DNA of 64,000 nt from Echinarachnius parma (Eukaryota > Echinodermata > Echinoidea > Clypeasteroida > Echinarachniidae). Position 1 is the stretch's first letter, and each line of letters begins with the position of its first letter. The stretch spans positions 1 to 64,000 of the forward strand of contig JBAMJV010003100.1 in NCBI GenBank assembly GCA_037951105.1, read 5' to 3'. Positions 1 through 64,000 of this stretch are shown piece after piece. The notes under the pieces are model-generated. The model made no database searches, was not told the DNA's origin, and was given only the letters and a program-made list of their open reading frames with translations. The position numbers and the translations under genes were made by a program.

Positions 1-930
1 AGATACGAATGAATGCAAGGGAGTGCACATTTGACCACCGGATGATATTTGACGTTAACCAACGTTACAAAATGCCTACTTTCACATGTAATTATGCATT
101 TTAGGGGTCTGAAGGCTGCTCACGCTTAATTAAAAAAAGGTTATGAAAGTACTTTCGCTCGCGGAATTCGAGACGTACGATCGAAAGAGTCGTTATATAT
201 AAATTTGTTGGCAGTTCGATGTGATTATTTCGCGATCTACTTTATGTTGTTTAAATTGACCGCTGGTCGCCCCCAATCTTGCCAATAATGTCCATAAACT
301 ATATTCATATAACCCCAAGTCAAAATGTGTCTGTAATTACGGTAATCATGTAAACTAGTTCCTGCGTGCACCGATAGACACTCCACCCACACGTATTATT
401 CTACTTACATCACGATGGGCAGAAATTAACCGATTCACTACTCGAACCTGCACGGTATACCGTGTTTTAAACCTATGGAGATTACAGTATATGGTAGCCA
501 ACTGGTTAATGGATCAAATGTCACCACACCATGAGAATTTTTCACACAAAGTCTAATTAATTTACGCGCCCCTCTCTACCATGTCTACTCGTCGAGTTAG
601 TTGCGTAATGCAATTTATTCCTAATAAGTAAGAGTGAGTGATTTGTTTGTTTGTTAACTTATTAACCATGATTGCAATGAACTATATACACACCCAGCTG
701 CGTTTCGATGTAAAATAAATGTCACACTGCCTTATTTCCGAAAATCTCATTCAACATGTTCAAATTCTTATGTAACGGTATAAAATCAGCTGACCGTCGT
801 AACTCTAATGAGACGTGTCAACGAATGGTCAAAGAAAGGCCAAAGAGGGTATATGAATTTGGATTGAGTGGTTGATTGGGGTGGAACCTATTTTATACAA
901 AACGTGGGGTATACGCATTCGACCATTTGA
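1..930. other. AT-rich non-coding stretch, nothing recognised
   Basis: I see no protein-like reading frame, RNA gene or repeat structure here. It has many stops in all frames. Confidence 0.5.
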
Positions 931-939
931 CCCCCTTTC

Positions 940-1345
940 TAACGCACTTGCTTAAGACAAAATACATTTCGTTTGATAAAAATCGGTTCAGAAACTGCTG
1001 AAATATCCATTAATATATCCGTCGCGATTTAAATATATGTTGGGCCCCAACATTTATCATTTGTATTCGATAATTCGATTAGTTAATAGTCTCTATATTG
1101 ATTCATTATTTTAACCAAACATCCAAATCACAATATTTGAAGAAATCTTTGAATTTTCCAGGTATCTAGAGGGCATAACGGCTGCTTTTTTAAAATAATA
1201 TAATGAGAACAGCCTTCTGACTCAGCCGTTTATAGCCGTTTACTACCATTTGAACATGGTTGAGTTATATCTATAGCCCGTAATTATATCGTTCAAGTTT
1301 TAGTTACTAAAATTAAGTTTGACCAGAACTAAACTATCCCTTTAA
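940..1345 (+). mobile_element. Family C element, degraded and 5'-truncated
   Basis: This segment aligns by eye with the copies at 21010 and 32034. Shared features are the block AAAATCGGTTCAGAAAC near 980, a 'gagggc' block near 1170 and the right end AACTATCCCTTTAA. The right end closes with TTAA at 1342-1345. The left terminus is not recognisable. It has no coding capacity and is a decayed non-autonomous element. Confidence 0.6.
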
Positions 1346-1503
1346 AGTGGTCAGAAATGGCGTTTATTGCGTTGGACAACTCTACTCTGCATGGTGTTTA
1401 TCCTGTGTGTCGGGTTGGTTGTTAATTAATTCCATTGAATCCAGTCTCCTAAGAGAGTTTCCCGGTATCAGGTGTAAATGTCAAGAAGACTCATGATCAC
1501 TAA

Positions 1504-2030
1504 TTGACTTCGAGAGGAGATCAGACCTACTTGGAAGAGGGAGGAAGGGGGATAGAGGGTGCAGTACAGAGAGGGGGTATAGGGGAGAGGGGTGAGGGAT
1601 ATAGGTTGTGGTATGGTAGAGAGAGAGAGAGGGTTATGGGTGAGAGAGGGGGTATAGTGGGAAAGAAGAAACGGGTTCACTGTAGAGAAATATATTAAAG
1701 GAGGTAGAAAACATGTTGGGATATGGCGAGCGATAGAAAGATAAAGGGAGAGGGAGGTGGGAAACAGGGGGTGGTATATTAGAGACGGTGATATAGTGGA
1801 GAGAGGGAGGAAGAGAGATAGAGGATGTAGTAGGGTAAAGAGGGGTGTATAGGGGGAGAGAGTAATTGGGTTCTAAATATGGGTATAGAGTAAGAGGGAG
1901 AGAGAGAGGGGGGAACATGGTGGAATAGGGCGTGATGGAGCGGGGAGACTAATGAAGGTCATGAAAGGGAAAGAGATTTTATAGGGAGGATGGAGATTGA
2001 GGAAAGGAGGAGAAAGGGGATATCAAGAAT
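1504..2030. repeat. Purine-rich GA/GGA low-complexity block
   Basis: The plus strand is almost all G and A for about 500 bases, with GAGAGAG and GGGGA runs. Reading frames here on both strands are composition artefacts (G/R/E-rich on plus, P/L/S-rich on minus). Such polypurine tracts can form triplex structures; that is inference. Confidence 0.8.
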
Positions 2031-2050
2031 ATATATAATTTGGGGGTTTA

Positions 2051-2427
2051 TTCCTGCCGGAAAGAATACACTCATCCACAGTGTGAACACAATATGAACA
2101 CACTGTGTTTCACAGTAAGGACCAAAATGTTAAATTCGAGTGTTGTTACAGTGTGAAAGCCAACTCACACTGTGAACTCACCTCGAATTTGCTGAGATAC
2201 ACAGTGTGAGCGCACCTTTTTACACACTGTGAACGCAGGCAATTTCACACTGTTGCGATAGTTCCCTCGCAGTGTGTTCACAGTGTGATCACATTGTGTT
2301 CACAGTGTGATCACATTGTGTTCACAATGTGAAAACACTGTGAAAACGCTCGAATTTAACATTGTGGTCCACACTGTGAAACACAGCGTGTTCACACTAT
2401 GGATGAGTGTGTTCTTTCCGGCAGGGA
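2051..2427. mobile_element. TA-flanked foldback element made of CACAGTGTG palindromes
   Basis: The ends are inverted repeats: TTCCTGCCGGAAAGAA on the left, and its near-complement TTCTTTCCGGCAGGGA on the right. They stay similar for more than 70 bases inward. TA lies on both sides (2049-2050 and 2428-2429), consistent with a TA target duplication of the Tc1/mariner type. The interior holds about a dozen variants of the short palindrome TTCACACTGTGAA, including a 22 bp direct repeat near 2272-2325. There is no coding capacity. Confidence 0.75.
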
Positions 2428-2510
2428 TACTAGTTTACCATCTTCATGATCTGGGGAAGATGTGAAACAATCGATGTAATCCTGATTAAGTATGAACACA
2501 TAATGAGGGG

Positions 2511-2569
2511 ATGATGGTAATGAAGAAGATGGTACTGATGATGGTGACGGTGATAATGATGATGATGAA

Positions 2570-2600
<31 letters not shown>

Positions 2601-2665
2601 GCAACGATGGCACTGACGGTGATGGTGATGTTGATGGTGGTGATGGTGATGATGGCAATAAAGAT
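2511..2665 (+). repeat. ATG/GATGGT trinucleotide-rich region
   Basis: An imperfect (GAT)n/(GGT)n tract leads directly into the GAA array. Frames through it read as methionine runs and are not proteins. Confidence 0.8.
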
Positions 2666-2825
2666 GAAGAAGAAGAAGAAGAAGAAGAAGAAGAAGAAGA
2701 AGAAGAAGAAGAAGAAGAAGAAGAAGAAGAAGAAGAAGAAGAAGAAGAAGAAGAAGAAGAAGAAGAAGAAGAAGAAGAAGAAGAAGAAGAAGAAGAAGAA
2801 GAAGAAGAAGAAGAAGAAGAAGAAG
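2666..2825 (+). repeat. (GAA)n array, about 53 uninterrupted units
   Basis: About 160 bases of pure GAA on the plus strand. It reads as polylysine in one frame, which is an artefact. Long pure GAA/TTC arrays are known to form triplex DNA and to be length-unstable in other genomes. Confidence 0.95.
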
Positions 2826-2869
2826 GGGAACTAGAAAAAAAGAGAGATAGAGAGATGGGAGGAAAATTT

Positions 2870-3630
2870 CAATTTTTCAACTGTTCATCTAATATTTCAT
2901 TATACATGTAGAAATATGGTAAGTGAAACTTTAATAAACGATAAGTAATACAATTCAGATGACTTATTTCTGGGCATAACACCTGATTTTCTCCTAGAAA
3001 TAAGGCACTACAATCTTGCAATGTACTAACCCCACCCATAGACATTTGCATAATCATGAGAAGCATGTGGGCAACACGTGCATCGTTTGAGACGTTGAAT
3101 AACTTTAAAAGGGTTTTCAAATCAATCAAATATCCACAAGAAGTCTGGGCCGCAGGCCTCTGAATTCAATAATACAAGGCCAATTCGTTTGACTCGATCT
3201 TAATGCCAGACGTACTAATCACGTCACATGGGACCTTTGATGTGATTGCTTATACGAATAATTGTAGCCTAAAGGATATTTATAAACCACAAATGGTGTT
3301 TATGGCTGACGTGTAATTGTTCGAATTTGTAATCCGTTTTTGGAAATTCCATAAATAGTTTAACTGCGTTGCGAATGTGATTCACCTACGTAAATTACAA
3401 CGGATAGACCCGCTAGCAGGAGAAATAAGAGCGGGAAAACCGTGATTGGGACCAAAATAAACAACGATTCGTTTTCGTGTCAAAAAGGTAATTATTTGAA
3501 TCATTAATTCGTTTTTTAAAATTGAAATTCCTCAAAAAGATATATAAATGGCATATTAAAAATAATTCAAACGGCTATATGTCCAGCATTGAATGATTAC
3601 CGTCGGCAATGTTGAAGTTCGCATGAAATC
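2870..3630. other. Non-coding stretch, nothing recognised
   Basis: A short minus-strand frame at 2869-3129 has no recognisable motif. No repeat or RNA structure was seen. Confidence 0.4.
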
Positions 3631-3640
3631 CTAGTCTTTT

Positions 3641-3819
3641 GACAAGACCTGTCTCGTCTGAGCTGAGTTGAATGCACGGTATAGTATGCATTATGCAGGA
3701 ACGACTGGACAGCGCGACTACCATGAACACTCTTTGACAAGGCCTGTCTCGTCTGAGCTGAGTTGAATGCAAGGAATAGTATGCATTATGCAGGAACGAC
3801 TGGACAGCGCGACTACCAG
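3641..3819. repeat. Tandem duplication, ~95 bp unit, two copies
   Basis: Copies at 3641-3723 and 3736-3818 differ by only a few bases (gacaagacctg against gacaaggcctg, gcacggtat against gcaaggaat). The register is constant at 95 bases. Confidence 0.9.
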
Positions 3820-4010
3820 GCACAGCTCGTGGCTTCGCCACTCGCCGGGTAGTCTCCACCACGCGTTCAGTCGTTCCTGCAGCACAGCCATTTAGACGCC
3901 TTGTTAAAAGGCTAATGAAATCCCCGAAGTCCCTAATACCCCCCATTGGAAAGGGGTTCTAACACCATGCACCTCCTGATGGCGTTACCGCTTTGCTCTC
4001 TTACAAGAAG

Positions 4011-4033
4011 CCCCCCCCCCCCCCCCCCCCCCC
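4011..4033. repeat. (C)23 homopolymer
   Basis: Uninterrupted run of 23 C. One of at least thirteen G or C runs of 12 or more in this window. Confidence 0.95.
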
Positions 4034-4507
4034 ATCCAACTGCTTTGTTTTGCTAATGAGGCTACTCATTAACTCTATTTAGAGCATGCGGGTTACATTA
4101 GTTGTTTTTATAGGCATTGTTTGCGTATGTATAGCAACATGTTAATTGAAATATATAGAGAAACTGACCGGAAATGTATAATACAAAAGGCAAAGAAAAT
4201 ACGATTTATCCGGAGAATCACATTTTCTTTGCTCTTTTTTTAATTTAGAACAAATTAATTCCTGAAAATTGATGATAACATAGTCATTATGTTAAGGATT
4301 AAACAAGCAAAACAACAATGTCGAGTGTACCATATTCCCGTAGGCTAAAAGAGTACAAATCGTGTCTTGACATATACAAACATTTACCTAAAAAGCCACG
4401 AATCAAATGTCAAGGAATTGTGTGCATTTTCTCAGCCTGTGGCCAAGTCGTGGTGGCCACACCACTGTCGTGTACAGTTCAATGTCATGATGTGGGCAAA
4501 CTGATTG

Positions 4508-4597
4508 GGGAGTGGGAGGGGAGGGGGAGGGGGAGGGGGGAGGGGAGGGGGAGGGGAGGGGGAGGGGGATGGGGAGGGGGGTAGGGGATGAGGGGAT
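4508..4597 (+). repeat. GGGGA-rich tract with G-quadruplex potential
   Basis: More than a dozen closely spaced runs of 3-6 G separated by A, GA or T satisfy the usual G-quadruplex pattern many times over. Confidence 0.85.
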
Positions 4598-4724
4598 GTT
4601 GGTTTGGCAGGCCAATAATTGAGGGGCACAAAGTGTGTATTATTTCCTTATTTACACCCATGTTTGTTATTGTTTGTCTTATTTGTTTTTATATTTTACA
4701 TTTATTAATGTATTTATTTATTTA

Positions 4725-4805
4725 ACTTTTAATTATTATAATAATTATAATAATAATTATTATTATCTATTTATATTATATAATTATCATTATTATTATT
4801 TTTGT

Positions 4806-4842
<37 letters not shown>
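4725..4842. repeat. AT-rich (ATT/AAT)n tract followed by (G)35
   Basis: A TAATTATTATAATAATT-type tract runs to about 4807. A 35-base uninterrupted G run follows at 4808-4842, the longest homopolymer in the window. Confidence 0.9.
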
Positions 4843-4939
4843 CGTGCACCGCAACCCCTTAGCGTCCCCAGCAGTCAGTTATTTGTATTCATAATTACAG
4901 CCATGGCTAAACCACACATGAGACAAATATGAAGTAAGA

Positions 4940-5135
4940 ATGTCTGGGCGAGCGGTGAAAGAATGAATAATTTCCTTGAATTTTATTTATTCACTATTTA
5001 TTTGCAGTGTCTGGGCGAGCACAAAAGAATGACTAATTTCCTTGAATTTTATTTTCACTATTTATTTGCGATGTCTGGGAGAGCAGAAAGGAATAAATAA
5101 GTTTCCTTGAATTTCTGTTTCCCTATTTGATGACC
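4940..5135 (+). repeat. Three tandem copies of a ~65 bp unit
   Basis: Each unit begins TGTCTGGGCGAGC or TGTCTGGGAGAGC and continues through GAATGANTAATTTCCTTGAATTT. Units start near 4940, 5008 and 5072. Confidence 0.85.
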
Positions 5136-5425
5136 CAAATTCTGCATCTTACGGTAGACATCATTTTTAATAAAGCATATTATTCACTATCCATCTAGTC
5201 GGTATTCGATCAATACTTAATATAAAAAAGAAAGAAAATCAAGCAATTAATATTTGTTTCACCAAAATGTATATTCAATTAATAATAAGTGAAGATCGTA
5301 CCAAAATTGTGACGCAAACAATTTCTATAAGTACTTTACTATCAGTTTGTTGTTCACCAGACAGTGCGATTTGAAAGTTACTTAAACATAACCTTATCAA
5401 AAGTTGCTAACTATTTTTGTTAAAT

Positions 5426-5853
5426 TAAGGTGATCCATTTAACTTTGTAAAATTCAACCAAAATTACTTTGAGCTGTCACACTTCTCTTGTATCTTGTTG
5501 TTTAGCTTATGGTAACATAATTTGGAATTTTATTGTTCAATTGTCTCCCTAATTATTGAGATATTTAAGATTGAATTTGAAAGCGTCTGCGGACGCTTTC
5601 ACCTGTAGTCAAAAGTATCCGATTTCGGATACGAAATCGTCCATAGTATCCAAATTCGGATACTTCACGCGAACGATCAGGATAAAAACGGAAATGGATT
5701 TTCGCTGTTTTCACTAGGTAAACGTTATTCTTTACCAATGAAAACCTCACATATTCTCAATAATTGTACAATTAGATTGGTATAACATTACTGTTGAATT
5801 CTGAAATATTGCTTTTATGAAGAAAAAATATGTAAAGTTAATGGATCACTGTC
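5426..5853 (+). mobile_element. Family A inverted-repeat element, copy 1
   Basis: The ends read GGTGATCCATTTAACTTTG and TTAATGGATCAC, an imperfect inverted pair matching copies at 15874, 33376, 45012 and 57599. A palindromic core GAAAGCGTCTGCGGACGCTTTC lies near 5579-5600, followed by two GTATCC-rich inverted motifs. It is a non-autonomous MITE with no transposase. The termini of this copy are slightly decayed. Confidence 0.8.
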
Positions 5854-5854
5854 T

Positions 5855-6515
5855 TGATGACTCTCGACTTGAATACCGGCTTTTGCTAGAGTATTGTTAT
5901 TGAACCATGCAGTGGTGCATTGTAGCGCGGTCAGGGTTAGGGTTGTGTAATTCGCTGTTTGTTTTATTTTGCGAAGGATTTCCCCTTATGTTTGTAATGC
6001 TTTCATATAATTATCGCTTTGGAGGGGGGGGGGGGCATTATACTATGCCACTGCTTTAATATTTGCCTGGCAATCTCCATCTTGTCATTTTCGATCCGGA
6101 AATACTTTCTCAGTTTTTTTTCTCTTCATTTCTTCACTTCGGGTTTCTCACCCAAGGACGAGTTATGCAACCGAGAAAAACAAAGTCAAAAGCAACGTAA
6201 ACACCTCAATGTCAAACATATTTCCTCTTGATAAAGGTTAAATAATGCAAACTTTCATCGCGTTCAGGACTGTCATATTTTCTTTCATTCCATGCCCGAT
6301 ACGTCATTTATAGCAATCTGCACCGTAATAACACAATGGTCACCTCGCAAATCATAAGGACCGCTATTCATAACGTTATATTTCCCCATTGCCCGAGCAC
6401 AAGAGAAATTTCCCCGACAATGAAGCTCATTTTCCTGGAATGTAGGTGTTTCTAAAACTCTTGGACGGAGGGGGAGGGTGAGGGGCTGCAGCCCCCTTAG
6501 TCAACATCATTGTAC
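5855..6515. other. Non-coding stretch with a (G)12 run
   Basis: A (G)12 run lies at 6024-6035. The reading frame at 6019-6231 has no motif and begins in the G run. Nothing else was recognised. Confidence 0.4.
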
Positions 6516-6519
6516 GCTT

Positions 6520-6764
6520 TTGATAGGTTTGAGGAGGTTGATTAGAACAAGGTCATTCAGCCAAATATATGATTTGGTCATTAATATTGCATATCCTATC
6601 TCATTTGATCCCCGGGGGTGGGGAGAGGGGGCTACGCCCCGCATAGCCCAATCGCTCAATCGCCTTTGAGGAGGTTGATTATAACAAGACATGCACTTGA
6701 CTTTTAGCAATAACTATGCTGTTTTTGGTCATTAATATCGCCTGTCCTATTTCCTTCTGACCCA
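6520..6764. repeat. Diverged tandem duplication, ~137 bp unit
   Basis: GAGGAGGTTGATTAGAACAAG at 6531 recurs as GAGGAGGTTGATTATAACAAG at 6668. Both copies continue with TTGGTCATTAATAT and CCTATYTC. Confidence 0.75.
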
Positions 6765-6769
6765 TCTAC

Positions 6770-7550
6770 ATTTACAGTAGGTCTATATAAAGAGTCAAAT
6801 TAATTGGACAGAAACTCAAGAGGCAACAAACTCCCTTTTTACGGCAGCCCGTCCAAGGGGATAGCCCATCGAGATTCATAAATCACGAAATGTGTTGTCT
6901 CGATGAGCCTTCGGTCCGATTAATCTTCGAATTCATGTTGGTAATTACTGTTCTACAAATAGATGGATATATACGCATCTGTCAATGATGGGTGAGCATG
7001 CAGTTGAAGCCAGTAAGCTTCATTATATTGACCATTGATGTCTAAGCTTTAATTAAATTAATCTTCATAAACGTTTGGACAGTATGTATTCATTACTGGA
7101 GAATTATATCCAAACCATGGATGTGTAAACAGTTTCATATAATCACATATAAAACATAATGTTATATGGAAAGTGTAAGCTATAAATATGTTCATAGTTG
7201 AGGAATCATAACACGGACGATCATTATTATACGATGTACCTTAAATGGACATCTTATGATGCCCGATATATTTTGGGAAACACTTTGACTGCCACAAAAA
7301 AGTGGCCACTATGACAGGTTTTTAATGTACTGTATTTTGAAATGTAATGTTCTTCATGTTCAATAATGGCGACCACGCATTCAACCCTATGGGGCTATAT
7401 GATTTCCACTGATCTATATCGATGGTTACGATCCTTCTGGGCGCCTCATTAGAATAGATTATATCCTACATGAATGAAATCCTGTTCAGTGATTGGTCTA
7501 CATAGCGTCATGTGACAAAACATAGTAATGCCCATGTAGAAAAATGTGCT
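6770..7550. other. AT-rich non-coding stretch, nothing recognised
   Basis: No protein-like frame, RNA gene or clear repeat was seen. Confidence 0.4.
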
Positions 7551-7554
7551 ATGC

Positions 7555-7602
7555 GTGACGTCATTCATGGAATAGTAAATGCTATTCCATGAATGACGTC
7601 AT
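7555..7602. repeat. Perfect short palindrome with two CRE-like TGACGTCA sites
   Basis: The left arm is 7555-7575 and the right arm 7582-7602, with a 6-base loop. Each arm contains TGACGTCA, the consensus of CREB/ATF sites. The duplication follows from the palindrome, so regulatory function is only inferred. Confidence 0.8.
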
Positions 7603-7609
7603 AGACGCC

Positions 7610-8210
7610 GGGTGATCATATTGAGACCATAGAGATGCGTGTTATAAAACTTCCCTGCGAGAAGAGGTCTTGTTTTTGCTTGCGAAAGATGCTCGACGAG
7701 ATTTCTCAAAGAGTTATTTTAAAAAAAATACAGCATATTTTCACCCGTGAATATCAATAAGTTCCAAAGAATATTCTAGAGATGCATTTAATGTATAACG
7801 TAGCGGTATTCGAATTTAAAAATTACGACAATGGGGCATATTGTGCATCGTTGTCCTTCTGTGGTCGTGACACTAATTCGTCATTTAACAATAATCCGCG
7901 GTGTGCACTGCACTAGCTGTATGTGTAATGTACGAATAACTATTTTCTCCAAGCAGGTTAATTATTCACTTTGATGCGCGCGTTTTGCATTTGGGTGCGC
8001 ATTAGTTGTTAATGCGCGTAACCATGAATGGAAAGATAGCGCAATACGCGCTCTGCGCTAGGACTATTGCGCAAAGGGGGTCAGTGTCACAAACAGAACA
8101 TAGTCAGTGCAGTGATGGTTCCATGATCAATGTTTTGTTTTTCTTTATATTTACTTTAATTTAATTGAAATCATTTATTTTTGCGATGATTATGATTATG
8201 CGAAGGATAT
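7610..8210. other. Non-coding stretch, nothing recognised
   Basis: A CpG-rich patch with GCGCAATACGCGC-type words lies near 7975-8080. No gene was recognised. Confidence 0.4.
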
Positions 8211-8211
8211 A

Positions 8212-8384
8212 AAACAAATATATCATGCACTATTTCGAGCCACTAGTGAAATTATGGATTCCTCGGTGACAGAAAAAGCACTATGTTCTTCGGGTCTACG
8301 ACCCTCAGAACATAGTGCTTTTCCTGTCACCTCGGAATCCATAATTTCAACTAGAGGCTCTCAGTGCATGGTATATTTGTTTAT
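8212..8384. mobile_element. 173 bp hairpin element
   Basis: The arms pair from ACAAATATATCATGCACT on the left to GTGCATGGTATATTTGT on the right. The inner ~60 bases per arm are almost perfect, closed by a small GGGTC-TAC-GACCC hairpin near 8292-8304. It is probably a small foldback MITE. No clear target duplication was resolved. Confidence 0.75.
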
Positions 8385-8448
8385 TATACAGGACATACAT
8401 CACATATTAAACACTACCACATGACTACGACAAAACCGTACAAGACCA

Positions 8449-8775
8449 TTAAAGGGATCTAGTAACATTGTCCAAATCCTCAAAACCTACTCAGATTTAT
8501 AGTGGTTCTCTCATACCTTGTTGTATTCGTATTCGAAGCATGGAATAGTTTTGTTTTCTATTTCCCTTTCACTACAAAGATACTTACGATTGAAAGTTAA
8601 AACTGTGTACATAGTCAGTGCGATGAGTCTGTCAATTTCACGTTGCATTTTTGCTCATTATACTCGGCCATATAACATACATTTATATATCATGACATGT
8701 TTACACATTAAAGTGGACATGTCAGATCACAAAAATAATCATTTTATCAACTCTCATTGATTTGTTCAAATGACG
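8449..8775 (+). mobile_element. Family B element, copy 1 (right end decayed)
   Basis: It starts TTAAAGGGATCTAGTAACAT and follows the family B consensus: a 'ttgttgtattcgtatt' block, a 'tttccctttc' block, 'aaagtcagtgc', 'gctcattactcggccatataac'. The right terminus, expected to be GTTACTAGATCCCTTTAA, is too degraded to see. Non-coding. Confidence 0.8.
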
Positions 8776-9041
8776 TCGAAATGATTTGTTTTAAATCGGA
8801 AGTGTAAATATGATATTTCTTACGTTATTATTAAGACACCAGCACCCAACATTAGCCGAATTATGTTGGTATATTGGCCGTGAAGGTGGCGGGATGGCTA
8901 GATAAGCATAATAAGTATCATCATCTCTGTCGTGGCTTGGATATAACTATAATTCGAAGATGACAGGTTTAGCACCCAATGGGGATATTATAGACACAGT
9001 TGTGTTAGTTTTCTGATGGGAGGGGAGGGGCCGGGGTGGGT

Positions 9042-9325
9042 GAGTGGCGTCATATTGGTAAATTTGAATAATAACCATGGAGATGAACTTATATTCCCTT
9101 GAGCATGCCCGTCCCCTTCATAACATACGTAATGCGAGGGATTGCCCCCCCCCCCCCCCCCCCTCCTCCCCCTCCCTTTTCTGGCGTACACATTGACAGG
9201 AAGGCTGGGGGAAAGAGGCTTGGGGCTACAGTTCCCTCCCAAATAGAATATGTGGCGTCATATTTGCAAGTTTAAATTAATGAGCGTTGGCGTAACTATG
9301 GGGATTGAGCTTGCCCGCCTCCACA
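9042..9325. repeat. Diverged tandem duplication with a (C)19 run between the copies
   Basis: TGGCGTCATATTGGTAAATTT at 9045 recurs as TGGCGTCATATTTGCAAGTTT at 9252. Both are followed downstream by GAGCATGCCCG or GAGCTTGCCCG. A (C)19 run lies at 9145-9163. Confidence 0.65.
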
Positions 9326-9329
9326 AACA

Positions 9330-10210
9330 CGTATTTCTATGCTATACCCATTTTGACTGCTGTACGACATCTCAACGCACGGGATTGACTGGCGCAAAGC
9401 TGCGCTCGGGCTGTTCACTTCGCTCACGATGCTCGCCCCGTTCACAAAGTTGTGCCACACTGGCACACATAGCGCGAGAGCCTTGACAAAAGGCTACCAA
9501 AATTACCGCTTCAAGCGAAAATATTCAAATTGAATGAACCGCCAATAAACAACAACATAAACATCACTATTAAAAAGTGACATATGAAATATACACGCCG
9601 TTGTTATTCCAACTAATAACTGATATATACAACAATAAACTAAAACATTTGTTTTTGCTCAGTCTAGGCAACACACAAAGTCATCGCCATCACTATGACA
9701 CGGAATAGGTTAAATAATATTGATCTTGCGTTTACATCAACATAGAAACATCGCAATGTGTGGGAAGGTCACACTTTTAACAGTTAAGCATAATTGTTTT
9801 ATGCCAGCTTAAGTTCAAGTTCAAGTTCATGTTATTGTCCATTCAGAATTTTGTTTCGCTACATACACTTTTACATCTTAAATTCAATACTTCATATACA
9901 TGTATATATACAGATATGTATAACATTAAATGACCTAAATAATACAACGTACTTTGACACTTATTCCATAGTTGATGACTTGAAACATAGGTCTGCAGAA
10001 AAAAAATTCCATGAAAATAAACACAGTAGTGATTTAAGACTAGTTTTCTGATGCCAAATCTCACTTAGCAGCCATTTTACGCCCCACCCACATTTAGGGT
10101 CCGGAATCGGCAGCGTGATCGACATGTGATTGACAATTCATTGGCTTACGTCATGACGCGTCATCTACATAATTTAGTTCATTAGTCCGTTCTTTAGATG
10201 ACGTCACATT
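9330..10210. other. Non-coding stretch, nothing recognised
   Basis: GCTGCGCTCGGG...TTCGCTCACGATGCTCG near 9400-9440 is a low-complexity CGCTC patch. Reading frames have no motif. Confidence 0.35.
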
Positions 10211-10379
10211 TTGGCGATTTAAAAGGGGCGTTCCCAGGACAATTAGATATTTACTAATTACCCCAAAATTGATTGATTTCATGAGAAGTGACTGCCAAAT
10301 TCTTTTTCTTCGGGACAAATTATATAGAGCCGAATTGTGAAAATTAGGCCATCTAGACGCTGTAGTTCCTTTAACAATG

Positions 10380-12110
10380 CCTGCAAAAACCTCAGAGTAC
10401 CTTTAATCACAGCGGGAGAAATGAGCAGGGAATAGTGTTACCAATCGAGCGGTATACAATGGGATAAATTGGATTGTAAACACCTTAATATATGATGCCC
10501 AATCCAATTATCACTTATACCGCGCATCTCGCAACAAGAGTAGCGTGCGAATTATGGCGATGTTCAATCTAATAACAAGTCATGTTCCTCGTTTTATTAC
10601 GTTTATTCCAAAGAAATTGAAACAGATACGAAATTGTGTTTTTGCCATAGATTTTGAGCAATCAAAATACATGAAGGATTCTGAAATCTAATAGAAAGAA
10701 AGTGTCGATTTCTTTAATTTTGTCGATAGGAATGAGAAAACAAATAAGGTATGGATGAAAAGCTAAAAATTGTAATCTAGCTTTTTTGGAAAAACGAGGA
10801 AAACAATGGTATTATTTTGCTAAATGTTGTTATATTCATCACGACAATAATACAAAATGGGATTGTAGCAACTAGCAACGTCAAGAGCAGGGTAGGTTTT
10901 GAGACCTTTGGAGAATTTGAAATGCATCACTAACTGACACAGGGCAGGCAGCGTGTTAACGTTTTCTAACGTGTTTCTGCTAGCAATGTTATTTTACATC
11001 TAAGCCATCTTGTTATTTGTTTGCGTTGTTGATGGAAGTGTCGATCAAGAGGGCAGGTGGCGTAGCTGAGGATAAGGGCACGGCCGGAAGGCCAATTATT
11101 TTACAGGGGAGAACCCTTTAAAAATTAAAAATAAACATAATTTACATGATTAATGTGCCCCCAATTATTCGTGTGCCCCAAAATCAATCCGACCAGGTCC
11201 CATATTCATAAAACCACGCTAGCTTAGTTCCATGCTAAGTCATTTTCAGATGATACAATTTAGTGATCAAGAAACAGTTTTCTTAATCCCCAACTAGGGT
11301 TAGCTGGGTAAGCCTTAAGTACCAACAAAGTTAACCATAGGCCTATTTAGCAACTAAAAATACAATGTGTTTTATTATTACCATGCACGCACGCAATCCA
11401 AGTAGACTTGGCATGCAACTATATGGGCCCAGTATGCTACGCCAGTTCAAAAGTGAAGACTTGTACAAAACCAGTCTCAACTTTTAACTTGATTCTTTGG
11501 TAAAAAGTGAGAAAAAGTGTCCCCTGGAAAATGCCTCGTGCCTATTCGTGGATGTTATCTTTAGAACTGCCACCATGGCCACGATAATTTAAATTAATCC
11601 CTCTAAATATTTATATTTGATTGTTTAGTTGAAATAGCCAGACATTTGAACAAGATCATTATTTTCCATTACATCATTCTAACTCACTGTACGTGACTGG
11701 CAAAACATGCACTGAGGCCAACCTATACTGCAAAATCACGCGGGGCTTCAACAAATTTCAGATCCAGAAATAGAACCTTCTATTAAGAAAACAAAGTAAA
11801 TGAAAGGGGGATGCGGTTAATATATATTGCGGAATAAGATGAAATCAATTGATTTAGATATCTCCGAAGAACGTCTGACTTTCCTTCTATATATATAAAT
11901 TATATTCACGTGTTTTATACGTGACTGTTCGTAATTCATTTGGGAGATTTGAGGAAGAGTTCAGTTCCAGAAATTTCGGTTAGGACAAAGTGAGAGACGG
12001 AGCAGGTGCAGGTGTGGTGCATTATCGCGCATCGATCGTCTCTGCAGACACTGCGTGCACACTAGAGTCTGGAGTTTCGAGTCATGATTGTTTACAAAAT
12101 ATACTCGATT
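10380..12110. other. AT-rich non-coding stretch, nothing recognised
   Basis: No coding or structured feature was seen. A TTTAAAAGGGGCG...CCTTTAA pair around 10218-10374 may be a further decayed element, but it does not align with any family here. Confidence 0.35.
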
Positions 12111-12117
12111 AAGATCA

Positions 12118-12425
12118 TCACTCCGAGACACGGGGTCAGACACAATGCTGTGTGGACACATGGCTTATCGATTATCGTTGTTTTGTTGTTGTAATTTAGT
12201 TCTTTTTGGCGATTAGTCTATATTGACTATTGTTGCCACCTACGTTTCTTTTTTTTAATATTTTGATGCATTTATATTATCAATAATCATAATCATCAAT
12301 AATCATCGCTCATTGTTCCCTAGCCTTTAGTCAAGGCTCTATATGGCTTGGAGATTCTCTATGCGAGACTCATTGTTCCCGAGACTCGGGATCAGACATA
12401 TTGCTGTGTGGGCGCAGGATAAGTT
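12118..12425. repeat. Diverged direct repeat, ~43 bp, 258 bp apart
   Basis: CCGAGACACGGGGTCAGACA near 12123 recurs as CCGAGACTCGGGATCAGACA near 12381. Both are followed by a TGCTGTGTGG block. A third, shorter echo (ACTCGATCGGATCAGACACA) lies near 12447. Confidence 0.65.
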
Positions 12426-12727
12426 CACCTCTCATCTAGCACAAGACTCGATCGGATCAGACACATCGTAATCATGAACTTACACAAGTTTCATGCTGCA
12501 GGCCGTTTTGACAAATATTATCCTGTTATGGAAGCTGTTTTTTCTTTATATTTTTGAAAACCGTAATTGATGTTACATACGTATTTTAATGGAGATATGA
12601 ATAATTGATTTTCTTTCTATAAAGATCCAACCTTCCTTTTATATAATGGATAAAGATTATGGAAATATATAAAGCTAATTTTATAATTACCTTAAGCTTG
12701 TGATTCGTTTTCACTCTCGTTAATCTC

Positions 12728-12865
12728 AGGAGGAGGTGGGGACGGGCAACGAATTCCCTGTTGCTTATGCTAGTCGGAAGCTACTTCCCAGGGAAAGGTC
12801 ATATGCTACCGTAGAGAAGGAGTGCCTTGCAATCGTGTACGGCATTCAGAAATTCTGCAACATTT
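12728..12865 (+). pseudogene. Central RNase H fragment of the Gmr1-like element, in inverted orientation
   Basis: On the plus strand this segment reads with the RNase H motifs FPVAYASRKLLPRERSYATV and EKECLAIVYGIQKF, which belong to Ty3/gypsy RNase H. The neighbouring element lies on the minus strand and lacks exactly this part: its N-terminal RNase H motif (SDIGLGVVLLQ) is joined directly to its C-terminal one. So this middle block has been inverted and displaced, or comes from a second copy inserted the other way. It ends near 12865, where sequence homologous to the other strand resumes. It is non-functional. Confidence 0.8.
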
Positions 12866-12901
12866 GCAGTCTTCTCCAACCGAGAAGCCTCATCATTGCG
12901 G

Positions 12902-13250
12902 TTACTCCTCCCATGCATTTCGACTCAGGAAGTCTGCCCCTACGTTCTGTGATCCTTTGATCGCTTCCACTCGGAAGCGGTAGGACTGGAGTACCAAAGC
13001 CCAGCGCATCACCCGTGCATTGGAGTAGCACCACACCTAGCCCAATATCAGATGCACCCGTTCGGAGAGTGAACGGTCTCTCACAGTCCGGTAGATGGAG
13101 AGTAGGTGTCGTGGTCACATGCATCTTCAGTGTCTTGAAGGCTCGCTCCTGGCCCTCCCCCCATGAGATCTGGTTTGGTTCCTTGGCTTTAGTCAGGTCG
13201 GTCAAAGGTGCTGCTACCGGAGCAAAATTGGGAATAAACCGTCTGTAATA
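12902..13250 (-). pseudogene. RT tail and RNase H remnant of the Gmr1-like element
   Basis: Read on the minus strand, the segment carries the conserved end of RT (GYYRRFIPNFAPVAAPLTDL), a W-G-E-linked connection, and then the RNase H start. The usual TDASD, whose first Asp is catalytic, reads TGASD here. The middle of RNase H is missing and the C-terminal part follows in another frame (NVGADFLSRN), ending in TAA at 12902-12904. A stop right after RNase H, with no integrase beyond, fits an element in which RNase H is the last pol domain. On the upstream side this segment is fused to an integrase zinc finger, so the integrase core and nearly all of RT are deleted. Confidence 0.85.
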
Positions 13251-13450
13251 CCCGATCAATAATCGGCACAGAAACCAGAGGAACCTTCGTAACCTTTCCC
13301 TTTGGTACTGTGCGTTGGCAAATATCACATGATCGAACATACCTCTTGATGTCAGCTTGTATTCCAGGCCAGAAAATGGACGATATAACCCTTTCGGTTG
13401 TTTTGGGCGTACCCTAGTGTCCTCCGAAGATGGATTCATGAGCCAGCTGC
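13251..13450 (-). pseudogene. Integrase HHCC zinc-binding domain remnant with in-frame stop
   Basis: On the minus strand the two His of the HHCC domain (AHESIFGGH, near 13417-13443) and the two Cys (CDIC, 13318-13329) are all present. They are separated by an in-frame TAG at 13414-13416, where a Leu codon is usual, which suggests a single nonsense change. WPGIQADIKRYVRSCDICQR matches the usual spacing of gypsy integrases. The DDE catalytic core that should follow is absent because of the deletion to the RT tail near 13240. Confidence 0.85.
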
Positions 13451-14505
13451 ATCACTGCCTTCCTGTGCTTGCGGGGCACAACAACCTGATAGATTGGGTC
13501 ATGACAGCCCGTCCTGGATGATTTGAATTCCCGGTGGAGTATACCCTTCTGCATAACAAACCTAGATGTGTGACCATCTTTGCCGGTCTTGACCTCCAGC
13601 GCTTCCGCCAGCTCATGGCAACGCTTGAGCTTTGCGTCAGACCGCTGATCTGTCTTCAGGTCTTCTGCTGAAACCAGATCCGCAATGCCTCTGGGCACCT
13701 TAAGTGCCGGTGTCGGCTTACCTGCCTTCGCAGCCTGACCTCTGGTTTGGACTGCGTATCCCTTTGCGTCAAGACCACTATTCTCCAGACGATTCATTTG
13801 GTCCGGTGCTGTTTTACTATCAAGGGCTCGTTTCATGATCCAGTCTGGATTTGGGTCGGTGGGGTTACGGGCCTCCGGAATATTCCCGACTATCAAGTCA
13901 TAAACCGGCTGCTCCATACAAAGCGCCTCGGTTTCCCCGACATAGAAGGGAGTGTCGACCTGTACCCGGGCCACTGCAAATTTCCTTACAGTGCCATCTA
14001 TAAGACCACACCCTCTGATCTCACCTGTGAGCTGTCCTTCGCCGACCAAGCTTCTGCGGACCACCACGCCACTACAACCACTGTCCCGTAAAACAGAAAC
14101 CGGTTGATCCCCTACTAGTCCTGCAGCCACCGGCATGTGGCGGCTGGGCCGTCGTCCACATGCAGCACTCAAGATGGAGAGGTGGTTTCCACAGCGCAAG
14201 ACGACGTGGTCTTCCTCTTTGCAACACCTACCCAGGCTGTGTGCTATCATAGACTTACTACAGTAAGTCTATGGTGCTATGAACGCCCACGTTTCGACTT
14301 GGTTTTCCCCGGGGTCATCTAGCTGATACCCTGGTCCTAGATCTGGATAGTAAGCCTCACCCTCTTCCAGCCCCGCAGTCTTGGTCAGTGGTGGGCGGAA
14401 TTTGCAATCCCGGGCCATGTTCCCCCTTCGGTTGCAAATGAAACAAGTCCGCGGGGGAGGGGACAGTGCACCCTTTCCGGGTGGACTGGGTATTGGTCGG
14501 TCCAT
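13451..14505 (-). pseudogene. Zinc knuckle, aspartic protease and linker of the Gmr1-like element
   Basis: Minus-strand order: a gag-type zinc knuckle near 14400-14445 (CFICNRRGNMARDC, with Asn in place of the ligand His), then an aspartic protease with the DSG motif (LRDSGCSGVVV) near 14050-14090, then a linker leading straight to the integrase zinc finger. There is no RT between protease and integrase. This PR-INT order is the hallmark of Gmr1-like elements. The frame is interrupted by a stop inside a 26-base palindrome at 14248-14273; frames on both sides of it are in the same register. The element cannot encode a working polyprotein. Confidence 0.85.
14241..14280. repeat. 26-base palindrome flanked by 7-base direct repeats, inside the pro region
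   Basis: GTGCTAT at 14241-14247 and 14274-14280 flanks a perfect 12-base-arm hairpin (14248-14273, 2-base loop). Palindrome plus one direct repeat is 33 bases, a multiple of three, so the insertion keeps the reading register but introduces a minus-strand TAG. It looks like a minimal insertion with a target duplication, or a templated break repair. Confidence 0.85.
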
Positions 14506-15350
14506 CCCCTCAGGTTATTCTTTTTTACATTTCCCGGTTGCTGGTGTCTTGGAGTGTCTTGTCTGGAACAACGGGTGAATGGTTCCCCTCTTGCTTCGAT
14601 GAACTGCTCTGCCAGCCTCCCCATGGAGAATATGTCCTTGGGCATTCTCTCATTTATGAAGACTGACAAGTCTGGGCCGCAGATGTTTAGAAATTGCTCC
14701 TTGATGCAGAGGTCCCTAATAGCCCAGTAGGTAGTTGGTACCTGGGCCAGCTCAACCCAACGATCGAAATTGGATTCTAGTCTGACCATAAATTCAACAG
14801 GGGTTTCCGCGCGGTCGGGCCGGGCAGTACGAAATCGTACCCGATAGCCATGCTCGGTGAAGTTATAGCTCTTCAGTAGTGCCGCCTTTACTAGCGGGTA
14901 TTGTGATGCGTCCTTTGATGGCATACGCGAGAAAACCTGTAGGGCCTTGCCTGTGAGCAGGGCACTAAGGTCGATGGCCCACGAGTCTTTGAGCCAATCC
15001 TGATTGTCGGCGTACCTCTCGAATCTTTGAATGTATGAGTCTATATCGTCGCGGTCATCCTGGAATGGCGGGAGCTTTGGGGACGTTTCCATCCTCTTAT
15101 TTTCCCTGCCTTGGGTCCCGTTTGAGGCATTTACATCCTGTGCATCCGGTGTCTCTTGCTTCAGCTCCAATAGCTTAATTTGCTTTGAAAGAACATAATT
15201 TTCACATTTCTTTAACTCTAGTAATTCTGCTCGCTCATCTCTCGCTGCATCCTCTCTTTCACGCACAATATCCATCCATTCTTGGCCTTCAATGCCATGC
15301 GTCTTACCCGCTTCAAGCCACTTTTCAATGCCATCCCTTCTGCTCCCAAC
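14506..15350 (-). pseudogene. Gag capsid remnant (SCAN-related) of the Gmr1-like element
   Basis: The minus-strand frame is open from about 15350, although its first ATG is at 15275. It begins with a charged, coiled-coil-like N-terminus (REREDAARDERAELLELKK). A capsid follows with the motifs PKLPPFQDDRDDIDSYIQRF and later KEQFLNICGPDLSVFINERM. That second motif closely resembles the SCAN domain pattern (KEQ-L-L--L-QFL--LP-----V). SCAN domains are known to derive from the capsid of Gmr1-like retroelements. A one-base frameshift near 14505-14515 separates it from the zinc knuckle. No LTR was found on either side. Confidence 0.85.
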
Positions 15351-15439
15351 TCAACTATAGCACCAAAAATAAAGAGCGCGTTCTCGGGGAGGCAAACCGA
15401 CTGCTGGTGGGGCGTGCACCTAACCTGCAAGGATAATCA

Positions 15440-15870
15440 AACCATGAATAAAAGAAAGCTAGATATTAATTACAATTTGCCCAACTGGTAAGTATATCTA
15501 CCCATCCATGAGATTACTATTATTACTATTTTTTATTTTTTTATTTTTTTATTTTTTTAATTTTTTTTGTTACCCACTCCTCTGCACGTATCTTACTTCA
15601 GATATCAAACGTAATTCCCGGACAAGCGATATATTTCAATATCGCGGATTTACTATTTTTAAAGTTTAAATCCAGCAATTGCCATTATTGTTCTCAAAAT
15701 CACTTGCTCTTGTCTGTACTGCTCATTATATCAATGACTGTTGTATGACCACAATGCTGTAAACCTATGGATTAGAACCAGAGTAAGAGAGAAACAAAAA
15801 TCGTCATATTAATATATATATTTTTTTGCAAACATCGGTCTTCTCGCCTACCAACAAATGATAAATATTC
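15440..15870. other. Non-coding stretch with a (TTTTTTTA)n tract
   Basis: A T-rich tract lies at 15524-15571. I looked here for an LTR of the adjacent retroelement and could not see one. Confidence 0.4.
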
Positions 15871-15873
15871 TGT

Positions 15874-16272
15874 TTAATGTGATCCATTAACTTTATTTTA
15901 AAAAAATTCCCGAACGGAATATCTGAGACTTCAATAATATTCCAATAATTAGCATTGTAGGTTTCTTTTGGAGAATTTTTTTTACCAAGATATAAAGGTG
16001 AAATTGATGTTATCACATAAAGGGTAAAAAGGGGTGGAATTGATGTTATCAGCGCCCACTGATTTAGACTACTATTAAAAAGCGTTCCCGACCGCTTACC
16101 ATTCGATCATAAATATCTTCATGCATAAACTAGGGAGTCGTTTGGAAAAATCAAAACCCATTTCATTCTTCTGTTACCGTAAGCTAAGCAACAAGGTGCA
16201 AGAGAAGTGTAAAAGCTCCAAGTAATTTAGGTTGAATTTTACAAAGTAAGCACGGTTAGTGCATCACTTTAA
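15874..16272 (-). mobile_element. Family A inverted-repeat element, copy 2
   Basis: The ends are TTAATGTGATCCATTAACTT and GTGCATCACTTTAA, with TTAA at 15874-15877 and 16269-16272. It is oriented opposite to copy 1. It contains a decayed palindromic core, AAAAGCGTTCCCGACCGCTT, near 16078. 'cttctgttaccgtaagctaagcaacaaggtgcaag' type sequence matches copies 3 and 1 (complement). Confidence 0.8.
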
Positions 16273-16274
16273 AG

Positions 16275-17280
16275 TTAAACGTGGTTGTTAATAGGGTGTT
16301 CTTTGTGGGTATAGAGATGATGGGGTCCCGTCGGAATAGCAAATTGTGAACGTCCGAGGTCTTCCTGATCGAAATTCGCAAATATCGTGGCATTGATAAA
16401 TTAAAATAAGCTGAAGCCTGAAATAAATTGAAGGAGGAGCATGGTCAACTTTCTTTCATAACACACAAAGTATATGATTTTGAAATTATTGTGTCGTAGA
16501 TTTTTTTTCCGGGAATATAATGGAATCGTCCTGATTGTGTTGACATTTCAGTTTGAAATGTTAAAACACATTTTCAATAAACAATAATAATTTCATGGTA
16601 ATTCGTATTTATTGAATTGTCGAATCTCTGGAAATATCAAATTACATGTTAAACACCCGTATGATTGAATCATCGTATTATATTACATTTTGATTGAAGA
16701 TGTGTTTCTCAATAATTATGAAATATCAATTTTATTTCATTATTCCTACTCGCTATATACAAATTGGCAACGCGAATCGCGTTGATCATTAGCCAAGGGA
16801 AATCGATAGTCATCGGAACTTCCGGTGAAATTCAATAAGAAACACTCTGCATATTTTTTTTACGAGTTTCGACATAATTCGTTGAATGTCAAAACACAAT
16901 ACCATTATTGACAGTAACACAAATTATGGTAGCCTCAACCAAAACGATACTTTCTGTGAACTACAATATCTATTTCCCTCCAAGGGGCGCTGAAATTATG
17001 AAACTCCTGGATGTGGGGCGAGCCAGTTGTCACCAACTCGCCATATAGCCAAAAAACAACAACAACCCTAAACCAAACTGATCAATCAACTATTCGTTTG
17101 TTTATGTTTTATATAATGTGTATGTATGTTTCCCGCAGGAATAGGGAGGGGCGCGGGACTTACAAGATCCCATGGGATGGAGTCAATTTGATATCCCATG
17201 CTTCATATCTCGTACATCACCGACTGAGGGTGACCGATCTTTAACCTTGACAAAATGGGCAATTATAATAGACATGAAAA
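16275..17280. other. AT-rich non-coding stretch, nothing recognised
   Basis: No motif-bearing reading frame and no clear repeat. Confidence 0.35.
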
Positions 17281-17283
17281 CAT

Positions 17284-17995
17284 GGTCATCAAAAGCATTG
17301 AAGGTTCAGACATGTTTTGATTTTTAACAAACATGATCAAATTATTAGTATATGATTTGTGGGCATGCGGTACATTACGGAGTTGGTCAACAAAAGCGTC
17401 TTCAATAATGTTTTGATTTTTAACTAACATGATCGACTTATCAGCATGTGATTTGTGAACTTCTTTTGGTACGACGAGTTGGTCCTCAAAAGCATCAACA
17501 GTAACTGTTCAAGGATGTTTTTATCAGTTTATTCTACATGATCGAACTAGATTTTGTGGGTTTTAGGGCAATGTTTTGATTTTGTTTTTACATGATCGAA
17601 TTATTAGCGAAATGATTTGTGGGCTTTTGGTTCATGGTGGTTATTTTGGTCAACAAAAGCATGAAAGGTTCAAGAATGTTTTGATTTTGTCTAACATGAT
17701 TACAATATTAGTGAAATGATTTTTTATCTTTATCTAACATGATTTAAATGATTTATAGGTGGCTTTTAGTACACGGTGATTTGGTCAACGAAGGCATGAC
17801 AGGTTCAAGAATGTTTTGATTTTATCTAACATGATCAACATATTAGTGAAATGATTTTATCTTTATCTAACATGATTGAATTACTAGTGAAATGATTTAT
17901 AGGTGGCTTTCGCTACACGGTGATTTGGTCAACGAAGGCATGTATAAGGTTCAAGAATGTTTTGATGTGTATCTTACATGAACAAAATTACGAGG
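17284..17995 (+). repeat. Diverged tandem repeat, units of ~115-155 bp
   Basis: The phrase GGTTCAAGAATGTTTTGATTTT...TAACATGATC...TTAGTGAAATGATTT recurs about six times with GGTCAACAAAAGCATGA or GGTCAACGAAGGCATGA between units. Later units carry an inner duplication of the ATCTTTATCTAACATGAT block. Early units are more diverged than late ones. Confidence 0.85.
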
Positions 17996-18239
17996 ATAAG
18001 GATTTATGGACATCGGCGTGATGAGCGATTGTGTACCACTGAGTATGACGTTAATAATACAGACGCTCTGCCTATGTCATCATCGCAACTAATGTATAAT
18101 GTATAATGTCGCATAGATCAGGTCCAGAATTAGCAGAGTCTGCCTTAGAAACCGGGTTAATTTTAGAAAGTTTAACCATGTTTAATGAGCAACATACTTG
18201 CCCCCGACATTGGAATTTTGTCTCGCTCTTGGCCAGAGC

Positions 18240-18790
18240 CTCAACACTCATCCATCAACCTAGTATGTCAAATCTAGGGCGCACTTTCTCTCAAATACAA
18301 TATACGTGGGCATTAGGGGCGCTGCCAGAAATATACAAATAAGGGGGGGGGGGGGGGGGGGAGGTTGCGAAATGAATGCCAAGCGTGGGGCATTATATGT
18401 TGGTTATTTTTTTTCTCCAAAATCACATAAGCCGTGTTGGCATATTATGCAACAATTAAAGTGAACCCATCATCAACCCAGTATGTCAAATCTAGGGCGC
18501 ACTTTCTCTCAAATACAATATACGTGGGCATTAGGGGCACTGCCAGAATTTACAAATACGGGGGGGGGGGGGGGGGGGCGGTGGGGTGGTATCGTGAGGG
18601 AATTATGGTTATTTTATTGCTAGTCTGTTTGTTTGTTTTTAATTTCTGAAATCACATGAGCTTATACACCAGTATAGTGAATCCAGCATCAACCCAAAAT
18701 GCCAAATCTCGGGCGCGCTTTCCCTGACTTAACTGTACTTGCGGCAATGGGGGCCTGCCAGAAATCGACTGATGGAGGGGGAGGGGGCGT
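18240..18790 (+). repeat. Three tandem copies of a ~215 bp unit, each ending in a G-rich tract
   Basis: TCAACCTAGTATGTCAAATCTAGGGCGCACTTTC near 18256, 18475 and (diverged) 18690 continues to TGCCAGAA. Each copy closes with G: (G)19 at 18343-18361, (G)19 at 18560-18578, and GGAGGGGGAGGGGG near 18775-18787. The first two copies are nearly identical over the core. Confidence 0.85.
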
Positions 18791-18932
18791 TATGGGTTAG
18801 AAATGATGGGAGAGTGATGGATTTACTAATGGAGATGGGAGAGCCAATGGATATGAAACGTGGGCTCAATACTGAGATGTGACCCAGGAACGTACTTGAC
18901 CTGAAAAGCAGTATATCTACTGGATGTGAAAC

Positions 18933-19373
18933 GCGGCGTAATGGACGTGAAACGCGGCATAATGGACGTAAAACGCAGCCAAATGGACGTGAAACGCGGC
19001 GTAATGGACGTGAAACGCGGCGTAATGGACGTGAAACGCGGCATAATGGACGTGAAACGCAGCCAAATGGATTTGAAACGCGGCGTAATGGACGTGAAAT
19101 GCGGCGTAATGGACTTGAAACGCGGCGTAATGGACGTGAAACGCGGCGTAATGGACTTGAAACGCAGCATAATGGACGTGAAACGCGGCGTGATGGACGT
19201 GAAACGCGGCGTAATAGACGTGAAACGCGGCGTAATGGACTTGAAACGCAGCATAATGGACGTGAAACGCGGCGTATTGGACGTGAAACGCAGCCTAATG
19301 GACGTGAAACGCGGCGTAATGGATGTGAAACGCGGCGTAATGGATGTGAAACGCGGAGTAATGGATGTAAATC
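18933..19373 (+). repeat. 21 bp minisatellite, exactly 21 units without indels
   Basis: The consensus unit is GCGGCGTAATGGACGTGAAAC. I partitioned the array into 21 consecutive 21-base units with only substitutions. Variant units (GCGGCATA, GCAGCCAAA, GCAGCATA, GGACTTG) recur with a four-unit (84 bp) period. Because 21 is divisible by three, several frames stay open on both strands, giving 7-residue repeats such as MDVKRGV; I treat these as artefacts. Confidence 0.95.
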
Positions 19374-20955
19374 TGAGTGCAAAATGTATGTGAAACAGGT
19401 TGTTATATTTGTATTGCATGGGATGCCAAAGACACCATCATGTGTCATAGGTTTTATTTTGTTTTTCTAAGCGGGAAGAGTTGGGAAGAAGAAAGGGAGT
19501 ACCCCTGTTTTGCGCTATATAATTGTTTGTTATTTACGCAAATGGACATATTTCTCACCAAATCAACGTAGCGACAGAAAAGATAAAACATGCATGACTT
19601 CTTCGATGCCTTCTACTTCGTCCTTATCAAATAACTTGTTATCATTATGTGGCATCGACCTTGTTTTAGGGCAAACATAAGTAATACGTTATGTTTCTAT
19701 TTCCCTTTATTTAACCCTTTAAGGACTTGATGTCATTTATTTAGGGTTAGGATCATTCTATCGATACTAATATTGTAAAGTCAAGGCGAATCCCGAGGGG
19801 GTGTGCTCGGCAAAAAGATCATATTTTGACATTCCACTTGTCAAACTTGTCAAAATCCTCCCGCTGTGAAATTTCCCTGGATGCTCAAGGAATTCAGTTA
19901 AATCTACGACTCACAATGAAGGGACAAAAATATCGAGATTGTACTTTGTTTTGTTTTGGGTCAGTGCGACTTGAATTGAATATTCAGAACAAATGAGATA
20001 AACAAGTACATAATTTGCCCCAATTGAATTCTTACGTTATGTCAGAAATGTACGAATAAATCTTAAATAATGAGGAGATATTAATATTTGTTTTTGTTCA
20101 GCTAATGTTTTTTTTGTGTGTGACTACAATGCAATTTTAAGATTGTTATCGCTTGAAGTTCGCCTGGGTAGTTCGAAGAATAAAGTCATGATAATGAAGA
20201 GGTATAGTAAGAAATAATGAAGATATATTCTATTTTGATGATGTTCTGTTTTTGACAGGAATTTTTCCCGAGCATAATTAGCATTGGAAAGGAGCGTACA
20301 CCGAAATAAGACAAAATTATCATACAGTTTAATATAGATATATTTCTAGGAGGGTACATGATACATCCATATAATTAAGACAGAGTTATCTAGATTTGTT
20401 TCGTTCCGATTTTAATTCGTAGAAATAAGATACATTCTTCCCAAGCTGATAAGATGAATACAAATAAGAAATGTTGACGGTTATGAAATGCTTCTTTATT
20501 AAATGTAACGACGATATAAAACTATTTTTGGTATCGTTTACATTTGTTGTAGATTTGATTCCCGTGTTTCTTATGAATAAAGCAATATTATGGAACAGTA
20601 AACGCAAACGGGATTGATACAACAACAAATACACTTTAGAAGTGACTGACTTATGAACTGTAGGAGTGTCCGACTTATGGAAACAAATATTAATTGCCGA
20701 AAGTGAATGATGCGATCCATTCCATTAAATGTGGACAATAATGTATAACATTAATTGTTAATGCATCTCTGGTCGGTCATCAAACAAATAGAATTGAACT
20801 TGAGACCTCTCGCATTTGATGAATCATTTCGAGTCATATTTAGGAAGAAACCAAATTGCTTTTTGATAGCCTTTTAAGAAGAACCTGCTCCCAGTTCGAC
20901 GACGATTATATTATTTTGAAGCATCTCCATAATCTGAATGTGTATATCATTATAT
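19374..20955. other. AT-rich non-coding stretch, nothing recognised
   Basis: Short frames only, without motifs. Confidence 0.35.
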
Positions 20956-20959
20956 TATA

Positions 20960-21718
20960 CTCGATTTCCCTTCAGTAAAAAGATATTTACGATTGAAGTG
21001 CTCATATGTTTAAAGGGATAGTTGAGTTTTGGTATAGAGCTAGGGCGCTACAGAAAATAATTTTTTGAGGGATAATGAAAAACCGAGTCTCAAAATTGAA
21101 CGAGCATACCATTATAATGACAAAGTAAACTTTATTTGATCAAAATCGGTTCAGAAACGGCTGAAATATCCATAAACATAACCATTTGTAATATTTTTTG
21201 GGTCCCAGCCGTTAAAAACATTTTTAAAAATGCTTCCTCTGCCTTTTCAAGAATTTACAAAAGAGGTTTTTAAATAGTTATTGATGATCTCTCTATCTAA
21301 TCACTATTTCAACAAAACATCACATGCACAATATTTTATTTAAAATGGTTGAAACCAATGAGTTTTTAGAGAGCGCCCTCTTCGGTTTTAACGGCTCTTT
21401 TAAATGATAACAGGCTTTTTACTTTAGTAATTTGTAATTTTGTATTCCTTTCGAGCATGGTGGAGTTATAACTGTTAGTTTGAATTGTAATGGTGCAGGT
21501 TTTGGTTACTAAAATTCAGTTTGACCAAAACTGTACTCTCTTTACCAAAACTCAATGTGAATATCACTTTGCATTTTTGCTCATTACTCGGCCATATAAC
21601 GTCCACTTAAGTTGAAATGTTCACACAATACCCATCAGTGGACATATCAGATAACAACAATATACATTTTATCAACCATTTATCACTTTTTGCACATGTC
21701 AACAAAGTTACCCTTTAA
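20960..21718 (+). mobile_element. Family B element, copy 2, interrupted by family C
   Basis: Family B sequence (TTCAGTAAAAAGATATTTACGATTGAAGTG) runs to about 21009, is interrupted by the family C element, and resumes at about 21554 with GTGAATATCACTTTGC. It then continues to AACAAAGTTACCCTTTAA at 21718. The left half of B is truncated, and sequence around the C junctions is lost. Confidence 0.75.
21010..21553 (+). mobile_element. Family C element, copy 2, nested in family B
   Basis: It starts TTAAAGGGATAGTTGAGTTT at 21010 and matches the complement of the copy at 32034 over most of its length. Shared blocks are AAAATCGGTTCAGAAACGG, GAGAGCGCCCTC and TTTTGGTTACTAAAATTCAG. It stops at TACCAAAACTCA, so the final ACTTTCCCTTTAA is missing. 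Non-coding. Confidence 0.8.
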
Positions 21719-21890
21719 AGGGATCTAGTAACTTTGTCCAAATCCACAAAACTTACTCGGAACTTATAGTGGTTCTCTCATTCTATTTTGAATTCGTATT
21801 ACCAATAGAAGCATGGGACAGGTTTCGGTTTTCCAAATTTCTCTTCCGTTATAAAGATATGTATGATTGTAGTGTTTGGAATCGAAATTC
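21715..21890 (+). mobile_element. Family B left half, abutting copy 2 tail-to-head
   Basis: TTAAAGGGATCTAGTAACTTTGTCC starts at 21715, directly after the right end of the preceding family B copy. The two share the sequence CCCTTTAAAGGG. It continues through the 'attcgtattaccaatagaagcatggga' block and then ends. Confidence 0.75.
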
Positions 21891-21894
21891 TCTA

Positions 21895-23270
21895 GTGGAG
21901 AATGATCTTTAAAACATGAATGACAGTGAATCGTATAATATATTGCAACCTAATGCAGAGCAGCTTGAAAACACTCTCGTAACAAATCAGAGTGCTGTCA
22001 CCCAAAATTAATCTTCAATTTTGTTATTGACGCTGGTCAATGCAAAATGTCAGAGTGTTTTTAAATTAAATTAATATGCACATTTGCGGGATTATCATTT
22101 TTATAGAGCGAGTTTAATGTACTTGAAATCAAAACAAACGTAAATACTCACAAACAGTTCATTTAGAATGGACCAACACTATAGTATCTCTTTAATAATG
22201 TTATACAGGGTGAGGCGCCAGGGAAAAAGTCCAACAAGTTTTTATTTCCCGTGGGTCCGTTCCGAGGCATTTCTGGGATGCCTTCCAACAAATTTCGCAA
22301 TCTAGACAAATTGGTGTGCTCAAACTCAATCCAATACATGGGCTGTCATTCTGTATACATTCTGTTCAACTTCGTCTTTCTCCTCCTCTTCCACCTGAAC
22401 TATACCTTATACCGTTTACCTCGTTTCATATGTGTCAATCACTTCTTCTTTCCTTTACTTACTTTCCAAAAAAATTGTTATCATAAGCTTTCTTTCTCTC
22501 GCGTGATTTTCTTTCAATCGTATAATCAATACTCAATTATATTATATTTTAATATTTTCTGTACATAGAGGCCAACCCAAACATCCAAACGCCCGTTCAA
22601 AAACCTAAAAACAATAATAAGAACGGTTCATTACCAACACTAAATATTATCTTTAAATCATCCCTGCAATATAGCGACCAGCACAAAAACAACCGTTTTA
22701 ATTCCTTAATGGATAATTTGGCTTCTGAGAATTGACATTATGATTATCCATCATAATTCTTATCTTTGATTCATGAGTAAAGGCCCCAGGACCTTTGCAC
22801 AAAAGCTAGATAACAATATAAAACAATAACAATCGCAGCATGAATCAATATTATTGAAACGAGTTTCAAAGAGATGGATGAAATACAATTTTGTACAAAG
22901 CGCCGAACAAATATTTATTTTCCAATCAAGCATGTCTCGTCAATTTCAAGAGGCCGTGTAACAAATATGCCCAATGTACATGTGGAAAGTGACTATGGTG
23001 TTTGACATAAAAGCAGATGTTTAATAAGAATAACATCATATGATCTGATCATGATAGTATTTATTCATCAGAATTTAATGGACATTCACGGTTAATAGAG
23101 ATATTATTTTAGTATAATTATGTTTGAATAATATTTATCTTATTGTCCCGGGATAGAGTGCATTCTATGTGAAATTAGGACGCCATAACAATTAGGGTTG
23201 AATATAATTGTTTTCTCAAACGAAAGTGGAATTAAGTATGGGGATTCATTAATGAAAGGAAACTGGGCCC
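21895..23270. other. AT-rich non-coding stretch; lone TACAGGGTG end near 22204
   Basis: TACAGGGTGAGGCGCCAGGG at 22204 looks like one terminus of a TA-flanked element, but I could not find its partner. The 105-codon frame at 22251 has no motif. Confidence 0.3.
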
Positions 23271-23274
23271 CGTT

Positions 23275-23396
23275 GCAGAAAGAGATACAAATAATTGTAA
23301 GTCAGATCATGTGTTCTAAATGCGCAAATCTGATTGGTTGAAACACGCACATTTTCTGACTTACAATTGATTGTATCTCTTTCTGCAACGAGGCCC
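23275..23396. mobile_element. Family E foldback MITE, copy 1
   Basis: GGGCCCCGTTGCAGAAAGAG at the left end pairs with CTCTTTCTGCAACGAGGCCC at the right. Arms are ~45 bases, also including TTGTAAGTCAGA/TCTGACTTACAA. Related to copies at 29391 and 37831. Confidence 0.85.
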
Positions 23397-23845
23397 TGTA
23401 TATACAAGAAAGAAAATTTTTCAACATCGTATAATTATACAGTATTATTGCGATAGAAATGGTTACTATGTCGTATACATGTGGGCGAAATGAAAACAAG
23501 GTCTTAAAACAAAACAAAATTATCCACAGTTTTGAGTTTTTACTGGGGACTGCTGACCAGAAACGTACTCATCTTTTTAAAGTATAGCCATTTGACTTTA
23601 TGACTGTTTTATATCAGTTTTATATGAAAACTTTATTTGAACTTTCAACGTTCTATCAGATATTCCATATAAAGCATATTCTGCTTTATATTTCTTCCTT
23701 GGCGCCTATTTCTAATACGAATGTTATTTTTTATATTCGTATATGTTCTGTTGTTGCAATTACACGTCTTTGCAATAATCGTTGCTTCTTTTTATGGCGT
23801 CGTAAACTTTTCTTATATATATAGAGACAAATTCAAAACGTTTTC

Positions 23846-24112
23846 TTCATTCAGTTCGTCTTCCTCCTTCATATGATATCGTTAATTTTACAACGTCCAT
23901 CCTGTCTATTCTTTGGTACATTTTTTTGTCCAACGAAAAGGTCATCGGAATATTTTCAAGATTAGTTTTTTTATCCGAAAGTAAGTTCGTCTTCCTCCCA
24001 TGTTTTTGAACATTTTACAACTTCCATCCAGTATTATTATTATTATTATTTATTTTTTTGTTACAGTATTTTTTTTTTCAACGAAAAGGTCTACGGAATA
24101 TTTTCAAGATGT
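23846..24112. repeat. Tandem duplication, ~140 bp unit, two diverged copies
   Basis: GTTCGTCTTCCTCC...TTTTACAAC.TCCATCC...CAACGAAAAGGTC...CGGAATATTTTCAAGAT occurs near 23855-23963 and 23985-24109. The second copy has gained an (ATT)n tract at 24030-24050. Confidence 0.8.
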
Positions 24113-24127
24113 TTTTTACTTAAATTC

Positions 24128-24260
24128 TTAAAGGTGGTTAAGATTCGTAAATCAGGTGTGCGGTGCCACCTTGCGAACACCTTGCACTGATCAGTGCAAT
24201 GTGGTGCTCGCAAAATGGCGACCCACGTTGTATAGCATCGCCACGCTTTACGACCTTTAA
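24128..24260 (+). mobile_element. Family F small TIR element, most complete copy
   Basis: TTAAAGGTGGTTAAGATTCG starts at 24128 and the element ends ACGACCTTTAA at 24260, so the termini AGGTGGT/ACGACCT are inverted and bounded by TTAA. The core GCGGTGCCACCTTGCGAACACCTTGC is shared with about nine other partial copies in the window. Length ~125 bp between the TTAA sites. Confidence 0.7.
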
Positions 24261-24264
24261 GGGG

Positions 24265-25460
24265 GGTATGCCTACTTGATAAAGTGTCAAGAAACATGAA
24301 AACGGTGTATCATGTCCGGCGGATAAAGACAATTCGGTGGCAACCCTCGGATGTTCTTTCGTACCTGACATATATATTTTTCTTTCAAGTATCTATCGCT
24401 AAGAAAACCTTCAGGGAAAAAAGGTTTCGTGTCAACAACCTTTATTAAGTTATTCCTTGCAAATGTGTTTCTTCCTAACGTATCTATAATTCAGTAAGTA
24501 GTATACGGTGCACATTTTGTGGGATGCATTCCAAGATTCTCACTACAATCTCTCTCTTCTCTTCACATTCTTCTCACAGGTGCATGTCCTCTGTTGGTAC
24601 CCACTATAATTCTTCCTCATCTCATCTCTCCCCCGGTGGTGTCACTCCATCATAGTCAAAGGTGTGACACATCATCGTTCTCGAAGTTCAAAAGTGATCC
24701 CTGGTTTGCGGTGTTTCGAGTATATTTCGAATAAATTATACACCTTTCCTAACACAAAAACGGGTAAAAATTGGTATTAAATAATACCCCTTTTTTAATA
24801 TTTTTATTTCGAGTACACATTAACCAAAACACCCCTTTTTAAAAAATACTTCAAGTACATAATTATATAAAATATAACTTGTGGCCCTTTCACAAAAAGG
24901 TATCTCCTTTTCACATGTACCATCTCTTACATTTATATGAAATGTGTACCCTTTTTATCGAAATCTGAAAATATACACCCTTAAATTCCGCGAACACATG
25001 CGAAAATCTCTCCCTTTTTCGCGAAGTTGTGAAAGATGCTGCGTATACATGGCCAATGTGCAGTGACCGACACCCCCTAGCTCCCCCATACAACCCACTC
25101 TTCCATGTCTTCACGCCTCCACCTCCGGTCACCAGTTCTTCTCCCTAATGTTTTCTCACATCTCCCTTAACCCCCTCTCTCCATTTCTAACCCAGGTATA
25201 TCTTTCTTTGTTTAAATAATTGTATCCTTTAATTAAAACAAAAACAAAAACACAAACAACACGATCATTAATTCGTCCATCTCTCCCTCTTGCTGGTTGG
25301 TCTGTCCCTCCCTCTCATTTTCCTGTCACCATTTTGTTTACCAGTCACGTGCTCCTGTGCCTAATGTCTTTCTTTTTTCTTCGTCTCTCTAATTTCTTCC
25401 TCCATAATTCTGTTTACTCTTAAATGTGATTATATCCACCAGCATGATTCCTTCAATTAT
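24265..25460. other. Pyrimidine-rich non-coding stretch
   Basis: T/C-rich tracts recur between 24540 and 25430. A run of 'acccctttttt...gagtacac' words near 24790-24850 is weakly repetitive. No gene was recognised. Confidence 0.35.
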
Positions 25461-25465
25461 CAATA

Positions 25466-25760
25466 TCACTAATCATTTCATCAATAAAATGAATCATTTT
25501 ATCAATAACATGTTTTTCATCAATAACTATACCCCTTTCATCAATAACTATACCCCTTTCATCAAGAACATGGATTATTCTATCATCAACATAATTTTCA
25601 TCAATAACAAGAATCTCTGCATCAATAACATAATTAATTTAATTCATAACACGTTCATTCACCCCCACCCTCTCACCATCTTTCGACGTATCTCTCTTCC
25701 CCTTCCCTCTGTCCCTCTCCCCCTCTTCTTCTTCTTCTTCTTCTTCTTTTTATTCTTCTT
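25466..25760 (+). repeat. Degenerate ATCAATAACA repeat followed by (CTT)n
   Basis: TCAATAACTATACCCCTTTCA is duplicated at about 25519-25562. Looser ATCAATAACA/ATCAATAAAA units flank it to 25640. A (CTT)n tract lies at 25724-25748. Confidence 0.8.
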
Positions 25761-25789
25761 CTTTTCATCCTAAGTTGAAAAATGGTCCA

Positions 25790-25925
25790 GTGTGACTATA
25801 GACTAATTTGTGCTCTTCTATAACACTCGGCCAATGTGTAAATTACCAATGTACGGCACGCACCGTGCGCAAGGCGTTTGCAAAATGGCTCCGCCCGTGT
25901 GATTTACGATTCCGAATCACCTTTA
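25790..25925 (-). mobile_element. Family F partial copy, joined to family B
   Basis: CACGCACCGTGCGCAAGGCG, AAAATGGC and GATTCCGAATCACCTTTATA are the complement of the family F core and end. The next element (family B) begins exactly at its TTTATA/TTTAAA edge. Confidence 0.65.
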
Positions 25926-26296
25926 TAGGGATCTAATTTAGTAACATTTTCCAAATCCACAAAACTTACGTAATACTCTAATTGCTGTTGTATTCGTATT
26001 ACCGTAGCTTAGAACAGGTTTTTCTCTTCAAATTTCCCTTTCGTTAAAAACATATTTACAATTGACCTGTTCAGATGTTAAATTATCCACTGGATAGTCA
26101 TACCTGTGTACAACGTCAGTGCATGAGTTAGCGAATATCACTTCGCATTTTGGCTCATTACTCGACCTTATAATGTCCATTTAACTCAAAATGTTTCACA
26201 CAATACCCAGTGGACATATCAGATAGCAACAATACACATGGTATCAATCATGTATCACTTGTTGCACATGTCAACAAAGTTACTAGATCCCTTTAA
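25921..26296 (+). mobile_element. Family B element, copy 3, both ends present
   Basis: The left end is TATAGGGATCTAATTTAGTA and the right end is GTTACTAGATCCCTTTAA. The interior has all the family blocks (ttgtattcgtatt, tttccctttcgtt, ccactggatagtca, ctcattactcg). Non-coding. Confidence 0.85.
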
Positions 26297-26412
26297 TTAA
26301 TGAATTCATCTTCTCCTTTCCCCCCACCAAAGACCTTTTCGACCTTTCTTGCTTCATTATGTCCTTTTCTTGCTTTCACTGACCTCTCCATATTTCTATT
26401 TTTTTCTTCCAG

Positions 26413-26493
26413 AATATTATCGGTCAGCACGATGAACATAAGAAAGCCGCGGGAAGCATGGGGATTAATTTGAAAGGTTTAGCTGCAAAATGA
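26413..26493 (+). CDS. Possible terminal exon, 26 codons, unknown product
   Basis: A strong acceptor-like context (long pyrimidine tract at ~26375-26410 ending TTCTTCCAG) is followed by an open, charged 26-codon stretch (NIIGQHDEHKKAAGSMGINL..., ending in a Lys) and a TGA at 26491-26493. Unlike the surrounding DNA, it is CpG-bearing and reads like protein. I do not recognise the family. No upstream exon with a matching donor was identified, and the phase is assumed. It could be chance. Confidence 0.25.
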   Translation, partial: NIIGQHDEHKKAAGSMGINLKGLAAK

Positions 26494-26499
26494 AATAAC

Positions 26500-27485
26500 T
26501 CCATTTGTGTCAATTTTGTATTATAATTGCGATTGAAACTGCTTGAACAGAAACAGAAATAGAAATAGAAATGCAAACATAACATTTAATCATGTGATGC
26601 AGTTGATCAAAATTAGCCCCTGTTTATGAACAGAATATATTATTTTGTTATCATTATACAATTATGATAACAACCTTATTATCCAAATTGTCAAAGCTGG
26701 CGTTTGTTTCGTTTTTCAAGAAACTCTTCATTTATTTTCCATGGCTCCTCTGGCATTCTGAAAGGACGTATGTCGTGCTTATTGTGCCTTATTCACCTCC
26801 CTTTCGATCGCCCTTTCTCTTCATATCTAAACATTATTACGTCATTTTTTCTGTGTGATGATTTCCAAATTGATTAAGCTTGGTTGGATTTATTTTTGTC
26901 TCACGAAAGGCCACAAGGCATCGGCCGGCCGGTGACTGACCAATACGGCCAAGCCAAGCTGGTCATTGGCCAGTGCAAAGGACAAGGGCGTTTCACAAAG
27001 ATTCTAAGTTGAACTTAACTCAAAGTTGTACATACCAATTATGGAAAGCCATCTGTAGCCATGGAATAAAACATAATGAAAAGCAACAAATCCAAGTATT
27101 TGCTACTTTAAACAAAAATGTATCTAAATAATTTCAAGGCTCCACTAATATTTATAAAATTAGTGCCTTTTCAAAACAACTGTTTCACCAATGTTACAAA
27201 GAAACTAACGGCTTATAGTTCGACCTAACTGTTACAGAAGAGGGTAAAGTACTTGACAAATGGGGACTAAGATCAGGCACTCTAGCCCCGGTAGGGCTAG
27301 ACGAGTCACAAAACATGCTGCTTTAGCTTGATTTGTATTCAAGTCCACACTGTGTGGATGACACCTTTCAGATGTAGTATGTATACTGTTTTTTTAAGAT
27401 ACCAATATAAATATTGTATGCTGAACCATTCTTTCATTTTCAATTTCTAACAGCGAATAGAGTCATACGTGATATGCGCCTAGTT
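26500..27485. other. AT-rich non-coding stretch, nothing recognised
   Basis: If the exon above is real, the first part of this stretch would be its 3' UTR. No canonical AATAAA polyadenylation hexamer stands out just downstream. Confidence 0.3.
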
Positions 27486-27486
27486 A

Positions 27487-27565
27487 TAATTACCTCCGCC
27501 AAGGAGGACATGTCTTCGGTCCCGTTTGTTCGTCACTCTGTTCGTCTGTTAGCGTGTTCTGCGCC
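27487..27565 (+). mobile_element. Fragment with the TTACCTCCGCCAAGGAGG terminal motif
   Basis: ATAATTACCTCCGCCAAGG, with its internal CCTCCGCCAAGGAGG palindrome followed by GTCTTCGGTCCCGTTTGTTCG, resembles a dispersed repeat terminus I associate with many invertebrate genomes. I cannot name the family, and no second end was found. Confidence 0.35.
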
Positions 27566-27589
27566 TGCGCAGTCCTCGAGCGTTGTCGG

Positions 27590-29385
27590 AGGTATGCACT
27601 CCGTGGGTGCACTCTGTCTAGTTATTACTTGTAAACTAGCCTTTTGTAAAAGTCCCCACAAGTAGTTGGCGGTCAACACTGAACGGGTATACTAGCGATC
27701 ATGGGTAATACACTTATGTTAGCAGGCATCAGGCTATCAGAACAGGAACGTAAGGACTTGACTAAAGGCTAGCTACCATCCAGTGATGTATGGTAATGTC
27801 AACAAGGCGTTGTGTAAGACGTCGAGAAACTGAAACAGGAAATTGCGGTCATTAGCGTGTCCATGGAAACCAACCTCGCTATATAAAGATTTATTAACAA
27901 CAGACATTGCTATGTGTATGATTTCTTCCCATCACACAGCCATGAAGATAACGGTCTTCATATACATTAACCCCTTGCCCAAGGGAACCTGATGGGCTAT
28001 GTACAAAGTCTATATGGATTTCAGAAGCTCTAACGAATAGGGTTAATACTCATTACACGTAAGTATTTAGGTATATTGCTAATCATTCGCTAATATAGGT
28101 TTTCCAGGTCAAATGTCCGCCGAGTCAGACCAAATGTCGCTTAGGTAATTGAAATGTCCCAAGGAGAAATCAAATGTCCTCTTAGCAAAATAACCATCCG
28201 AATAGGTAGTTTTACGTAAGTATGTGTGATAGCTGATCAGGGCCTATGGAATAGGTTTCGATACGTTGTTGGCAAGGCGATACATGACAACAAAATATCA
28301 AGAGGGGAGTACTTCACCGAGGAAAACAGTAGAGCAGCTAGCCTTTCCCCAAGACCCCGCACTAATGATTCAGTGAACAAAGGGGAAAAGCGAAAGGCTG
28401 AGTGCGATGACCATATCCTGTAACCTGTTTAGAGGGCATTTGGGGCGTAAACTGCTGGAAATAAATGTTATCAGTTCCACTCACTAGTATAACGGCCACC
28501 AATGACCTAAAGGATACCGCGCATCAAGATGTGTTGTTGGTTATTTTTGTTTTTACTGACGTGTTCAGCATTAATTATGATTATCTACACGGTCTGGGAT
28601 CATTATCGTCACCATCCGAAAGACGCAGCCTGGGCCGATTAGTGTGAACGCGGTGAAGAGCGGAGATTTGATCACCTTCTCACAAGTATACGGGTAGAAC
28701 TTAGCCTTTTAGCAAGACTTCACTCTTACAGTTACACGAGAAGCGGCATGTCGTTGCCTCTTGTTTGTGCGCTAGGCGTTTGTTTCCAGTCGTTTCTCAC
28801 ATTCAGACTTAATTGTTTGGCCAGTAAATATGGGTGTGTCGCTTCACGCGCGAATATTGCCTCAATCTTTGCGACGTACGGTGTCAGTTCGAATTTTTTC
28901 AGGTTATTTAGTATTAAAAATGATTGATCGAGGAGATTATACTCGGATAAACGCATTTACATAGGCCATTAATCAGATCCTAAGGCGTCGCCTGTAAAGA
29001 GTGAAGCGACATGAATATATTATCACCAGAGGCTCAAAGTGACTTAAAGAAGTACGAGTTTAGATATCACTGATAGGAAGCGACTTAGTGCTATCACGTC
29101 ACGTGATCAATACGCCCGCGCATTGCCATTAACCTTGCACTGTTGTAATACAGTATGTTGATGCCTCACTGCGCGTATATTCCGTCTCGAAAATAATTTA
29201 CTCAGAATGCTAATATTTATCTAGAAAGCAGTGTGGACAGGGTGAGTGACATGTTCTGCGGCAAATGTTGCTTTTATGGAATTAAATAACTATAACTATA
29301 GGGGCATATTATGAAGAATTTATCATGTGAAATAATCATTTTGTTAAGTGAACCAATTAACGCCCCCAAATAATATTCTTATTAG
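27590..29385. other. Non-coding stretch; four spaced AAATGTC words at 28107-28180
   Basis: AAATGTCCGCC, AAATGTCGCTT, AAATGTCCCAA and AAATGTCCTCT occur at about 20-base spacing, a short degenerate tandem array. A 65-codon frame at 28226-28423 is hydrophilic but has no motif. Confidence 0.35.
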
Positions 29386-29390
29386 TCCAT

Positions 29391-29548
29391 GGTCCCGTTG
29401 CAGAAAGACTTGCAATCGATTGTAAAGTTGCAATTTATTGCAAGTCGAAAAACTTGCGCATTCATATGTGCGCATTTAGTCACACGATGGGACTTACAAT
29501 TAATTGCAACTTTGCAATCGATTGTATCTCTTTCTGCAACGGGGCCCT
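29391..29548. mobile_element. Family E foldback MITE, copy 2
   Basis: GGTCCCGTTGCAGAAAGAC at the left pairs with TCTTTCTGCAACGGGGCCC at the right. Inner arms contain GCAATCGATTGTA on both sides. Confidence 0.85.
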
Positions 29549-29549
29549 G

Positions 29550-30780
29550 GTCACCCAAATGTTCAGAAAAATAGGTTTCCATAATTAAAAAACTCATCAT
29601 CATACAAAATTATGCGTTCATGGGTCTGCAGAAGTAGACTAGACTACTGTCTAGCACGTACGCGTACTATTGTCTCCAAACGAATACGCGTGTATAGAAC
29701 TCGCAAACGTTTGGCGCATACGGAACCTAAGACCCTGTTAGGTTCCGTAAGCTTAGGTAACTGCATTGTTTATGAATAACACAACCCTTCGCAAAGGTTT
29801 GGACATCTATTTAATATCAATGTACGGGAAAACAAATCACATAAGCCAGTGTTATTTTTCTTGCTTGGTGGTCCCCTTTAAGGCACAGTACGTGTATGTA
29901 AGTGTGTCCACTGTGTGCATCTGTATTGTGATCATAATTAAAAACGTGTGAAGTTGCGTACTTGCATGTTTATTTATGTGTGTTTGTAATATATTACAAG
30001 TATGGCATTACTAGCATACTTTGTGTTTTTTTTATATGCTGTCGATGTTAATGCAAATTTTTTACAAACTAAGGCTTTTCATTGCTGCTGCTAGTGCTGC
30101 ATCAACTTACCATTTATTTCTAACACACCACTAGTATATTTTAAGTCTCTTGTAAAGTATTTATTGTTCGTAATGCATAATGAACAATGTAGGTTTTTGT
30201 GGAAATGCTTGATAAATTGAAACTGAATCGAATGAAATGGTTGCAGTTACATTCAATTATTCTCATCAGCATATCATTAATACACATATTATAGACGGGA
30301 GGACGTGTGATATGTGCACATTCTACGCCAATCAATACAATCAATCATCGTCGTCCAAGTGTTAATTTCACCGTGTAGAAATCGAAAAATCGAAAAGTGA
30401 ATGTTCCTAGAGAAACATGATTTTTGTCTTGGTATTTATGACGCGCACGTCTTGTCGACGTCATTGTTATGAGTGTTTGTCATTTTATTATCCATCTCAT
30501 CAGACACAAGTAGGTAGATAGGTGGTGGTAGCTAAATTATTATGTTGAAGGTAGCTAAGTAATGCGGTGCGGTAGATATCTATGGGGGAGGGGCAGCAAA
30601 TGTTTGCATCACTGGAATTAAATTACTAAATTGAGTAGATATTATCCCGGGGATATTATGCGGAATGTATTATTTTATTTTACACTTGTCATGCTCGTGA
30701 ACAAAATTAATTCATTACAAGAACAAAAAACACAACATGATTCAGCTTTAAAAGCAGTAATTTAGACGAAGCATATTATG
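29550..30780. other. AT-rich non-coding stretch, nothing recognised
   Basis: A short inverted pair GGTTCCGTA/TACGGAACC at ~29718-29750 was seen. No genes. Confidence 0.35.
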
Positions 30781-30789
30781 CATAATTAT

Positions 30790-31108
30790 CAGTGTTGGAT
30801 GACTCGAGGCCGGCCTCGGCCTCAAGGCATTGCCGGCCTCGACCTCGGACTCGAAGGTCGCGGACTCGGTGACTCGGGCCGAGTCCAGCTCGAGGCCGGT
30901 CAATGTTTGACTGCATGTTTGTCTGTATGAAGTGATTCCTTTTAATCACTTGATTGAGTGATAGATCAATTGCCTTTGGTAAAGAAAAGGAATAAATGTA
31001 AAATGAAATAAATTATTTTAAAAAGAGTTGGACTCGGACTCGGACTCGGATGGTCTGGACTCGGACTCGGACTAGGACTCGGATTGGGTGGACTCGGATG
31101 CAACACTG
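30790..31108. mobile_element. hAT-type non-autonomous element with internal GGACTC hexamer array
   Basis: The ends are CAGTGTTGGATGACTCG and CGGATGCAACACTG, with the inverted terminus CAGTGTTG. This fits the CAGnG consensus of hAT elements. The flanks carry a perfect 8-base target duplication, ATAATTAT, at 30782-30789 and 31109-31116; eight bases is the hAT standard. Inside, both ends are built of GACTCG/GGACTC hexamers, with a CCTCGGCC-rich patch at 30808-30900. No transposase. Confidence 0.9.
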
Positions 31109-31119
31109 ATAATTATATA

Positions 31120-32030
31120 TGTTAACATGCATGTATATCTGTATATTTTGTTTCAATAAAACATTTGTTGAGGGGGGTTTAGGTCTGCCGTTGGAAATAA
31201 GGCTCTTATCTAAAGCTTAAGGAAAGGGCACGAGACAGATGATACTACGTGTGATCACCAGATTATGAACCTGCTGTGTAGACTTGGCGCAGTCACACTA
31301 ACCCATACAGCCTTGCCGTAAGAGCCATGTAATGTCATTTACTTGTTTATGGAGCGTGGCTATTTCGTGGCAGTTACATCATCCACGTCGCAATGCATGG
31401 AAGATGCATGGAAGATTATACGGGACACTTACGAGAAGTTAGAGCCAATAATGTAACATTTTCAAAATGTTGACACGTAAATTCCGCACTGTCACCTTTC
31501 GTGTCACTTACTTTACGATTACGGGACCAGTACCCTGAGCGCCACGTCAAACGTGACACTACACAGGGCTACGTGGTACTATGCGTTGCAATTAATGAGG
31601 ACTCCCTATTGCCATGTACTGCTACGTTTTGACCACGTAAAGAATCGTAGCATGGCGTGTTTTGACTTTGGGTACGTGGCATACACGAGGCAGTACGTGG
31701 TAGAACGTATCAATCAGGTTTATTGTTGCGTACAGTTTCGCGGCTCTCGGAAAGCTACGGGGCGTCCTTTTCGTTGCCTACGGAAAAGGCGCCGTGAATT
31801 GTCTGTGCCTTAGTATTTTCTTACCTTGTTCTTAGCAGGCCTTGCCATGCATACGGGGAGGTGTGACTGTAACATAAGCAGAGCACCGAAGACAGATATC
31901 CAAGAGAGAGTATCTGGTAACATAACATTGCCCACACGCTAAGTGGCGTCCAAGCCGGCGGCGTTATATCAGCTCCCGAGATAGATTTCTCAAGTTTCTT
32001 GGCTCGAGGCGGGGATCGTTTTTGTTTTTA
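31120..32030. other. Non-coding stretch with repeated TACGTGG words
   Basis: CTACGTGGTACTA, GACCACGTAAAG, GGTACGTGGCATA and AGTACGTGGTAGA occur between 31565 and 31700. The 86-codon frame there has no motif. Confidence 0.35.
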
Positions 32031-32033
32031 ACA

Positions 32034-32597
32034 TTAAAGGGATAGTTGAGTTCTGGTAAGGAGAGTACAGTTTTAGTGCAACTGAATTTTAGTAACCAAA
32101 ACCTGCATCATTACATTACAAACTAATAGTTATAACTAGAAAGGAACACAAAATTACAAATGACGTAGTAAAGATCATGTTATCATTCAAAAAGAGCCGT
32201 TAAAACGTAAGAGGGCGCTCTCTAAACACTCATCGGTTTCAACCATTTTGAATAAAATATTGTGCATGTGATGCTTTGTTGAAATAGTGATTAGATAGAG
32301 AAATAACCAACAACTATTTAAATACCTATTTTGTAACTTTTTTGAAAAGAGGAAGCATTTTTTTGAATTTTTAACGGCTGGTTCAAAATTCTCTAATAAA
32401 CCCGGGGCCCCGGGTTTCTTACAAATTGTTATATTTCTGGATATTTCAGCCGTTTCTGAATCGATTTTGATCAAACAAAGATGATTTTATTGTTTAAATA
32501 TTATGCTCTTTCAAATTTTACACTCAGTTTTTCATTACCTCACAAACCAATTAAGTAGTCTAGCGCCCTCTCTACCAAAACTCAACTTTCCCTTTAA
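32034..32597 (-). mobile_element. Family C element, copy 3, complete
   Basis: The left end TTAAAGGGATAGTTGAGTTC pairs with the right end AAACTCAACTTTCCCTTTAA, with TTAA at 32034-32037 and 32594-32597. It is inverted relative to copies 1 and 2. The interior has CGATTTTGATCAAACAAAG and GGGCGCTCTCTAAACACTC. A CCCGGGGCCCCGGG palindrome at 32401-32414 is unique to this copy. Non-coding, ~556 bp between TTAA sites. Confidence 0.9.
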
Positions 32598-32775
32598 TGT
32601 TTAAAGTTAGTGTTAACCTCACGTCTTTACTTTATGTATAACGTCGTTTTCAACATCAATGTTTTAAGTTGCGCAAGAATCACGTCGTTAATCTTACGCC
32701 ATTTTTGTTGTTATATTTGAAAGATTGACATGCGCAGGGATGCTATGTTGACATTGCTACATTTTTAACACTATA

Positions 32776-33303
32776 CAGGGTGGCCCCCAAAAACGGATCG
32801 GGACACTTCCTAAAATATAGTAACAAAATGATTATGTTTATCGGATAGGGTGTCTTTTCCAATGAAAAGCGATACCAAGAACAGTAATTTTGGTCGTGTA
32901 GTTTTTGGTTTAGAGCGCTCTGAGTGACACCATGTCAGGTTCCCATTTTTGTCAATTTTTACCAAGTCAGTGCTTGATAAATCGCACTTCCTTCCCGTCA
33001 TAGCATCGAACAACCATGCCCATTCTCTTGGCACACAGCTGAATGCACACTAACAATGGCGCGCGTATTGCTCGTTGTTCATTGCTATGACAGGCAGTAA
33101 GTGCGATTTATCAGACACTGACTTGGTAAAAATGGGAACCTGACATGGTGTCACTCACAACGCCCTAGAACAAAAACTACACGACCAAAATGACTGTTCT
33201 TGGTATCGTTTTTCATTGGAAAGGACACCCTATCCGATTGAAATAATCATTGTGTTACTTTATTTTGGGAAGTGCCCCGTTCCGTTTTGTTTGTGCCACC
33301 CTG
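32776..33303. mobile_element. 528 bp TA-flanked hairpin element (TACAGGGTG ends)
   Basis: CAGGGTGGCCCCCAAAAACG at the left and TTTGTGCCACCCTG at the right are inverted and flanked by TA (32774-32775, 33304-33305). The arms extend ~240 bases each, with only scattered mismatches, around a spacer of ~70 bases near 33010-33080. TACAGGGTG ends are common among invertebrate mariner-like MITEs. No coding capacity. Confidence 0.9.
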
Positions 33304-33305
33304 TA

Positions 33306-33375
33306 TAGGCTAGTTTGTTTGCAGCCACTGTGTGCTTCGCACCGCGCGCAAGGCAGTCGCAAGGTGGATCCACCT
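33306..33375 (-). mobile_element. Family F partial copy, between two other elements
   Basis: GCTAGTTTGTTTGCAGCCAC, TTCGCACCGCGCGCAAGGCA and GGTGGATCCACCTATAA follow the complement of the family F consensus. The hairpin element ends at its left edge and family A begins at its right edge. Confidence 0.6.
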
Positions 33376-33792
33376 ATAAAAGTGATACATTAACTTTATA
33401 TTTTTACCAAAAAGTAATGTTTGAGACTTCAATCATATACCAATTTCATTGTAATATTCTTGAGAATTATACGTAAGAATTTCATAAAAAATAATAAAGT
33501 TTACCTAGTGAAAACAGAGAAAATCAATATCCTGATCGTTCGCGTGAATAATCCCAATTCGGATACTATGGACGATTGAGTATCCGAATGCTGATACTCT
33601 TGACTACGGTCGGAAACCGCCTATAGACGCTCTCAATCTTAAATATATCCAAGATTATGGAGACATTTGAAAAATCGAAACCCATTTCATTATTCTGTTC
33701 CCATAAGCCAAACAACAATGTACAAGAGAACTGGAAAAGCTCCAAGTGATTTTGGTTAAATTTTACAAGTCAAAGTTAATGGATCACTTTAA
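33376..33792 (-). mobile_element. Family A element, copy 3
   Basis: The ends are AAAAGTGATACATTAACTTT and AAAGTTAATGGATCACTTTAA. Its complement follows copy 1 closely, including TTGTTGTTTGGCTTATGGGAACAG and the paired GTATCCGAAT/ATTCGGATAC motifs. Non-coding. Confidence 0.85.
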
Positions 33793-34254
33793 GTCCGCGT
33801 AGAACAAACAACACGTTTCGGCCTTCGGGTTTGCTTTGGGGGACGACTTGCTTGTAAAAACAAGCGTAGCTTATTTCGGGCTTATTTCATGTTACAAAAT
33901 AATGTTTGTGTAATGTGTCAATCGCATTAAGGTTTAATATCAAGCTAATGTCTTTTAGTTACTCCTTTGCGTCCAGTTACATGTTATACAATTACTGTAA
34001 GTGCTTTTCAGCCTTCCTTAATGAACTATATGTATTCCGTAACTAAGTGTTATTGAGCATGGTGAAGGACGGTTCCGGTGGCATGATAGTTCAGAAAAGA
34101 ACTGTTGAAATAAAGATATAAAATAGGAAGTAGGTAGATAAGGAAAAGAAAATTAATTCGCAAAACACTAGTTCTGAGAAGAACTAATGGAAGGAGATTG
34201 GTGAGACGTGTGTGGGAAGATAACTTCCTCCCTGAGTTTTTAAATGTAGCAGAC

Positions 34255-34372
34255 AAACAAACATACAATAAAACAAACAAACAAAAACAGACACACACAC
34301 ATACAATAAAACAAACAAACAAAAACAGACACACACACACATACAATAAAACAAACAAACAAAAACAAATGA
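34255..34372 (+). repeat. Tandem repeat of ~45 bp with AAAC and CA tracts
   Basis: ACATACAATAAAACAAACAAACAAAAACAG(ACAC)n occurs three times. The TVCV-type frames on the minus strand are artefacts. Confidence 0.9.
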
Positions 34373-34456
34373 TAACAAATGATCAAGCAAAAAAAACAAC
34401 ACACACTCTAACTTACGGAACAATTTTTCACAATTTACCATTACTAAAGTATTTCA

Positions 34457-34604
34457 TTAATCGGAAATAAAAGCAGATCTTACAATCTACTGTATATTAT
34501 CAAATATAATGGTCCTTCCTATACATGCCATGTCTTATGGGTATCAATATGATCTATTCCATAATATATGTATGATTGTAAGATCTGCTTTTATATCCGA
34601 TTAA
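34457..34604. mobile_element. Small TTAA-flanked TIR element
   Basis: TCGGAAATAAAAGCAGATCT is repeated inverted at the right end as AGATCTGCTTTTATATCCGA. The ~33-base arms continue through TACAATC/GATTGTA. TTAA is on both sides (34457-34460, 34601-34604). Confidence 0.85.
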
Positions 34605-34643
34605 GTTCGCAAGTATGGAAGCACTTTGAGCCGAAGCATTGTA

Positions 34644-34686
34644 CTTGTAAGTCCTTGTAAGTCCTTGTAAGTCCTTGTAAGTCCTT
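34644..34686 (+). repeat. 10 bp minisatellite (CTTGTAAGTC)4
   Basis: Four consecutive near-identical decamers. Confidence 0.9.
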
Positions 34687-34939
34687 ACGAAACGTAATGT
34701 CACATAAATTCAAAAGCAACCAAGAAAAAAAAAACCTCACCTCAAAATATCATAAATAGCCAGTACTCATGTTTATATACCCTTAACGTGCATGGAATAC
34801 GGTACCTGAGCATGCATGGGTGTGTCACGTATAGTGTTGATCGCACGAGGAGATTTAAAATGTTCTCACCTATATATGTATCTATTTCGAAATTAATATT
34901 AACAAACTACAGAGAGAAAGAGAATTTGAGAAGAATGGC

Positions 34940-35157
34940 TTAAGCTGCGTTTCCATTAGAGCGAATTTCCGCGGCGAATTATTTGTTTCGCAGCGAATTA
35001 TTAAAAAAAATCGCTCTGAGGAGCGATTTAAAAAATTCGCTTGCAAATATTTGACATGTATAATATGAATAATATATATGAATAATATATGAACAACACT
35101 GATTTGGTCCGTGCGAATGTTCGTGGCGGAAATCGCTCTAATGGAATCGCAGATTAA
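34940..35157. mobile_element. TTAA-flanked foldback element (CTGCGTTTCCATTAGAGCGA end)
   Basis: GCTGCGTTTCCATTAGAGCG at the left pairs with CGCTCTAATGGAATCGCAG at the right, and the inner arms share TTCCGC.GCGAA. TTAA lies at 34940-34943 and 35154-35157. A second internal hairpin, AATCGCTCTGAGGAGCGATT, sits near 35009-35028. Confidence 0.85.
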
Positions 35158-35275
35158 CGGTAAGAAGGGGAGAAAGATGAAGAAGGAGGTGAAGTCAGAT
35201 GTGAGAAATGCGATGAGGCGAGAGGAGATGTGTTTACAAGCGTCTGTGTTTACTTGCATACATGATTGTGTGGTG

Positions 35276-35338
35276 TTTTTTTTTTTTTTTTTTTTTTTTT
35301 TTTGGGTGGGGGGGGGGGGGGGGGGGTGGGGGGGGGGG
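35276..35338 (+). repeat. (T)28 followed by interrupted poly-G
   Basis: Pure T at 35276-35303, then GGG-T-(G)19-T-(G)11. Confidence 0.95.
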
Positions 35339-35399
35339 AGCGGTGTCGCGGCCCAAAGTAAAAATCAAATTAAGAAGTCTCAACTGCTAGGTAGGTAGT

Positions 35400-36035
35400 G
35401 CATTGCACGGAGGCTGTCTTTATTCAAATAACACACACGAACAAAATAATGTTTTCGATCACTATACGCCACCGCGTGTGTGTGCTGCAAAACATGCAAA
35501 AGGACATCGTCTGTTTGCAAGATATGCTTTTTTTGTTTTGTTTCAGAAGAGCAAGGGATCATAACATGCATTTCTTCGCATATACTTGTTCTTCTTCATG
35601 TCAGTATAATCCTGGCTTTATAATATATTTTTAATGTCGCATGTTATTAAAGAAAGTGTGTTATTAGGAGTCACCCCAATTGTGAAGGTATGGTTACTAC
35701 TACTATAGGGTAGGGTAACTTTTGTAACATATGCCAATTTGGGTCAGGATGATTACGTCTATCTCAGTGATACCAGCATCAATGTATATGATGCAATCTA
35801 CAGAAGAGCGCGCACCAGGAATTCTTAGTTAAAGTACATCCCAAAATACATGTAGTTTATTGAGGGGTTGATCTACTTTTCAACGAGTTGAACTCGATAT
35901 GTATTATGCGTATGTAGAGTAATTTGGGTGTAAAAGCACATACCGTTGGGGGAACAAGATCTTTATGCAATAAAAGATCTACTTGTAGAAGTTAATTGAC
36001 AATAGAGGATTACTATACATTCTTATTTGCCTGGG
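35400..36035. other. Non-coding stretch, nothing recognised
   Basis: Short frames without motifs. Confidence 0.35.
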
Positions 36036-36039
36036 GTGA

Positions 36040-36255
36040 CCCCTTTTCAAGCTCTCCGAGCTTTGCGGGCATTCCCTATTTCCGTATCGTATACATTCAC
36101 TGCAACTTTCATATTACAGGACTTGTAATCATGGTAATTGTCTTTCCATATTAATGTTATTTATTTGTATGATCTTATTATATATACGAACTTGTATGTT
36201 ACTTTGTAATTCATGATTTAAAATGATGGAAATAAATTATTAAAATGAAATGAAA
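36040..36255 (+). mobile_element. Possible 3' end of a LINE-like retrotransposon
   Basis: CATGATTTAAAATGATGGAAATAAATTATT, then AAATGAAATGAAAAT, resembles the 3' tail of many non-LTR retrotransposons. A similar tail (TTCATGATTGGTAATAAATAATAGAAATGAAATGAAA) lies at 45718-45754. No RT coding was seen upstream, so only the tail would remain. Confidence 0.35.
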
Positions 36256-36449
36256 ATTGACGATATCATAACTGCTACTAACCAATGTAAGAGGAAGACA
36301 AGGTTTTCTAAGCATCTTATTTGTCCAACGTACCAGTAAAATGTTTTTAGTTGTTGTTGTTTTTTTACGACATTATATTACTCAACTTTCATCAAGAGTC
36401 ACCCTATCGCGAATGGCGTATATAAGTTTAACATATGCATTTGGCATTT

Positions 36450-36545
36450 CGGATTCGTTAATTAGGCGGGATGTGCCATATTGCGAACGCCTTGCGCACG
36501 GTGCAGCGACTGCAGCCTACTTCATCCGCTGTGAAGTATCCCCGC
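36450..36545 (+). mobile_element. Family F partial copy
   Basis: GTGCCATATTGCGAACGCCTTGCGCACGGTGCAGCG matches the family F core in forward orientation. The right half is lost. Confidence 0.6.
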
Positions 36546-36637
36546 GAAATGACGAAAGACAATCTATCAAATATGCGCACCAGTAAATTGCTGATTATAA
36601 TATGTTTAGAAAAACAGATAGGATTCCTTTAGCCATG

Positions 36638-37034
36638 TTAAAGGGACTTAGTAACATTGTCCAAATCCTCAAAATAAAATTGTAATTCTAGCGGTTCCTT
36701 TATACCTTGTTGTATTCGTATTAACAATAAAATCATGGGACAGCTTTCGGTTTTTCAAATTTCCCTTTCATTACAAAGATATGTATGATTGAAGTATTTA
36801 GATAAGAAAATCTCCGGGCGAGATTTTCATCCCTGTACAAAGTGAATGCAGTGAGTTGGTGAATATCACCCAATATCACTTTGCATTTTCGCTCATTACT
36901 TGGCCATACATTGTCCATTTTGACCTGAAATTTTCACACAATACCCTGAGGACATATGAGATAACAACAGTATACATTGCATCAACCATTCATCAGTTTT
37001 TGCACATCTCAACAAAGTTACTAGATCCCTTTAA
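36638..37034 (+). mobile_element. Family B element, copy 4, both ends present
   Basis: TTAAAGGGACTTAGTAACAT at the left and GTTACTAGATCCCTTTAA at the right, TTAA at both edges. In place of the usual CCACTGGATAG core it carries AAAATCTCCGGGCGAGATTTT, a palindrome at 36808-36828. Another subtype of the core is therefore present. Confidence 0.9.
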
Positions 37035-37830
37035 CATTGTTCTAACGTAATTTGTTCCTTACTGTACATGTATTGACTTAATAATATGGAATGATTTTAC
37101 AAGAGGCATCCTAGCGTGTATATCTAGGGTAATTTGTTTAACATTGACATCAGGGTCAGGACAAAATAATATCGATATACATTCCCCAACTGGCAAAAGT
37201 ACAAATGCATGCTTTAAGAATTAAGCAAGCCTATTTCCTAGCAATGAGCTGCTTTAAGATGTTAATTTAATTTAAGATTCGCTCTCTCGTTGACCTGGCG
37301 TCGAATACTTTGGTAAATTCTGTTCTATAAATATCATTACGCATGTGGAAAACTCGGTTAAAAATACGAAGAAAGACTGTTATTTCGCTTTAAATCTAAT
37401 TATAAGTGCACCATCCATGATTAACCCGCACCCGCAATCATTCTAAATGTGTTTTGTATCAATATTGAAATTCTTCGAGCAGGTGGCGATGCCAAGGGTA
37501 CACTTATTGCGAAGAGAATAACATGGTTTCGATGTCATATGACATTACTCTCCTCCTAGAGGCAATTGATTATTTTTCATGGAACACGCACTTCCAATCA
37601 CCGTTTCGGTGTAGTTTGCCTCCATTCCGAATAATCAAAGCCTCGTTCATATAGTAGTCGTGGCTCTAAACTGGAGCTGGAGCCTCTAAAATATCCTCGG
37701 AACCTTCTTGATCATTGAAATAAAAAATAAAAGAATATGAACAAATATAAAATTAGTATCTTGTCGATATTCTGGAGGTGTGCATTTAATATCTCTTACG
37801 ATAGCGGGATAAGCAAACAATATCACATCT
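37035..37830. other. Non-coding stretch, nothing recognised
   Basis: No motif or structure was seen. Confidence 0.35.
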
Positions 37831-37989
37831 GGGCCCCGTTGCAGAAAGAGATATACCTACAATCGATTGTAAGTTACAATTAAGTCAAAACATTTGCGCG
37901 TTTCAACCAATCAGATTTGCGCATTTAGCACACATGTACAATTAATTGTACCTTACAATCGATTGTATCTATTTTTTGCAACGGGGTCC
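37831..37989. mobile_element. Family E foldback MITE, copy 3
   Basis: GGGCCCCGTTGCAGAAAGAG at the left pairs with TTTTTGCAACGGGGTCC at the right, with TACAATCGATTGTA in both arms. Confidence 0.85.
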
Positions 37990-38308
37990 TGATAATATGA
38001 TATGCCAATTATCGCACACGTGTGTCTGGTTTACGTCCTAGATCGCACAAATATTATTTATTATGTTATTAGTAAATTGATTGCTAAAATGCTGTTTAAA
38101 TAGTTTGGGGTAAAGTTTTTAGTATATAACACAAGTTCATGTTCTAAGATTTTGTTTTACATGATTGTATGATAAAAGAGAAATTTGGCAGTTTATTGAA
38201 GGATATTCCTCAAGACTGTATGAGGATTTAGCGATTGCCATGTGTGGGGATGGTACACGCCTGTTCGAACAATCGCAACTATATAGGTTAGTTTGTGCGC
38301 CTCTTCCC

Positions 38309-38822
38309 GGTCACACATAGCCGACGCACGGAGGACGCACAGCCCGCGCATTGAAATTGGAAAATAAGGTCAGTGCGTCGTTGTGCGCCCAACTTTTGTC
38401 AAGGCTCAAGCGACGCACGGCCCGCGTTTCGAAAATTATTCAAAAAGCTGGAAAATAAGATCAGATAGGTGTGCGCTAGGTGTTCGCTAGACCTCAGCCT
38501 CCGTACACATTTTAGTGAATGCCCAGCGTGCGCTCCGCGTATGTCTGACGTTGGTCTAGCGCGCTCTGCGCGTGTCTGGCGTCCTTTCGGCGTGTACGAT
38601 CATGCGTCGAGCTCGACGCACATTTTTGTGCATGCACAAAAAATCCCGACGCACACAGCGAATTCCGACGCATGACGGCGAATCCATAGCGTTTGGTCCA
38701 GCGCGCTCGACGAATGAGTAACGAATGACGACGCACACCTAGCGAACGACGACGCACTGGCCAAAATTGCAAATTTTCAATGCGCTGGCCGTGCGTCCCC
38801 CGTGCGTCGCCTATGTGTGACC
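38309..38822. mobile_element. GC-rich foldback element, GGTCACACATAG ends
   Basis: GGTCACACATAGCCGACGCACG at the left pairs with CGTGCGTCGCCTATGTGTGACC at the right. The interior is rich in CGACGCA words in both orientations and much more GC-rich than its surroundings. The overlapping minus-strand frames are products of this composition. No coding capacity or clear target duplication. Confidence 0.8.
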
Positions 38823-38824
38823 AC

Positions 38825-39490
38825 CCCCGCTCCATTGACAGTGATTACAGTTTCACGTTCCTTTTACGAGGAACAATATTCAAAATGATCGATAATTGTT
38901 CCTCTAATTGTCTCCAGAAATGCTATCGTGTCCCTTTAACTTCGAAGTTTAAACTCGTTCTTCTTTAATTGCACGAGAAGTCTCAATTACATAGAAAAAT
39001 ACTCTAGACATGTAGCTGTAAGCCTACAGAAAGAGGGAGGGTTCACACTTCACCAGCGGCGTTTTGTTTCTTTCTTTTTTTTATACCACACGATTAAGTC
39101 AGATTTGATGAACAATATACAGGTATTAAAGTCTCAGTTATCCCTCAAACACGTACACTAGATGATGGAATATATACGCTTGTAAACAATTCTTAGAATT
39201 CGATTTAGAGAATAAGAAGAGATGTAAGTTCAATTTAAAGCTCCATTGTAATCTTTAACATAAATAAGAGATTTAATTTGCTTTAATTGTCTTTATTATA
39301 CAAATCCTGAAAAACAAACATGTTTATGTGAAGACTCGAGTCTGATCTAAAATAAAAACACCTTTTGGTAACTGAAATATCACGTGTCGGGTTTTATATG
39401 GTAATTTATTAAGAAGAGTTCTGTTTTATATTACAGTTATAATTGTTTTGGCTAATTTCTTTATAATTTATCTCAAACAACGGGAGACTA
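38825..39490. other. AT-rich non-coding stretch, nothing recognised
   Basis: No motif or structure was seen. Confidence 0.35.
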
Positions 39491-39493
39491 GAA

Positions 39494-39853
39494 CGATCTA
39501 GTAACTTTGTTGACATGTGCAAAAGTGATGAATGGTTGGTAAAATATGTAGTTTTGTGATTTGATATGTCCTCTGAGTATTGTGTGAAAAGTTTGTGTTA
39601 AATGGATGTTATATGGCAGAATATTGAGCAAACATGCAATTTATATTCCCTGACTTTGTACACGGTTATCCAGGGGGATCCAAACACTTCAATCGTAAAT
39701 ATCTTTTTAACGAAAGGAAAATTTGAAGAAAAAAAAAAAAACCTGCTCCATGCTTCTATTGGTAATACGGATACAGCATGGTATGAGAGAACCATGATAT
39801 TTCTAATTAAGTTTATGATGATTTTGACAATGTTTATATCACATCCCTTTTAT
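39494..39853 (-). mobile_element. Family B element, copy 5, inverted
   Basis: CGATCTAGTAACTTTGTTGACATGTGC begins it. It follows the complement of the family consensus to ATGTTTATATCACATCCCTTTTA. Its A-run at 39728-39740 is expanded. Confidence 0.85.
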
Positions 39854-40254
39854 ACGTTTGTATGTTCTTTGTAATCATGGTAATCGTTGTGATTTGGTAA
39901 TGTGTGTGTGAGATTATCAGCCGTTTTTTAGTTAAACATTCGTTGGGCCTTTATTTACTGCGCAAATTACTGGTCTTGTTCTAGTTTCTGAAGAAATATC
40001 AGATTATATTATAATTCAATTGATTCCTTTAGAAAACTAGGCAAAGATGAACGAATGACAGACATATGCTGGAGTTCAAGTGAAATGTATCCTCGTCGCG
40101 ATTTCTCTTCGGTTTAATTGGCATTGAATTGTGCTTTAATTCAAAGCAAACGTACCGGAGTTTATTTGTTTGTTTGTTTTCGATGAGAAATCTCGATTAC
40201 ATAGCAAAACAGTTTGGGACGTGATTTAAAGATCATCAAGCGTGCGGCTTCTAC

Positions 40255-40371
40255 ACCGCTGGTCGCCATTTCGAACTAGGCTATTATTGGCGGGCGCTGA
40301 AAACACTGATCCAATGTGCATTTCGCACCGTGCGCAAGGCGCGTCGGATATACGAATCCGAACTACCTTTA
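40255..40371 (-). mobile_element. Family F partial copy, joined to family B
   Basis: CGCCATTTCGAACTAGGCTA, TTCGCACCGTGCGCAAGGCG and ACGAATCCGAACTACCTTTAA are the complement of family F. The shared TTAA at 40369-40372 is also the start of family B copy 6. Confidence 0.7.
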
Positions 40372-40756
40372 AAGGGATCTAGTAACTTTGTTGACATGTG
40401 CAAAAAGTGATGAGTGGTTGATACAATGTATATTGTTGTTATTTGATATGTCCACTGGGTGTTGTGTGAAAATTTCAAGTTAAATGGACGTTATATGGCC
40501 GAGTAATGAGCAAAAAAGCAAAGTGATATTCACTAACTCATTGCACTCACTTTGTACACGGTTTTGACGATCCAGTGGATTATTCAACATCTGAACACTT
40601 CAATCGTATACATGTCTTTTTAACGAAAGGGAAATTTGAAAAACCGAAACCTGTGCCATGATTATATTGTTCATACAAATACAATAAGGTATGAGGGAAC
40701 CGCTAGAATTCCAATTGGATTTTGAGGATTTGGACAATGTTACTAAGTCCCTTTAA
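40369..40756 (-). mobile_element. Family B element, copy 6, inverted, both ends present
   Basis: TTAAAGGGATCTAGTAACTTTGTTG at the left and ACAATGTTACTAAGTCCCTTTAA at the right, TTAA at both edges. It is close to consensus, with the CCAGTGGATTATTCAACATC core. Confidence 0.95.
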
Positions 40757-40759
40757 GGT

Positions 40760-42375
40760 ATAAAACAGGGCGGGTTCAAACTTGAATAAAGATTTGTTTT
40801 GACCACTTTATCCATCTTGATTTCGTCGTATTTGGTGAACAAAATAGAAGAGCACTGCGCCTCCAACTTTTCCTAGTAGTAAGGTAATACGGTCAATGAT
40901 ACCAATGAAACCAAAGGGCGGTGCAGCTGTAAGTCAATTAAAATAAGTTTGAAACCAACGCCTTGGAATACAGATGAGTAGCTGGAGGTGGCAGAGTGGA
41001 AGATGCTACGAGTATCGCTGGGAGGAATGACATGGCTGGATAGGGCAAGACACTGATCATGTGAGGAGTTCAGCAAATGTAGGTCACTTATAAATGTATT
41101 CCTTGAAATGCTTGAACTAATCATATTTTAACGTATTACATAGAGCTTTTATTCCGTGTAATTGTACATTTCCTGAATATCCATCAAATGGCATTTCAGC
41201 CATTCTACCTTATTTCATTAAATCCTTCATTTGCCAAACTTTCATAACATTTTCTTTTACATTTATTTTGAAGGATGTATGCAATTATCCTTCAGCGCTT
41301 CGGCTTTACTTCACGACAGATTTGATAATGATGATAAACTACCTTATACCCAACGGCATCTAGGGACCTGTTGCTTGAAAAAAAAAATATTGATTGAATA
41401 GAGGGTACGTTGCTTCGCTCTCATCTATAGGCTTTAACGGGGTTGCGTCTTCGGAGCTAGAGGGGGTATTCCAAGAGTTCGTATCGGCAGCGCCATGTAT
41501 TTTTCTAACCAGGCGGGTTCACACGCGAGCGCGACACACACGCATGCTAATACACACGGATTGCATTGACATGGTAGTACCGGTACCCTCAATGTGCGTA
41601 CATATTAAACTAGATGATAAATACACACTCAGCCGTAAGATGTAGTCATATTTTGTGATTCACCGACTGTGTATATCATAATATACACAGTTATATGGTC
41701 CTATATATACGGTAATCACATGCGCTCTGAATCCTTTCGAAAAGGGTATTATTGCAGGAAGTAACGTATATGCCTAATATGGATTTAGAGTCGATTTGGT
41801 CACTGCGCAGTGCGTACTATGCGACAACCCGTGCAACAGGTGACTAATGTCTCAATGATAGTAGATGATTATAATTTAGATATCGTGGCGACTCTCTACA
41901 AAGGCGCCCTCTGACATTAACGATGCAGTATCTTTAAAACCCCGTGACAATTTTTTGAAAACTGCTAAAAAAATATCTTGAAAACTATACAAACAAAACC
42001 ACAAGGGGCAAATCGATGGATTACTACTAAATATGGCGTGGATTCTGTTTCCTTCGTGATAGTTGGATAAAAGAGAAAAGGGAAAAATCGGCCTCTTCGT
42101 TAATCGCTACTCCAATTAATGTAAGCATAAATACTTCAATATCTGTCAAAATAGATCTAAAACTCGTCCAGAGACACGATTATCATAATGTATAGGCCTA
42201 AGTCTTAGAGTGGGTTGTTGATGTATTTGGAAATGTTCTACACGTACGTTGCATAATTATTTATGAAGAAGCGAACATTTTGCAGTCTATTTTGAGTCAT
42301 TCCCAAGACTGTTCTCGGGTATCAACCATAAATAGCACCAATAGCAAGATGTTCAGGCTTTGAGAATGATAAGAT
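40760..42375. other. Non-coding stretch, nothing recognised
   Basis: An 83-codon minus-strand frame at 40873-41124 is Ser-rich without motif. Nothing else was seen. Confidence 0.35.
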
Positions 42376-42381
42376 ATAGTT

Positions 42382-42652
42382 TACGAGGGGCGTTGAAACA
42401 GTTCATAGCCAGACCTTATAGAGATGTTCATTTCTCCAGATAATCCTCATCCACAACCACGCACTTTTCAGCACTCTTCCTGAGTGCCTCCAAGACCTCC
42501 CGGAAGAAGTCTCTTGAAAACCCCTCAGAAACCCCGCATATATTTAGCATCTTTTCTCTCATTACCCTCCTGAAAAGCACAACCTCAGGAGTGTCTCTCC
42601 ATAAGTAGGAATCTAACGATACCCGGTCCTGGGAAGGGTGGAACAACCCCAT
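42382..42652 (-). pseudogene. Mariner-like transposase C-terminal fragment with one terminal end
   Basis: The minus-strand frame 42652-42428 ends in DFFREVLEALRKSAEKCVVV followed by DEDYLEK and TGA. This resembles the mariner transposase C-terminus, where a helix is followed by a KC-(I/V)-x-x-x-G-D-Y-x-E-K motif. About 40 bases after the stop lies TTCAACGCCCCTCGTA; its complement TACGAGGGGCGTTGAA has the form of a known mariner terminal repeat. The catalytic DDD region, N-terminus and the other terminus are not found, so this is a truncated copy. I rely on motif resemblance only. Confidence 0.5.
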
Positions 42653-42659
42653 CCCGAAG

Positions 42660-43835
42660 TCTATGTTGTTTTTTTGTTAGGGTCACTCTGCTCTTGTCTT
42701 GTGAGCAGGCGCATGCCTGTCATCAACTTGTACTGCTTCAATTTCAAATTGACTGTTGGTAAAATGAATAAACATTGCAATATGGACGGCCAGTCTAGAA
42801 AAGAGACCTGTTTCTGCACCATTGATTATGCGAAAGATGCAACATTGCATACACAACATTAGGTAACCCAACTTCCTGCTCCTTCAAGGGCTTCATACTC
42901 CCGTGTAACGTTAATCTCGACCTTTTAAATTTCAATTATTGAAACTCATGGGTTTTCTAAAATAAATAACAAAATAATGAAGAGTATTATAGACAAAACA
43001 AATACGATAATGATACCAACTTCAACCATTGACATTACAACACATTATACATGACATTCTAGGAAAATAGAAAGGGCAAAACTGATTTCGTGGGGAAAAT
43101 AATTTGAAAGAAAGGCAGCAAAAAAAAAAAAAATGTATGTAGGTTAAACAACTTGATTGTGAAAAAAGGGAAAACTAAGAAAATAACCAAAAGTATATAC
43201 CAACAATCGCCAGATAGCACCGCTGGGAAAATAACAAATTAAGTGGACAGAATTGGGGGAAAAAACATTCCTCTCTTTTTGGAAAAAGTAAGTCACAGAA
43301 CGAAAAGACAATGGGCAATAACCTCGTACTAAAAGAAAGCAAGAAGATAACAAAATCAGAGCACAGTATTTTTCGGAAAAATAATCATGCGTAAAAACAA
43401 AAAATTACATTATTTCAAGAAAAAAAGTGAAGTGTTGACAAGAAAAATGTGAAGGAAAGAGAAACGAAAACTACACGAGTGTAGTAATTCACTTCAATTG
43501 TATGCATATCTTAAACTTATTGATTTAAATACATGTAAACGTCATCATAAAAACTGAACAACATAGATTTGTACGAAGGAAATAGAGACTACATGAAGTT
43601 ATACGACAAGCATGTAGCTTGAGTGGCCAGGGGTAGTTCCCTGGCTGGTTGGTTGTAAACAATCTTGCCAAGTGCATAATATCGATCTGTAGTCACTGCC
43701 TTGCTTTCACACTAAACGCTAGAACCAAATTCGCCTTACCAAAGTTAATAGGCGACACATCACTTAAAGATCGCCATACGTGGGCATGTAGAGGGCACTG
43801 CTAGGAATGCTACACCACAGTTCAACATTCGTAAA
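42660..43835. other. AT-rich, A-rich non-coding stretch
   Basis: The region 42950-43470 is strikingly A-rich on the plus strand. No genes. Confidence 0.35.
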
Positions 43836-43841
43836 TATAGT

Positions 43842-43953
43842 CTAGGTTGTGCGCACAACTTAACACTGAACCAGTGTGTGTGTATTTCGCACGGTGCGCA
43901 ACGAAGGCGTCCGCAATTTTTTTACGAACTTACGAATGCGAAAAAACCCTTAA
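43842..43953 (-). mobile_element. Family F left remnant, beside the large hairpin
   Basis: GTGTATTTCGCACGGTGCGCAACG and ACGAACTTACGAATGCG are complement-family F sequence. The large hairpin element follows at TTAA. Confidence 0.6.
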
Positions 43954-44611
43954 AGGGGCCCTGCAACCCAAATGCATGTTGACCTCTGTTCATCTGTATT
44001 AGTGTACACATTCAATATTTGTAAACGGTTTGACCCAAATATGTTTTGTATATTTTTAAACATTTTATCATTTATTTGTCTTCATGTTGCTAAGCCCCAC
44101 CTCCTAAAAAACCCTCCAGAGCAAATTCTATTGTTGACCTGCAGTGACATCATTTGTCAATCACTCGTCAGCTACCATGAGATTAACAAAAGATGAAAGT
44201 ACAAAAAGAACATCCACACAAAAGCATGCCCTGCATACCTCCATGCAATAGCTTAGACGGTGCTTTTCTTCTGACATAGCAACAGCTATTGTAATTGAAG
44301 TTGTGTGATTTGGTATTCTATTCAACCGATGCTATTGTGATTAGCCTAATCTTTTTGTACTTTCATCTTTTGTTAATCTCATGCATAGCTGACCAGTGAT
44401 TGACAAATGATGTCACTGCAGGTCAACAATAGAATTTGCTCTGGAGCGTTTTTTTAGGAGGTGGGGCTTAGCAACATGAAGACAAATAAATGATAAAATG
44501 TTTAAAAATATACAAAACATATTTGGGTCAAACCGTTTACAAATATTGAATGTGTACACTAATACAGATGAACAGAGGTCAACATGTATTTGGGTTGCAG
44601 GGCCCCTTTAA
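43950..44611. mobile_element. Family G: near-perfect 654 bp hairpin with TTAAAGGGGCCC ends
   Basis: Left arm 43954-44208 and right arm 44352-44607 are complementary with very few mismatches (e.g. ACCCTCCAGAG against CTCTGGAGCGT). A ~143 base loop separates them. TTAA lies at 43950-43953 and 44608-44611. AGGGGCCCTGCAACCCAAAT starts it. No coding capacity. The very high arm similarity points to recent formation, gene conversion or ongoing mobility. Confidence 0.95.
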
Positions 44612-44724
44612 ATACATGTATATCGCATACCATATAGTATTTCATAGTATTTATGCAACTTTGTATAATGGATTTCTATATATCTCCAATCTCTGTGGCG
44701 TCTTTAATCCATTATTGCACTCTA

Positions 44725-44805
44725 AATCCCGATAACGCGAAATGCACATTGATTCAGAGGTTGTGTTTACAGTGCGCACAAACTAGCCTATAGTAATGAA
44801 AGTTT
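44725..44805 (+). mobile_element. Family F right remnant
   Basis: GCGAAATGCACATTGATTCAG and GTGCGCACAAACTAGCCTA match the family F right half in forward orientation, opposite to the remnant on the left of the hairpin. Confidence 0.6.
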
Positions 44806-45011
44806 CGTACATTTTCGGACCGTCCTGTACATCCCATCGCTTGACGATGGATCTTCGGAGTCACAACGGTTGTGTTGGTTCGCTTTTAACTAATAACCCC
44901 CATTGGGCATGTTATAGATAAGCTGATTTATAACACTCTGACAGTTTTGCTTTTGTTATTGTCAACGAAATTATGGATTTTCTTTACACTGAACACTTAT
45001 GAGAGAAATGC

Positions 45012-45310
45012 TTAAAGTGATCCATTAATTTCATAAGAATTTTCCGATAGTGATATTTGAGACTTCAATCATAAACCAATACCATTGAAAGATATATTTC
45101 TGAAAGATGAAACAGATTTACTATTCACCTATATATAATAGTCATGCCAGTAAAAAGGTGAACATTATGTAAGATGTTATTACCTACCACCCATTGATTT
45201 TGATTACAATCGAAAAGCGTTCCTGAACGCTTTCCAATTGAAGGTACAATAGGAAGTAGAAGCTCTAAGTGATTTCGGTTGGATTTGACAAAGTTAATGG
45301 ATCACTTTAA
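45012..45310 (-). mobile_element. Family A element, copy 4, short form
   Basis: TTAAAGTGATCCATTAATTT at the left, AAGTTAATGGATCACTTTAA at the right, TTAA at both edges. The core hairpin AAAAGCGTTCCTGAACGCTTT at 45215-45235 is nearly perfect. About 130 bases shorter than copies 1-3, so an internal deletion form. Confidence 0.9.
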
Positions 45311-45314
45311 TTTC

Positions 45315-46260
45315 TTTCCGATGGGCACAGCGAATAACTGAATAATAGAAGATGTTTGATAAGGTAGTCTATAACATGAATGTGCGCAAACGTGATGTTT
45401 TTGTAATACATACCCTTAGAGAATTCGAGTCTCTTTTAAGTGTATAATATTAATCCAGAGTATGTTTACAACCTACAGTCAGGACAAACACCTCCTTTCC
45501 TTCCGCCTTTTTTGCTAGCTAAAACTTGGTCACAACGTCTGCCTCCCCCCTCCCCCCCCCCTCCCTCCTCCACCCCTCTCCTTTTTCTCTTATATACATG
45601 AAATACATGTTTTTCATCACGAAGAAAGTTCTTCTTTTTCAGGTCATACGCCTATAGCCCAAGATACGTATTGGCTTTAACTATGATCCCCACTCAAATT
45701 ATATCCCTTTTGTAAAATTCATGATTGGTAATAAATAATAGAAATGAAATGAAACAACTTGTCTTTGCTAAATCGTCTGCAGCCTGCGCCCCAAAATAGA
45801 TTGTGTAATACTTATGTCCTCTACATTGGAATGGGGTGCACAATTATCACTGAGGGGAGGTAGGGCGGGCAATAATAATAATACCCATTCCCTTGTTAGC
45901 CGTGTTAGCTAGACCTCTGCATGGTAAATTATCGATTCATCTGAACTGCAATGTCCTTCTATTAAATCATTAAGGCCTAGAGCCATCAAACATGCTGAAA
46001 ACATGAATAAACAAGCCAGCTAAAGTCACCAGAAGGGTTTGAAGAGTTCCTAGCCCATGATGGAGCTAGACTGGTTGGTATAATGATGCTAAACTAACAC
46101 TTCAGATTACTAAAATGGCTCATTTTAATCACGAGGAAGAATTCCTCCATGTAAGCGCAGCAAGGACTACGATGCTTAGGGTATCAATTATTTACAGATT
46201 CGACTAAAGAAAGCTCGAGTGACATGTCCAATAATAAGTTGGAGTCTGTGCAATGGTGGC
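45315..46260. other. Non-coding stretch with a second LINE-like tail
   Basis: GTAATAAATAATAGAAATGAAATGAAA at 45728-45754 echoes the tail at 36220-36250. A C-rich tract lies at 45541-45570. No genes. Confidence 0.35.
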
Positions 46261-46264
46261 ACTA

Positions 46265-46284
46265 GGGGGGGGGGGGGGGGGGGG
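46265..46284 (+). repeat. (G)20 homopolymer
   Basis: Uninterrupted G run. Confidence 0.95.
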
Positions 46285-46989
46285 TTAGTGGGCCTTGATA
46301 TCTTAAGATAATAATAATAAGGGGTTTTACATTTTATAACGATTGTTTTTAGTATCGTATTTCTGTGCCCCCCTTTCCCAAGTTGACGCCTTCACCGAGT
46401 CAGAATGGGATTTTGGTGTGCGTGTAATACCATTCCCCACCCCCTTCTCACAAAAGGCTCATGCCCTGCTTGTCACCTCCCCACACTGTTGAATTCCCGC
46501 CGCTGAGCCCGTGTCTTGTAAAATTACTTTTTCATGAGGACGAGACCTTTTGTGTGGTTATTCTTCTTTTTAAGACGAGTAAAAATAGGACAATTATAAT
46601 GAAATATAATGATGTATTATATTCTTTTTTTAGTGTGACGCAGGGTTATATGTTACTCAAATTTGGTCAATTACACAATTACGTATATGTAGGTCGAGCC
46701 TAATTATGTGTGACCTAGATGGTAACACGAGAATATCGACCTCTTTATGCATTATTAGAGTAAATACTTATTATGTTATGGATATTACAATTCCCAACTG
46801 CCTATTGGTACTCGGTGTTAAATTTAACTCTGAAAATGCCAGGGACGCAGTTGTATATCATTCATTCTTGCTATATAAAATACATTATTTATATTGTTTT
46901 GTACAAATTTGCATCATCAGCGATTTAGCACTGTAAGAGCTAATGAAACTCGACGTCATGGCGCCAAAAATAGAGCACATCCGACTCTT

Positions 46990-47085
46990 TGTAATTAGGC
47001 ACGGTCCCACATCATAGAGATCGGTGTTATTGTGATTAAGCGCAGTCCCATATCATAGGGATTTGTGTTATTACAAGAGACAAGC
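46990..47085 (+). repeat. Short tandem duplication, ~50 bp unit
   Basis: TTAGGCACGGTCCCACATCATAGAGATCGGTGTTATT is followed by TTAAGCGCAGTCCCATATCATAGGGATTTGTGTTATT. Confidence 0.85.
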
Positions 47086-47089
47086 TTAA

Positions 47090-48745
47090 TATCCACCGCA
47101 GATTGCATTGATTGTCATCATCCAGGGATGATATGATTTCTCTTGACCACTGCTTTGTAATTATCGCCTGCATTAACGTGTTCGGTCCTAAATATTGAAA
47201 TTACCACAGAGTTAAACATGGTCCTATGATATTCCCATCGGCAATGTGGTGAAATGTACATTCAAGCCTTGTTATACACAACTACACTGTATTGTATGTG
47301 CAACTTTTATAATATTAGTACTTTTAGAGAAACTTGTAGAGGGTGGTGCCCGAAGAAATATATGCAAGGGGAGCGGGGGCAAATCCAATGTGCTCTCATG
47401 GTAACTTTTGGTAAGAAATGGATGATAACCATTTTTATGAAGTGACAAAGTTGCAGTTTCCTTATGATTTAACGACATAAAACACGTTTGACTGCCACCC
47501 CCTCCCCCACCCCCCCCCCCCCCCCCCCCTCCGTCCCTCTCACATACATACCAGTTCGGTTGCTTCGCTTTACTTATCATGCTCATTAGCTATTGAAATG
47601 TAACGAACTAAAAATACGCTTAATTCGAACAAAACAAATGTAAGGGGGTACATCCTGCAGCCCTATTGGTTTCGTTGCTTCACTCCTTAAATAACCCCCG
47701 CAAAAAAATATAAATGATTAAACCAAATCGCATCAAGCGACTGCCCTGATCGAAATATATCGGAATTAGGTCTGTTTATGCGATAAGTACGTACAAATCT
47801 TATCATCCTTGCCGGATTAAAAAATAAAGGTGAATCATTTTCCCCTTAGGGGATGGCATATCGAAGTGAAACTAAATCTCAAAACCGCTTGAAGAAGAAA
47901 AAAAACACACACGGAAAAACAGCAATTGGCTGATTAATGGTTCCCTGGTGAAATAAAATGAAATAACATTATCAAATAATGATGATAATACCCACAGATT
48001 ACCAATTACTCTTAATTGTTATTTAACATATTGAACGCAAACTGTTTCATGTGAGACATTATCTCTTTTGTCAGACGGACATTTCCCTTCTTTAATTAAA
48101 TTGATTTGTTTATATAAATAAAGGGATATGAACAACCGCGTCATAGGATAAACAGGGCATAGTAGCGAAGCTAAGATGGAAGGAGTCAGGGGCCGCACCC
48201 CCCCCCCCCCCCTAGACTCAGTCCCCTCCTGCATTCGTTTAAAACAACACCTGTTGTTTGAAATGCATGCACAACAAAGCAGCAATGTCCTTGCATGTAG
48301 ATTATGTAGGATGTCTAACAATGGGTATATTAAATTCACCATTTAGAGTGTTAAAAGGATAAGGGAACCCCATTCAACTTGTCATCATTGCATACACATG
48401 TATCTGTGCCAAATTTGCGCTCGAAGCACACAAGGGGTTCAACCATATTTTGGCTACTGCTGCCCCCACCTTCCCCGATTGTATAAAAACTTGCCCTTTC
48501 TATGCCCCCGGTTTTGATCATCTGGCGTTGCCACAGACAGAACATTAAAATGTTGTTGCAAAATGCAGTAAAACCCATTACGATTTTAAAGTAAGACCTC
48601 TATTGTGTCATACAAGATAATACCCGTCAAATGTTACTTCGCTCAATGAAAGATATCAAGGTATGTTTTCGAAGTTATGAAAATCAATTAGAAGTTATGA
48701 TATTCAATCCTCCATTAAAGACTACTGTATACGTGGGGATGCTAC
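47090..48745. other. Non-coding stretch with (C)20 and (C)15 runs
   Basis: C runs lie at 47510-47529 and 48198-48212. Frames across them are artefacts. Confidence 0.4.
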
Positions 48746-48754
48746 ACTACGGAT

Positions 48755-48882
48755 CGGCAAATAAAACTAAGGCTAGTGTGAGCGCACTATGATTACATCC
48801 AGTGTGTATTACGCACCGTTCGCAAGGCGTTCGAAAGATGGAACCGCGCATCTGGTTAAGAATCCGAACCACCTTAGTATTT
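48755..48882 (-). mobile_element. Family F partial copy
   Basis: GTGTGTATTACGCACCGTTCGCAAGGCGTTCG and AAGAATCCGAACCACCTTA are complement-family F, with the terminus AAGGTGGTTCGGATTC preserved. Confidence 0.7.
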
Positions 48883-49284
48883 CATATTTAAGCAGAAATG
48901 GAGATACTACGTTTTCTTGCAGTGAACCACTTCACATACAAGTAGGTTGTTGTATTCTACGTGTACTAAAGTTCCAAACCGCCAAACGGAGTGGCATTAA
49001 TTAATTTGATTATCATTCTGCGATTGATAATCATCGATAGTATGGACAGGATTTCCCCTGGAATTGAGAATAGTTGGGTCAATTGACTAGAAGCCAGCAT
49101 CAGATAACCATTCTTGACATCGCCTGTCGCTTTTCATCGCAATGTTGATGATATCCATTCTCTCACACACTGCCTCTTACAAAATAGTGCGTTTCCTGTG
49201 AACTCCTGTGTGTGATAATAATTAGGTGCATGGTTTGCGCGCCAATCGCTACGTATGCAGGTGTGCTTTAAGTGCCGAACAAAA

Positions 49285-49410
49285 TGTTACGAACGAGTTG
49301 TTTAGTGCGCGTCGCATTTTGGCTGGTGCCATATCAAACTATATATATGGCCAGTGCAACGAATTGAACGAATTGTTTTATGCGCATCGAATTTTGGGCG
49401 CACGAGGGAT
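49285..49410 (+). repeat. Diverged tandem duplication, ~76 bp unit
   Basis: GAACGAGTTGTTTAGTGCGCGTCGCATTTTGGC near 49291 recurs as GAACGAATTGTTTTATGCGCATCGAATTTTGGGC near 49367. Confidence 0.75.
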
Positions 49411-49969
49411 TTGGTGCGCATAGCCGCTTCGGGCAGTGCACGCATGAGTGAACGCATCGTTTTGAGCGCATCACGCACCTTGTTTCTACGCACTTTTATT
49501 TGCTCATTCGAATTGATCGTTATTTGAGACGGATAGAACCTAACGGTTGCTTCAGCCACTTTATCCACGCTATCCACCTTTAACGTCAGATTTAGGCGGA
49601 AAGGGGGCCGGGGTGTGAAGAGAGTTATTTCTTCACACTGGCTTAGCAACGGATGACGCATTATTGGGTGGTTTCTCACACATATTAGCTCTTGCAATCA
49701 GCCTGCCGACGGCGCGGATTCGGAGCAAGCATAACATATCATAAGGACTATTAATCCCTGCAGTTTATAAAGTATATTATATCAATGAAGTTGCGATAAA
49801 TGTATGCCTGACTTCAACCTCGGAAGACTTAATAAGCTCACGAGGTCTACTTAGCTTAATTCATTGCCTACATGGCCTATGGGGACCCAGTCAACCATGT
49901 ACGTACAACACCTTGGGAGTTGACATAAGCGGATTCTAAGCGGATTCGTATTTGAAGACAGATAAGACC

Positions 49970-51398
49970 CCCTTCAAGGACTTTCCAAGGTCATTCACAG
50001 AAAAACGCTTCGAACAACTTCACATCTAATTGAGATGATTGCTGCGTTGGGGGGGGGGGGGGGGGGGGGGGGGTTTACACTCCCCTTACCGGAGGCATAA
50101 ACAGTGATCAATCATATTAACCTATTGCATACTTGAACATGGTGGGTCCTGTATTAACTCTACGGGAATGGCTAATTCTTGTAGGGAAGAGGTTAACTGG
50201 GCAAAGAGGGGTGGACTGGGGCATTCATTCTCATGATTGAGAAGCTATTGTGATTCCCACTTCCCACTCTACCTCACAAATTATAGAAACACAAAAGAAA
50301 TGACGACGACGAAAGGAACAGCGACGACGACAACAACAACAACAACAACAATACAAAACGACAGATTATAACGGATTATTTAATTTGCATGTATTTCTTT
50401 CTATAGAGGAAATAGTGAGAAGAGGGGGCAGCTAATGGCGCACGAGGGAAATAAGGACTTTCCAAGGTCATTCATAGAAAGGAAACAAATCGCTTCAAAC
50501 AACTTCATATCTAATCGAGATGATTGCTGCGTTTGGGGAACGAGTGTACACTCCCCTTGCTAGGGGCATAAACAGTGTTCAATCCTATTAACCTGGCAAA
50601 GAGTGGTGGAGTCAGGCATTTATTCTCATGATTGAGTAGCTTTTGTGAACCCTTCAAACTATTGCAACAACAAAAGCAGCGACGACGACGAAGACAACAA
50701 CAACAACAACAACACAAAGCAACAACAAGAATGGATTATAACGGATTATTTCGTTTGCATTTCTTTCTTTCTTAAAGGGGTATTCCGGGCCTGATAAAAC
50801 CATTCGTTATTTGAATAAGCAGAATAAGAGGCATAATTGGTGAAAATTTGATAAAAATCAGATAAGAAACACGGGAGTTATACCTATATGAACATCATGT
50901 AGTAATCAGCGATCGTTTCAAAATTGCCGCCATATGCAACATCATTGACGAGCAACTCGCCATGGCTTTAGTACATGAAAATACACTTATTTCTCATTTT
51001 CGTTGCTAAAAAGTAAATTTTCTCTGCTTGTTTTCACGAATTCATAGAAGAATATCGATTGGCCAACCTCTTTGGAATTTGTAAGCTCATAAATTTGCTT
51101 TGTTATTAAGAAAATTCAAATTTTGTAAGATTTCCATGTAGAAGTCAAAATGGCTGCAGCTCGCAAGTGACGTCACGATCGATAGCAATTGCGAACGATA
51201 CTAAAAATCGGAGCAAAGTTCATCCTGTCATAACTTTTTTATTGCTCTACCGTTTTGGCTCAGATTTTCGATCATGATTCTTCATATTCACTTTATTTTA
51301 TAGCAAACATCACATTTCTGGGGTGGAATTCCCCTTTAAATGGTGAGAGGAGGGGGCAGCTAATGATACACAAGGGAAATATTGCCCCGCCCCATCCC
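49970..51398 (+). repeat. Segmental tandem duplication, ~480 bp unit; second copy carries an insertion
   Basis: Copy 1 spans about 49975-50450 and copy 2 about 50452-51398. Shared blocks in the same order: GGACTTTCCAAGGTCATTCA, GAGATGATTGCTGCGTT, ACACTCCCCTT, GGGGCATAAACAGTG, CATTYATTCTCATGATTGA, (CAA)n, GGATTATAACGGATTATTT, and finally GAGGGGGCAGCTAATG. Copy 2 is longer because a family H element (50776-51335) interrupts it. Copy 1 has a (G)25 run at 50049-50073 that copy 2 lacks. Confidence 0.9.
50772..51339 (+). mobile_element. Family H element, TTAAAGGGGTATTCCGG end
   Basis: It starts TTAAAGGGGTATTCCGGGCC and ends GGTGGAATTCCCCTTTAA, with inverted ends of ~16 bases and TTAA on both sides (50772-50775, 51336-51339). 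The ~560 bp interior is not palindromic and has no coding capacity. The related duplicated segment at 49975-50450 lacks it. Confidence 0.9.
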
Positions 51399-51399
51399 C

Positions 51400-52940
51400 T
51401 TTGCTCCCCCCCTAACTCTCAATCATCTATACATTACTACGCCATTGCCGTGACCCATTTGGGAAGGTTTGGAGAAAAAGACCCATTCGGGAAGGTTCCC
51501 TTGTTAGATTAAGCATATATACACTTTTGTGATCCACTAAGCAGAATCAACACGGGAATGATCTCACCTTTTCCTATAACCCTCCAATCGCCAAGGATAT
51601 TACGGGAGCAAATCTATGGACACCTGCATTGTCCAGATAACGATATAAAATTGCACCCTTGGGTTTGTGAGTGTTAATGTACAAACGGTGTATCCCCTTG
51701 GTTCAATTACAATAATCCACCAACCTATGCCCGAAGGACGCCCGCGGTGTAGGAAACCTCAGAGCAACCAGATCGTGAATTAGGATCATCAAACTTTTCC
51801 CGCGTTTTATTTCCCAAGTAAATATTCTGTTTTTCTTTCCCCCTGTACATGTAAACATCATTGTGTTGCAGCGTATACTGTCGTTGTTTGTTTTGATCAC
51901 CATAAAGTCACCGTGTCGGTAAGTTCAGAAATGTGCAGTACAGGGCAGCGCCATCTTTTCATAACCAAGCAGAAACGTGCGCACAAGTGTGAAAGACGCT
52001 CACGCAGGTAAAGCACCTTGTTGTATACTAAAGCCCACCGCACACTACACGTACACGATCTGATTCCGATTTGACGAACAACAACTTCGGAACTGAACTA
52101 AAAACAAGAAGCGCGTATAATATAGAAAACATGTGGTATACAGTGGTGTAGATCCTCAATCGTTCGTCGGGTAGGATCGGATCGAATCGTATAGTGTTGC
52201 GACGGGCTTAAGCTCTTTGCGAAGTGCTCGCTGAATGACGCAGCGCCTTTAATATATAATTCTCGCGAGTAATATAGCAGAGGGACTCCGGGGGTTGGGA
52301 ACTTCGGATCCACACTGTCTTGCCTCAAGATATGTCAAGTCTCAGTGAACGTGGGAAATTCGGGTCATCAAACTTTTCAAATTTGTTTGGGTGCTAGTAC
52401 AATTTTGTCTTCTTCAAATTTTCGTTTCCCGTACATTCTGTCGTGTTAACAAGTGTGGTTGTTTTGCTTAATTGTGATTGACACGTGATAATGTCTTTTA
52501 CTAGTAATCTAAACGGTCAGTTCCTAAATGTATAATTATGTTTATCTCCAAGGCTCCATCACAATAATTTATAATAGGAAACATTCGACACCTATATGCG
52601 ATTTAGTATCTTTTTGTTATCAAATTATTTTGTAGATTACATTTAGCATATTTTGTTCTCCCGTAAACTCCGTCTTAATCCGGCGGTCTTCAATATCTCT
52701 AATGTGATCGGAATTGTACATTCTATATTACAAACAGCCTCTACTTTATACTGGGACCTCGAATGTTCCATCATAACATAGCAACTAAAATGCCGGAGAG
52801 ATGACCGTGATACAGCAAACCACAAATCTACACTTATCTGTCATGCTTGACATGAAGTAGAATGTTCCGTGGGAATTACAAATGTCGTGAATAACGTTCA
52901 TCAAACTTTTGGAGGGTTTTCGAGCAGATTCTCTTCTTCT
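51400..52940. other. Non-coding stretch, nothing recognised
   Basis: No motif-bearing frame and no clear structure were seen. Two 'catcaaacttttc' words recur near 51786, 52368 and (as 'catcaaacttttgg') 52900, each followed by a G/T-rich block, so a very diverged repeat is possible. Confidence 0.3.
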
Positions 52941-52943
52941 ATA

Positions 52944-53925
52944 CTCCGCAAAAAAAGAAACTGGACACTTGTATGAGACCAAATATTTCGTATTCATTAA
53001 CGATAAAATATATGATATTGTATATCAAATTAAAGATAAAATTACCCTCTTCAATATTCGCATAAAATCCAGATGAAATCATTCATGCATGACTTGTCAC
53101 GGTCAATTAACCACACCAAGGTCTGTTTTCAAAAATAGCAAAACTGGAACATCCACTCAACCATATAAATGTTGATAAGCATAATCTAAAACGCTTTATT
53201 CGTGAGATGGCATAATTTTTCATTACAAATGTGACCTTTTCTATCTTCATCTCAATAAAGAGTATGAATGAAGACAAATTGTGAACGTTATATGTGTTAT
53301 TTTCATCCAAAAGTAACAAAATTGGGAATTCCATGGCAAAGCCTTATTAGTCAAAACCACAGTTTGTGCCCTTATTTCAGCATGAAAATGGTATAAATTC
53401 TTCTCAAGAATTATACCCTAGTCCAAAGATCTTCAAAACCTGAAGTCACCCTTGGTCAAACATTTGGGCAGTCTTTATCATTTTCTCTAGGTAATTATGG
53501 TTAAAATTACAGGGGACACATGAAATAGACAAGCTTCATGCCTGTAATACAGACCAGTATGATAATGCTCTCATAACCTGTCCCTGTTTTATTGACAAAT
53601 TTGTATTTCCAGAGTTTGTTCATAACAATACAGTTGAATAATATCATAATTTACTTGCCCCGCTCATCTTGTTTTAAGTGAAACGCTTACTATCATTTCA
53701 GTCGAATGGTGTGGTCCTCCATTGTTTTACTATTTTTGAAAACAGACCTTGCTAGTGTTAATTGACCATGGGATTTCATGCATGAACGATTACACCTTTA
53801 AGTTATACCCTGCATGTAGAGGACTAAATTCCCTTTAATTTGACATATGATAATGTACACTTTATCGTACATTAATATGAAATATTTCAACTGATACAAG
53901 TGTCCAGTTTCTTTTTTTGCGGAGT
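52944..53925. mobile_element. 982 bp TA-flanked element with ~210 bp terminal inverted repeats
   Basis: CTCCGCAAAAAAAGAAACTG at the left and its inverted partner at the right are flanked by TA (52942-52943, 53926-53927). The arms stay alignable to about 210 bases, ending with AAGGTCTGTTTTCAAAAATAG on both sides. TACTCCGCAAAAAAAGAAA-type ends occur on mariner-superfamily elements of invertebrates. The ~560 base interior has no transposase motif, so it is non-autonomous. Confidence 0.9.
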
Positions 53926-53929
53926 ATAT

Positions 53930-54460
53930 TTTACCATTCGTTTTTCTCTTTCATTTATTTGAAAAGTAGTGTATTAGGCTAATAAAGAGGATCATCGCGT
54001 GAAGATGTTCATTTTATACACATTGTTTTGCCTGATATTCTTAAATCCATGCATGATTTAACACTTGAGTCAAATTATACATTATTTTATATCAAATAAT
54101 AATAAGTTATTAATGCACTTAAATCGTATCAGTTTAGTTCTCGCTCTGGTTATGGTTAAATCACTCAAAATAACAAATACTAGTATTGAAAAGCAAACCT
54201 TATAGCATTTGAGTTTAGGTCTTCAACAAAATGTATTTTTAAAGATATTCTTGCTCATTTCTGTCGACAGCTCATAATAACGGTAAATATATCTCTCTCT
54301 CATAAAGAACTTCGCGTTCACACGGGTCCTTATCATCGACGATGAGACTCTTCATTATCTCCGAGGATACCATCCGGATGTAGTGTGCCTGCGTTTTGTC
54401 GCGCCTGCGGTCCGGTTGTTGTTGTTTTATCATTTGGCGTTCATTCCAAATGAATATTTA
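53930..54460. other. AT-rich non-coding stretch, nothing recognised
   Basis: No gene recognised. Confidence 0.35.
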
Positions 54461-54464
54461 CGCG

Positions 54465-54572
54465 GTCATGAATATGTATGCAGTCATGTTTTCATCATAA
54501 ATGGATATTTATGCGGTCATGTTTTCATCATATATGAATATTTCTGCGTTCATGTTTTCGTCACACAGCGCG
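54465..54572 (+). repeat. Three tandem copies of a ~36 bp unit
   Basis: TATGCAGTCATGTTTTCATCATAAATGGAT, TATGCGGTCATGTTTTCATCATATATGAAT and TCTGCGTTCATGTTTTCGTC follow each other. Confidence 0.85.
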
Positions 54573-54580
54573 CGCACGTG

Positions 54581-55251
54581 AATAAGGGAGTTCGTACGTA
54601 GTTAGCCCATGGAGCAACGGACGTAACCGGGTTTTCGGAAGATTGTACCAAGATTGGGGCTTTACGCGTACGTTTACGGCACAGCCTGTGACGCACGCAT
54701 TTAAAGTACAGGAGCTCTATGCAGAATTTCCGCGTGCGTGCGTGAATTCTCCTTGTGTTTCGTTACGTTTGAAAGACCTGACCAAAAAAAAACTCACCTT
54801 AATCCTAAAATATTTAAAATTTGAATAAATATAACCATTCATTTTAATTTTCAAACTTGAAGCAGGCTAAATCATTTTTTAAAGAATAAAAATCACATCT
54901 TTGCCCGTTTTCAACACTTAAAAGAAAACAGTACACACAAATCTACGTATGGGGTCTTTGCGATTTCAATAAAAGCCCAGATACGAACGTTGACATTTTT
55001 GTTAAAATCCGAAAATAAATAGAAAAAACAAATTAAAAAAAATCAGTCTTATGTATATGAGATGTCTATTATGATTAATTCAGAAAAACATTCATGACTT
55101 CGAGCCAAATTTCCCGTGAAAACTCGTTTCAAATGTGACAATAATTGCACGAAGGTCTATGGGACAACGGGCTTTATCGATGTTTTTGGTACAGTGATTT
55201 TCGTCTCAGAAATTGGCGCATGCGCAGTTTGTAACTACGAACTCCCTTATT
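54581..55251. mobile_element. 671 bp element with AATAAGGGAGTTCGTA inverted ends
   Basis: AATAAGGGAGTTCGTACGTAG at the left and CTACGAACTCCCTTATT at the right are inverted (~17 bases). The interior is non-coding. The target duplication is unclear. It may belong to a family not otherwise present here. Confidence 0.65.
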
Positions 55252-55466
55252 AGTTTGTTTTCGCACGGGAAAAAGATCGCTGACATGAAGTCAACATTAT
55301 CAACGAGATAGTATCGTGATTATGTGCGTCCACACGGCCCGAAACTACGACGCACCGCTGGGGGTCACCGCTAAACTTTAATTTTTCCACGACTAAACCA
55401 CAATAAATACTGTTGTCTGAAACTAAAATTGTGGAGCTCCGTTCAGAAACTACACATTTTCTAGAT

Positions 55467-55625
55467 AGGATTCATAAATCAGACGCGCGGTGCCATCTTG
55501 TGAACGCATTGCGCACGCTGCGGTATGCACATTGGCTCAGTGTTGTGCATTGCGCACAAACTAGCCTACTTCAAAATGGCGAACCGCAGTGTAGCGACAC
55601 CAAACATGACAACCTTAAAAACTAT
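55467..55625 (+). mobile_element. Family F copy, long form
   Basis: GGATTCATAAATCAGACGCG, GTGCCATCTTGTGAACGCATTGCGCACGCTGCG and TTGCGCACAAACTAGCCTAC, then AAAATGGCGAACC, define the family F body most clearly. Confidence 0.75.
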
Positions 55626-55880
55626 GACCTATAAACTTTAAGTGGTGGTCCCTCCGAGTGAACGCTACGTATTAGAAGAAAGGTCGTCGCGTTTCTTGGT
55701 CAACCATCAAAACATCGAAGCGGAAAAGTGCTTCTAGGAAGAATAATTTATTATTCATGCTGTTTATTTGTAATACAAGCGCTCTTTGAACACCACTTTC
55801 ACACGCTTTCTAACAGCGGCGTAGCTTAAAACAAAGAGGCAAATGAGGATATAATCACCCCCTTCATGCACCCCACCCCT

Positions 55881-55897
55881 CCCCCCCCCCCCCCCCC
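55881..55897 (-). repeat. (C)17 homopolymer
   Basis: Uninterrupted C run. Confidence 0.95.
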
Positions 55898-55944
55898 AAC
55901 TGACCCTACTGCCCATCTTGCCGCGCGAACAATAATTATGTCTT

Positions 55945-56045
55945 TTAAATGTCACGTTTTGTGCCATCTTGGTGAACGTCTTACGCACGGTGTAATGTAG
56001 CAATAGCCTGGTTACGAATGTTCTGACCACGGTGTAGCCTTTCGA
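55945..56045 (+). mobile_element. Family F partial copy
   Basis: GTGCCATCTTGGTGAACGTCTTACGCACGGTG, CAATAGCCTGG and the CACGGTGTAGCCTTTCGACAC end. Confidence 0.6.
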
Positions 56046-56049
56046 CACT

Positions 56050-57590
56050 GCCCTCCATATTTCCACGCATGCTAATATTTAATATGAAAAACTTACCACC
56101 ATTTTTTAAGGCTGCACCCTTCATTATAATAATTGTTGCCCCCTCGCCTCTTCCCATCTGTGTTCTTCCGTGGCTTTACAACTGTAGGTATGAAGCTGAA
56201 CGTGCTGTAAGAAAGACTAATTAATTATCCTATATCAGAAAATGTCACACCCTCATAAACACCCTATTTATCACATTAATTTCTCTATATGATGGTTTAT
56301 TTGACAGCTCTTTCCTAGCAGTGCGAGCATTTTTCATCAGGATTGCATGCAACACGTACGGTATTCAACTCGTTGAATATGATATTCGAGTCTCCTTCAC
56401 TGCATTAACTCTATGGGAATGGCAATATCTAGTAGTGAATAGTTACAGTTTCATAACTGCGTTGTAACATTTCTACTAAAATAGCTAAGATATCTCAAAT
56501 TATGTACGAAAAGAATTTTAAAGATACAACTATTAACTAGTTATAGGCTGCAGGCGAAATAACACATATGTTTCATTTATGCCTTTACAAAGTTTTGGGT
56601 GCTTTGTTTTCCCCAAAAAATAAGATCCACAACGGTCTGAGAAAATGTGAAAAACGACAGGCAACCAAAACAATCTAATTTGTCTCTTCGCAGATGTTAT
56701 AGAATAGATTGTTTTATAACATTTACGATTTGGAACTTCGCCAACGATTCGCGTTATGTAACTGACACGCCGCGCAATTCGATTTCACTTGAAAATAAAT
56801 GATTTCGAATTCGATTAACGATGTTTGGGCGAGAGTGCTTACAAATCAAAATAAGATAATTCCACAATAATTTGGCATGACTCCAAAACTTGTAATATGT
56901 CAAACCTACCTGAGTTTGGCAGCTAATGCGTCTTGTTTGTCTTGTATTAATGAATGTCCCCATGAGAAACTTGTACACTCATCACGATTAGACTCTTCAT
57001 CCTTAGGGAAATGTAATGACAATTCATGTTAACTTATAAACGTTCTGACGATAAACAATGATTGAATGTTGTCTGCGTAAAAGCATGTAATTATCTATGT
57101 TTTGGAAAATACAAAATGCAACATCAAACACTTGTCTTATGATTTCAGTAAATTATACTTCATAAAGCAATGGCATTTTGCTCTAGCAATATTTATTTAT
57201 GTTATCATAGATTCTAATCTTCATGTTTTTAAATATGAATCACAATCTATGACTTACTAGTTTTTATTATGAGTTAGTGTGATTTGCATAATAATAATGT
57301 TGTATATCATTAGGCGAAGCATTCTTTTGATTATACTATAATCAGTTTCAACTCAAATATAATGTCAATAACCTAATATATACTTTACATCTATAGGTTC
57401 ATGCATGTTGTTGTAAAATAAAAATTAACGACACCATGAAATGGCTCTATTCTCTTCAACGTCAGAGCGCCATTCAGAAAATCGCATTAAAAAAAAAATA
57501 ACGAGAAAAGGAGACGACAATATACTTATCACGTAAGCCCCGGCGAAACAGAAAATCACCAAATGTTTACGTTAACCTATCTTTGCGGAA
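56050..57590. other. AT-rich non-coding stretch, nothing recognised
   Basis: A fragment at 56403-56440 (TTAACTCTATGGGAATGGCAATATCTAGTAG) echoes the tandem repeat at 58447. No genes. Confidence 0.35.
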
Positions 57591-57598
57591 AAGAAGGG

Positions 57599-57976
57599 TT
57601 AAAGTAATGAATTAACTTTGTCAAATTCAATCAAAACTTCACATTTAGCTTTTACATTTCTCTTGCACCTTGTTGTTTGGCTTATTGTATGGTAGCAGAA
57701 GAATGAAATTGATTGGGTTTAGATATGTTTCGAATATCTCCCTAGTTAAGGAGATAATTATTCGTGATTGAATCGAGAAGCGTTCCGGAACGAAGTTCGA
57801 TGAGAGTCAAAATCAACGGGTTTTCTTTTTACTTGGTAAAACACTTGCAGTTTTCCTTTTCTATGAAACTATCACACATAATTCAGCATAATCTTAAAAT
57901 GGTATTGGTATATGATTGAAGGGTCAAATATATCTTTTGGAAAAATCTCATATAAAGTGAATAGATCACTTCAATA
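57599..57976 (+). mobile_element. Family A element, copy 5, decayed ends
   Basis: TTAAAGTAATGAATTAACTTTG at the left and AGTGAATAGATCACTTCAA at the right. TTGCACCTTGTTGTTTGGCTTATTG and the core AGAAGCGTTCCGGAACG (57777-57793) match family A. Confidence 0.8.
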
Positions 57977-57979
57977 GCG

Positions 57980-58440
57980 TATACCTTTATGCAACGGATA
58001 ATTATGACGTAATTGACGATAGTAAGAACATTATCACCATGATCACCTACTATGCCTACTGTAGTCTTTAGCATGCCAATTAGACTCAAAATGACTTGAG
58101 AGTGTTGTTGATATGTTGAGGAGCGCAGAAGGGTTTTCGTCCTTGCAATTTTGTTTTTTCTGTCCCTTTCTCTTTCAGGGAAATGATTAAGGAATATCAC
58201 ATAATACCACATATTTACCTGTAAATACCATGGTACAATCCATGTAAACACTCGTTATTTAGCTAATTTGGAAATACAAATTCTCGGACTCAATATCACA
58301 CTGAAATAAATTACCACAGCAAGTCGTATTGTCAATATGATATAGCTTAGAGGCATTCAACAAGTCGACTTAAACTAACATGTCACAAGGGCATAACCAG
58401 GATCAGTAGGGCTTTACCCTAGAGCCCCTAACGCTTTACC
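57980..58440. other. Non-coding stretch, nothing recognised
   Basis: The 122-codon minus-strand frame at 57883-58251 runs into family A and has no motif. Confidence 0.35.
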
Positions 58441-58446
58441 CGGTTG

Positions 58447-58668
58447 ACTACGGGAACCGGGTGGGCCCTGTAATAACTCTATGGGGATTCAATATCTAGA
58501 AGGAAACAAGTTAACCTTTTGCTTACACTTTACAGGAACCTAGTGCACCCTGTATTACTATGAAGATTGCAAAATCTAGTAGGGAACGGGATTCCCCATT
58601 GCCTAGGGGAACCGGGTGGGTCCTGTAGGAACTCTATGGGGGTTGCAGAATCTAGTAGGGTTAGGGTA
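58447..58668 (+). repeat. Three tandem copies of a ~78 bp unit
   Basis: GGGAACCGGGTGGGCCCTGTAATAACTCTATGGGG begins the first unit; the second and third start near 58528 and 58606. All contain ATCTAGWAGGG. Single diverged echoes occur at 50148 and 56403. Confidence 0.85.
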
Positions 58669-58686
58669 AACAGGTGAATGACACTC

Positions 58687-59068
58687 CGGCCAGGCTCCAA
58701 GTTTATCCTTCATGGTGAGATGGTGAGTCTTCAGGGGTCAACAACAACGAGGTATCAACAAGGTCATGGTATTATGCACACTCTTAACTCGAGAAGAGTT
58801 TAGAGTAGTCGGTGTTTAAATGGCGTTTACATGGGATCACCCAAGAACCACTTAGCGCTTTACCCTATGAGTGCCATGGCCGACCATAAAACCGTGTCTA
58901 GGGAATTCTGGCAATTTAATTTCGCACTCAGAGGGTATACGACTTTCCAGTCAGCCTGAACCTTATGGTAGGTCTTCGGGGTCATCTACAATGAGGTATC
59001 AACAAGGTCATAATATTATGCACCCTCTTAACTCGAGAAGTGTTTTAGAGTAGTGTTTAAATGGCGTG
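58687..59068 (+). repeat. Tandem duplication, ~250 bp spacing
   Basis: GAGGTATCAACAAGGTCATGGTATTATGCACACTCTTAACTCGAGAAG near 58751 recurs near 58993. Both copies continue TTTAGAGTAG...GTGTTTAAATGGCGT. Confidence 0.9.
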
Positions 59069-59204
59069 AATGGAGATTTCTTGTAAACAGTGGCGTAGCT
59101 ATGGTATAGATCCGTCTATAGAGGATGTGGAACTGTGATGTCCAAATTATAGGGGCAGCCTTTATCAGGAATATAAATGGGCTATGTATTTCTAGTGGTG
59201 TGAA

Positions 59205-59345
59205 GAGTTGTTCTGGTCTAGTGGTCAGAGCTGCGCTCTTCGCACTAATCGGCCCGGGTTCGAATCTTGGCCGCGTCTATCGGATAGTGACGATAAAGGG
59301 CGGTCCCAGACGTAAATAATCATAATTGATTGAACGCGTCTGCAA
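59205..59345 (+). mobile_element. tRNA-derived SINE, copy 1
   Basis: The A box TGGTCTAGTGG (59214-59224) and B box GGTTCGAATCT (59257-59267) are well formed and 43 bases apart. This gives a tRNA-like head followed by a tRNA-unrelated body (GTGACGATAAAGGGCGGTCCCAGACGTAAATAA) and an A/C-rich tail. The acceptor stem does not pair, so it is not a tRNA gene. Confidence 0.75.
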
Positions 59346-59399
59346 AAACCAAACTACCAACCAACCAATTATACAAATTTATAATAAATATTATAAGTA

Positions 59400-59525
59400 T
59401 AGAGGTGATCTGGTTTGGTGTTCAGAGCTCTGCTATTCAGACACATAATATAGGCCCAGTTTCGTAACCTAGCTATAGCTGCGTTTGTCGGATGGTGGCG
59501 ATAAAGTGTGGTCCTAAAAGTAAAT
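59400..59525 (+). mobile_element. tRNA-derived SINE, copy 2, decayed
   Basis: GATCTGGTTTGGTGTTCAGAGCTCTGCTATTCAG, then CCCAGTTTCGTAACCT and GATGGTGGCGATAAAGTGTGGTCCTAAAAGTAAA, align in order with copy 1. Both boxes are mutated. Confidence 0.65.
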
Positions 59526-59529
59526 TATC

Positions 59530-60140
59530 ACTATTAACTCCTAGCTTACCAGGGGATATAGCACATCAATGAGGGGCATGTGTAGTATGTGGTGCATACG
59601 TGCGACATTGGCACTCAAGGAGTTAAAATCACCCCCCCCCCCCAAAAAAAAAAAACAGTTCTAACAACTTTCTTACCAACGTGTTGTTATTATATTTAAA
59701 GTGAGGGGGCAAAAGGAAGAGTTCCGACAGGCATGGTATATTGCCCCCCCATTCTCACCCCCTTGCCCCAAAGAGCTATTCCGCTGCTTGATAACGCACT
59801 CGATGTTTAATGGGCAAACTCGAAAACACTCGAATGACAACACGTCAGATGAAATGAAGGAAGAGTTGTTTTCATCGAGAAAAACAAACATAAAACAATA
59901 ATGGGTAAGTGTCCTGGATTGATCTGCATGACGTGTTTCAAGCTTTTAACTTCAGCCTTTTCAATGATATTACTTTTTTTTTATTCCAAAGAAGTGAACA
60001 GTCATGCGAAATTCACAAATATACATTTTTTTTGCAAATAATAAATAGTATGACATAACGTATAACAAGTAATTATTTTGTTATTTTAAAAGTCTGAATA
60101 AAATTAATGATTACATTCCAAACTTAGCATGTTTTTACGG
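59530..60140. other. Non-coding stretch with (C)12(A)12
   Basis: C12 at 59632-59643 abuts A12 at 59644-59655. No genes. Confidence 0.4.
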
Positions 60141-60147
60141 ATACAGT

Positions 60148-60470
60148 CCGTTATTCCGAAGGTTCGTTATTCCGAAGGTTCAGTTATTCCGAAGGTTCGT
60201 TATTCCGAAGGTTCGTTATTCCGAAGGTTCGTTATTTCGAAGGTTCGTTATTCCGAGGGTTCGTTATTCCGAAGGTTCGCTATTCCTAAAACGAAATTGG
60301 GTTCGTTATTCCGAAGGTTCGTTTATCCGAAGAAAAAAATCGGGTTCGTTATTCCGAAGGTTCGTTATTCCGAAGGTTCGTTATTCCGAAGGTTCGTTAT
60401 TCCGAAGGTTCATTAGTCCGAAAATAAAATAGAGTTCGTTAATCCGAAAATTAAATCGGGTTTGTTATAA
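60148..60470 (+). repeat. 16 bp minisatellite, GTTATTCCGAAGGTTC
   Basis: About fifteen units, in three blocks separated by AAACGAAATTGG-, GAAGAAAAAAATCGG- and AAAATAAAATAGAG-type interruptions. The protein-like frame is an artefact. Confidence 0.95.
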
Positions 60471-60492
60471 TACTATAATTTGTGTTTTGTTA

Positions 60493-60829
60493 ATTTAGAG
60501 GTTCTCTCATACCTTGTTGTATTCGTATTACCAATAGAAGCATGGAACAGGTTTAGTTTTTTCGAATTTCCTTTCGTTAAAAAGATATTTATGATTGGAG
60601 CGTTCAAATGTGTAAGTACTACTAGATTGTCATAACTGTGTACTAAGTCAGTGCAATGAGTTAGCGAATAACACTTTGCATTTTCGCTTTATTACTCGGC
60701 CATATAACATCCATTTAAAGTGACATGTTCATACATTACCTATTGGACATCAGATCACAGAAATACACATTGTATTGATCATTTATAAAGTTTTGCACAT
60801 GTCAACAAAGTTACTAGATCCCTTTTAAA
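60493..60829 (+). mobile_element. Family B element, copy 7, left end missing
   Basis: It begins inside the family consensus at GGTTCTCTCATACCTTGTTG and runs to GTTACTAGATCCCTTTTAA. The missing ~45 bases at its left coincide with the end of the 16 bp minisatellite. Confidence 0.85.
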
Positions 60830-62070
60830 ATTGTACATTATAATATACACAAATTAATTCAGCATTATGGCTTATTTTGCATAGAGAAAGTGGCACACAA
60901 GTAATAATTATGATTACCATGGCACAGGTGATCAATTAAATTGCAAGAAATGAGTTAAAGAGATTGTATTGTGGGAGGTAGATTGCGCTGTCGAGGCGCT
61001 CACTGCATGGTTAGCGCAATATGTCGTGTAACCATAGAATTATGAATAAACAAACCAACCCGTTTATAACCAGCTGGAATCATGCGTGAGCGCATGCAGC
61101 ACTCTCGCAAATCGTTTGTACGTGTATACGCTATACAGATTGCGCACGCGGCGCGTGCGTAACAAAATGGCGCCTCCCTGATGTGCAATCTAATTATAGA
61201 GCCTATACACGATGACTCAGCACCTTTAACGTTTTCATGACGCACTGTAAACGAGTTTACACTGTCTAGTGACTACATTATTTCTTTTCTAACTTAATAA
61301 TGATTGGGCTTTAACCCATTGCTTGCGGGAAACTTGGAAAGTACCAATTAACCACCTTGGGGTTGTGATTTCTAGTAGGGCCTACTAAGAATACGGCTAA
61401 CTAACTTAATAGAGTTCTTTGTACGCGGAGGCGTGAAGTATAATTATTATGTTTTCTCGCAACTTCGGTCACTAACCCCATCCGGGAGATTCCCCGATTC
61501 CAACGCGCGACGAACGTGGGGGGAAGAAAAGAGTGGCGATTATCAAGCTTATTGGAATAGATAAAATCATCAAGAAAATACTCAAGCAGCATTTCATCGT
61601 AATTATGGGATTATTTTAAGGATTTAAGTATTATTTTTTGAAAGGAAAGGAAATCCAAAACACTATAGGGTAAGATATATTATATCGTGCAATTACAACG
61701 CTAAGCCGAAGCATAATGGATGTACTTAAAGAATTAAGTACCACACGATCATTGTTCAAATCCAATTAAGATTTTGACCACCTCCATCTTAGATCATTAT
61801 GTAATAGCTACTTCCGAAGTAATTTAGTTTCCCCAATAAATTTAAGTACTTACTTATCGTGAAAAGGGGTGTATAATGTTACGGTCACTCACCGTACTAC
61901 ATTACGACGGTAAGGCATTGATAATACTTTCGGCACATACTGCTAAATGAGTTTTGTTTTGTTAAAAAGGCATGTCTCATAATATATTAGTTTTAGATGC
62001 AGTTTCAGTTTCGGTTTCAGTTTTTATTTCTGCATATTCAATATTTACAATATCAACCAAAATAACAACC
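60830..62070. other. Non-coding stretch with a family F trace
   Basis: ATTGCGCACGCGGCGCGTGCGTAACAAAATGGCGCC at 61138-61173 resembles the family F core. A GTTTCAGTTTCGGTTTCAG hexamer patch lies at 61998-62020. No genes. Confidence 0.4.
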
Positions 62071-62077
62071 AATACAT

Positions 62078-62465
62078 TTAAAGGGATCTAGTAACATTGT
62101 CAAAATCCTCAAAACTTACTTGGAATTCCAGGCATGTTGTATTCGTATTAACAATACAAGCATGGGACATGTTTCGTTTTTTCGAATTTCCCTTTCGTTA
62201 AAAAGATATTTACGATTGAAGTGTTTGGATGTTTAACTATCCACTGGATAGTCAAAACCGTGTACAAAGTCAGTGCAGTGATTCAGTGTATATCACTTTG
62301 CATTTTTGCTTATTACTCAGCCACACGTACCGTATAACATCCATTTCACGTGACATTTTCACCCATTACTCAGTGGACATTTATCAGATCACAACAATTC
62401 ACATTTTATCAATCATTCATCGCTATGATTGTGTACATGTCAACTAAATCACTAGATCCCTTTAA
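62078..62465 (+). mobile_element. Family B element, copy 8, both ends present
   Basis: TTAAAGGGATCTAGTAACAT at the left, ATCACTAGATCCCTTTAA at the right, TTAA at both edges. All interior blocks are present. Confidence 0.95.
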
Positions 62466-62674
62466 GCAATGATATAATATAAACGTCAGTAATATCAATT
62501 AAATAATTACATTTTCATTTTACTAACATCTTTCATAATAAATTTGGAAAGAAAAGAAAGAGGGGGAATACAGAAGACCGATATCGTAAGCAGTGCTTTC
62601 ATGTTCATTTATTTAGTTACAAATGTTAATTTCAAAATGTAAACTTCCTTTTTATTTCTTCAAGATTTATAAGA

Positions 62675-62815
62675 TTAAAGGGATACCGTCGTCACATCAG
62701 ATGACACTCTTGAAAGTGCTGACAGGGTGGCGCCATATTTCCGCACACCGCGCGATCTGCAGCTTACATAACATTACACCAGAGAGAGTCGTGTTCACGA
62801 CTCACGTAAGAAAAA
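62675..62815 (+). mobile_element. Lone TTAAAGGGATACCGTCG end
   Basis: TTAAAGGGATACCGTCGTCAC has the shared terminus, but no matching right end was located before the (GGA)n array. Confidence 0.4.
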
Positions 62816-63027
62816 CACATTGTATGCGTTTTAATTAGGCAACTTATAATTCGTTTAACCAATTGAAAATATCTTTGGAAATTAAGTTCAATCAAATTTT
62901 AAAGGGTGTGAACATTGCAAATGAAACGAATGTAAAAAAAGAACGTGTCATGAGCAGATATATACATGAGAATACAATCGACTGACAGAAATCAAACAAC
63001 AGCCCCCACCCCGGCCTCCTACGCCTA

Positions 63028-63286
63028 TGAGGAGGAGGAGGAGGAGGAGGAGGAGGAGGAGGAGGAGGAGGAGGAGGAGGAGGAGGAGGAGGAGGAGGAG
63101 GAGGAGGAGGAGGAGGAGAAGAAGGAGGAGGAGGAAGAGGAATAGGAGGAGGAGGAGGAGGAGGAGGAGGAGGAGGAGGAGGAGGAGGAGGAGGAGGAGG
63201 AGGAGGAGGAGGAGGAGGAGGAGGAGGAGGAGGAGGAGGAGGAGGAGGAGGAGGAGGAGGAGGAGGAGGAGGAGGAGGAGGGGAGG
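63028..63286 (+). repeat. (GGA)n array, ~86 units with one short interruption
   Basis: Nearly pure GGA over ~259 bases, interrupted at about 63118-63143 by GAAGAAGG/GAATAGG variants. The polyarginine and polyproline frames are artefacts. Confidence 0.95.
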
Positions 63287-63423
63287 ATGACGACGAAGAG
63301 ACGGATGAAAGAGAGAGGGAGAGATAGGACAATGTGAGAAGGGGTGGGGGGGGGGAGGGGGGAGGGGCTGAGAGGGGGATTATGTTAACGGACAATAAGA
63401 GCAACAAAAAAAAGAAAGGTGAG

Positions 63424-64000
63424 GAAGGTGTTTGCAATACCCTATTTCCCAATAGGATCAGTAGGCCTGATCACCCCCAGAAGGCATTCGGAAGTGAGTT
63501 GAGTTGATTTGAAAAGAGAGGCTTTCGTGGAAACTATAGACACGCAGAAGCTGGCCAGAAGAATGAATGGTGTTGGTTGATCGAGTTACCTTTTGGGAGT
63601 CGAATGACATAAATCAAACAAAGATTATCAACATATGAAATAGATTACGAAAGAGGTCCACGTTGATTGTCGTCAACAATCATAATAAGTATCACTGTCT
63701 GCTGAGATGCAAGAAGAAAGTGGGAATAGGGGAGAAGAGACTGCAGCGAGAGTGAAATTGGTTAAAGGATTAGAGTGGGGATTAAAGAGGAGAGAGAGAG
63801 GGAAGTAGAAAGACCATATTAGATAAATAATGTGTTAGGTGACGGAGGTGTTCTTATAACGTTTTCCCAATAGGATCACCAGGCCTGATCACCCCAGAAG
63901 GCGTTCGGAAGTTAGTTGATTTGAAAAGAGAGGCTTTCGTGGAAACTGTTCACGCAGATCTGGACAGGTGTTGGCTGATCAAGTTACCTTTTGGGAATCG
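63424..64000 (+). repeat. Tandem duplication, ~420 bp unit, running off the window edge
   Basis: TTTCCCAATAGGATCAGTAGGCCTGATCACCCCCAGAAGGC at 63444 recurs at 63866 as TTTCCCAATAGGATCACCAGGCCTGATCACCCC. Both continue with GAAAAGAGAGGCTTTCGTGGAAACT and GAGTTACCTTTTGGGAGTCG or AAGTTACCTTTTGGGAATCG. A purine-rich stretch (63700-63810) lies between. Confidence 0.9.

Follow-up and report, generated by a model that had tools for sequence, protein, structure and literature searches.

T2-MITEs, members of the Kolobok superfamily, are recognized by a TTAA target and AGGRR ends in the available parts of two reports (PMC6004289, PMC9587614), the second of which separates Kolobok from piggyBac elements by the RR..YY termini of the former. 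As described in the available text of PMC6004289, the T2-MITEs of Xenopus fall into sequence-distinct subfamilies, reach high copy numbers and are presumed to be mobilised by Kolobok transposases. Autonomous Kolobok elements combine THAP and DDE domains (PMC6004289; PMC9587614, both in part), and the available portion of PMC9587614 also describes multimers, named KolobokP.

The miniature elements in the window, by which we mean the whole 64-kb stretch of DNA analysed here, resemble the Xenopus family in TTAA target, in the terminal AGGRR of families B, C, D, G and H, and in sequence-distinct families, high copy number and presumed mobilisation by Kolobok transposases. They differ in host animal and in the ends of families A and F, which deviate from AGGRR. 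The likeness is one of anatomy and copy number. We consider it very likely (probability about 0.9) that the window families are T2-type MITEs, that is, non-autonomous Kolobok members that would depend, in trans, on transposase from Kolobok genes at other loci. On this reading, T2-type Kolobok MITEs would have expanded in an animal genome that also carries a large Kolobok element with known end words.

Miniature Elements in the Window

The word TTAAAGG occurs 37 times in the window against 14.5 expected (100 shuffles: mean 14.52, maximum 25). BLAST with reference elements identified approximately 24 copies in seven families: five of A, nine of B, three of C, one each of D, G and H, and four clear plus two weak copies of F. 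The preliminary description had reported several families with a common TTAA-AG-type end, about twenty copies in 64 kb and TTAA at the edges of most intact ones. All of this is borne out, and the ends that it named were located at the positions that it gave. Family D was absent from its list. Nine elements, distributed over B, C, A, G, H and F, have TTAA on both edges; in the others, part of the element is missing or an edge has mutated.

Family B includes its 388-bp reference (62078-62465, plus strand), in which the perfect inverted end spans 15 bases including TTAA, and intact copies at 36638-37034 (plus) and 40369-40756 (minus); all three are bounded by TTAA on both sides. The copy at 8449-8750 (plus) retains its left end, TTAAAGGGATCT, and has lost its right part; that at 25923-26296 (plus) has a mutated left edge (TTATAGGGATCT) and a TTAA right edge; that at 39495-39834 (minus) has mutated ends, and a partial copy lies at 60515-60825 (plus). 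One of the nine B copies, at 20964-21718 (plus), is split into pieces 20964-21013 and 21557-21718 by a C element (21010-21555, plus; left end TTAAAGGGATAG, right end lost), which sits at a TTAA present internally in other B copies. The next partial B copy (21715-21880, plus) and the preceding B end have one TTAA in common, within CCTTTAAAGG at 21712-21721. This junction word is found at 12,696 sites in the genome, compared with 1,278 for the reversed word.

An intact C element with TTAA on both edges occupies 32034-32597 (minus), and a C fragment in two pieces covers 959-1345 (plus), with the end TTAAAGGGATAG on the minus strand at 1345. The 299-bp family A reference (45012-45310) has TTAA on both edges. 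The other four A copies, on the plus strand like the reference, are at 5425-5809 (left end TTAAGGTGATCC), 15874-16272 (ends TTAATGTGATCC and TTAAAGTGATGC), 33377-33792 (ends TAAAAGTGATAC and TTAAAGTGATCC) and 57599-57974 (ends mutated). Family F includes two elements with TTAA on both edges, of 133 bp (24128-24260, plus) and 147 bp (40226-40372, minus), the latter sharing the TTAA at 40369 with the intact B copy on the minus strand. F fragments were found at 25869-25926 (minus), adjoining a B element, and at 55466-55594 (plus).

The single G copy is a fold-back element of 662 bp (43950-44611, plus) with inverted arms of approximately 260 bp, and the single H copy (50772-51339, plus) measures 568 bp and lies within one copy of a local duplication; both have TTAA on both edges. 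Family D is represented by a fragment at 29667-29881 (minus) with the end TTAAAGGGGACCACCA. A lone end, TTAAAGGGATAC, is present at 62675-62686 (plus), and the 226-bp stretch at this end gave no further match in the sequence compared.

Many of the 97 TTAAAG words in the window, all listed with their flanks, are there by chance, and the majority of its TTAA-AG words are not element ends, as would be expected if TTAAAG were simply frequent in AT-rich DNA and the families a coincidence. This explanation has practically no probability left, being refuted by the control counts: the shuffles, the palindromes and boundary conservation described below, and the genome-wide totals for B and C. In the 1.2-Gb genome, exact ends number 32,356 for B and 32,562 for C. 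The scale is striking, and the kind of system is already known: these would be further T2-type families at striking copy number.

Terminal Words and Relations between Families

Terminal pairs were examined in the window together with 200 kb of the same genome. Inverted-repeat pairs bounded by TTAA had the form AG..CT in 22 of 28 cases, as against 0/45 for 11 control palindromes, and RR..YY termini were found in 23/28 terminal pairs versus 14/45 controls. The common word is TTAA followed by AG, mostly AGGG. AGGRR stands beside TTAA in families B, C, D, G and H, as AGGGA or AGGGG, and is absent from A (AGTGA) and F (AGGTG). The single terminus of the preliminary description holds as far as TTAA plus AG, and the bases that follow vary. 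Within the 200-kb sample, TTAAAGGGA (37 occurrences, 3.7 expected) and TTAAAGGGG (12, 3.9 expected) were enriched; TTAAAGGAA (6, 4.7 expected) and TTAAAGGAG (2, 2.6 expected) were not.

TTAA on both edges would also be produced if the MITEs were driven by a piggyBac transposase that duplicates TTAA. The ends, however, are of the AG..CT type, and RR..YY termini are what distinguishes Kolobok from piggyBac in the available part of PMC9587614. From these termini, we regard a piggyBac source as extremely unlikely, in agreement with the earlier remark that these ends are not piggyBac-like.

When the eight reference elements were compared with one another, the sole match covered 27 bases at the termini of families A and B, so the families are unrelated at this level, as had been proposed. 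The wider sample nevertheless contains lineages: A2 and M have 136 bp in common, and G and J share about 150 subterminal bp. A scan of viral contigs for the B end returned one match, which lies in an apparent phage gene and has no other similarity to the compared sequences; it was dismissed as chance. A full-text literature search for TTAAAGG gave no title on transposons among the matches listed.

Target Site

Loci L001-L008, which partly overlap, were counted by genome position. Conservation ends at TTAA, the next base outward being near random, for 37 B, 33 C, 20 A and 18 D ends. One clean empty site was found: the B copy at L011 1392-1766 has a counterpart at L011 686-849, 94% identical, with a single TTAA. 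L003-L006 were left out of this comparison, as was L010 6534-8062, a composite of ends from two copies that aligned with its own flank. Among five informative paralogous sites, one is exact and two have one mismatch. The paralogous sites of K2 (L025), a MITE from the sample, lack TTAA, which makes one of the five informative sites speak against a TTAA target. At the insertion site, a second J paralog carries a deletion, and the H paralogous site in the window (50322-50453, plus), which is ambiguous, reads TATAGAGGAA in place of the expected TTAA. The MITEs appear to duplicate a TTAA target, as in the Kolobok superfamily; the empty-site check suggested earlier upholds this at the exact and near-exact sites, speaks against it at that of K2 and is ambiguous at that of H.

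Empty sites do not separate TTAA from TA duplication, because when TA is duplicated inside TTAA, occupied and vacant loci read exactly as they would after TTAA duplication. Elements that start with A, belong to a TA-duplicating superfamily and prefer TTAA targets would fit them equally well. Such elements would need a strict TTAA target, however, as conservation of the outer T roughly equals that of the three bases beside it (at the 37 B ends: T 36, T 34, A 35 and A 35), and the seven-copy Kolobok element described below, with ends of this kind, points the opposite way. TA duplication is accordingly judged very unlikely.

Kolobok Transposases in the Same Genome

The genome contains nine different full-length Kolobok open frames, eight of them 34-42% identical to the ninth, which served as query. 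In frames L046 and L047 and eight relatives, both D residues and the E, the D and H of DxxH, and H, H and C of H2CH are invariant; the last H of H2CH is present in nine of the ten.

One Kolobok element is present in seven near-identical copies, with 17-21 kb between end words. A DDE match was found in 7/7 copies and a THAP match upstream of it in 6/7. The THAP and DDE matches are separated by approximately 5.8 kb, and about 9.5-11.8 kb follow the DDE match; the DDE frame, identified by its match, has 715 aa. The ends read TTAA|AGCAAACCAA and TTAA|AGGAAACCAA, the left word TTAAAGCAAACCAA occurring in six of the seven copies and the right word TTAAAGGAAACCAA in all seven. With THAP, a DDE exon and TTAA|RR ends, it is predicted from sequence to be a genuine Kolobok. 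TTAA flanks and RR..YY ends, and the DDE, DxxH and H2CH residues in frames of the same group, agree with the autonomous THAP and DDE Kolobok elements of the available parts of PMC6004289 and PMC9587614; the 17-21 kb between end words is where it differs. Although this element ends in AGGAA, TTAAAGGA[AG] was not enriched in the 200-kb sample. The site C1:62535 was dropped as its right end, since identity with the C1721 copy continues to C1:62796.

Two other repeats were rejected. Tandem units of approximately 4.8 kb that include a 693-aa PF20700 frame recall the KolobokP multimers (PMC9587614, in part). In these arrays, on C174 and C9873, the shared sequence lacks TTAA at its edge, a difference from those multimers, and none of the MITE references matches; on present evidence the arrays are not the MITE partner. 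The THAP repeat L042 is a THAP plus DDE_Tnp_4 element and not a Kolobok.

A Kolobok transposase, with a THAP DNA-binding exon and a DDE exon carrying the H2CH insertion, would be provided in trans from genes elsewhere in the genome. It would excise a MITE, a short non-coding DNA whose ends start with AG (mostly AGGG and a few bases), and paste it into a TTAA, leaving TTAA on both sides. Kolobok transposases probably recognise these MITE ends and may need little beyond the short end, and unrelated interiors could therefore be carried along. The preliminary description had envisaged a TTAA-targeting source, or related ones, mobilising unrelated passengers. The kind of source stands, by the published Kolobok and T2-MITE anatomy and by the TTAA|AG ends of the seven-copy element. 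A single source is less secure: with nine different frames, the families may be divided among several related transposases. It is possible, if doubtful, that a few Kolobok transposases, or just one, accept nearly any DNA flanked by TTAA-AG and a handful of bases, with new MITE families arising repeatedly from unrelated DNA and existing copies serving as further landing sites. An excision assay using natural ends could now address the old question of the minimal end sequence for a cross-mobilising transposase.

Given a Kolobok origin, there is about an even chance that every MITE family is served by a separate Kolobok partner, the common TTAA-AG end reflecting shared transposase ancestry and not one promiscuous source. 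The search for a transposase gene with matching ends, as earlier suggested, yielded the seven-copy element with its TTAA|AG ends and no Kolobok with a B, C, A, D, G or H end, ends being readable for one Kolobok lineage. The failure to see a partner for B or C in that one lineage, despite the abundance of their exact ends, argues against dedicated partners. In their favour are the nine different frames, eight of them 34-42% identical to the query, and the ten-base end of the only element with known ends, which is its own and unlike that of B or C. So is K2, which is similar over about 290 bp to the sequence immediately beyond the stop codon in one particular Kolobok frame.

Termini and copies

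The element ends listed in the preliminary description (AG-starting, flanked by TTAA) are present in the window, and BLAST of reference elements found about 24 copies where about twenty had been claimed: five of family A, nine of B, three of C, one each of D, G and H, and four clear copies of F, with two weak ones. The families named there stood, but the list was incomplete, as family D (end TTAAAGGGGACCACCA) is missing from it. No second copy of the lone end at 62675 was found with the reference elements. The window contains 37 TTAAAGG words, whereas 100 shuffles averaged 14.52 and never exceeded 25; of its 97 TTAAAG words many are due to chance.

The ends were compared with chance in a sample of 264 kb (2,500 of them N), made up of the window plus twenty pieces of 10 kb each from the same genome, drawn across the range of contig numbers. 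We searched for pairs of TTAA at a spacing of 100-1500 bp whose 12-base ends are inverted repeats with at most two mismatches and whose sequence outside the TTAA is not complementary. AG..CT termini were found in 22 of 28 such pairs; eleven other palindromic words, used as a control, gave 45 pairs, none with AG..CT and 14 with RR..YY. TTAA is kept, and the adjacent outward base is near random, at the ends of B (n = 37), C (33), A (20) and D (18, a set for which two mismatches in twelve bases were tolerated and which probably includes chance matches). Against a fourth-order background, TTAAAGGGA (37 vs 3.7 expected) and TTAAAGGGG (12 vs 3.9) are enriched in the sample, while TTAAAGGAA (6 vs 4.7) and TTAAAGGAG (2 vs 2.6) are not.

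T2-MITEs, miniature elements of which Xenopus tropicalis has 16 major subfamilies, are defined by a TTAA target and terminal AGGRR and are grouped with Kolobok (PMC6004289). Kolobok elements have TTAA duplications and RR..YY termini, in contrast to piggyBac (PMC9587614). The window elements match in target and termini, although A and F depart from AGGRR. We conclude, with a probability of roughly 0.92, that they are Kolobok T2-type MITEs, new representatives of a type already described. Among the open-access papers listed by Kolobok and T2-MITE searches none reports this expansion, and a single one uses the term T2-MITE; subscription journals lay mostly outside the search.

Exact 18-base ends of B and C occur 32,356 and 32,562 times in the assembly (1.2 Gb, 14,790 contigs), their reversed words not at all; TTAAAGGGAT is present at 112,614 places, its reversed word at 3,718.

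Adjoining elements have a single TTAA in common at window positions 21712-21721, 40366-40375, about 25923-25926 and 43950, where G has a left flank that by eye resembles F; two F copies terminate at a B element. CCTTTAAAGG, the junction expected where two ends share one TTAA, as at 21712-21721 and 40366-40375, is found at 12,696 genome sites against 1,278 reversed, an excess that may be no more than random reuse of TTAA. The internal TTAA of the B copy at 20964-21718 is the start of an inserted C element whose right junction is lost.

Empty sites

Joined flanks of 28 elements, and then of 44 candidate pairs, were searched against the sampled sequence for paralogous sites, and five elements were informative. 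The proposed TTAA target was borne out by a B copy (L011 1392-1766), where a 94% identical paralog with one TTAA is a clean empty site. One mismatch is seen for a C copy (L002 1501-2074), where a sequence like M, a sampled element, has a single GTAA, and for J, another sampled element (L020 64-686), where one paralog has a single TTGA and a second a deletion. The paralog of H (window 50772-51339) reads TATAGAGGAA where TTAA would be expected, and is ambiguous. TTAA is absent from three paralogs of K2, a sampled MITE of 417 bp that has TTAAAGG at its ends (L025 5267-5683), which counts against a TTAA target. Duplication of TA within TTAA would give the same filled and empty sequences as TTAA duplication.

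Relations, age and architecture

The families had been described as unrelated. This holds for A, B, C, D, F, G, H and the lone end compared mutually, with no similarity at E 0.01 except for 27 bases at the termini of A and B, but in the wider sample some families are kin: elements A2 and M have 136 bp in common, and G and J are alike over about 150 bp at each end. Copies diverge from the family majority sequence by 6-17% in B (18 copies), 5-18% in C (10) and 4-18% in D (4), as expected of old insertions that differ in age. Sixteen elements were examined for their ends: 12 have terminal inverted repeats of 15-25 bases, TTAA included; G and J fold back on arms longer than 200 bp; one F has six matching terminal bases; and K, from the sample, has its best arms internally.

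A possible type of Kolobok source

Two Kolobok frames, in excerpts L046 and L047, were reached through a PF20700 profile search of the genome (32 matches) and a THAP search in which 150 of 257 candidates were scored. Both D, the E, DxxH and H2CH as far as its third residue are invariant across these frames and eight relatives, and the last H is kept in nine of ten; Pfam labels place THAP in five of the eight. Named relatives, among 120 of 617 proteins listed, belong to echinoderms, a hemichordate, bivalves and vertebrates.

L047 has 81 matches in the genome, including nine different full-length open frames, one of which, of 715 aa, is present in seven equal-score copies. Six of the seven have a THAP match upstream. 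The left word TTAAAGCAAACCAA is exact in six, and the THAP match starts 273 bp inside it in five copies and 2,015 bp in a sixth. The right word TTAAAGGAAACCAA lies on the expected strand in all seven, 9.5-11.8 kb beyond the DDE match (among 100 places listed in contig order, all seven contigs included); it occurs 209 times genome-wide against 40 for the reversed control, with about 0.007 expected by calculation in the searched stretches. Six complete copies measure 17,168 to 21,218 bp between end words. Between the copies on contigs C1 and C1721 identity begins exactly at TTAAAGCAAACCAA, with dissimilar left flanks; the two agree at every base over stretches of 307, 650 and 750 bp and at all but one over another of 401 bp, and a repeat region is about 105 bp longer in one copy than in the other. 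Judged by its domain matches, end words and near-identical copies, the seven-copy element is a multicopy Kolobok that multiplied recently and has T2-like ends. The proposed search for a transposase source yielded a Kolobok of this type, but its ten-base end differs from those of B, C and the others, and it is therefore an example of the kind of source only.

About 290 bases of K2, in two pieces (70% and 85% identity), resemble a stretch of L046 that begins some 40 bases downstream of the frame's stop codon. K2 is possibly a deletion derivative of a Kolobok, a single case in which the first 15 bases are unmatched. C resembles the seven-copy element over 55 bp (78%) and L046 over 72 bp (75%). 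Outside the open frames, A, A2 and M also match portions of L046 or L047, perhaps simply because MITEs have inserted there.

Other elements

Tandem units of about 4,820 bp, each with a 606-693-aa open frame, were seen on contigs C174, C9873, C1559 and C3873 (L030-L041, L043-L045), where PF20700 matches follow one another seven times on C174 and three times on C9873. In their tandem layout and PF20700 frames they recall the KolobokP multimers of PMC9587614. L042 (C7118:140200-146200) has a 655-aa frame with THAP, HTH_Tnp_4 and DDE_Tnp_4, and many other THAP matches with in-frame TGA look like decayed copies of such a repeat. On the minus strand of the window, retrotransposon-like open frames (12849-15350) match a SCAN domain at 14388-15350 and a reverse-transcriptase RNase H at 12849-13451. 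A 21-bp minisatellite at 18834-19476 has about 21 units in register, with several frames open.
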